NCBI GenBank assembly: GCA_037039925.1
Contig: JAXRKP010000558.1
Coordinates: forward strand, 94,501 to 158,500
Source of the DNA: Doris montereyensis
Taxonomy: Eukaryota > Mollusca > Gastropoda > Nudibranchia > Dorididae
Reading direction: 5' to 3'
Length of the DNA: 64,000 bases
Made by a program: the position numbers and the translations under genes. Under the pieces are notes generated by a model. The model was not told the DNA's origin, made no database searches, and was given only the letters and a program-made list of their open reading frames with translations. How positions within the stretch are numbered: the first letter of the stretch is position 1; each line of letters starts with the position of its first letter. Positions 1 through 64,000 of this stretch are shown here, piece after piece.

Positions 1-965
1 ATTATATAATGCACATTTATATTGCGCCAACATCTCATATATATAGAGAGCTCTGGGCGCATTACAAAGAAAAAAATCCCCAAATTAAAAAAATATATAT
101 AATGTTACACACGGAAAAATGCACAAAATGGGCTTAAAAATTACATTGTTAAACAATACTCTTTAACCAGAAACGTTCAAAGCTTTTCTAAATAAATATG
201 TCTTCAAGCGCTTCTTGAAAGCATCCAGAGATGGCGATAACTTCACGTCATTGGGGAGATCATTCCACACCTTGGGACTGAAATGTTGGATGCTGCGTTC
301 ACCAGCTTTTGAATAGCAGCGCGGTATGTTGAGTTGAAGGGTGTTCTTTATCGACCTTAGTGGTCTGCATGGCCCGTGGCAGACAGCAAATCACTGATAA
401 ATGCTGGCGCCACATCGTTTAGAGTAGTTCTGGAGCTTTTGAACTTGGTTTAGTTCTCCAGTTGAATATAATGAAAGGCCAAAAATAAGGAGTTGGCATA
501 ATCCAATTTACGAAGAATGAGTGAAATCACAATTATTTTGCAGGAATCAGTTGTCAAAAATTGCCGAATGTTACTGATGTTTCTTAAGGTGTAAATTATG
601 TGCCTCCTGATTTCTGTGATATATTCGCTCATTAATAATTCACTGTCGAATATTACACCCAAGTTCTTAACTTGTTGTTGTTTTCAATGAATAAGTTAGA
701 GCCATGTGTATAATGCCTGTTCTTTTTTCTACCAATGAAGAGCGCCTCGGTCTTGTCGCCATTTAATTTTAGCTTATTCTCCGACATCCATGTTTTTATT
801 TCTTCAACTTCAATGTAGTTTTCATAGATGGTAATTTTTTTGTTTCATATCAGAGTCAAGACACTGACTAGATCTGAGTAATGTCTGCATACATGTGATA
901 CATTAAGGCATATATCCGGAGAATTTTAGCCACTGGTGTACTATGATCGGCTGATGACCAACGAA
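1..965 (-). mobile_element. Non-LTR retrotransposon (LINE) fragment, reverse transcriptase C-terminal part and 3' end
   Basis: Read on the minus strand this is the 3' part of a LINE ORF2. A degenerate YADDTQ-type catalytic motif (MYADITQI, one catalytic Asp lost) lies near 870-905. It is followed by NKLKLNGDKTEALFIG near 735-785, then GVIFDSELLMSEYITEI and RKLDYANSL (662-490). The typical tail GERSIQHFSPKVWNDLP...FKKRLKTYLFRKAL ends at a stop at 163-165. The conserved blocks lie in different frames, so the copy is dead. Positions 1-162 look like the element's 3' untranslated end. Family placement (CR1/jockey-like) is inferred from these motifs only. Confidence 0.8.
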
Positions 966-3892
966 TGATTGCCCTTTTTAGCATTGATTCTCATTGAAAA
1001 ATCAAAGACATTGAATACTCTGTCATTCAAAGAATTTATTACATTAAAAGATAGAACAAATAAATGGGGATTCGTAAATCTCTCATTATATATAAAGGTA
1101 GTTTTCTTTCCAATGATGGTCTCTGTAATTGTATTATTGTAAACATCTACGTTAAGTACAATGTTATAATTTCAATTATAATTCAATATTGACAGTATTA
1201 GAGCTGAGCATTGCAAATGAGTAGTCCAACTTTTTAATATGCCTTCTGACAAAGTTGACAAAGCTTCTTCAGTCCAGGCAAATTTCATATACATGTAAAT
1301 AGCAACCATGTTACACCCTGGGTGATACCAAGTACGGTTATTTAATCGAGTCAGTATCAGAGACTGGGGCTACACAGTAGTGACACTGACAGGTAAGCGT
1401 GAGCGGTCTTCTTTCTAATCCAACTTTTTATTTACAAAATCTGTTTAAAATGGTGGCTTCGGTGAATGAAAATTCTACTCACGAAGACAGGGAAACAATA
1501 GATTCTTCAATAATTAAACGTCATTTCCAGTTGGTAGAAAACCGTCAAACGAAAACGATCTTAGGATCACATCATAAATCCTTCATGCAAAATATAGTTA
1601 CTCTTAGTGGCCTGACAACAGCATTTAGCAAACAAAGAACGACTAACTAAGGATTATATGTAGATATATGAGGCAAGAATGAGACCAATGAGACTAAGAA
1701 GAAGAAAAGTTGCAAAGCCCATGTTAAAAACCCTTACCCCAAGTTCACCAACTATTTGTTTATTTCATTGAAATGTATCAATACTTTATGATGTGATCTC
1801 ATGGTAGAAGAGGAAACAGGATTTGTTTGTTTAAGTTTCATTGAAGTTTATCCCATCCACCAGTGTGATGATCTCATGGTGATGAACCAAGAGGAAACAG
1901 CAAGATAAAACTAAAGAGAGGTGAAAGAGTACGAGGAAAGAAGTAGGACCTACCAGTAGCGCCTGTCAACCATCCGCCAAGAAACAGGAAGATGAAAGAT
2001 GAGTGAAAGTGAAAGAGGGAAAAGGAAAGAAAAAAAACCCAATACAAATAATATGAAATTTAAAAAACAAAAAAAAGACTGCGAAACAAGATTGGTTAAA
2101 TTTGTAAAATTGTAAAAATTTATTGAAGACCAGCAAAAATCTTAACTATGAACAACAAAGCTTTGTTGTGTGTGTTCAAGTCAAACCTAAAAACATACAT
2201 GGTAATTAATAGTAATTAATTAAGTGATTGATAAGGTGTGTCATTGACTGTATAATTCATGACAATAAAAAAAGTGGCAAAAATGAACTAAAATAAAATA
2301 AATGGGTAACCAAGCAAATAAATTAAAATGAGGAAGCCAGTTTCATTTCCACTAGGGGGAATGATGATTGATATGCAGTATTAAAAATAAAAGTTTAAAT
2401 CTAAAATGGGAAATGGAATACATAGGCGTTAGATAAAGGATGGTTTCACAGTGAAGCGTTAAGCAAAAAATATAGTTTTGCATTGAAATAAAGAATTGCA
2501 AGCAATCTACCCGACCAGATCGAGTGACATTGTTATATTATTGCTATAAAAAAAAAAATTAATATAATATTGACTGACACTGACACTTCAATTGTGTAGA
2601 CGGCTTTTGTATTACAAAATGTATTTGGTGGTAGAAAAGAGATGAAACTAAGCTATTGATACTCAATCAAAATAGTCAGATTTGATTCAGGAATTATTTG
2701 AAATCATACTCAAATTACTGAAACAGAATAACAAAACGATAACCTCAAAAACAAAATAATAGAAGTCTAGTTAATAAAGATTGAAGCTGACAAATTTTTT
2801 TTATATGATAATAGCAGTTTCCACATAACACATTGTGATGTGCTATTAACATTAAAGTTAAAGGATGTAGATCTATAAATAGTTATCATAATAGGATCAT
2901 CATCCACAACCTTTTTGTATTCTGATGGTAATTTTTTGACAATTAGTATGCATTCCCACTTAATTTCAGACATTTAAGTAGTAGTATGTCTATAGATGTT
3001 GGAAAGCAACAACAACAAAAAGAAAAAGAGACAAGAAAAAAGAGTGGAAACGTTTCGCTGTTATTCAAACTGTTTTAAAACAACACTGCTTGTAACATTA
3101 GTAACAATGGCTGTGATAACAACATTGAAGGGTGAAACTAGGTTAAAACAAAACTAATTAAATTACTCAAAACCAATAAAATTAAGGCATTCATACGTCC
3201 AATCACAGACAGAGCAAGACTTCAAACATAGAGAGGCATCTTGAATCAATAACTATTGCTCTTACTCCTACCAAAATCTGGAATTTTCTCTTTTGCTTTT
3301 AGTTATTGAGTTAAAACAAGCGATGTTGCAAAAGGCATAAGAAAAAGAAGTGATATTATAATAATTGAAAAATTGATAGAAGTATTGTAATTCAATTGCT
3401 TCACATTTTAAGACCAAGATTATTGCAAAAGGCCATAGAGAGAAAGACAAACACACAGAGTGAATGAGGATATTGGAAGGTGAGATTAATGATTGCTCTC
3501 AGACTTTAACTTTAACAAACCATTGAACAAAGGAAAAGCTCACAATCAGATTTCTCACCATTTGACTCAAAGAGTTTGTCCATCATAAACGCAATGTTTA
3601 ACAATTTCTTACACATCCTATCTGCATCTGTTACTGTCAAATTGATCCATCAGCGTAATGTAAGCCACTAAATCCCTAAAAAAATTATAAACAGTAAGCA
3701 GTTCAAACGTCAGAGAAACACTCATCAAACAACTCAACAATCTTAGACCAGAAACATAGCGGTTGTTCAAATTTGAGGTTCTTAGTCATGGCCTCATCTC
3801 TATTCACCTTGTCTTCCTGCTACCCTCCCACACACGCACTTATCTAAAAAGAATTCATGTTAAGTTACCATCACACAAGAGATTCATCCCCA
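966..3892. other. Non-coding AT-rich stretch
   Basis: No exon with recognisable homology or a good splice-site pair was found. An 83-codon open frame at 1399-1650 (+) matches nothing I know and has no supporting context. The one assignable element is a dispersed-repeat copy at 1836-1982. Confidence 0.5.
1836..1982 (+). repeat. Dispersed repeat family C, copy 1
   Basis: Starts with a 'cattgaa(a/g)ttta(c/t)cc(c/t)atcca' block. It continues through 'agaggaaacagcaagat', 'gaaagaagtaggacctacc' and a 'gcc(a/t)gccaac'-like end. The same order of blocks recurs at 33590-33712(-), 43684-43790(-), 56445-56590(+), 56724-56876(+) and 61300-61382(+), with a short piece at 60541-60582. Probably a SINE or the 3' end of a LINE. 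No coding content. Confidence 0.65.
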
Positions 3893-5368
3893 CTATCTAT
3901 ACTGTCACAGTCATCCCAATTTATCTACTATGTCAGTCATTCCAATTTATATACTATGTCACAGTCATCCCAATTTATCTACTATGTCACAGTCATCCCA
4001 ATTTATCTACTATGTCACAGCCATCCCAATTTATCTACTATGTCACAGTCATCCCAATTTCTGCTATGTCATAGTCATCCCATTTATCTACTATGTCACG
4101 GCCATCCCAATTTATCTACCACTGCCATCCCAATTTATATACTATGTCAGAGTCATCCCAATTTATCTACATGTCAGTCATCCCAATTTATCTACTATGT
4201 CACAGTCATCCCAATTTATCACTTTGTCACAGTCATCCCAATTTATCTACTATGTCACAGTCATCACTATGTCCCAATTTATCTACTATTTCACAGTCAT
4301 CCCTATTTCTACTATGTCACAGTCATCCCAATTTATCTACTATGTCACAGTCATCCCAATTTATCTACTATGTCACGGCCATCCCAATTTATCTACTTTG
4401 TCAGAGTCATCCCAATTTATCTACTATGTCACAGTCATCCCAATTTATCTACTATGTCACGGCCATCACAATTTATCTACTATGTCACGATCATCACAAT
4501 TTATCTACAATGTCACAGCCATCCCCATTTATCTACTATGTCACACTTATCAATTTCTACTATGTCACAGTCATCCCAATTTATCTACTTTGTCAATCCC
4601 CATTTATCTACTATGTCACAGTTATCCCAATTTTCTACTATGTCACAATCCCCATTTATCTACTATGTCACAGTCATCCCAATTTCTACTATGTCACAGT
4701 CATCCCAATTTATCTACTATGTCACAGTTAAATTTTAATGTCACAGTCATCCCAATTTATCTACTTTGTCACGGCCATCCCCATTTATCTACTATATCAC
4801 AGTTATCCCAATTTCTACTATGTCACAGTCATCCCCATTTATCTACTATGTCACTGTCATCCCAATTTCTACTATGTCACAGTCATCCCAATGTATCTAC
4901 TATGTCACTGTCATCCCAATTTCTACTATGTCACAGTCATCCCAATTTATCTACTATTCACAGTCATCCTAATTTATCTACTATGTCACAGTCATCCCTT
5001 ATCTACTATGTCACTGTCATCCCAATTTCTACTATGTCACAGTCATCCCAATTCTACTATGTCACAGTCATCCCAATTTATCTACTATGTCACTGTCATC
5101 CAATTTATCTACTTTGTCAGACCATCCCAATTTCTACTATGTCACAGTCAACTTCTACTATGTCACGGCCATCACAATTTATCTACTATGTCATGGCCAT
5201 CCCAATTTATCTACTATGTCACGGCCATCACAATTTATCTACTATGTCACGATCATCACAATTTATCTACAATGTCACAGCCATCCTAATTCATCAACAA
5301 TGTCACCGGCATTCCAATCTATCTACTATGTCACAGTCATCGCAACAATCTACGATGTCACAGTCAGA
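3893..5368. repeat. 28-bp minisatellite, about 50 copies
   Basis: About 1.47 kb of tandem repeats of a 28-bp unit, cccaatttatctactatgtc plus acagtcat, with point changes (cagtcat/cggccat, tttatct/tttct) and many 1-8 bp deletions. Because 28 is not a multiple of 3, all three plus-strand frames run open for long distances and give repetitive pseudo-proteins of up to 482 codons. These are by-products of the array. Higher-order structure is visible: variants carrying 'cacggccatcacaatttat' cluster near 4450-4510 and again near 5160-5270. Confidence 0.95.
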
Positions 5369-6484
5369 AAACACTTAAATTGAAGGGAAACAGAAGGCTT
5401 TAATTTGACATTGACATCACTCATCTGGTGCTTTCAATTATCACTTTACTTTGCCTTATCGATGCTATTTGTAAAAATTGTGATGTTCAGAAACAAAATT
5501 TTAGCTAGACAAAACAATGGGGTGGGGGGGGGGGTCTGATTGTGAGCACTATACATTGAATTTGATATAAGCTTTTGTCATTTTTACGCCCATCCATATT
5601 ACTTATGTTGTTGGCAAGAAATTTATTTACAGTATATATAATATATAAATATAAATATGCTATGTAAAATTTAACACATTATGTTATTTAGATCTTACTT
5701 TTAGGGTGTATAATTTAAGAACAAACAAGACAACAAAAAACAACAAAACAGTTTTACTATGAGACATTATGGCAACATATTGGGAACACTTTGAGCTATT
5801 CTTTTAAAGGAATACAAGACGAATAAACCTGCATAAATGCAAACTTAATACCTAGACGTAATAGATTAAAACCTTCAAGCACGGTTATGATTTGTTGCAT
5901 AATAAACAATATCACACAATTGAGGTTGGGAACAACATAAAAGGTCTTCTAGTGTAGGAATAATATTAATAACCCATACAGAACTTTCCTTTCTTCAAAT
6001 ACTATAAATTTATACATTTACTATTCAATGAGCATCAATAATTTATATTCATATATTATTATATAAGCAGAAAGATTTTAATCTATATTAATGTGTACAT
6101 CTGCGCAATACGATGTACACAAGTATGGAGGTCGTAGACCTACAGTTTATTTCATCCGGTGATTATCAATCATATCACATGAAGCGGTCATGAGAATGGT
6201 CAGGGAAAATACCCATAGCACTTTTCACTCCTATTTTAATCCTGTGAACGGGATCTGGTGAGGGAACACACAAAGCCAAACTGAAAAGAGTCTTTGGGCC
6301 ATTGCAACACACAACACTGAAACATCCTGAAAATACAAAACAATTTTTAGTTGTTAGGGGAGGAACACCTGGCAGCGAACGACAGACGTAACAAGCCATG
6401 AGAACCATGTGAGAAACAAAACAACAACAAAAAACAAACGCCATCCCTGAGGCATCAATCAACGTAAAGAAATGTTAAGAGAAT

Positions 6485-6850
6485 ATTGCACCCTAGCGTT
6501 GTTGCAAAACTGTTGTGTTGTGTAGTGAGTTTGTAATCACGGGGGATCAAAACCCATGGCTGACTCAAGTTGGTTTTTTTCTCAACGTTGTACTCTAGGA
6601 AAGGTAATTCACTCTGATTTCCTCCTTCGGCTCAGGTGTGAATGAGTACCCAGCTATAGGTAGAGAAAGATCTTGTCAGATTGTTAATGCAAAGTGCCTA
6701 AAAGACTGTTGTGCTGTGTGTTTCGCGCAGGAGTTGAGAAGGATTTTGAATGAAAAACGAAATGGCCTGACAGGGGATAAATGATACACAGTCGGTGAAC
6801 CTGCACTTGCGAAAAGAGATGTGGACTAAAAATTCACTGTTTATCTTTAT
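6485..6850 (+). mobile_element. SINE-like element family D, copy 1
   Basis: The block 'ctcaggtgtgaatgagtacc...agctataggtagagaaa...cttgtcag...gagttgagaagga...gaaatggcctg...ggggataaatg...cctgcacttg' is repeated at 35260-35495 with about 75-80% identity by eye. The 3' tail is a run of ta-tcttta units. The upstream part (6530-6570, 'gtttgtaatcacgggggatcaaaaccc') may be a decayed RNA polymerase III promoter head. No coding capacity. Confidence 0.6.
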
Positions 6851-7799
6851 CTTTAGCACAGTTCTAAGTGTGCTCATTTTTCATGACAAGGCAACGAGTG
6901 ACGATGCGGAGGCCACGGGTTCAATTCTGTCTGGTGCCAACAGATTTATTCTGTTCATTCCTTTGTCTGATCTCTGTTCCCAGGGGAGTTCAACATTTAA
7001 TTCACATCCTTATTTGAGAAGATTGAAAGCATACGATACAAGGGCAAAATGAAACAAAAACTGATTGAAATTTCACCCGCAAAAGTATTTAACCTTTTCT
7101 TTTCTGGTTCAAATTTAAACCAATTGAAGAAATACAATCGTTAAAATTGACATGTTAAATTGCCATAAAAATAACACTATGTGTAAAACTTAAAAGTGTA
7201 TTAGTATTACCTTCATGACAATCTACTGGCATATGTGTTAGGATCCTGAAAAAGAAGGAAATGAAAAGATGTTGAAAGACTTTCATCAAATATGTACAAG
7301 AACTACAAGAACATTATATACACATGTCAACTTCCTTTTTGAATAATTTTGCAAAATCGGTGATGAAAATCGTTCAATATTACTAGGATCTCTTTATCAA
7401 CAGTCCCATTCATTACCCATTGCCATACTTTCAACTGCTCTTCGGCTTTTTGTTCTTTCAAAAGTAAATATGTGATACTGTAGAAGTGGCCTAACACCAC
7501 AATCCGTCTACCACCTCATTACGTCAGGAAACTTAATTTTTAAATATATAAATTAGCCCATTAACAATACACCCTGACTGGCGAATAGCATCATTTTTAA
7601 TAGACACATAATGTTTCAAAATTGTCAAGACAGACATCTTTTTTCCATAGATTTCAAATATGGATGCATTTCAATTAAACCAGCTGTGTTGTTGGCTACA
7701 TAAAGTTCCATCCTTTGCAAGGCTAATATATCCCTTGTTAAACTGATAGGCGTTTATTGCATGATTGACAGATTGGGTAAGAATTATATTTTTAATCAA

Positions 7800-7875
7800 G
7801 ATCATGGCTTTTTTTCTTTGAGCGTTAACGTTTCGTCTGTTTACTACCAGGGCCTTCTTACCAGTACCACCACAA
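7800..7875 (-). repeat. Dispersed GAAACGTTAACGCTC-motif repeat fragment
   Basis: On the minus strand it reads aaggccctggtagtaaacag followed by acgaaacgttaacgctcaaa. Similar 'GAAACGT' modules are common in aquatic invertebrate genomes, often next to Penelope-like or other non-LTR sequence; that link is from general knowledge, not shown here. A related module occurs at 31951-31993. Confidence 0.35.
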
Positions 7876-10800
7876 TTTTTTGATCTCTCACAGGGCGTTC
7901 CTTAGACTGTTACTAGTGACCTGTACTTTCTGTTTTTTCAACAAACTTATAAACTAACAACGTTGCAATTTTTTTCAACATGGCGATTTGTTTTTTTTAA
8001 AGGATCCTGAAAGGAATATTCAACAACCAATAATTTTCTGAAAATGATATTCAAGACAATAAAAGGTCTTAAAATGGTCAATAATCATTCAACAACAAAA
8101 AATCATTAAAAATAAAACTATACAATAACAAAAATTGTTAAAATGAAAACAGAAGGGATCAACCTTTTTTTTGAGTTTTTAAAAAAAAATCCAAATCCAA
8201 TACAAGAAATCAAATTAAAACTAGTTACAAAGAAAAATAATTACCCTGTTTCAAAAGTTTAAAATATTGACATAACATTACATTAACTTATTTTAATGTG
8301 TTGATTATTTGAATGACACTATTTTCATGTATCTCTGAAGCAGTTTCAACGTTTTGTTAAATGTTAGGTAGCAAAAATAAGAAAAAAAAATCCCTAGATC
8401 TAGAATCAAAATATAACACATCACAAAACTGTTCTCTGGTGATAGGCTATGATGACATTTAACAAGGTCAACAAATATGGAAATTCAGTAAATAGAGAGA
8501 CGCATACATTAATTAATGAGACAAAAACTACAATCTAGACTACAATTATGTAGTAAAATGGTGATAATTAACAAAATCAGTGCAAGCAATGCAAACTAAT
8601 GCTTTGTGAAATGACATTGTAACCATTTATTTATACATTAAAATAGCCAGAGTAATTCACTACAGCAGTAATTACCGTAACTACACGTCCACTAAAACAA
8701 AAGCACATGCTTTGGTGGTGAAACAACAGTTTATATCCATAAATTACCCTGAAAATTAAGGTCACGCTTGGGATTTATTTATCAATACGCCCACGTACAT
8801 CTTTAATGTGATTCATGAAACAAGTTCAATAAGTGTGACATTCATTGAGTAAAGGGTGTCAGACAAATTTTAAGGCAATGCAATCTATTTCTTCCCTTGA
8901 TCACAGGCCGCAAGACCCTTCATCACCTGAAGGGCTAAACAATGCAAGCTAGATTGTCTTCAAAGAGCGATGGAAATAATCTCACATTAATTCCATTCGT
9001 CTAATGTGGGTCATCATAGCAACAAACGATCATCCAAGCTACAGTGATTAATCCTCTACGGTTACACAAGTGTGTTGATATTTGAGTGACAATTTTCCTT
9101 TGAGCTGAAGCATGGCCTTCTCAATAGTGAATGTCTTAATAAGTATATATAATACGAAAAGGAAAATCTAAGTTATAAAACATATGCCTGTCGTCAAAAT
9201 CAATGATCTGATTCAACATGTCTAAAAAAAGTATCTTAAAAGAAAAAATATTTTTTTTTAAATTTGCCTCCCCCAAAAGACAATGCAATTGGGAGTGGTG
9301 ACTATTGCATCCTTCTCTTTAGATTAAGATCCATGCTTATCTGTTTAAGTAAATATGAACAAGATGTTCTGGAAAAACAAAATGTCGTGAAAATAACAGA
9401 AAACATAGAAAAAATCTTTAGCAGTACCTGCACAATGTTCGTGCTACATCTTCGTATCTCAATGTTTTAATATTTCTTTACAAATATTTTTTTAATAGGC
9501 CTACCAGGGGGTTTCTTTTACACCAATTTCCTAGAAATCAACGCAGCTTTAACTAACCCTCTATCTTCTCCATTAAATTTCTACTGCTTCCCCATAACAG
9601 CCAATGTAATTATCCTATTACATGTATGTCATTTTATCAGCTATCAACAACATAACACAGAGAAGGCAACATATTTTGCACATGTATCTGAATTAAATCC
9701 TTTCATCAAACTCTGCATTTTGATTATCTTCAAAGTCAAAAAGAATTTTAATTCTTAGACACACAAACAACGTTACGCGTCAGTTCAACACCAAAAAGTT
9801 TACATCTTTAGTTCTAAATATGTTTAAAGATATTACTTAAAACGTGAATCCATGTTTACATTGCATACATAGACTAATATAGGACAATAGATTGCATGCT
9901 TTACTACAGCTAAACCCTACAAATTACATACCAACCATACAACAGCTGACCACTTCATCTCATGCAAGGGCAAACAAGCTGAAGCAACAACACATAGCCG
10001 ATGATGTCATAACACATAAGTCTTTGTTTTAATACATGAATGGACAAACTCATGCTTAAGACGCTGATAACAGGAAGCCGATGATATCATATAACAAATT
10101 AGTCTTGTTCTACTGTATGAAGGAACAAACTCATGCTTATGACATTGATCAAATGAAATCCTTGTGAGTTTTTTGGGGTTTTTTTGCGTTAATTTGTTGT
10201 TGAATGTTTTTGGACATCATAATCATAATTATGAAATTGGCACAAAAGTTCTAAAGGCACCTAATTTTGGAACTTTTTTCTTTCTATCAAAGACACAACA
10301 AATAGTTTCAAAGCCTCAAGTGAACAAATATCAAAAGTAGATGGGGATGATAAATTCATTGAAAATGTATCGCTATGAATTCTCTTTAACAAAAAACAAA
10401 CGAGAGAGAAGATGTGTTTAGTTTTAAATCGTTTTATTTTGTGCTGTTCTTTGTAATTTAAACTCGACAAAGCCGATGAATAAAAAAATAAAAAGAGTGA
10501 GCGCAGGATATACAAGGAGAAAAGAAAGAAAAGAATTTAGGAATGAGACGGCTTCAACGGGACAGGTATGTATGCAAAACACTGCGTTCATCACGATAAA
10601 TATCAATTTTATGCTTGACAATAAAATGATCCAGAAGCACTCATAATTTGAAAGAGAAAAAGAACACAACGTATATATATATATATATGGATAACATATA
10701 AGAATTTGTTGAATACATAACACAAAGACCAGACGTATACTTTGAAAAGGTACCTTGAGATTTGGGAAGAAAAAACTTTCAGCTAATCTTTACAAATTGA

Positions 10801-11499
10801 TTTGTCCTTTGAAAAGAGTGCGTATAAAACAAGAAAAGAAAACAATTTTACAAAATACAATGTAGTAAGACGCGATGGTATCTGAAACATCAAGAATTGA
10901 AATGGATAATTAAGTTTTGAAAGTTCTATGACTATTGCTATGTTGGATTAGTAACATTATAAAACAAGGATCTAAAAGCAATGACACAAAACAACTAAAA
11001 TGTGAAACTCAAGATATGCTGCAAAAAACAACAATAAAGAAGACGCATAAAAAACCCCAACAAAAACTGGGTAAAAACAACGAAACACCCTAAAAAAAAA
11101 AACAACCAATGACACTAAGGTTGAAAGCAAAGACTGAATTCAAGAAACGTTAACTCACTTCATAACGAGCAATTAAAAATAACAAAATCTAATCGGAGAC
11201 CTGGCGAAATGAAAAGGTTAAAGCAATAAACTGGATGGGTCGTCATTAAGTAATTCACGCCATGCTGTAGGGATTATTAGTGAGTGGAAGTAAAAGGGTA
11301 TGACCAATGAGCAGGTACATCACCGGCACTGCATTCAAAACGGGGCATTTTTGTCTTTCCGCCTAAACCGAAACCACAAAGGGTCGTCAGCTTCATCATG
11401 CAGATAAGGTTAAAAGGGATGAGCAGCTTTCGGGTTGCCTCGAAAGTCAATCCATCATGCTCACACATCAAAGCTATTACCTCCAGTGATTTCTTTCTC

Positions 11500-13762
11500 T
11501 CATTCGTCTCCGCCCCTCCGCCGACGGGCTCTCCGCGCAGCTCGGTCATCACTGGAGGAGTCTTCTGCTGCCTGCTGCTCCCTCTCCTCTCGTTTTTTCT
11601 TCTGCGAGCTTCTCTGTCACCCCGTCGGCCTTTCCCGTGTCTTCCTCGGCAACTGTCTGCTTCTCCCTCTCCTCCCGCCTCCGCCTCCGCCTAGCTTCTC
11701 TTTCGTCTTCTTCGGCGGGCAATTCTTCCTTTATGTCGTCTTCCTTCTTGACTTCCTCTGTCTCTGTTTTCTCTTCCGGTTCACTCTCTTTGGTATCGCT
11801 TTATGTTCTCTTCTTCTATTTTTTCAGAATCGCCCTCAACACTTGGTGACTCCTCTTCATCTTCATAGGGCTTCTGAAAGATGGGGCGGGGTCATCCTCT
11901 TTCTCCTCCTCTTTCTTTTCACTGTCCGCCTCATCACTCTTCGTTTCTTTGCTTTCTATCGATTCGTCTTCATTCTTTGAGTCCTTTTCATCCTTTACCT
12001 CTGTCTCTTCCTGCTTGTCAGCGGAATTTGCTTCGTCACCAACATTTGGAGAGCTCTCATCAGTTGCAAAGTCAAGCCCCTCTTCCTCTTTCATCAAATG
12101 ACTTCTTAAACCTATTTTTAAAAGATGCAGCTGGATCGTCACTTTTAGCTTTTTCCTCCTCTTTTTCTTTCTCTTCCTTTGCTTCTGTTTTCTCTTCCTC
12201 TTCTTTTGCTTCTGTTTTCTCTTCCTCTTTTCTTTGCTTCTGTTTTCTCTTCCTCTTCCTTTGCTTCTGTTTTCTCTTCCTCTTTTTTTCTCGTCTTTCT
12301 CTTCTGTCTTATTTTCCTCTTTTTCTTTCTCTTCCTTTGTTTCTGTTTTATCCTCCTCTTTTTCTTTCTCATCTTTCACTTCTGTCTTATCTTTCTCTTC
12401 CTTTGCTTCCACCTCCTCCTCCTCCTTTTCCGCACCTCCACCCAAATCTAGGCCCTCTTCCTCTTCCTCATCGTACGGTTTCTTAAAACGATTTTTGAAT
12501 GCTGCAGCTGGGTCATCTTCTTTCTTTTTCTCTTCTTGACTTTCATCTTTCTTCTCTCCCTCTTTTTTGTCTGCTTTCTCTCTTCTTTTCCTGTATCCTC
12601 GTTTCCTTCTTCTTTCTCTTCCTCTGTCTTCACATCTTCCTTCGTTTCAGCCTTTTCCTCGAAAGTGCTCAGGTCAAATCCTCCTTCTTCCTCTTCTTCA
12701 TCATCATAGTCCCGTTTAAAACGGTTTTTTAAATGCTGCGGCTGGGTCATCTTTCTTTTCTCTTCTTCTTTCTCTTCTGTTTTATCTCCAACCGCTTTCT
12801 CCTCCTCTTTGTCTTCTTTCTTTTCATCTTTTTCTTCTTCTCTCTTTTCATCTTTTTCCTCAAAAGACCCCAAGTCAAGTCCCTCCTCTTCCTCATCATA
12901 ATCTTTCTTGAAGCGATTTTTAAATGCCGCAGCTGGATCGTCTTTCTGTGTTTTCTTCCTCTGTCTCTTCCTTTTTCTTTTCTTCTTTCTCTTCATCTTT
13001 TTCCTCAAAGCCACTCAAATCCAGACCCTCTTCTTCCTCATCATAATCTTTCTTGAAGCGATTTTTAAATGCCGCAGCTGGATCGTCTTTCTTTGTTTCT
13101 TCCTCTGTCTCTTCCTTTTTCTTTTTCTTCTTTCTCTTCATCTTTTTCCTCAAAGCCACTCAAGTCCAGACCCTCTTCTTCCTCATCATAATCTTTCTTG
13201 AAGCGATTTTTAAATGCCGCAGCTGGATCGTCTTTCTTTGTTTCTTCCTCTGTCTCTTCCTTTTTCTTTTCTTCTTTCTCTTCATCCTTTTCCTCAAAGG
13301 CACTCAAGTCCAGACCCTCTTCTTCCTCATCATAATCTTTTTTGAAGCGATTTTTAAAAGCAGCCGCTGGATCATCTTTTTCTTTTCTTCCTCCTTCTTA
13401 TCATCATTCTCAAAAGCTCCGAAATCAAGTCCTCCGTCTTCCTCGTCATAATCTTTCTTAAAACGATTCTTAAATGCCGCTGCCGGGTCCTCTTTCTTCT
13501 CCTCTTCTTTTTCTTCTTCCTTTTCTTCTGCCTTCTCCTCAAATTCACCGAAATCGATACCACCTTCCTCATCGTCATCAAAATCCTTTTTGAACCGGTT
13601 TTTGAACGCCGCAGCAGGATCCTCCTTTTTCTTCTCGTCTTCAGCATCTTCAGTGTCTTCCGACTTCTTATCTTTGTCATCTGTTTCATCCTTTTCTTTC
13701 ACATCGTCATCCTTCTTTTCGTCTTCACCTTCCTCCTCATTTTCCTCCGTCTTCTTTTCAGA
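11500..13762 (-). CDS. SH3BGR: SH3BGR coding exon 4, acidic repeat tail
   Basis: The acceptor (cttgtacag) precedes SEKKTEENEEEGEDEKKDDD, after which a ~48-residue module recurs nine times. Each module is an acidic (K/D)DPAAAFKNRFKKD(Y/F)D core, then EEEEGLDLSGFEEKDEEKEE and a Glu/Lys/Thr spacer. Cores lie near 13593, 13461, 13344, 13199, 13055, 12912, 12718, 12486 and 12107. A tenth, degenerate one (DPAPSFRSPYEDEEE) is near 11870. The end is basic-acidic (REEREQQAAEDSSSDDRAARRARRRRGDE) with TGA at 11500-11502. No single frame spans the exon; at least five 1-base shifts, mostly in A/T runs of low-complexity sequence, move the cores between frames. The tail is predicted disordered. No function for the module is known to me. 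Confidence 0.75.
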
Positions 13763-16700
13763 CTGTACAAGATATCAATACATCAAAATATCAATGAAAG
13801 ACCTAGAAATGTGACACTAAAATACAAAAATAAAATATTTTGTATTGGAAGATATATTTCAAATGGCACATGTCAAAATACAATCTAATGAATGTATATT
13901 ACTGAAGAATACTAATCATAATACAAAATTACACCTTTTTTTTTAAAACAGGAGGAAAAAAGACCCCCCCACCCCACCACACACACACACACACACAAAA
14001 GGGCCTCAGTTATACCTCAAAATTGAGAAATATCTTAACCTGTGCTAAAAGCAGTTGTAAGCTGGAAATGTTTTACTTCGATATCTTGTCTGAAACTTAA
14101 AAAAATTTAATAACAAATGTTGTGTATAACCTGACAAATCATTTTAAGTAGAATTTTAAATATAAACTGTACACCCCTTCTCAGTAATAGTCTCAAAATC
14201 AACAGATTAGAAAGTAATCTTTTTCTCTCCTACCAACATACATCCAATTTCTTTTCTTACAGTCTACCATTACCAATTCATAGAAGAAAAAATTATTTCT
14301 GCATAAAGCCATTTACAGTCTTGTGTATCTAGCATTAACCCCATGAACACAACACTGTATGCATAAAGGAAAACATTCTTTCTATGTCTGTCCCATTTGT
14401 AAACATATATTAGGAAAATCACTTTAAACGGAAAAAAAGAAAAGAAAAAAAAATGATGAAGAAAAGAAGATAATAAATAAAATACTCAAGGTTTCTAAAG
14501 AGGGCTATAAAATTCTTTGACACGAACCATTACAGGACAAGAAAATGTTGTTCTTCTACAACAAAGGACTAGTAGCTGAATCCTAGCTGCTTTATTTGAT
14601 TTACCAACATTTACAACTAAGGTGATCTCAGGGTTTTTGGTAGGATTTTTTAAATTTTGCTCAGACTGCCCTGTAAACAGCCAAGGGATTTTTAACGTGT
14701 ACAGAATGTTGTGATCTGCACACGGGACCTTTTTATCGTTCATCTCTGGTGGGACTAAGTGTCGAACCACCTACCTGGACCAGGGGGTAGATTTTGCTAA
14801 AAAAAAATCTAGAAAATTTGTCAACCGTCAGCAGGGCCCGAACCCACTACCTTTTGGTTGAGAGGCTGGCACCTTGCCTCCTGACTACCGAGTCCCCCTC
14901 CTAGCTGCTAGGACCAGGCATAGAAGTGTCAATGATTTGAAGAAGAAGAAAAATCATATCGAAGGTGAAAGTCACAAGCCGTCTAGGTCCAATTTTGAAT
15001 GTTTTGACAAAATTAAAGAACAAGATGCTGCACATTTTAATCTATTTTCACAGACATATATGGTGTGCAAGTGTAAAAACTAGACCCAATAGGGATACGT
15101 GGATTGCTCATATGGTTATTAAACGGGTTACTATTGTTTCGTGTGCCACTTGAATCCTAACTAAACGAAGCATAGGGGCTTCCTAATATTAGAAAAGAAA
15201 AGAAAAGGTGTTACTAATTTTAGAGTTACACGGTTTGCGACTTTCACCGTCGATATGAAATGTAAAACACTTCACTACAAAGAATAACTAATTTCTTGAC
15301 AAAAATGTTAAATTCTGGGGATTATGGTGTGTAAAGTACCGTAAGCATTTCAGCCTCTACAGATGTACAACCCATAGAACTTTTACGCAGCTAATGTCTG
15401 CCTTTCATTTAAATCTTTTAACTTTTTGGATTCAAACTGTCATTGACGTGGAAAACAAGTAGACCACCCATTTCACTAGAAATAGGTAACAACTATCTCT
15501 AACGTACCATATAATTCAAATACAAAAGTTTCTCCTAATATCAACATGAAGCAGAATACTACACACAGTGAAATTCTATGAGGAAACAAAACGTCTTGAG
15601 AAGAAGATGTTGTGAAAACAGGGTGGGAAATGAGATAAAACATGAAATCCAAGGTTTGCCGTATTAAAGACAATATTTTAAACATCAAAGAAAGCGTTGT
15701 CTAGTCTAGAGTTTAAATGTCTCATTATGGTCTACCCTTCTACAATATTGCTTGGGATCAATAAATATTCTTACGTATGCCCTCGCCCTAATGAAATGGG
15801 ATTTGAATAAAAACATCTTCAAAACGATTTCTCTAAAAATGTGGCTTAAAAAACACTAATTATTTGAAATTGGCTTGAATCTCTCTGCTAAAATTGAGGT
15901 TTTAAACAGCCCTCATATACTTTCTACTTGAAAAGAAAGATTATATTGACAAACAAAAGAAAAAGAAAGAAAGACAGACAGACACAGAGAGAGAGGGAGG
16001 ATAAGAAAAGAGTGATAGAATGGCAGGAGTGAAAGGCTGGGGGAAAAAAGGTAGGAAAATTTGTGACAGATACTGCTAAGTATGATGACGATGAACAGCG
16101 TCAAGTGAGAAAGAGTGTCATGATAATAATAATAATGGTGGAAATTAGAGAAGAGAACACAGGATAATTATTAAAAGTATCACTATCACTCCATGCAGTG
16201 GCACAGAACACTACCTGATCCTGTTTCTCGCCTTTTCTTCTTCCTATGTGACAAAAATTTAAAGCATGACATAAAGGACCTTTCAGAGCATCTGTGACTT
16301 TCAATTACAATTAGAATTAAACAATTGAAACAAACGATACAATGAAGAAATTCAATTTAAAAGCATGCACAAAATAACTTTTAATATATTTTCTCAAAAG
16401 TGTCCACAGTCAAGCCATACGGTAATGAAATGTATTCTGAAAAACTTAAAACAATTGGTAAATTGAAGATCTTTTTAAAAGATTTTTTCCCCCTCAAAGA
16501 AGCACATAAAATTCATTTGAATTCTTCACCATAGCAAAAATGCAATATGAGAAAGATAAAACATATCAACATATCTATTGTATAAAAAAAAAAATTTTTT
16601 TAACGTGAATGATAAAGAGAAAAAAGCTTACCCCTGTGATCTCAACAACTGCTGTAGATTTCTTGTTAGGATTCTCCAACTTCAAAAAATTCGTACAATT

Positions 16701-19700
16701 GATCCCATTCTATTGAATCTGTAAACTTGTCATAATCCTTTTATAAGACAAAAGATCACTGGTTAGCTTTTAATGTATACATTCATACATAGATGCAGTC
16801 TACAATTTTTTTTCCAAATTCCGTAAAAACGAAATAGATCATATAAACGTCAATTTTACTTTTCGGGAGTATCAAAAAACATGTTTAACAAAAGAAATAA
16901 TCTTACACTTTCAAAAACAAACAAATTATTTCCACACATACACACATTCATAAATGCCTCTTGCATTTATACAAACACAAAGATACAACAAAAAAAACCC
17001 ACATGAAGAAGTACAGAACACACATGGCATGTAAACCTAATGATAGAAATCTTTAAAAAAAAATTTTTTTTAAAAGAGTGCAAACCAAGAAACAATAAAA
17101 TTACAGAGACTCTTTCTATATGAAAATGACTTCAAAACAAAATTAAAAAATCAAAGGCTGGCTGTATTTGTTTTTGATAAAACCAGAAATCATTCATAAA
17201 ATGGGAAAATTCTCCATGCAAATTACCCCGCAGTAATCGTCTCCATGAAAGATTTGTGGTGGCGTCGGCTTTTTATTGGGCTTCTTCGGGTGCTATTTTG
17301 AATGCATAAATTTAAGGAGCTCATCACAAATAGGATCAAGGACATCAACGACTTCATGCTCTATTTTTAAACCTGCTAGAATGTCCAATATATGTTGCTG
17401 CTTTTTTCGAACCTGAAACCAAAAGGAAATATGAAAAATGTATTATATATACAAACATGAATTATATTAAAATGAGAAATTTTGCACTGATTTAGGTTAT
17501 GTGCAGTTTGCCTTGATATTTAGGATACATATCATTATAGGTAACCCCACCATTTTCCTCATGAGACTGACAAAGATATAAGTGATGGAGAAAATAAAAG
17601 CTAATTGTTAATAGGAAGCTTAGTTTTTCACAGCACAACATTATGAAAGAGTTATAATGCATATCTGTCGTTATAAATTATAGCAAAAATAGGACCATGA
17701 AACAAGCTTTGGTGTCTATTATTGTTAACTTAACACATATTTTTTCACAACCCGACACAGGCGCAAATGGAGACATAATTCTGGTTTAGCACCAATAGGC
17801 AGTAACAAATTTGAAAATGGTAAATCGTTTATGATAGTTATTAGGATGTATTGGTCCTCACTTAATGAAATGTTAGCTGTGCTAATCAATCAATCTCTCT
17901 TGTTGACTGAATATCACACTGCGCCATATGTGCATGTACTGTGCCATGTATTGTGGTTCCCACAGCTTTCATAGGCTAAGGAACTGAGTCTGGCAGCCCC
18001 TGGAAGTAGTAAATGTCTTGTCACAGGTCTGTATCTATATAATGTAGTTGTAGAATCCCTACAGGGCTTTAATACAATGTTTGAGACGTAATGCTTTACT
18101 ATCATTACTGTGCCCTTAACATCACAAGACAAAAGTGATTCTTTCCCATTGTTTTTTTTAAGTTTATTTGAGCCTTTATTGCTGTACATTTTGACTGCTA
18201 TTTTAAAAATTCTTTTTGTGTTTTTTTTATGTTATACTTTGTCTATGAGTGTGTGTGACCCATAATGGGAAGAGAGTTGGGGTTGAGGATTAGGACAACT
18301 TGCGCACAGTCTATGTTTCCGGCCCCTTGTCACATCAGAGACAGACGATAAAACGAAAGTCCTGTGTGCAGATCACATCAATGTGCACACTAAACATCCC
18401 TTGGTTGTTTCCAGGGCAGTCCGGGCGGAAACAAAATAGAAATAAAATCCACCTTTAGTTGAGGATGTGGGTAAAATCAAATCAGTCTCAAGTGTATTAA
18501 GAGACTCTATACCTAGAAGTTAGACCTCTACTAAAGTTAAATTAGCGGAAGGTTGTAGTCTGCTGCCTGGGTTTAGTTCTAAAAATTGAGAGTTACAAAA
18601 GAAGAGGAAGTAGTAAGTTAAGTAGTAAAGTTGTAAGTCTAAGATCTCAGCTTAGACTCCAAAGATATATATTATTATGCTGCGGCGCCCGAGCGCTCAC
18701 ATCAAACTGCTATGACTGCTAGCACTGAAATGTACATCGCACACAGAGTTCATGACACACTAACAAAAACAACTCAACACGAATAAAGTCTTATCCAGTT
18801 TGCCTTCAGGTCACTTGTTGTCTTGATATAATTATTCTATTATTATTACTATTAAAGTGCTACATTGGTGACCCCGACGTGATATAACTTTACACCTACA
18901 AAGTACTATTCAGATATACTTTGAAGACCTCAGCATCGTTCGACAGCATTCAAGTCTAGCAGAGGAAATCATTCGACGATTTTGTCACACTCTTCAACTT
19001 TCGTTCAACTACCTCACTTCTAGACTGAGCCTAAACGTTTTGACTTTTGTCTTTCCAAAATATCCATCCCAACATCCATTCAATGATGTTTATTGAAACA
19101 GTATCACTTAAATTACCAATTTTTGGACCCCTTGTCCTGCCGCATAGTTCGCGCAAAGCTTTCTAAGCACAGTTTGTGCTCCGCCAAATAACGTCAGACG
19201 ACACCAAATATTATTATGTCGTTGTCGTCCTGGATTCTGACACTGCTGCAAGAGCGTTACCCATCATTTCTTCACCGTCAAGAACAGGAAAATACGATGA
19301 GTTGAAAGAATCTCTTTTGTCGACCTACAGTCTGTCAGAGACAGAAGGAACAGAAACACTGCTCAATCTCAACGGTTTAGGTGACAAGAAACCATCGAAA
19401 TTGATGGACCAAATGCTGATTCTCTTGGGGAATCACAAGCCTCGCCTACTTTTTCAGGCAGCATGAGTAACTGTCAAAATACAGTCATCCTATATCATTG
19501 AAAAGTTTGTAGCGTCCTTAGTTGCCATAGAAACGGCCATCATCTTGGATTTTGACTCAATTTTCAAAATCTATCTCCTCCCTTAGTTATGAATAAAATC
19601 ACTCAAAACCTGTGCAGATCGTCTTTTCCATTCAATGTCTAAAGAGCAAAGTCGGGTTTTTTTTATATTTAGGATAGTTTTTTTTAATGAATTTTTGAAA

Positions 19701-22700
19701 ATACCATATATCGTGAATGTACAAAAACGGTGTTTTTATTACCAAAAAAAAAAACATTTCTCAAAAAGTTTACAAATAAAAAAAACCCGACATCATTCTA
19801 TTAACATTGACAAGAGGAACCTATGTACCAAATATAATACAAATCGTTCGGTAAATGGTGGAGGAGAAAGAATTTTAATGTGTGGAAAAACTACATTTCG
19901 AGAAAATACAAGTAAAAAAATCAACAGAAAATAACACAAAACAAACGCTTCAGACGGGGCTTCCCTTGTTGTAGCAGCCCCCTTACTCTTTCGACAGTCT
20001 CTGGCACTGTTACTTATGTAAATAGGATTATAAATCTAGGTTTAGATGTGCACTGTTGTGAAAACAGACGTCTAAAATGACCAGTTTTTTGTTTTTCCTC
20101 TATATCCTATGCTTGTGCAAGTGTTTACATACACACTGACGCGCAACGCCTCTTATGTCACACAGCGACGGGAGACACGCAGATCATCGTCGGCAAATGA
20201 GGTCAAATATTGTGTGCTGCCACATTTGGCGATTAACCGCCAATATACAGGTTTTTAACTGCCATTTTCTCAGTCAGTGTTAGGTAATTTACGCCAAAAT
20301 TTTGACTGTTTTTAATTACAAAATATTTTGTAAAAAAAAGATACGTCATTGCTGCCATGAAATTGTAGATAAATGATCGTTCTACCCGAAATATGCAAAA
20401 ACAGAAAATCAACCTTTTGGTCCAAAACTCGCCAGTTCATGTTCCCCCCCCCCAAGTCCAAGCCATCCAACACAAACAAGAGAAACCAGGAAACGCCAGC
20501 AGGATGGCAGTAAAATTCTCTACTGTTGATCCGGGTTGCTATGCCACAGACTATCCGAAAGCACCAGAAGACCTTCAACTGACTGTCATAGATGCAAACT
20601 CCAACCACCGATTCTTAGTGGATACTGGGGCCCAAGCATCCGTTACTCCCGCTTCAGCAGCTGACAAGAGTTTGGGCTGCTCTAATCTCTCTTTACAGGT
20701 AGCTAACAGGTCATCCATCAAAACATATGGTTGTTGTGAGGTCACAGTACGTTTTGCATCCCGCACGTTTCAAACATGTCTCATTAAGGCAGATGTGAAG
20801 CGTCCTCTACTGGGAGCAGATTTTTTTGCGTCGACATAATCTACTTCTGGACATACGGACGACGACTCATCGATGCTAAAACATTTTCACTCATACCTTG
20901 TTCTGTGGAGTTCCGTCTCATCGAGTAACATCGAATCATCTCCTTTAGAACCTTGGGCTTCTCCATTACGCATGGTTCAAATATGTCAGCAATATGCGTC
21001 CATGTGGTGACTTTCGTAGACTCAATGATGCGACTGTTCCCAATCACTACCCAGTTCCACACATTCACGACTTCACTGCTAACCTGAATGGAAAATTTTT
21101 CTTCCATGATCGACCTGGTTAGAGGTTACGATCAAATTCGGTAGCCCCTGAGGACGTCCCCAAAACTGTGGTAATCACCCCTTTTGGGCCATGGGAATTT
21201 CTAAAAAATGCCATTCGGGTTGAAGAATGCAGCACAGGCTTTTCAACGTTTAATGGACTCCATTTACAAGATTTGAACTGCGTCTTTTGTCACTTGGATG
21301 ATATTCTCATAGCTAGTTCTACAGAAGCAGAACACATGGAGGATCTCAACAAAGTGTTTCAACGATTGAGAGACCATGGGCTTGTCATTAGTCTTGAAAA
21401 ATGCCTCTTCGGAGTGGCATCACTAAACTTCCCTGGTCACCAAATTTTGTCTTCGGGATCTGTCCTAAATGAGAACAAAATTCAAGCAATCAGAGATTTT
21501 CCACAGCCCAAAGACAGGTCACTTCAGGAATTCCTAGGCATGGTAAACTTCTACCATCGTTTTGTGCCGGGACTTGCTGCGATACTTGACCGCTGTATTG
21601 CGCTTTGAAAACAAAACCTCGCCAGAGTCTAACATGGACACCGGAAATGCTGCAAGCCTTTGCCTACAGTAAAAAAGACCTCAGTAATGCAACAATGCTA
21701 GCTCACCCTTGCCGTCACAGTCCTTCCGCACTAACATCTAACGCTTTAGACGTAGCTGTAGGTGCAGTCCTTGAGCAACTTAATAGAGGTCAGTGGGAGC
21801 CCTTGGCCTTTTTCAATCCAGCTCGGAAACCTGAACAGAAGTACAGTACCTTCGATAGGGAACTGCTTGGAGTTAATTTAGCTATTCGTCATTTTCGCTT
21901 TATCATCGATGGAGACAGTTTGTGATTTTTACAGACCACAAACCATTAGTCCACTCCATGTCAAAAACCACTGAGCCATGATCGGCAACAACGGCATCTT
22001 TCCGCCATATCAGAGTTCAAAACCCCATCCGGCACATCTCCGGGAGAAGCAATACTGTTGCCGATTGCCTGTCTCGAGCTGACATGAACGCAGTCTCAAT
22101 CGGTATCGACTATCAGGCCATGGCAAAATCGCAGGAAACCAGCGTGGATGTACAGGCCTACAAAAACAGCATTAAACCAACCTCACAATAACCACTACAA
22201 AAGTAGATCCGCAAGGCCCAGACCTGATCTGTGACGTTTCAACTGGACACCCACGACCTATCGTGCCCCCCGAATAGACGACCCATCTTTGAAATCATCC
22301 ACAATACTTCTCATCCAGGAGTGAAAGCAACTGTGAGACTCATCAGCAAAAAGTTTGTATGGCATGGCTTAAAACAGGTTTCCTTGTGGGTAAAAGAATG
22401 TCATAGCTACCAATCCTCGAAAGTTCAGAACCATACATGAACACCACTGGAACAGTTTTCTGTGCCTGAAAAACGGTTCTCTCATATCAATATGGTTGGG
22501 CCACTACCACAGTCTCAGGGTTTCACGCACCTCCTGACTATCATAGACAGGAACACACAATGGCCTGAGGCTTTACCACTACGAGATACCATGACAGAGG
22601 AATGCGTCAGAGCGCTCATTTCAAGCTGGATTTCATGGTTTGGCATTCCCGCCGATATGTCATCCTACCTTGACCACAGTTTACATCTGCCCTGTGGTAA

Positions 22701-24318
22701 CAGATGGCCTTTCGCCCTGGGGTACAGGTTCACCACACAACCGCTTACCACTCGCAGGCCAACCGTTTGATTGAGCGATTCCATCGTTCACTCAGAGCAT
22801 TCCTCAAAGCTCGTCTGACGAACCTCAATTGGATCGATGAACTTTCCTTGGGTTCTCCTGGGTCTTAGAACCACCCCAAAAGAGGATATTGGCTACTCTT
22901 CGGCCGAACTTGCTTATGGCGAGCCATTAACAACTCCAGGAGAATTTGTAGCGGATCATACATCGCACCGCTCTGCTGAAGAATTTTTAATGCTTTCCGT
23001 CGAAACGCATCCCTCTATGTACCACGACCAACACACTATCATAGTTCTCCACATACACACCTGCCCCAGTCTCTGATGTCGGTAAAGTACGTTAAAGTAC
23101 GGTTGGATACACACAGGGGTCCCCTTCAAAGACCGTATATACTGGTCTACACTTAGTTTTAGCACCAGGGGATAAACATTTCCTGATAGACATTGGTGGA
23201 CGGACAGAACGAATCCTGGTAGACCAACTTAACCCAAGAAAAGCGCCGGCCCTAAATAAAGGGTGTGTTGCTGTCCGCCCGGAAGCGCCAGGCCCTATAT
23301 TTAGGGCCGCCTTCATTGGCATGGGAAGCATGCAGGCCCTATATTTAAGGCGAGACATCTAGGCTTCTTGAATGGAAATTTCCACTTTCCTTACATGGTT
23401 TATAATGTAGTTTGACCTTTGAGTTTGTAGTTAAATAACAGCCAATGAGATTACAATTTATTTTAAGCTCGTGGCTTTCCCGATAGCCTCGTTATCATTC
23501 GTCAAAGTGACGCTTTCCCATTCAACACATTTCATGAGAGGTCTAAGTTGATTCACGGCTATCGCTGCTAATGTTTAGTCCTTTGTTTAAGTTTCTCTTG
23601 TTGCAATAACATCTCAATATGAATTCTTTATTCTTTCAACTTACATAAAATGCATGTTTTATAGGTCTTTTGTCATCTGTAAATGTGAACTCCTTTTCAA
23701 CCTAAGTCTAAATCCTAGCTTCTGCCCGTTGCACATACTCGTTTTTTTCATGCAAATGGCTGGGGCAACCCCTCACTGTAAGAAGGTCATCCGGTAACAC
23801 TGCGAGCTCTACTTGGGTTAAGGCAGCAGTTGTGGATACCTCGCAACCGGTTTCCCCGCAAAACCACCTCGTCGTAGCCGGCCACCCAGTGACAATAGGC
23901 AGGTTGTTGTTGACAATGATCCTCACGGCTCAAATTCCAACAAGCCTCTGCTAAATGAAGAACACTCCCGTTCAGGGTGTATAATCAAGAGACCTCAACG
24001 CTTCCTGGACGACTAGTTTGTTTTGGGGGGTAGGGGGGGGGGGGGGAGCAGGTGTGGCGCCCGAGTGCTCATCAAACTGCTATGACTGCTAGCACTGAAA
24101 TGTACATCGCACACAGAGCACACACTAACAAAAACAACTCAACACGAATAAAGTCTTATCCAGTTTGCCTTCAGATCACTTGTTGTCTTGATGTTATTAT
24201 TCTATTATTATTACTATAAAAGTGCTACAATGCAAACTAGCATAGATCTGGCAAACTTTCTCAATAGGCCTACCTCATTACTAAAGGATGAATTGCTGAA
24301 AAAGACTCGGATACTCAT
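11500..24318 (-). CDS. SH3BGR: SH3 domain-binding glutamic acid-rich protein homologue (gene span, 4 coding exons)
   Basis: Exons at 24274-24318, 17227-17412, 16632-16737 and 11500-13762 join in phase 0 at GT-AG sites. They encode MSIRVFFSNSSFSNE, then VRKKQQHILDILAGLKIEHE, then KPTPPQIFHGDDYCG, then DYDKFTDSIEWDQLYEFLKL. This is the thioredoxin-like SH3BGR/SH3BGRL fold: N-terminal beta strand, KKQQ helix, and the proline-rich PPQIF segment before CGDYD. The family is small and cytosolic, lacks thioredoxin catalytic cysteines, and its molecular role is poorly defined. The vertebrate long form ends in a Glu-rich tail; here the tail is a tandem-repeat exon of about 2.2 kb. Intron 1 (about 6.9 kb) holds an LTR retrotransposon. 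Oddities: an in-frame TAG in exon 2, a homopolymer frame break in exon 3 and at least five frame breaks in exon 4. Assembly error is the likeliest cause; decay cannot be excluded. Confidence 0.88.
12107..13622 (-). repeat. In-exon tandem repeat, ~144-bp unit, 9 copies
   Basis: The protein module of SH3BGR exon 4 is a DNA tandem repeat. Copies starting near 12912, 13055 and 13199 (spacing 143-145 bp) are nearly identical at nucleotide level, including synonymous positions, and extend into the 13344 copy. Outer copies (12107, 12486, 12718, 13461, 13593) are more diverged and unevenly spaced. This gradient points to recent unequal exchange in the middle of an older array. Confidence 0.9.
13763..16631 (-). 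other. SH3BGR intron 3
   Basis: 2.87-kb intron between exons 3 and 4. It contains an (AC)n tract near 13978-13997 and a SINE family A copy (14591-14906). I see no coding sequence. Intron 2 (16738-17226) is short and featureless. Confidence 0.7.
14591..14906 (-). mobile_element. tRNA-derived SINE family A, copy 1
   Basis: On the minus strand it starts with a tRNA-like head with a B-box-like 'ggttcgggccc'. It continues through a poly-A-like break, 'ccaggtaggtggttcgacac', 'gatctgcac...cacaacattctgtacacgtt', 'cccttggctgtttacagggc' and 'gagatcacctta', ending near the 'aaatcaaa' tail. Other copies: 18318-18492(+), 27843-28168(+), 30131-30393(+), 31300-31530(+), 32090-32392(-), 38636-38938(-), 59781-59950(-). 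Confidence 0.75.
16632..16737 (-). CDS. SH3BGR: SH3BGR coding exon 3
   Basis: 106 nt with acceptor tcttataaaag and donor GTAAGC. It starts DYDKFTDSIEWDQLYEF, completing the CGDYD motif begun in exon 2. A six-base A run on the plus strand (16684-16689) breaks the frame. With one base fewer in that run the reading becomes LKLENPNKKSTAVVEITG, which leads in phase 0 into exon 4. YEFLKL corresponds to the last helix of the family's domain. Confidence 0.82.
17227..17412 (-). CDS. SH3BGR: SH3BGR coding exon 2
   Basis: 186 nt, phase 0 at both ends, with acceptor ttggtttcag and donor GTAATT. It encodes VRKKQQHILDILAGLKIEHE, VVDVLDPICDELLKFMHSK, then HPKKPNKKPTPPQIFHGDDYCG. The first part is the family's KKQQ helix and second strand. 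PPQIF and YCG are the conserved segment at the fold's cis-proline position. Codon 40 is TAG (plus-strand cta at 17293-17295) between HSK and HPK, and both flanks read in the same frame. This is a base substitution, an assembly error or a true nonsense change. Confidence 0.82.
17413..18680. other. SH3BGR intron 1, part downstream of the retrotransposon
   Basis: AT-rich intron sequence between exon 2 and the retrotransposon's 5' LTR. A partial SINE A copy (18318-18492) is the only element recognised. The remaining 44 bp of intron 1 lie between the 3' LTR and exon 1. Confidence 0.6.
18318..18492 (+). mobile_element. tRNA-derived SINE family A, truncated copy
   Basis: The 3' half only: 'cacatcagagacagacgata', 'cctgtgtgcagatcacatc', 'catcccttggttgtttccag' and 'gtgggtaaaatcaaatcagt', in the same order as the complete copies. 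The tRNA-like head is missing or unrecognisable. Confidence 0.65.
18681..18864 (+). repeat. 5' LTR
   Basis: 184 bp, tgcggcgcccgag to gtgctaca. It pairs with 24053-24229 over its full length. It contains 'aataaag', a possible polyadenylation signal of the element, at about 18782. Short LTRs of this size are known in several gypsy lineages. Confidence 0.9.
18866..18883 (+). promoter_or_regulatory. Putative primer binding site
   Basis: 'tggtgaccccgacgtgat' begins 1 bp after the 5' LTR, where reverse transcription is primed by a tRNA 3' end. TGG at the start is the usual complement of the CCA end. Which tRNA it matches was not determined. Confidence 0.7.
19176..19466 (+). pseudogene. gag: Retrotransposon gag fragment
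   Basis: Contains SPSRTGKYDELKESLLSTYS, LNGLGDKKPSKLMDQMLILL and GNHKPRLLF. This is the typical 'LK..LL..Y..SE......L...GLGD.KPS.LMD.ML.LLG.H.P..LF' core of gypsy-type gag capsid proteins. A stop follows at 19464-19466. No CCHC nucleocapsid knuckle is seen, so the gag C-terminus is lost or lies in the interrupted segment downstream. Confidence 0.75.
19467..20392. other. Non-coding segment interrupting the retrotransposon
   Basis: About 0.9 kb between the gag remnant and the protease region, with no retroviral motifs. It is AT-rich in its left half. It sits where the gag C-terminus and zinc knuckle should be, so it is a later insertion, a replacement, or both. I could not define terminal repeats. 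Confidence 0.4.
20393..23250 (+). pseudogene. pol: Retrotransposon pol fragments: protease, RT, RNase H, integrase
   Basis: Protease: FLVDTGAQASVTPAS (20580-20640). Reverse transcriptase: a GDFRRLND-like block near 21000 in another frame, TPFGPWEFLKNA (21176), then FCHLDDILIASSTEAEHMED with the DD catalytic pair (21281-21345). RNase H: DVAVGAVLEQL and ALAFFNPARKPEQKYSTFDREL (21745-21870). Integrase: an HH-CC domain with HPGVKATVRLI and a decayed CHSYQ (22310-22410), then the core HINMVGPLPQSQGFTHLLTI with IIDR and WFGIPADMSS (22480-22660). Frameshifts and stops separate the blocks, so no functional enzyme can be made. The order RT-RH-IN places it in the Ty3/gypsy group. Confidence 0.88.
23245..23545 (+). 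mobile_element. Palindrome-bearing repeat family P, copy nested in the retrotransposon
   Basis: Three palindromes of the type ggccctatatttagggcc, spaced about 40-55 bp (23245-23352), are followed by 'ggaaatttccactttcctta', 'gtagtttgacctttgagtt', 'aacagccaat' and 'aaagtgacgctttcccattc'. The same ordered blocks occur inverted at 50165-50460. Since this copy interrupts the 3' part of the retrotransposon, it probably inserted after it. Nature unknown; the subterminal short palindromes suggest a DNA transposon end. Confidence 0.7.
24053..24229 (+). repeat. 3' LTR
   Basis: 177 bp, tgtggcgcccgag to gtgctaca. It is preceded by a G-rich polypurine run and followed by the ATGC target-site copy. It differs from the 5' LTR by a handful of substitutions and a 5-7 bp gap after 'acacagag'. 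Confidence 0.9.
24274..24318 (-). CDS. SH3BGR: SH3BGR coding exon 1
   Basis: Fifteen codons, MSIRVFFSNSSFSNE, from ATG at 24318-24316 to a GTAGGC donor at 24273. The pattern M-x-I-(R/K)-V-(Y/F) with a Ser/Asn-rich turn is the first beta strand of SH3BGR family proteins, and the intron after this strand matches where exon 2 begins (VRKKQQ). The start sits in a favourable context (A at -3). The open 5' flank (24319 to about 24530) is the probable 5' untranslated region. The retrotransposon LTR ends only 44 bp downstream of the donor. Confidence 0.8.
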
Positions 24319-25689
24319 GGTGAAATAAATCGAAATGTAATGGCTCCCACGCGAGGAAGAAGATGAAACTGCTTCGTAGTCAAAGGGTCGAGAAGTTTAC
24401 CCGATAAGGAAGTTTACACGGAAGAAACCATTGACGTAGTTCGTCATCTCATTTTGAGCTGAAGAGTTCCTTTCTGATACTTCAAATACCGTGACGTTTT
24501 GCACACTTCCAGGGAAGATGTTTCTTGTTGCTGGGGCAAGTAAACACACATTTTTTGGCTGTGCTTTACCGGAATACCAAACCTATGCATAACAGAGTAT
24601 TGACATGAACTTATTTACGGCTCGTTCAAGTGAGCGGTGAGTATTTCTCTTTTGGTTTTCATCTTTGACCCATGTATTCTATTTACATGTGTACTGCTTT
24701 CTTTTGAACAGCAAGATACAATCCAAAATTGCTCATGAAAAGTGAAACTACTGAAAGTGTTCATTCATGTTCACTGATAAATATATTTTTTTATTAAGAT
24801 CTTAGTGCAATTTACCAGGAAAGCCGGCGCTATCTAAAATGTCTCATCGTGGGGCATCTGTTGGGAATAATCACTTCGTTCAGAAATAATGGATTTCACT
24901 TGTCTGATTTGAAAGAAGGAATTCCAGTGAAATGGTGCATGGGAATAAAATATAATGAAATTAATATTCACAATCTGATCTGGATTTGTAAACAGTGACT
25001 TACGAGTAACATTCATGTGTAAATTCTATGTTTTGTGTTTATCATCATTAAACAAAACTGCAAGCAATTATGACAGAAGGAGTTTCATAGGCAGGATGAT
25101 TCACCATCTATCATCACTATCCCTGACACTTGCCCTCCACCCCCATCCGAGCTAAATGTAATCCCTCGGGTATCACATCTCAACAGCTGTGCTCCTGACA
25201 TAAGTGACAAAGAAATTGGCCACTTGATTCAGCTCGGTAGTTCTAGATGAGGATTATTGTGTCCATAAACAGTTTTATTTCAAAGGAATTAGGATTTCAT
25301 AATATTTAAAGATGGTTTGATATGTACATATGTGTCATGTTTCTGCTCATTGACTTTCACTCACTACCAATAAAAATACCCTACCCGACTATGAAACTCC
25401 TCCCATTTTTAAACTACTTTACTACTATTGGTAAAATTATTTGTATGTATATGATGGATATGAATAAGCAGTAGAGAGAATGAGAGAGAGAAAATACTAC
25501 TTAAAGGGAATGGTGGGATACTTAGATAAACTATATGTCACCTTTTATTAATATCAGAGTATCCAGAAGATTTGATAAATTTCAAGGAAAACTAAAAATG
25601 GCCTTACCACAGAAAAGAAGACAGGACAGAGAAATTTGGGTCCCCACCTTTTGTCAACAATAGGAACAAGCTCAGGTAGAAGTGATAAA

Positions 25690-25970
25690 AATACTTTCTG
25701 TCTTTCTTTATCAGTTCTCATTCTACCTCCCGGTGTATGGGTTTGCACGCTGAAATGATCTCTCCAGGCTGCCCTGTCCTGACATTTTCTGTTTCCTTGT
25801 TCTATGAAAGTTCAATTTCTTTTCGTTAATGTCTCTTACATGATCTTCTTCCCACTTTCTCCAAGGTTTTCAGTTTGGTCTTTTACCGTGGGTTTTAACA
25901 CTGTATACAGATTTAGCTATTCTATTATCATTCATTCTGCTTACATGCCTAAACCATCTGAGTCGATTAT
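25690..25970 (-). mobile_element. LINE 3' end (RT C-terminal tail), copy 1
   Basis: On the minus strand NRLRWFRHVSRMNDNRIAKS is followed by VKTHGKRPN, a stop and KPW. Then come KLNFHRTRKQKM, AAWRDHF and a terminal ACTGATAAAGAAAGA-type tail. 'RWFGHV.RM.D.RI.K.V......GKRP.GRP...W..D' is the usual C-terminal tail of many LINE ORF2 proteins. Stops show decay. Confidence 0.75.
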
Positions 25971-26654
25971 TTCTGTTTTAGTTTTTTTTATGCTATGTGC
26001 TTTGGTTTGATCTCTTATTGATAAAAATACCATGAAAATAAATCATGACTGTGAGCATGACATTTCTATTAGTAGGTCTACATGCAACTCTAAATTTGAA
26101 TTGAATGGTTGCTGGATCTTCACATGAATTTACTTGGCCATTATAATTAAGGGTCTCATGAGTAAGGAGGATACAAGGGATATTATTTCACAGTTTTGTG
26201 AATAGGTAGATAATTTTGGTACTACATTAGTTGATGGTCTACTGCGAAATTGGGGTCCACCTGAGCTGCTGCCTAACTGGCTATGGTCTACCTGTGCCAT
26301 TGTTTAATGAATGGGCATGTGGAAGTGAGACGATATGGTGAGGCTGTCCAGACTATTGGTGAGTCAGTGGTTGGCTAGAGACTAACTTCATTATTTTTAA
26401 GCAAGTTGTTTGATGTGATGGTGGGCTGTCCCCGTGACTATAATATTGGCCAGTCCCATGGCTGCAAAATTTGGACTTCAAAACAAAACTACTCCGGTTG
26501 TTTTTCAATAGGTTTATGTTTGGTTTCAGTTATGTATTTGTATGAGATAATACAATTTAAGGATTTTATTTCTTTTTTTATACTATATAGTCGACAGAGG
26601 TACAACAAAATACTGCTTATTGTTGTTATGTGACGTTTACATACTTATGGGATG

Positions 26655-26960
26655 ACATTATTCCACAACTCTGCGATTTTTCTTTCTTTGTTTCTTTATC
26701 AGTTCCTATTCTTCCTTCTGGTGTATGGGTTTATATATCAAAAGATCTTTTCTCCAGGCTACCCTGTCCTAACATTTTCTGTTTCCTTCTGTGAAGGTTA
26801 AATTTCTTTGCTTTAGTGCCTTTTTATCTTCATCCCACTTTCTTCGAGGAATGAACCTTCAATAATCTTTCATAAGATTTGATGCGCTTCATGTATTTGG
26901 TGCTGTTTCGTCTCCTCTGCCAACTCTTTGTTTGATTCATTTGGGATTGAGAAATTAGAT
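26655..26960 (-). mobile_element. LINE 3' end, copy 2
   Basis: Same tail as 25690-25970: on the minus strand PRRKWDEDKKALKQRNLTF, then a KLNFH..RK-like block and 'gaactgataaagaaac'. About 75% identical to copy 1 by eye across the shared part. Confidence 0.7.
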
Positions 26961-27604
26961 GGCCTCCAGATCTTCATCCGATTCTCTGGTGTTTCCTGAG
27001 AATGCTTGATCTATATGATTGTGGAAGTGAGTTTGAGAAAAGAGAGTGTGTAGGGGGGGGGCACGGTTTGATATGGTTTCAGTTGGCGACTCTTAGTTGA
27101 TGCTTTCTAAAAACGACCTTGAACACTGATTTGTGTAAATTATGACACTCCTTCCTGATTAACTTGAGTACATGTATTTACAAAACATCGTCATTATTCA
27201 CTTAAATACATATTATGTTGTATGTATTATAGTTCTAAAGGAACTCCTTAATTCAAGTAATTCATATTTTATCACATGTGATGTACTGTACTTGACTTAT
27301 GAAGCGGTGTAAATTTTGCCCATATTTAACAAAAGAGAACAGTTTACAAAATGCGACCAGTAGTCCTTTCAAGATATTATTACTATTTCTATTTGACTCT
27401 TAAACCCCATTTATAAGATGTAAAACTTAAAGCCTAGAAAGCTTTCTCATTTTCTTTAGCCTCAAGGGAACTTGTTTCATAAATTATGTAATTGAAAATC
27501 TCTACCCAGGCAAACTCTGATCAACTGCAGAACTTGCCCCCTCTCACATGTTGTTATTCTTCTTTCTCATAATAAATATTATGAGTGCCATAAGTCAAAT
27601 TTGG

Positions 27605-27760
27605 GGGACTGTGGTCCAGAAGCAAGGATTTGGCCTTTCAACCAACCCGGTCTCGAGTTTGAGCCCAACGGGCATCCAAATTTTATTTTTACTGTTAAAA
27701 AAACTGATCTAATGGGACACCCCAGTTGGCCATTTATAGCTTTGTAGAAAATATTTACTA
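27605..27760 (+). mobile_element. Diverged tRNA-like SINE head
   Basis: 'gactgtggtccagaagcaag', 'ggcctttcaacc' and 'cgagtttgagccc' resemble the A-box and B-box spacing of the family A head, but the body differs ('aactgatctaatgggacacc'). It lies 85 bp upstream of a complete family A copy. Confidence 0.45.
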
Positions 27761-27842
27761 TGCGTTTTGTTGGTGGCTCTGTGGTCTTCGCAAAGTATCT
27801 TTTACAATGCTAGTGCTGTAGCTGTTACACATTCGCGCTCGA

Positions 27843-28168
27843 GGTGGGGCTCGTAGTTCAGAGGCAAGATATCCCACCTCTCAACCCAAAGGTAGTGGGT
27901 TCAAGCCCTGTTGATGGTTGAAAACTTTTCGAGTTTCGAGTAAAATCTACCCCTCCTCCCCCGCCATGGTCAGGTGGGTGGATCGACACCTAGCGTCCTA
28001 TCAGATCGAAAACAGACAATAAAAGGAGGTCCTGTGCACAACACTCTGTGCACATTAAAGATCTCTTGGCTGTTTACAAGACAGTCTGGACTACATTAAA
28101 AGTCCTACAAAAAAAAAACTGAGATCACCTTAGTTGTGGAGTGGGTAAATGAAATCAATTCAAGTCCC
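27843..28168 (+). mobile_element. tRNA-derived SINE family A, near full-length
   Basis: Head 'gtagttcagaggcaaga' to 'gtgggttcaagccctg' (B box GGTTCAAGCCC), then the 'gtcaggtgggtggatcgac' block, 'acacctagcgtcctatcaga', 'aacactctgtgcacattaaa', 'gatctcttggctgtttac' and a terminal 'gtgggtaaatgaaatcaat'. Confidence 0.8.
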
Positions 28169-28732
28169 TCCATGAATAGTTAAATGTTCAGGAACCCCCT
28201 CCCCCCCATGACCTGTTATGGATCTGTCACAATAACGTCTTCTCTTTCTCCCTCCCTTCCTCCTTCCCAAAGCCTCTCCCTCCACTCCAGACACAAACGA
28301 ATGCCTGAATGGCGCCGGAGCATAAAAGTAGTACCGAGAGTATGTGTCGTCACGTCGAAGTACTCTTGATGCTATTCTAAATTCATGCACTTTCCAAACT
28401 GTCCATTTGATCGACCCATCCATCCACCTCCTTTTTCCCTTTACTTCCTTGATAATGGTTCCTTTCTTTCAAACCATTATTTAGCCTTCCTACCAGGCCA
28501 CTGCCTCGGATACATCGTACTCACTCTATCCCTTGCGACCTTCATGGAGTTATTTATAGCCACGTTTTATGATCGGATCATACCGAGGCCATCGTAATAG
28601 GATCGGCTAGATTGTACACTAGGTGCACTCGTAATGGCTCTAGTCTCAAAACGACTTGATCTATCTCGACCTTGTCTTGCTCCCACGCTAATGTGCTTGC
28701 AATCGTATAGGGCCCCTGTATGACTGCCTCCT

Positions 28733-29217
28733 ACCACTACTAAACTGGTGGTATTGCTGCTACTACTACATGTACTACTGCTACTACTACTTCTGGTGCT
28801 GTTACTACTATTACTACTGCTGATACTACTACTACTACTACCACCTACTACTGCTACTACTACCACTACTGGTGCTACTACTACCACTACTACTATTACT
28901 GCTGCTACTACTACTACTACTACTACTACATTGTATACTACTATTACTACCACTACTACTGCGATTACTATTGTTACTACTACTCATACTCCTTCTATTA
29001 CTACTACTACTACTACTACTGCTGCTACTGCTACTGCTACTGCTACTACTACTACTACTACTACTACTACCACTCTGGTGCTACTTCTACTACTACCATT
29101 ACTACTATTGCTGCTACTACTACTGATGCTAATACTACTACTACTACTACAATGTATTACTTCTACTACTAGTACCACTACTACTACTACTCCTACTACT
29201 ACTCCTTCTACTCCTTC

Positions 29218-29258
<41 letters not shown>

Positions 29259-29297
29259 CTACTACTACTACTACTACTACTGCTGCTGCTGCTGTTT
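28733..29297. repeat. (ACT/TAC)n triplet microsatellite with a terminal inverted block
   Basis: About 560 bp of ACT/TAC repeats with GCT and CCA variants. Between 29217 and 29258 it switches to AGT/TAG, then returns to ACT at 29259-29280. The switch creates a perfect hairpin-forming junction. Apparent long Thr- or Leu-rich frames here are repeat artefacts. Confidence 0.95.
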
Positions 29298-29730
29298 TCT
29301 GCCATCTTCGAAGTAATAGCAGTACGCTGTCAGGAGTAGTAGCAGCAGCAGGCAGACAACCTTGGCATTAGCAGTAGAGGAGGCATTTTTATTGGAAAAT
29401 GCAACGACTGTGATCCTTGGTCAATGTAGATCTACTTTGTCAGGGTATCTGTCTATCGTCGGGTACCTTGCCAAAGCCATCTTGCGTGTTTTTTTTTTTT
29501 CAGCATTCTGATGAGGCGAAGGCATGGACCTGAAGAAAAAAATGAAAGTCCCCAAGTCATAAATATATCGTTCAAATGCAAAGCAGTCTTGCCGTTTGTA
29601 TGGCGCCTGACGATTGAACTCGACCCCGTAGTTGTAGAAAGACGTTCGTGACAAAGTCGGTTAACCCTCAGACCGCCTCCCCCTCCCACCACCACCACCA
29701 CCATTCAACGTATCACCAAACCATTCAATT

Positions 29731-29733
<3 letters not shown>

Positions 29734-29817
<84 letters not shown>

Positions 29818-29827
29818 CTCCCTCCCC

Positions 29828-29891
<64 letters not shown>
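29734..29891. repeat. (CT)n microsatellite
   Basis: About 158 bp of CT interrupted once by a 'ccctcctccctcccctac' segment near 29813-29830. Confidence 0.97.
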
Positions 29892-29894
<3 letters not shown>

Positions 29895-30130
29895 TCTCGC
29901 TCCTTTCGTCTCAATAGATATATCATTTCTAAATGCATTTGAAATCACATACACCGCCAGGATTGCAGTATGTATCAACATCAAGATCAAAACCTATTGT
30001 GTCATTTTCGTCACCCCAGCTACTCTTGCCTACCGTCAGTAGTATTCAATTGGTCGTCGACACTGCTGGTTGGTCTTACTTCTTTCCTTTACTTTTTAAG
30101 AGTCTTTCTTCCAGTTGTTTCATTAAGTCA

Positions 30131-30393
30131 CGGGAGGCCCAGTAATCCAGAGGCAAGGTGTCGGCCTCTCAACCCAAAAGGTCGACGGTTGAACAATTTT
30201 CTCGAGATGTGTCTAAAAGCTAACATCCCCCCCCCCGGTCCAGGCAGGTAGATCGACACCTAGTCCCATCAGAGACGGACGATGAAAGGGAGGTCCCTTG
30301 TGCTGATCACAACACTCTGTGAACGTTAAAGATCCTTTGGCTGTTTACGAGGCAACCATACTTGTGGATTTGGGTAAATCAGCTCAAATCAAA
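30131..30393 (+). mobile_element. tRNA-derived SINE family A copy
   Basis: Contains 'gggaggcccagtaatccaga', 'ctcaacccaaaag', a C run, 'caggcaggtagatcgacacc', 'acactctgtgaacgttaaag' and 'atcctttggctgtttacgag'. The head has lost the 3' half of its B box. Confidence 0.75.
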
Positions 30394-31299
30394 TCTCTCT
30401 AAGTCGCCCCGACATCTCCATATATAGTGAACGGGGTGAGAGCCGTGAAGCAATCAAAATTTCGTCAATTGAACTAAAGGTCAAAATGTCAGCTGCTGCA
30501 TTGTCTACGTTATTATGTACTCTTGGCATCGTTCAGCCATTGAACTTTTTTGATCCGCTTAACGATCCAACGACTCTGCCCTAATCGGCTGCCAGAGATT
30601 TACTCCACGTTATTTTTATAACAGGAAGTGTGTCATACTTAGACGTTCCCACGTCTGCTTACACAACATTGTAGTCGTCGGCTGCACCGTAAACAACACG
30701 AAAGAAGAGTTGAACAGTATGTCATTGTACTGCGTGCAACCCTGAAATCACCGCCACTGCGGACAGGGTCACTTCAAAGATACAAAAAACAAAGAAAGTA
30801 CTGCTAGCCAAGCCAGCTTTTCGAAGAATTTGGCCCAATATCCATAATCAACTCTCGATATATCCCAGACTTTTAAAAATGGTAAACGATAATATAAGTG
30901 ATAACTATCGTTCAATAAAGACAGACTTCTTGTAAAGTAATTTTTTTCAGACAAAGTGAGTCGTAACTCGTCCTTAATATAAGGCTCTTAGGTTATACCC
31001 TAAACGTTACTTTTTGTCTTGCCTTTCTTTATGGAGTTTACATCATGTTGTTGTTATTATTCTTTTATTATTTTTTTCAGTGATATGAGGCTTAGATCTT
31101 TTTATAATATCACCGATATTATTAGGCTTTTCATTTCAGTTCTAATTCATGACCTGAGGTGGATGGGGATACAAGCAGGCCACCGAATACTGAGGAACTC
31201 ACTGAGAATTGGCAATAAACCATAGTTGATGATTTATACACAGCTCAGTTCTTACCATGTCAGTCATCATCGTTTTACTCCATCATAACGGTTTCTTTG

Positions 31300-31530
31300 T
31301 AGCGGACGACTCGGTAGTCAGAGGCAAGGGTGTTGACCTCTCAACCCAAAGGTCGTGGGTTCAAGCCCTGCCAACGGTTGAAAAATCATGTCGATTTTTT
31401 CGGTAAAATCCATCCCCCCCCCCCCCCCCCCTCTGGTCCAGTTGGGAGGATCGACACCTAGTCCCGCCGGAGACGGACGATAAAAGGAGGTCCCGTGTGC
31501 ACATTAAAATTGAGATTGACTTTGATGAAT
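31300..31530 (+). mobile_element. tRNA-derived SINE family A, 3'-truncated copy
   Basis: Good head ('cggtagtcagaggcaagg' to 'gtgggttcaagccctgcc'), 17-bp C run, 'gatcgacacctagtcccgcc' and 'gaggtcccgtgtgcacattaaa'. It then breaks off before the 'ctgtttac' block. Confidence 0.75.
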
Positions 31531-31770
31531 TATAAATGACGAAATGATGTACAATCTGTGGGCCTCCCATATTTGTGCCGAGATACTGCCTATAAATCCA
31601 TCATTATTTTAACTTTTACTATCTTCGTTTCACAAATAAAACTAAATAGAATTTAGTTGATACTCGATCAAAATCGTTTGTACATGGCAGCGTGAATTCA
31701 GGGTAGTGTTTTTGTATAGGCACGTACGAACATGACTTATTTCTTTTTATATATAGTGATTTTCCTCACG

Positions 31771-32065
31771 ATGGTAGTAGTGGTAGTGGCCGTGGTAGTA
31801 TAAGTAGAAAATCTAGTGGTGGTGGTGGTTGTGGTGATTGTAGTAGTTCATGTTGTAGTGTTAGAAGTAGTAGTAGTACTAGAGATGTTGATACATGTAG
31901 TACTAGAAGTAGTAGTAGTCGTAGCGTTAGTAGAAGTAATAATAGTAGTACAGTAGTGACGAGGGTTATGCCCGAAACGTCGTGTTTGTACTGCCTTTAT
32001 TAGTGGAGTTGCCACTTATTGTCGTTTATCATTTTAGTAGCGCGTAGTATAAGTAGTAGTAGTAG
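31771..32065. repeat. Degenerate (GTA/TAG)n microsatellite
   Basis: Imperfect GTA/TAG/GTG triplets interrupted at 31951-32040 by a non-repetitive GAAACGTC module. Confidence 0.85.
31951..31993 (+). ncRNA. Possible hammerhead-ribozyme-like motif
   Basis: cagta + gtgacga + ggg-ttatg-ccc + gaaacgtcg...tactg. Outer CAGTA/TACTG could pair, GGG/CCC form a small stem II, and 'GACGA' and 'GAAAC' resemble the two catalytic-core strands (CUGANGA and GAAA). The first core base is G where C is required, and stem III is very short. Small hammerheads of this kind occur in Penelope-like and other retroelements of animals; activity here is doubtful. Confidence 0.25.
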
Positions 32066-32089
32066 TCGTCGTTTTGGTTTTTTTATTTG

Positions 32090-32392
32090 ATTTGCCCATC
32101 ATCCACAACTATTAAAGTGGAGTTTTGGTAGGATTATTTAATATTACCCCCAACTGCCCTGTAAACAGCCAAGGGATCTTTAATGTCGGCATATTTGCAC
32201 ATGGGACCTTCATTTTATCGTCCGTTTTATCGTCTGTCTCCGATGGGACTAGGTGTCGATCCAGCTACCTGGACCAGGAGGGGGTGGGGAGTAGATTCTG
32301 CTTGAAAAAACTTGATAAAATTGTTCAACCGTTGGCGGGGCTCAGACCCACTACATTTTGGTTGAGAGGCCGACACCTGGCCTCTGAGCCCC
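32090..32392 (-). mobile_element. tRNA-derived SINE family A copy
   Basis: Minus-strand copy: the head at the right end ('gaggccaggtgtcggcctct', then 'gtgggtctgagccccgcc') and the tail 'gtggatgatgggcaaatcaa' at the left. Its head abuts the (AGT)n array at 32393. Confidence 0.78.
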
Positions 32393-32393
32393 C

Positions 32394-32438
<45 letters not shown>

Positions 32439-32449
32439 TAGTAGTAGTG

Positions 32450-32486
<37 letters not shown>

Positions 32487-32510
32487 TAGCAGTAGCAGTA
32501 GTAGTGGTGC
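32393..32510. repeat. (AGT)n microsatellite
   Basis: About 118 bp of AGT/TAG triplets with GGT variants, directly joined to a SINE head, 390 bp upstream of the LCA5L start. Confidence 0.95.
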
Positions 32511-32897
32511 AGTTGCTGTGGCTATTGTTTATTTTCATTCCCTATATTATCTCTCTCTCTTCCTCTTTTATTTCCCCAGGTGCATGAGAAAATGCTCGCT
32601 GCCATTAAATACGACACTCTAAAATAAAACCCAAACAACAAGGACCTAGAATTATGGGCGTTTGCTTAATCTCAACTTGAGAAGAAGAAAATCATATTGT
32701 TTCTAATTCGAATTCAACTTGTCCGTGGTGAACATCAATCAACAGAGGACTAACGAGTGGGAAACCCCAAACACGACCACTGCTTTTGGGACTGCCCGGC
32801 ATACCGACCCACCCACTCTGAAAGGAGGTGTGGGTGAGTGAGAGAGTTGAGTGAGAAGGCGCGCAGGCAGGCAGGCGGGTTGAGAACTCAACACGAA

Positions 32898-47866
<14,969 letters not shown>

Positions 47867-48894
47867 AGTCTACGTGTGTTAACATGATGTGCTTTTTCAA
47901 TATGAAGTAATAGCCTAATTTCTGTGTTACAATTCCATTTGTTATCAAATCTCCGTCTTCTATGTTAATAGCGATTTTTTTCTCTTCAATTTTTCTTGTA
48001 TCTTATTGTCATTGTGTTTGTATTAGCCATTCTGGATTGAAAAAGTATTTAAATTGAGTTTTGTTATCTGCCACTTTACATTTTGTTGAAGCTGTTACTG
48101 ATGTGTATCAAGGTGTTACTGAGCTGACATTGACATTTATCTCTTCCTATAATTTTATTATTACCAAAGTTTTGGGGCTAGATTTGGCATTGTACTTGAA
48201 TTTTTTTCTTTTCTTTTTTTTATTCTTTTGTCCAGGTCAGGGGTATATTTAATGTTTTTATATTCTATTTTAAGGGTTGGGAGGTAATTTTATTATTTTT
48301 CTTAATTTTGCTTTCAAAAAGAAAATTTTATCGTAGACTTTTTTTTTTTTTAATTAGGTGACAGTGACAGACAAAAATGAAAATATTTAGGAATCTGGGA
48401 GATAATTGTTAATGTAAGTCCATAATTTGGCTTGGTACTGTTCATATTCTGTCGGTCCAGCAGCGAAATGGGTAGCTAGGTCTATTCAGACTGGGCAAAA
48501 ATAAAGACAGCGTTATAAGCAATGGCAAACTACTGTACTGTGCCGTATGCCTAGAAAAATTAGGACTCTACTCCTGATTGCCCTGCTTTCAGCTCTCAGT
48601 ATGGGACTTACTTTATTGTTTTTACTGTTCACATCAGTATGTGGGATAGATATTTCGTAAACATGAATAGGACTGTGCAATGTTTGAAAATTTTTCTTTG
48701 AAATTGGAATGTCAGCGCTTTAGAGGGGATCATTACCTCTGTTATTTTCCCAATTTCAGGATGTGCCATGGTATCTCTTTGCTTAACTGTCAAATATTTG
48801 ATCTTCTGGTTGCTTAAACATTGTTTGGTAATGTTTCTCTTGTCTTCTTTTTTAATTTAGGTGTTAAATCTGGATTTGTAGGGTTTTTTATATA

Positions 48895-49170
48895 GTCAGT
48901 GAAACTGTCTCATACGCAAGTCAGTCTGGCGTAATTTTTCAGAAGAAGCAAAAAACGTCATAATTCATCGAATAGGGCTGCAAACACTATGCTATGTTTT
49001 TTGGAAGAAAAACAGAAACCTTTGTTTGGATTATGTGCATACAATGAGCTTTTCTATTTGTACAAGGCCTTCAGTATTTATAAAGACACGAAAAGAAGCA
49101 TGCATTTGATCATTGAAAGGATAAATCTCATATACTTACATTTTATATATATTTAGACAATTTCACTGAC
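48895..49170. mobile_element. MITE with 15-bp inverted ends
   Basis: Left end gtcagtgaaactgtc (48895-48909), right end gacaatttcactgac (49156-49170): inverted repeats with one mismatch. 276 bp, no ORF, with TA-rich flanks. The right part, reversed, matches 42375-42470. The superfamily is not clear from the ends. Confidence 0.65.
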
Positions 49171-50164
49171 GGTGTGGGTATTCCATGAGAAGAAAATACA
49201 AATTGTTTTTATTTGTTTGGGTACTTTTTTTTTGGGAGGGGGGGAGGCAAGTTGATTTCATTTGTGTTTCTTTTTAACTTTTGTATTGTTGGCTTTGTTT
49301 AGTGGCTTATTTTATGCGAAAGTCGTTAGTTATTTTTGGGGGGGTTTTTAGTCATTGATAATTTTCTTTTGAGATTAAGGTTTTTACATGACATATATAG
49401 AAATGTTCATGTTATTTCAGTCTAAATACAATTAAAATACGCAAAACAATATTACTTTTCTTCCATCTTATATATTGCATGATACTGTTTGATGAATTTG
49501 ATGAGTTGTTAAATTCTTTCTCTAGATTCATAACGAAACAAAAACAGGTGTATTTAATTAAGTCAGGAATTTCTTCATAATGTGTAAAACAGCAAATAAG
49601 TTGATGTAAAAGTTAAAGTAAAACAATTTTATACAAGTGAACAAACATATTTAATGCATGAGTTGTTGAAATCTAAAGATCAAAGCAAGCCCTTAACAGT
49701 TTGTGAAATTAATATAGAGAAGACAAGTCTCGTAGTTCATGCTTTGTTCAGGATAATTACACTAATGACGGTTAAATCTTTTTCTTTTTTTTTGAAAAGG
49801 CCAAAAGAAAGGCTTTGAAAAAGTGATGTACAATAGAAGTTCTTTTTTTTAGAAAGAAATGTGTAACTGTTGACCTTTAATCTTTTCTTGAGATGCTGCA
49901 TTTTACTGGCCATATTTACCCAAGAAGCACTTGCAGCATTACCGGAAGTGACCTTTTTAAAGTGAGGGGTTTCCCCAGCCATTTGCATGAAAAACAAGTA
50001 TGTGCAAGGGGTGAAGCTAGGATTTTGACTCAATTTGAGCAATGATTTTATGTTTACAGATGATAAGAGACCTATATATAAGTACTATAAGTTTAAGACA
50101 TGAATTTTCTGAAAGTTGAGATGTTATTGCAACAAAAGAAACTTTAAAAACTAAAGACTCGGGT

Positions 50165-50460
50165 TTGCACACAGTGTGTTGAATGTGAAAGCGTCACTTT
50201 CGACAAAACGATTATGAAGCCACCCGAAAAGCTGCAGGATTAGAATAAATTGTATACTTATTGGCTGTTGTTTAACTGAACTCAAAGGTCAAACTACATC
50301 ATATTCCATTTAAGGAAAGTGGAAATTTCCTTTAAAGAAGCCCAGGTGTCCGGCCCTCAATATAGGGCCCGCGCTCTTCCCGGGCCAACAAGATCCGCCC
50401 CTAAATTTAGGGCTGGAGCGTTTTCCGGGCCAATGGTAACATGCCCTAAATATAGGACCT
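50165..50460 (-). mobile_element. Palindrome-bearing repeat family P, copy 2
   Basis: Reverse-oriented copy of 23245-23545. It shares 'aagtgacgctttcacattca', 'aactcaaaggtcaaactac' (minus-strand equivalents), 'ggaaatttccactttcc' and three palindromes (ggccctcaatatagggcc; cccctaaatttagggc; gccctaaatataggac) about 50 bp apart with 'cttcccgggcca'-type spacers. Confidence 0.7.
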
Positions 50461-50754
50461 GTGCTCTTCTTGGGTTAGAGCTAAGGATATGCTAGCTGAA
50501 ACCCTCATTGATTTCTTAGATTCATTCTGTCCTAGTACTTGCCTACTTACTTGCTGCCCTTTACATAGTGTAGCAACAGAGCTTTTCCACTCCTGCCCGT
50601 TTAGGCCTTCTTCTGAAAGACGTTCCACATCTGTTTCCAGATCTTCATTTCTCCTTCTACAATTTTGCACCGGGTAATCTTTAGTGGTCCTCACTTTCTT
50701 CTGTCTTTGTAAACCCACATATTTACAGACATAGTCATAGCAGATTCGTTTCAT
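50446..50754 (-). other. Unrecognised 102-codon open frame beside repeat P
   Basis: Reads MKRICYDYVCKYVGLQRQKK and later NCRRRNEDLETDVERLSEEG, a charged, helix-prone sequence. It abuts the palindromes of repeat P and could be a transposon-borne gene remnant. I recognise no family. It may also be chance. Confidence 0.25.
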
Positions 50755-50903
50755 CTTTTAACAGTAATTTGTGATGCAGTACGTTATAACAATCAGCCAT
50801 TACAAAACATTTTTTCCTTATAAGCCTATCCATGTTCACTACAAACGTTGTCAGCACATATATGGTGATTGGAAATGGGGTTTCTGTTCTTGTATGTAGG
50901 AAA

Positions 50904-51118
50904 AGTTCCTTGAAAACCATTATGGCGAATAAAGCTTGAGCTTATGCAAGTTTCTGTAATGTAAAGTGGAACAGGTGATAATAATCACCTCCTGGACAGG
51001 ACACTAGTCTGACGCAGTTTTTATTCCCAAGCTAGTGTTTGTACTCATATGCACCTGGGTAGCGTGGGGGAAGTGTGTGTTAACCAAGGAACACAATGTC
51101 AGATGTAGCTCTTGTGTA
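50904..51118 (-). mobile_element. tRNA-derived SINE family B, copy lacking the head
   Basis: Shares 'ggaacaggtgataataatca', 'cctcctggacaggacac', 'tttttattcccaagctagtg' and 'aaggaacacaatgtcagatg' with the complete copies. It stops before the tRNA-like part. Confidence 0.65.
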
Positions 51119-54100
51119 ATCTATAATTTTGTTTCTAAAATTTAACTTTAGAATGAATTAACCTCAATTTGCTACACTATTTTTACTAATGTAGATTTTT
51201 TTAAAGGTATGATTGTTTTTGTCTTGCGGAAGTAACTCCATAGATTTGAGATATATTTCAAGAAATGTTTGATGAGTAAATCGGATTTCAGTTGATTTTA
51301 GTTCTCACCTCAATGCTGCACATATTTAAGACGTCTCATCAGTGTGCCTGTGTGTTGGGGATTTTAACGGGAGCATTATTTTTATAACATGAAAACGTTT
51401 TGCTCAGATTCTTTTGTCTTTTTTCTTTTCTTCCACCCAATCCTCGCAATCAGCATTCTTTATTTACTCTTATAAATTTTTATGAACATTGAAAGGGCTG
51501 TCTCAGGAACAGTGAAAGGGCGAGAGGATTTGAAATGATATAAATAACCTACCATGCTAGTAAATTATGACATTTTAGTATTTATTGTCGTCAGAAGATA
51601 AGAAGTGTAGTCTTGAAAATCACTTCTTCGGTTTTTTTTGTTCCCTCCTATTATTATTTTTTTTGGTTTTATTTATTATATCTTTTTACTGGGGAGTTTT
51701 TTTTTAAGCCTAAAAATTAAATTTCAACCAAGGCTTGACTGTCTCTAATAAGTATTATGTTTTATTGCCCATGTGATGACATCTCTTTGTACTTTATGGT
51801 CATATGCACACTTTACAAATTCTTCTTGTTTTCGACATTTGTATTGACAAAGAAAAGAGCCATTTTCTTCAGTCTGTTTTCAGTTATTTATCTTGCCCCA
51901 GTTTGTTTTTTGTTTGATGTGCCTGGTAGAACTACTAGAACAGTACAGACTTTCCTTTGTAAGTTTTTGTCTTTGATTCATTTTCTCTTACAAAAGATGG
52001 GAGTCCTTGGAATTCCAGTACATGACGTGTATTTTACCATTTCGTTTATTCATTGAGAGATGGAAGAAGAAGAAGATTTATTCACTGATCTTGGTTACGC
52101 TTTATGCATGCTTTCGCTTCAAACTGTGTATTGATAAAGGAAGCAAGTGCGTAGACTTTACATTTTTATAATATTGTGTACTAAATAAATCCGACTTAGG
52201 TTTAGATTCTGAGACGCCTGATAGTTCATGGCAATTTTTGTGACAAAGGCAGGGAGAGTGTAGACAGATATTTTTGTTGTCAGAGACCTGGTATTGTTTT
52301 CTTTTCCCTTTAGATAAATAAATCCACATTCGCTATGTGAGAAATCAAAATTAAATGAAAGTGCCGACAATTCATGCCTATGAATATAGCATTATTTCTT
52401 CTTCTTTATTTTATCATCATAATTTATTTAAAGAATATATTCTTTCAGCTGCACTCAGTTCCATGGCTATGTGAAGAAGAAAAAAAAAACCTAAAATAAC
52501 ATTTTCATATCTTATATTAAGACAATGGTGCTATATATGTACTTCATGCTAAAAAAAACAAACAATTATTAGCACAGTCTTATGAGGTTTTTATTTATAT
52601 GTTTAGTCCTTTTTAAAAATATTTTTGCTGTATTTGTTTGAGGATGATGCTTGGTTCCTGTCTTTTTATTTCATCCTTTTTCTCTTTTCCTACTAAAGTT
52701 TTAATCCATGTATCATCAGGGGTTTTAAAAAACATTTTTCCTGAACATCTGAACTGTTGATAAAAAATTGTCTTTGGAACTATCTTTCATGCTTTTACAC
52801 TTGTTGAAAATTCATTTTCAGTACCAGTAGCCAGCTGTTTCAACATGCTGTGATCTGTGATGTAGATAAAGTTTACAAATGGCACAGGACAGCTCCATTG
52901 ACGAATAAAAAGTCTTGTGTTTGTTTTAATAACTTTTTTTATTGGGGGGAGTGGTGGTTTTGTTGTTATATATATTTGATTGGCACGCTAGCATATAGGC
53001 TACCAATTTAATGAAACAGTTATTCAGCTGTGCCCCAGAAACTTATTATCTTGACGGTGTTCTTGAAGAGATGAAATTACATTTGTATTTTGTAATTATT
53101 TTACAAGAAAGTATACTTACCTTGTTTTGAAACAGCTTTGATTACTTATATCTAGATCTAGTTTGTTTAAGTAAGCTTCTTTTTTATCATTATGACACAA
53201 CAGTAGATTTTGACAAGAATATTATTAATAATATTAAATATTTAGATTACATTTTCTTTCTTCTTTACAAAATAGATGACCCAAATATGTTCAAAAATGA
53301 TTTTTTTCTTACTTTTGTCAAAATGTCAACAAAGTAATTCATTTTGTAGATAATTATTTATAGCATTTATCCTTTTAATCTTTGAAAACAATTGAATATA
53401 TCTGGAGAGGAATACCTCTTTAATCTAGAAGAAGACGGATCAAAGACGAAACTTGATACAAAAAATGTTGGCTTCTGTGCAGTCCATTATATTAAATTGT
53501 CTACGATGGTTGTCTGTTAATATTTCAAGTTTATTTCATATACGATAATGTTTTTTCAGTGGTTTTTTGGGGATTTTTTAAACAATATATTGAGAGTCAA
53601 TTTTTTCCGGAAGAATCATGATTTCATAGTTCATCACATAGATATAATATGTAAAAGATTTAGCCTTTCTATGCTCGTACGCAAATAAGGCCATAAAGAT
53701 GGATACACACAGTGGGTACTGAGCAGACATAGATTACCAATAGTCAGTATAGAATGATTATTTATTGTATAACTCAAGTGTGTGTCTGATTAGGTAGAGA
53801 GCAAGAATTTGGATGAGATTGATGTTGTATAAAGCATTGCACAAACTAAGTATGTTTATATCTTTGTTGAATTTGTTCATGTCCTCTGTTGTGCCATGTG
53901 TGTTGAGACAAAGGGAAAATGAGACTGTAAATGTAATGTAAAGTGAACTTCAATTACACTTACAAGGACATGTTACATATGTGTGTATGTCACATGTGTC
54001 TTGGCTATGAAGGATATGTTCTCATTATATTTCAATGTTAAGAACTAATTTTCTTACAAAGTCGAACTCTAAATTAACCAAATAATTGTAATTTTAAAAA

Positions 54101-54538
54101 ATGATGCACATAATAATATAAATATATTATAGATACATACATTATATATAAATATACATAAATAAATATAAGAAAAATATTCTTTGATTAGCTTGGGGCT
54201 AATTAATATCATCCATCCGTCCACTTTAATAATTTTCTTTGCTAATTATACAATTTTAGTCTCAACTTATTCTCTATATTATCATGTGAAATATACCTGA
54301 CTTTCATACATCGTACAGTCCTCAGATTTCTTAGATTGGGGTGTGGCATTTTAACTTGTAGAAAGTCATTAGGAGCATTGTGTTTTGATATCACCCCTCA
54401 CTTTTGAAATCAAAATCACAAATAAATTTACTTCTTACCCTTGATTGTGTTTCAAATTATTTTTTGGGTATTTGTCCTGAAATGATGAAGCTACTGCATA
54501 GCTGCTTTTCTTGTCAAATCAAAAAAATCAATTGTAAA

Positions 54539-54638
54539 GTTCCCTCAAGGCCGTTATGGCCTATGGAGCCGGAGCTTATCCCAGTTTCCATAGGGTGAAG
54601 CGGAACAGATGATAATAATCACCTCCTGGTCAGGCAGA
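54539..54638 (-). mobile_element. SINE family B, 3' end fragment
   Basis: 'tcaaggccgttatggcctat', 'ggagccggagcttatcccag' and 'cacctcctggtcaggcag': the terminal 100 bp of the family. Confidence 0.6.
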
Positions 54639-55132
54639 CAGACAGCTTAGCTACAGACACGCACAAACATAAACAAAAATATACAAATGCACACGAAAAG
54701 AAATATAACCAGGTAGATTGATTTGAATGTCTCTAATCATCTGTCATAAACAATAACAAGAAAACGTTTCATTGTTTTTTGTAAACTGAAAAAGTTTCAC
54801 TTTATTCAAAAGCTTTTTCAAAAAGAGTGATTATTTGTCGTCTATTACACCAGTGATAAAAACTCTTTGTAATGTGAAAATACACACAGCCACACAAAAA
54901 CATACCGGTTTGGGTAACATTCTTAAAACTCAAAATTTTTTAGAATTTGTACAGCAATGCATTTCAAAATCACACCACTGAATGGGAAAGGATGCTATTA
55001 TTCTTCAGACACACATATTATGATTAAGATTACACATATTTTCAATTAAACAACCTCTTATTCTAATCAAAGTCATCAAGTTTATGATAATAAAAACTGG
55101 TGAAACAGTCGAATCTGAAAACCTTCTCATTT

Positions 55133-55380
55133 CAAACATTTACTTTAGAATAAACATTCACCACCTAAAGTGATTTCCATACTCGGACATTTACTCTAGA
55201 ACAAACATTCACCACCTAAAGTGATTTCCATACTCAGACATTTACTCTAGAACAAACATTCACCACCTAAAGTGATTTCCATACTCAGACATTTACTCTA
55301 GAACAAACATTCACCACCTAAAGTGATTTCCATACTCAGACATTTACTCTAGAACAAACATTTACTACCTAAAGTGAGTC
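55133..55380. repeat. 51-bp minisatellite, about 5 copies
   Basis: The unit is acatttactctagaacaaac + attcaccacctaaagtgatt + tccatactcag. The first and last copies are slightly diverged. Confidence 0.95.
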
Positions 55381-55454
55381 TCCTACTCAGTGCTGAGCAA
55401 AGGCAATCTGGAGTAAAGCCTTGATTTTATCTAAGCATTACTATATATCATCAC

Positions 55455-56008
55455 GTCTCGATAGTCCGAACACCTCTGCTCCGAGCAATTTGTCCAGATT
55501 ACCGAGACATCTGGATTATCAAATCCCCCGATGAAAGTGATACATTATTGTGAATCAGCGAAACATCTCTGAACTTATGGTAATGTAGGCCTTGTGTATT
55601 TTTTCTTCGTCTCCTTCTTGTGTAAATTGTGTACAAGCAAAAACTCTGAGGCACACAAAACGTTTTGTGTCTGGGTTGACCAGACACCCACTCACAGCTG
55701 CCTGGGCAACATGGCCCTCAGTCAATTTGCTGTAACCCCACTAAATTGTATGGCTGAAGTGACGTTCAGAAAATCAAGTCGACAGCTTTGATGAGTCGTC
55801 AGTGAACTGAGTAGACTATCTCGAACATTTAAGTGATCTGTTAATCGAAGCATAAATTCTCTATATTGTGGTAACTTGTTCCAAAATTAGGTGTTCGGAT
55901 CAGGAAATTCTGGATTATCAGATACAAATAAATAATTTAAAAAACTGTCCCTGGCTCATCTGTTCGGGTTATCGAGGCATTCTGATTATCAAGAAGTCAC
56001 TGTATATG
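55455..56008. mobile_element. Pogo/Tigger-like non-autonomous element
   Basis: The left end ('cacgtctcgatagtccgaac') and the reversed right end ('cagtgacttcttgataatca', 'gcctcgataacccgaaca') share CTCGATA-N2-CCGAACA. Internal copies of 'gattatc'/'gataatcc' and 'ctggattatca' recur. The terminal motif resembles pogo/Tigger inverted repeats (CAGT...CTCGATAATCCG). No transposase ORF. Confidence 0.55.
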
Positions 56009-56444
56009 GCACAATACAGCAGTTTGTCTTGCTTTCCACGCTAATTTCATTTTCTGAACAAAGTCTGAATAAACCTACCTAGCTACACACCTAGCTATAA
56101 GATATGCAACATACAGTGCTATCATCATACCACAAATTATTAATAACTGGAATTCTTTGCCTAATTGGGTCGTCATGTCCCCAATAAATGAACAGTTCAA
56201 GACATGCAAAAATCACAAATTGAGAGCCTCAACACCTCCATAATTTTCTCAAACGACACATTTGGGAGTACCCGATACAGAAACACACTGGCTTCTGGGT
56301 CTGCAGGAGGACCACGAAAAAACTTGAACCCGAATCTCCTGAGTGTTGGTCATGATGCTTCACCACATATAGGGCCTACACATTTCTTAAAAAGAAAATC
56401 TAACCCACCAATGCATCAAAAGCTACCCATTGCTTTTCTTTTTT

Positions 56445-56590
56445 TCTTTCATTGAAATTTACCCCATCCACCATTACCGCTATCTCAGGGAGAATTAAGA
56501 GGAAACAGCAAGATGAGAGATAAGTGGAGGAAGGAAAGGGAAAGAAGTAGGACCTACCAGCAGATCCTGCCAACTACCCACCTACCCATT
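56445..56590 (+). repeat. Dispersed repeat family C, complete copy
   Basis: 'tttcattgaaatttacccca', 'tccaccattaccgctatctc', 'aagaggaaacagcaagatga', 'agaagtaggacctaccagca' and 'gccaactacccac' in order. Confidence 0.7.
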
Positions 56591-56723
56591 GCACTATGAG
56601 ACTAAAGTTGGCTCGCACAATGAGACTTCAGTTGGCTCGCACTACGAGATAAAGTTGGTTCCATTTGGAATTTGTTTTCCTCTCGTTGCCTGGCAAGGAT
56701 GCTGGGTGCTGAAGATGTACAGT

Positions 56724-56876
56724 CAATTTCAATTTACCCTGCCCCTCGTGTCGTATGCAGTGATCTCTCTCTCTCTCTCAGGATGAATTGAGAGCAAACA
56801 GCAAGATGAAAGATATGTAAATAAGAGTGGAAGAAAAGAAGTATGAACTTCCAACAGTGCCCGCCAACCACCCACC
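56724..56876 (+). repeat. Dispersed repeat family C copy
   Basis: 'tttcaatttaccctgcccct', an internal CT run, 'gagcaaacagcaagatgaaa', 'aagaagtatgaacttccaac' and 'gcccgccaaccacccacc'. Confidence 0.65.
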
Positions 56877-57044
56877 CCCACATTTGGAAGGGGCATAGGA
56901 TCCCATACAAAGACTAACAACGATGGAGAATGGGAAGTGAAGCAAAAGGGATGCTTAAACTTAAAGCTAAACAAATATGTAGCAATAGTATATTATAACA
57001 CAATCGTACCCGGAGGCAATGGTGGATTATGGTTTATCCTTATT

Positions 57045-57120
57045 ATAAGATAAGATAAGATAAGAAGAATATTTATATTGCGCCTTCCCTCAGAAGAGCT
57101 CAAGGTCTCTCAGATTTTTA
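57045..57120. mobile_element. LINE-type 3' terminal motif
   Basis: (gataa)n, then 'gaatatttatattgcgcctt' and 'gaagagctcaaggt'. It resembles the 3' end at 1-62 of the window ('atgcacatttatattgcgcc...gagctctgggcgcattac') and 57530-57600 ('gaacatttaatagagcacca...agctctctgggcactt'). Confidence 0.5.
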
Positions 57121-57714
57121 CTGCGGAAAATTCCGAAATCACTGTAGGCCTATATATATATGTGTAGATAGATTTATATAGATATATATATAGATCCTAT
57201 ATAGACATAATATAATATAGATATATTAGAGCCCTATAGTAACAAAGACAAGACAAATAGAAAGGAACAAGTTGAAAGAAATCATAAACACCACACACCA
57301 CTTTCTACACATCATCAGTGTGCTAAAATATATTGGCCCGCGTCAGACTTGGACCAAAATGAGACAGATTAAACGTAACACTTCCGCATCCTATGATCCA
57401 TCATCATAGTAAATGGGGATATAATGCGCCAGACATTCCTGAGTTATCATGGACATATTTTTATGAAAAATGTTCATATCCACCGAAAAAAAGAGGGCTT
57501 TTTCTCTCAAAACTATCGGAAATAATAATAATAATAATATGAACATTTAATAGAGCACCAACTTCTCACAATTAAGCTCTCTGGGCACTTCACAGTGGAG
57601 AAAAACATATACATATTGGGGACAGAAGAGACGCCTCACACTAAATATTGACAAGTGTTGAAAGGAAATTATGGTGAGAAAATGACATCAAATTTAAAAC
57701 AGAAAGGTCTTTAA

Positions 57715-58420
57715 CCCATTGCTTCTCAAGGTTTAATTAGGTCATGAACCCTGAACTACTAAGCACAGGGGAAGTAACTCCTGCAACATAACAACATGGT
57801 GTCAGTAAAATATTTCTTGTGCCCTTAAAGAACCTTAATTTTTAAAATTATTTTAGATGCTTGAATAGTTACTCTTTCATTTCATATATGACATACATCC
57901 ATATTATCTTTGACATTGTTCAGTTCGTTGGAACATTCAGGACTTGATTGTTCGGGTGAAAATTGTGACTCTCCGTCAGGAGTAGAATTTTCGTTTTGAT
58001 CTAGATTTAGATCTAACCTGCTATCATTCTCAAACTCAGCATGAGAGTCTGATTCACTATTAAAATTTACATCAATTGCCTCTGTGTTGCCTTAAATGTC
58101 TTCATTCCACAAAGATTTGAGAAAATAAAATGCCCTCTCACAGCATGCGTACTTGTCAATTTTTTTGTCTGTCTTAAAAAATTAACAGTACGATAACCAG
58201 TAAAGCAATTTAGATCGAGTAAACCGAGTAAACGCGTACTTTCGGTTTAATGTACCCACTCCCTGAAAGCAACAAAAGTAACTTATTGATTGTAGTTTCA
58301 ATATACATGAACTCCAACACACACAAGTACTTTCAAAAATTGGGTCGGGCGCATTTGGCGTGTTGAGAAGTGCGATGTTGGATTTGAGCGGGTGCAACGG
58401 GCACATTGGGAAGCAATGGG
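57715..58420 (-). mobile_element. piggyBac-type element, non-autonomous, flanked by TTAA
   Basis: TTAA occurs at both borders (57711-57714 and 58421-58424). Left end CCCATTGCTTCTCAAGG and reversed right end CCCATTGCTTCCCAATG form inverted repeats with one mismatch in the first 15 bp. A TTAA target and CCC-start ends define piggyBac elements. On the minus strand an acidic stretch EAIDVNFNSESDSHAEFEND...LDQNENSTPDGESQ (about 58080-57960) looks like the acidic N-terminus common in piggyBac transposases; the catalytic domain is absent. It lies just downstream of GET1. Confidence 0.8.
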
Positions 58421-58621
58421 TTAACGACTTCTTATACATAATTATAAGATTTGGCTGTATTCAAATGCTTTGCAGGATGGCATGCCACGTTATATTATGG
58501 TAAATGATAATAAAACGATCAAGTTTGTTACAAACAATTTTATCTAGAAGACGAGCCACATTGAAAAGACACGAATCTAGCAATGCAGCTTAACCCTTAA
58601 AGGAATTTAACTTGAAATACA

Positions 58622-58641
58622 GTGGGGGGGGGGGGGGGGGG
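58622..58641. repeat. G homopolymer run
   Basis: About 18-20 G in a row, just beyond the GET1 coding end on its 3' side. Confidence 0.9.
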
Positions 58642-58799
58642 AAACAAAACAAAACAACTAAATAAATAAAATTAAAGAAATGTATTTTTTTTAATGAGAA
58701 GGGAGTGAATTGAGGTCACAAGTGGTGTGTGTGTGTTGCGATGGCAGCAGGCTGGTATCTCTTTCACTTTTCAGCAGCGATATGTTTGCTCTTTCCTTC

Positions 58800-58876
58800 T
58801 CACAAGCCACACAGACTTTTTCCTCTACGAATGACTGTATTGCAGGCCATAACCCAACATCCAAACCCCACAGCAC
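58800..58876 (-). CDS. GET1: GET1 exon 5 with stop
   Basis: The acceptor cttctttttgaaag precedes (G)AVGFGCWVMACNTVIRRGK and SLCGL, then TGA at 58802-58800. Phase 1 entry fits exon 4. GxGxxCWxxxCN is the third transmembrane segment of the family. The tail after NTVI is short and basic, as in other animals. Confidence 0.9.
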
Positions 58877-61800
58877 CTTTCAAAAAGAAGGATCAAGAAA
58901 ACTTCAATGTGCAGCAAACAAAAAGAAAAATATTACAATCAAGAACACATTACCCAATAGTTGACTAGATAAGAGGGGAACAAGAGGTAGCCTTAAGGCT
59001 ATAGTCTGTGCATAACAGTGCTTAGAAAAACGTATTATAACAATACAATATTTTCCAATTGATTTCACATATTTATCTATATCTCAGCTATTTGTCAACC
59101 AATTTTCTTCAAATTTTCATGACATAGGCTGAAGATGGTTTGCAAAACAACTAATAGAGTTTTTTCTTTTAAATACTTTTTATTAAATATTTTTTACATC
59201 TTGAAAAATTGCGTTTTTTATGTCACTTTGATTTGTCCACTATATCAAAAATATCTGTTTGATAATTATACATGATTTCAGGTTATTGCTCGCCAACTAT
59301 GGGCTGAATAGACCCATAAATATTATGATTTCAGTTGTCTACCTGGATTTCCATGGTCTATTATACACAAAAGAACAAATACTTTAAACATTTCGGTTTA
59401 ATTTAACAGTCCCTCATATTTAATAAGTTAAGCATTACATGGGTCTATTATACACATAAAAGAACAAGTATTTGATATCTCACTTGTAGATTTTTTACTT
59501 TTGAGGTGCACATCCCCTCAAGAGCAGCAATGGCTGAAGTCAGTGAATACACCCACAGACATAATGATATCTTGAAAGAGAGGATTTTAGAGCCAAGGAC
59601 AAAACAAATACACAGATTTTGCAGGAGGACAAAGATGCTTTTGGACTCAGTATTTTATGAGCATGAGTACAGTCAGTTTGGACAGGCCCAAGGTCACTGT
59701 ATTTGATAAGCTAAAGAGGAACAGCAATTGTCAGTGATTTGATCTTATCCACAAAACTAAGGCTTGAATCTTATCATAATAAGGTAATCTCAGGGGTTTG
59801 GGTAGGATTTTTAACTTGGCCGGACTGCCCCATAAACTACCAAGGCATATCTTTAACATGCATAAAATGTTGTGTGATCTGCACAGGGGGCCTCCTTTTT
59901 ATTGTCCGTTTCCGTTGGCACTAGGTGTCGATCTACCGACCTGGAGGGAATGGGGAGGGAATGGGGAGAGAGGGGGAGGAATGGGGAGAGAGGGGGGGTT
60001 TCTAAGGAAGACATTACTACTGCTGATAACATTATCCATTCTCTCATAGAAGCATTCTGTGTTTCCATATTTTACCTGGTAATCCTGATGGAAAAGCAAC
60101 TATCTTAGTGAATGGAGTGAGCCACTCCTGAAGCAACATCATGAGATGCTCGTTTCGATAATAAATCATTAAGATCAACATGAGAAGTCCCTGTGAAGAG
60201 ATGAGATGTTTTAATGAGATTAATAGAAGCAACAAAAGGCCTGGAGCCTTGTAGACAGGTAGACCATGAGACCATGGCAAAACAAAACAAAGCAAACAAA
60301 AAAGCATCATAAATTAACAAAATTTAGAAACAATATTAAATAAATGAATGCACACCAATTTTTTTTACAAATATTAATCAGAAAGGAGGCAAGACTAAAA
60401 TGTTACAAAAAACAAAACAATTCATTGAAATCAATAATAATTTAAAAAAGAAAAACGTTTTTTGACAAATAGTTTCAATCTGAGGTACTACATCACATAA
60501 ATAAGAACAAAAGAGTTTCTAGTGTATTTCTTTGTTTTTTCATTGAAATTTACCCTATCCAACATTAATTACTCTCTCAGACATCAGGGTATTTGTTTTT
60601 GGAAGTAACCCTGTCCTCCATCATGGAGATGATCTCAGGGTTCATAACTGACTAATATTCCTCACAACTGTCTAGGTTGAACATAAAGTTCTTTAAAAAT
60701 CAAAAACTTCTGCAAATATTTATAAATATTATAAAAAATATAGTCAATGTGTTGAAAATGTATAAATGTTCAGTATCCTACATTTAGTGATACAGTCTGA
60801 TTTCTTGTGTAAAAAAACGAAAATGATTTCTAGATCAGTCTCTCAAAGAGTTTGTAAATGTTTCTTTCAGAATAATGTTTCCATCGTATATCAAGCAGAT
60901 CAGAGCACCCTACAAAAACATGTTTAATAGTCAAGCGGCAATCACAGGAGTGACAGAAAGGCTGGTCATTATGGGTCAACAGGACACCTTGCATGAGCCA
61001 CAGTGACCAATATGGAATCGGCTTAAAACGCTCTCTTCGTTCCTATTTCTTACTTTTACATTTGGCCTTTCCGTCATTTTGGGACAACTTCATGAAACTC
61101 GTTATTAACTTCGTGGTCCCACTCCTCCTGCCAAGTTGTGTTAAAATAGTTCTTGGTTAAAACCATCAGGTCTGCGGAATCAAGCAATGCATTAAGGCTG
61201 ACATCTTTGGAACATCCTTCTCTTGCTAATTTATCGGTACTTTCACTTCCATCGATGCCCACATGCGGTATCCAGACAAGGGTCACAAATATTTGGGTGC
61301 ATTAAGAGGAAACTGCAAGATGAAAGATAAGTGAAAGAGTGAAAGAAAAGAAGCAGGACCTACCAGCAGCCCCCGCCAACAAATTCTAATATTGAAATTT
61401 CATCCCTCACTTAACTTTGAATGACTTACATGGAAGACATAAATGCCAACTGAAATACCCATTCTCAGGTAAGCTGTATTCTGTTGTCTTGCTGCAGCTG
61501 TGAAGATTTGAATCAATGTTACAAAAAGTACAAAAAGACATAAATTTAAGGAGAAGAAGAAGAAGAAGAAGGAGGAGAAGGAGGAGGGAGGAATAGGAGG
61601 AGGAGGACGAGGAGGAGGAGGAGGAAGAAGAAGAAGAAGAAGAAGAAGAAGAAAGAAGAAGAAGAAGAAGGAGGAGGAGGAGGAGGAGGAGGAATAGGAG
61701 GAGAAGGATGAGGAGGAAGAAGAAGAAGAAGAAGAAGAAGAAGAAGAAGAAGAAGAAGAAGAAGAAGAAGACGAAGAAGAAAGGAGGAGAAGGAGGAGGA

Positions 61801-63461
61801 GGGCGAGGAGGAGAAGAAGGAGCGGAGGAAGGGAGGAGGAGGAGGAGGAGGAGGAGGAGGAGGAGGAGAAGAAGAAGAAGAAGAAGAAGAAAAAGAAGAA
61901 AGAAGAAGGAGAAGGAGAAGGAGAAGGAGAAGGAAGAAGAAGAAGAAGAAGAAGAAGAAGAGAAGAAGAAGAAGAAGAAGAAGAAGAAGAAGAAGAAAAA
62001 AAAAAGGTAAAAAATATATTTATCAAAGCAACTCTACATTGGGCATCAAATCAATCAACTATATGTAGACAAAATGTTAATTTATTTTGATGACAAAAAT
62101 ATTGTCATAAACAATTTTTTTAAAGCATAGAAACTGTCAATAGGGAATCACAATAAAGAGAGGTACAATTAAAAATAGCAGTAAATTTACTGAATTTAAA
62201 TAGTGGCCTACAAATAAAATTTGCAGTACAAAGACAATATTATCCCTATGAAAAAGATGCATTAAACTGCCAAAGAAGTTCCTTTTGTGGAACTTACTTT
62301 ACCATTTCTAATAAATTGTAAACAAAGATTTAAAGTACATTGTGCTCACCATTTGCTTTGACCTGGTTTTTAGTTTGTCAACTGCCCTCTGCAGTCGAGA
62401 ATACTGGACAAATTCATCCGACATGCTAAGAAGAGCTTGCTGATCTTTCAAGCTCTTTATTTCTGTCCATATATTCATTTCCTTACCACTTGGTTTGAAA
62501 AGTAGCCGTGCAATCTGAAAGTAAAATGATCATTTTATTCTTGTCAAGTTTTTTCTTAATTCTTGTAGTAATTATTTCAAATTTCTTTTTAAATCAAGAA
62601 ATTTCTGTACAGGTACCAAAATATTTGAAATTTGTTTTCCTTGCTGTTCAAAGAAATCATCAAAGTCATGAGAATAAGGAAAAACAAAAATTTATTAAAA
62701 TATATCGTATGATATACCCACCCATCCAAGGCAAGCGTAGGTAAGCCAGGGAAACGCATACCAATATTAGCTTTGGTGCTAGGGGTGAACATATGTGTTT
62801 TATTGTTAACCATCTACCAACCATCCCTTACCCTGTTCCCTTAACCTGAAATAAAAGCTCCCCTGAACGATCCCTCCCCCTACAATCCCACTACCCCTAT
62901 CCCCCCATCCGAGGTAAGCGTAGGTCACCGGGGGAAACGCGGCATACCAATAGATTTGTTGCTAGGCAGTCCCGTAAAGTTGGACCAGTGAAAAAATCCT
63001 ACACTTTCTCTTGCCGACAGTGAAACCAGTGAGAAAGAAAGAAGATGGTCGCTGTGTGAAGGCTCTATAGGCTCTGTCCATTGAAATGTGCTATAATAAT
63101 ATATATGTAAAGATGGTTTGATAAAAGTATTATCTTTACTTTATATATTGACTTAAAGTCACCAGCGAAAAACAAATAAAAGTACCCTGGTATTGGAAGT
63201 CTTCCCCTGAATTTAGCTCATTAGTGAAATTTAAAGGGTGTGCCCGACTGTGGAAATCCTCCCTCAATTTGTATCTCAATTGTCATTTGTGCCAGACCAC
63301 GGAAATCATTCCAAACAGCAATACTCCAGATTCCTAGATCTATCTGAGACCAAAAAAGACTAAGTCAGTAGTGTACATACCAGCGATGTGATTCCGCCGG
63401 CATATTTTGGTAATATTGCATACATCAATTCAAAAACAAAGATGAATAGCATGAGAAACAT
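58800..63461 (-). CDS. GET1: Guided entry of tail-anchored proteins factor 1 / WRB (gene span, 5 exons)
   Basis: Exons 63381-63461, 62350-62514, 61430-61480, 60076-60190 and 58800-58876 sum to 489 nt and encode 162 residues without a frame break (human protein 174). Order: first membrane helix (FLMLFIFVFELMYAILPKYA); a cytosolic coiled coil (EIKSLKDQQALLSMSDEFVQ, then YSRLQRAVDKLKTRSKQM) that in the family binds the GET3/TRC40 ATPase; a second hydrophobic segment (MGISVGIYVFHGLLMLILMI); WLTPFTKIVAFPSGLPG, matching the family's 'W.TPL.RLVAFP'; and a third helix (AVGFGCWVMACNTVI). GET1 with CAML (GET2) forms the ER receptor and insertase for tail-anchored membrane proteins. The start is fixed by an in-frame TGA just upstream. 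Introns carry LINE, SINE and GAA repeats. Confidence 0.93.
58877..60075. other. GET1 intron 4
   Basis: 1.2 kb with a SINE A fragment (59781-59950) and G-rich 'gggagagaggggg' repeats near 59945-60000. A 66-codon plus-strand frame at 59506-59706 (MAEVSEYTHRHNDILKERIL) is of unknown meaning. Confidence 0.6.
59781..59950 (-). mobile_element. SINE family A, fragment lacking the head
   Basis: Minus-strand blocks as in other copies: 'ggtcggtagatcgacaccta', 'cagatcacacaacatttta' and 'gagattacctta'. Confidence 0.65.
60076..60190 (-). CDS. GET1: GET1 exon 4
   Basis: Acceptor tcatctcttcacag, donor GTAAAA. It reads GLLMLILMIYYRNEHLMMLL, QEWLTPFTKIVAFPSGLP and one base of the next Gly codon. It covers the end of the second membrane helix, a lumenal loop and the start of the third helix. 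Confidence 0.92.
60835..61286 (-). pseudogene. Non-LTR retrotransposon C-terminal fragment with RNase H end
   Basis: On the minus strand VWIPHVGIDGSESTDKLARE (RNase H 'V.WVPSHVGI.GNE.AD.LA') is followed, in other frames, by LSRFHIGHCG (the 'R.RIGH' block). CHSCDCRLTIKHVFVGCSDL (C-x2-C-x5-H zinc-knuckle type 'LT..H.L..C') comes next. This is the usual 3' end of I- or jockey-type LINE ORF2. Broken by frameshifts; inside GET1 intron 3. Confidence 0.82.
61300..61382 (+). repeat. Dispersed repeat family C, 3' part
   Basis: 'attaagaggaaactgcaaga' to 'aggacctaccagcagccccc' and 'gccaac', immediately next to GET1 exon 3. Confidence 0.65.
61430..61480 (-). CDS. GET1: GET1 exon 3 (51 nt)
   Basis: The donor GTAAGT follows YVFH. 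The acceptor at gcaagacaacag gives NTAYLRMGISVGIYVFH in phase 0/0, linking the coiled coil to helix 2. A better-looking acceptor 17 nt upstream (cttcacag) would break the frame, so the 51-nt version was chosen. Confidence 0.7.
61552..62005. repeat. (GAA/GGA)n purine microsatellite
   Basis: 454 bp of pure purine on the plus strand, alternating GAA and GGA blocks with GGC, GAC and ATA breaks. It lies in GET1 intron 2, only 70 bp upstream of the exon 3 acceptor. On the GET1 sense strand it is TTC/TCC, a long pyrimidine tract. Confidence 0.97.
62350..62514 (-). CDS. GET1: GET1 exon 2
   Basis: 165 nt, phase 0/0, acceptor ctttcag and donor GTGAGC. It reads IARLLFKPSGKEMNIWTEIK, SLKDQQALLSMSDEFVQYSR and LQRAVDKLKTRSKQM. 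The 'EI...K.EL...S..DEFA.YA.L.R.I.KL...L' pattern is diagnostic for GET1. Confidence 0.94.
62715..62975. repeat. Direct repeat pair in GET1 intron 1
   Basis: 'acccatccaaggcaagcgta'...'gggaaacgcataccaatat'...'tgctaggg' (62716-62782) recurs as 'cccatccgaggtaagcgtag'...'gggaaacgcggcataccaat'...'tgctaggc' (62904-62970). The two are spaced 188 bp apart, with unrelated sequence between. Possibly two ends of an element. Confidence 0.7.
63381..63461 (-). CDS. GET1: GET1 exon 1
   Basis: 27 codons from ATG at 63461 (context ccatcATGt): MFLMLFIFVFELMYAILPKY and AGGITSL, then a GTATGT donor. This is the first membrane helix. The upstream frame closes with TGA six bases before the ATG. Confidence 0.88.
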
Positions 63462-64000
63462 GATGGTTCAAAAGTCTTTTCGAATGAAGATACCGGGATC
63501 AAGTTCAACTTCTACCTTATCTTTTTACTTTTCTAGTTTCGTTTTCTAATTTCCCGAAATCGATTCTGGCGATAACACGAGTGCTTTTTCCAAGGGACTC
63601 GATTTTCGTGAGCAGTCAAGGCCAATAAATGTTAAGAAATTTCTCCGGTGTCTGGATCTAGATCTAGAATCTAGATCTAGATCTAATTACACTTCAAATA
63701 TATTTCTGGGCTCTAATGTGAAATTTCGATCTATGGGATAAGCATACCCTAATGGTTAATTCTTATTTTGCATTGATATATAACACTCAGTGGTAACAGG
63801 AAAGTAAAATCACATTTTGTTGAACTTTGTTTTGTGGCGGGGTTTATCTTTTGAAGCTTCCTAGCAACATTATTTAAAGATGGCTGAATTTATAAATAAT
63901 CCTACAGTTAAACCTAGCCATATAGTATGGCAGACCAATGAACCGTAGACCCTTTTACCGATCATTTCCGGACCCAAATAAACATTTAGCCCGCAAAGAA
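63462..64000. other. GET1 upstream region
   Basis: Contains the GET1 5' leader and presumably its promoter. A cluster of overlapping AGATCT/CTAGA palindromes (gatctagatctagaatctag and onward) lies at 63654-63685, about 200 bp upstream of the start codon. No TATA box is evident. Confidence 0.45.

Follow-up and report, generated by a model that had tools for sequence, protein, structure and literature searches.

The question raised by this locus is whether three genes that lie side by side in an invertebrate assembly, identified as SH3BGR, lebercilin (LCA5) and GET1 (WRB), represent the same gene block that is found in the human chromosomal band 21q22.2 and, if so, what has kept these genes together. 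The window, that is, the whole stretch of DNA analysed here (64,000 bases), corresponds to bases 94501-158500 of a 274163-base contig (C3011). It is animal DNA with spliced genes, and the three spliced models were rebuilt from its reading frames (Table 1). The three genes named in the first-pass annotation, SH3BGR and GET1 on the minus strand and lebercilin on the plus strand, are all present, with the strands and ends given there, including the GET1 start codon at 63461. The first exons of SH3BGR and LCA5 (24274-24318 and 32898-33029, respectively) are additions to that annotation.

The family identity of the three models, which had been proposed before, is borne out by Pfam searches, in which all three score above the curated cut-offs. 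The GET1 model matches PF04420 (CHD5/GET1) at 1.7e-25, the SH3BGR core matches PF04908 at 1.1e-26, and the lebercilin model matches PF15619 at 1.6e-42. Among the sequences of solved structures, the best match of the GET1 model is WRB (2.8e-26), and that of the SH3BGR core is SH3BGRL2 (1.7e-18). The lebercilin model aligns with human LCA5 along its length, up to the C-terminal DEIEEV, at 5e-57 and 27% identity; in the human sequence, KNIYSNRL is the counterpart of the NNIYSNRV motif of exon 6. The distinction between LCA5 and LCA5L is a vertebrate one and is inapplicable to the gene in the window. In tblastn searches, human SH3BGRL matches the minus strand at 17.4 kb, and human GET1 matches it at three places (62.5, 60.2 and 58.9 kb). 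When exon 1 is added to the SH3BGR model, the Pfam match begins at profile position 1. A search for GET1 homologs in a large protein set, judged to be poor in animal proteins, produced 41 candidates, none of them significant.

The acidic tail of SH3BGR contains a tandem repeat with a period of 145 (12828-13393), composed of near-identical 145-bp units (DPAAAFKNRFKKDYDEEE), and two successive spacings between these units are exactly 145 bp. Because 145 is not divisible by three, the reading frame shifts at each unit. The in-frame TAG in the conserved exon 2 of this gene might reflect an error in sequencing, an edited site or a null allele.

Table 1. Exons of the three gene models and the spacers between them (positions in the window)
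Feature	Position	Strand	Evidence and remarks
SH3BGR acidic tail	11500..13762	-	open reading frames; repeated DPAAAFKNRFKKDYDEEE units, some 145 bp apart; reading frame jumps
SH3BGR exon 3 (DYDKFTDSIEWDQLYEF / LKLENPNKKSTAVVEITG)	16632..16737	-	joined core matches Pfam SH3BGR; one frame break, located in a run of T
SH3BGR exon 2 (VRKKQQHIL...HGDDYCG)	17227..17412	-	tblastn, genome search; in-frame TAG at 17293-17295
SH3BGR exon 1 (MSIRVFFSNSSFSNE)	24274..24318	-	best among the 4 candidates listed, score 29 vs 19 for the next
Head-to-head spacer between SH3BGR and LCA5 start codons	24319..32897	.	8.6 kb; simple repeats and repeat copies
LCA5 exon 1 (MASRRAYSDNGSDGAYSDDFISDEDRR...)	32898..33029	+	reading frame and donor
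LCA5 exon 2 (VMSASRNRINELRNQ, start of lebercilin domain)	39540..39706	+	two frame breaks
LCA5 exon 3	40831..40983	+	reading frame, genome search
LCA5 exon 4	41999..42210	+	genome search; one frame break
LCA5 exon 5	42998..43136	+	one frame break
LCA5 exon 6	43879..44067	+	NNIYSNRV motif; two frame breaks
LCA5 exon 7	45116..45362	+	two frame breaks
LCA5 exon 8 with stop	46751..47866	+	five frame breaks; the C-terminal DDEIEEV is shared with human LCA5
Tail-to-tail spacer between LCA5 and GET1 stop codons	47867..58799	.	10.9 kb; no gene recognised
GET1 exon 5 with TGA stop	58800..58876	-	Pfam CHD5/GET1
GET1 exon 4	60076..60190	-	tblastn
GET1 exon 3	61430..61497	-	phase off by one base relative to exon 2
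GET1 exon 2, coiled-coil	62350..62514	-	tblastn, genome search
GET1 exon 1 with start codon	63381..63461	-	reading frame

A profile search of the 513-Mb assembly (3500 contigs) shows that the lebercilin, SH3BGR and GET1 domains are each matched only at this locus. The search was run exon by exon, with 11, 2 and 7 candidates scored for lebercilin, SH3BGR and GET1, respectively, and detected two of the eight LCA5 exons, one of the four SH3BGR pieces and one stretch of GET1 (a weak match, 3.2e-4); because the detection of exons is partial, a second copy that has diverged may have gone unnoticed. Among 14 control genomes, the lebercilin query was matched in one, below the cut-off, and the SH3BGR and GET1 queries in none.

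SH3BGR, whose start codon is at 24318 and which reaches to about 11.5 kb, and LCA5, which runs from 32898 up to 47866, are arranged head to head, with the start codons 8.6 kb apart, whereas LCA5 and GET1 are arranged tail to tail, with the stop codons 10.9 kb apart. Both spacers contain tandem repeats and repeat copies. As noted in the first pass, no further host gene is recognised between the three, either in the lists of reading frames or in ten pieces scanned with Pfam; a weak match to the G5 domain at 50449-50757 reaches 20.5 bits, short of the cut-off of 23. A candidate first exon of LCA5 without coding sequence, near 24637 and with the donor-like sequence GCG/GTGAGT, was dropped, five such donor words being present in the spacer.

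Read in reverse, the window has the arrangement GET1(+), LCA5(-), SH3BGR(+), in agreement with the earlier proposal that it shares order and orientation with human 21q22.2, which has GET1(+), LCA5L(-), SH3BGR(+); the three families, their order and their relative strands are the same in both. The spacings in the human block presumably differ from both spacers of the window. Human LCA5 and SH3BGRL2 at 6q14.1 are also head to head, like the pair in the window, with a much larger spacing and with MYO6 on the same arm. Unlike the window, human 6q14.1 lacks GET1 and has PHIP and HMGN3 close by. It resembles the window in that LCA5 and an SH3BGR family gene occur in one region, PHIP, HMGN3, LCA5 and SH3BGRL2 being found there together (PMC5732689). 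For the other human region, GET1, LCA5L, SH3BGR and GET1-SH3BGR are listed at 21q22.2 (PMC12779367), and WRB-SH3BGR is among the candidate adjacent-gene fusion RNAs, with two of five marks Y (PMC4450057). In cattle, a 0.16-Mb segment at 139.23-139.39 Mb contains PSMG1, BRWD1, GET1, SH3BGR and LCA5L (PMC13244917). The cattle block holds BRWD1 and PSMG1, whereas on the contig that includes the window BRWD was not found and MYO6, COQ3 and ACAT2 are present.

Analysis of the rest of the contig identifies three named genes, all on the GET1 side. COQ3(-), at 179.6-184.4 kb of the contig, is detected by tblastn (1e-22), and its model matches structures of ubiquinone-biosynthesis O-methyltransferases at 1.5e-10. 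MYO6(+), at 210.3-243.8 kb, is supported by tblastn (to 8e-30), by matches to myosin VI structures (1.2e-33) and by the Pfam myosin VI cargo domain (1.3e-35). ACAT2(-), at 254.0-265.2 kb, is matched at 8.5e-13, compared with 5.0e-7 for ACAT1 over the same exons, and ACAT2 is also the best structure match (7e-24), followed by many other thiolases from about 1e-19. These genes were chosen by eye among the frames listed (including the best 110; scores above 11), and others may be missed. The human bands are 6q14.1 for MYO6, 6q16.2 for COQ3 and 6q25.3 for ACAT2. GET1, LCA5, SH3BGR, COQ3, MYO6 and ACAT2 are all located on one 274-kb contig, and the linkage of the latter part of this set (COQ3, MYO6 and ACAT2) to the block is what is new here. 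The other recognised genes of the contig being genes of human 6q, the contig appears to preserve, unbroken, part of an old animal chromosome. It looks like the unduplicated counterpart of human 6q14/21q22, and the most economical interpretation makes 6q14 and 21q22 two duplicates derived from a locus that this contig retains in single copy.

Both mammalian copies have a BRWD/PHIP gene adjoining the block; its presence was counted as an expected companion and not as a requirement for the common descent of the triple. No such gene was found beside the block: tblastn with PHIP gives no match over the 274 kb, the BRWD/PHIP query (the N-terminal PHIP part only) and ELOVL4 give none in the part of the contig flanks that was searched, and the only match of the BRWD1 N-terminal domain in the assembly is on a different contig (C2680, 115193-115294). 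On the SH3BGR side, roughly 105 kb in which 17,500 bases read N, no named host gene was found; a trypsin-like peptidase fragment at 49.1-50.1 kb of the contig is below the Pfam cut-off. Beside the GET1 start, on the opposite strand, there are open frames of 144 and 443 amino acids (contig 163926-165616), which match no Pfam family above the cut-off and probably represent a gene. Within COQ3, contig positions 179592-179720 and 180699-180839 match the same part of the protein, as expected if an exon were duplicated or part of the gene were present twice.

The view that chance adjacency of the three genes is improbable can now be put in numbers and stands. For 25,000 randomly ordered genes and 20,000 human triples, the expected number of exact triples, counting order and strands, is about 1.6e-5, and even under loose rules (within five genes, strand ignored) it is 0.003; the presence of COQ3, MYO6 and ACAT2 strengthens the case. 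Thus, it is very likely that the block was inherited by common descent, which is far likelier than chance. That the comparison is between one invertebrate assembly and human and cattle counts against this explanation, as do the missing BRWD/PHIP match on the contig, the SH3BGR side on which no named host gene was found, and the many frame breaks of LCA5. If the host is a protostome, the block would date to the bilaterian ancestor.

The accompanying statement that gene orders rarely persist from that ancestor was too strong. Across 49 animal genomes, 256 new three-gene blocks were assigned to the bilaterian ancestor, compared with 45, 48 and 56 in shuffled data, and 93% of the bilaterian-ancestor blocks are retained in lophotrochozoans (PMC8851819). 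The blocks described in that study are similar to the window in that they consist of at least three orthologs with few or no intervening genes and are retained over deep time; the window and the human genome have, as the definition employed there asks, at least three orthologous genes in common. The difference is that most of the bilaterian-age blocks of lophotrochozoans in that study are gene-dense, whereas the spacing in the window is loose (PMC8851819). None of six gene names looked for occurs in the main text of PMC8851819, and a search of openly licensed papers found no published description of the triple. Hundreds of such blocks are already known, and this triple is one more case.

The favoured account of this common descent is as follows. 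On one ancestral chromosome, SH3BGR and LCA5 would have been placed head to head, with GET1 tail to tail beyond LCA5, in a larger linkage group that would also have held MYO6, COQ3 and ACAT2. The doubling of the vertebrate genome would have copied this group, such that one copy became 21q22.2 (GET1, LCA5L, SH3BGR) and the second copy became 6q14.1 (LCA5 and SH3BGRL2, on the arm of MYO6), while the animal from which the window comes would have kept a single unduplicated copy. The human GET1-SH3BGR readthrough would then follow from the geometry, since the two genes share a strand and flank LCA5L, which is on the opposite one. This suggests that an old arrangement, rather than a recent human oddity, underlies the readthrough and the antisense LCA5L. 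The contig ties human 21q22.2 to 6q14 through a single invertebrate locus and provides a pre-duplication reference for a neighborhood of the Down-syndrome chromosome.

As to why the order has persisted, the better part of the probability appears to lie with rearrangements that break it being rare or mildly harmful, and not with a joint action of the gene products. The favoured cause is therefore that rearrangement is slow, any regulatory constraint being weak. The spacers, which as measured between start or stop codons are long, bear repeats and differ from the human spacings, argue against a rigid, compact bidirectional promoter.

Shared regulation, through a bidirectional control region of SH3BGR and LCA5 or through enhancers located inside neighboring genes, either of which any breakage would disrupt, would be an addition to common descent, not an alternative to it, but as the force that holds the block together it seems unlikely. 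It is in line with the head-to-head arrangement of the SH3BGR/LCA5-type pair in the window and in both human copies, and with the elevated CpG around the two starts (24001-24750 and 32501-33250). The ratio of observed to expected CpG is 1.11 at 32751-33250 compared with 0.56 overall; this is weak evidence, given that 48 of 254 windows pass the same threshold of 0.75. Shared regulation is often invoked for conserved gene pairs (PMC8851819), and head-to-head pairs are defined by transcription starts less than 1 kb apart (PMC7817982). In the window, the divergent SH3BGR and LCA5 have start codons separated by 8.6 kb that include repeats, which speaks against such control; the 1-kb criterion concerns transcription starts, and nearer non-coding first exons are possible. 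A more specific version, which we consider rather doubtful, is that the SH3BGR-LCA5 pair and the convergent GET1 constitute a regulatory unit that predates the vertebrate doubling and probably dates back to the bilaterian ancestor, with the pair kept in both human copies and in the window despite the insertion of repeats into both spacers, and with the GET1-SH3BGR readthrough as its outcome. The locus offers a clean triple in which head-to-head control can be tested against slow rearrangement as the cause of linkage.

The sensory-cell roles to which the first-pass annotation had pointed are not supported as a reason for the linkage, and it is very unlikely that a shared function in sensory cells has kept the block. 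Such roles fit GET1 and LCA5 in part: lebercilin is described in Pfam as a ciliary protein of Leber congenital amaurosis, and the contig also carries, at some distance from the block, the hearing-loss gene MYO6, a fact that leans toward this reading. By contrast, we know of no sensory role of SH3BGR, and COQ3, located between the block and MYO6, is a metabolic gene, as is ACAT2. In zebrafish, hair cells and vision are impaired when WRB is lost (PMC6143809), but GET1 serves tail-anchored proteins in general as their receptor and is used well beyond sensory cells, acting also in heart and liver cells, with the knockout studied in cardiomyocytes and hepatocytes (PMC5175141).

The quality of the assembly bears both on the gene models and on their adjacency. 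The LCA5 model contains 13 frame breaks in 2310 coding bases and no in-frame stops in about 770 codons, the pieces having been picked as open frames, which favours the absence of stops. Over the 696 bases counted for SH3BGR, which cover just the core and the beginning of the tail, there are one frame break and the in-frame TAG, whereas GET1 has no frame breaks within exons, although the phases of its exons 2 and 3 disagree by one base. For comparison, there are two in-exon breaks in about 2.5 kb of tblastn matches to MYO6 and two in ACAT2 over roughly 1 kb (tblastn matches that overlap in different frames), both counts being less complete than that for LCA5; COQ3 may hold one frame break as well. 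Several of the frame breaks fall in single-base runs, the pattern expected of sequencing error, and those in LCA5 are probably errors of the assembly; it is also possible that LCA5 is decaying in this animal, the breaks being denser than in its neighbors.

A misjoin of separate contigs had been named beforehand as an outcome that would undo the synteny; the window contains no N, and the only N runs of the contig (5001-17500 and 27501-32500) are both outside it. Judged from the assembled bases, a chimeric join inside the N-free window is possible. Nevertheless, that the adjacency results from misassembly or convergent coincidence is extremely unlikely, for although the assembly is noisy, with frame breaks in LCA5, SH3BGR, MYO6 and ACAT2, the order and all three strands match those of human, COQ3, MYO6 and ACAT2 on the contig represent independent 6q linkage, and the chance expectation is as low as calculated above.

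Repetitive elements are found both inside and outside the genes. Two long tandem arrays are present in the window, one at 3894-5366 with a 28-bp unit in about 55 copies, and the other at 37281-38036 with a 33-bp unit in about 23 copies. Intron 1 of SH3BGR contains broken pieces of an LTR retrotransposon (20369-22767), in which Pfam detects reverse transcriptase and RNase H above the cut-offs, and aspartyl protease-like and integrase matches below them. In an intron of GET1, the segment 60800-61300 resembles, by eye, the RNase H of a non-LTR retrotransposon, the scanned piece giving no Pfam match.
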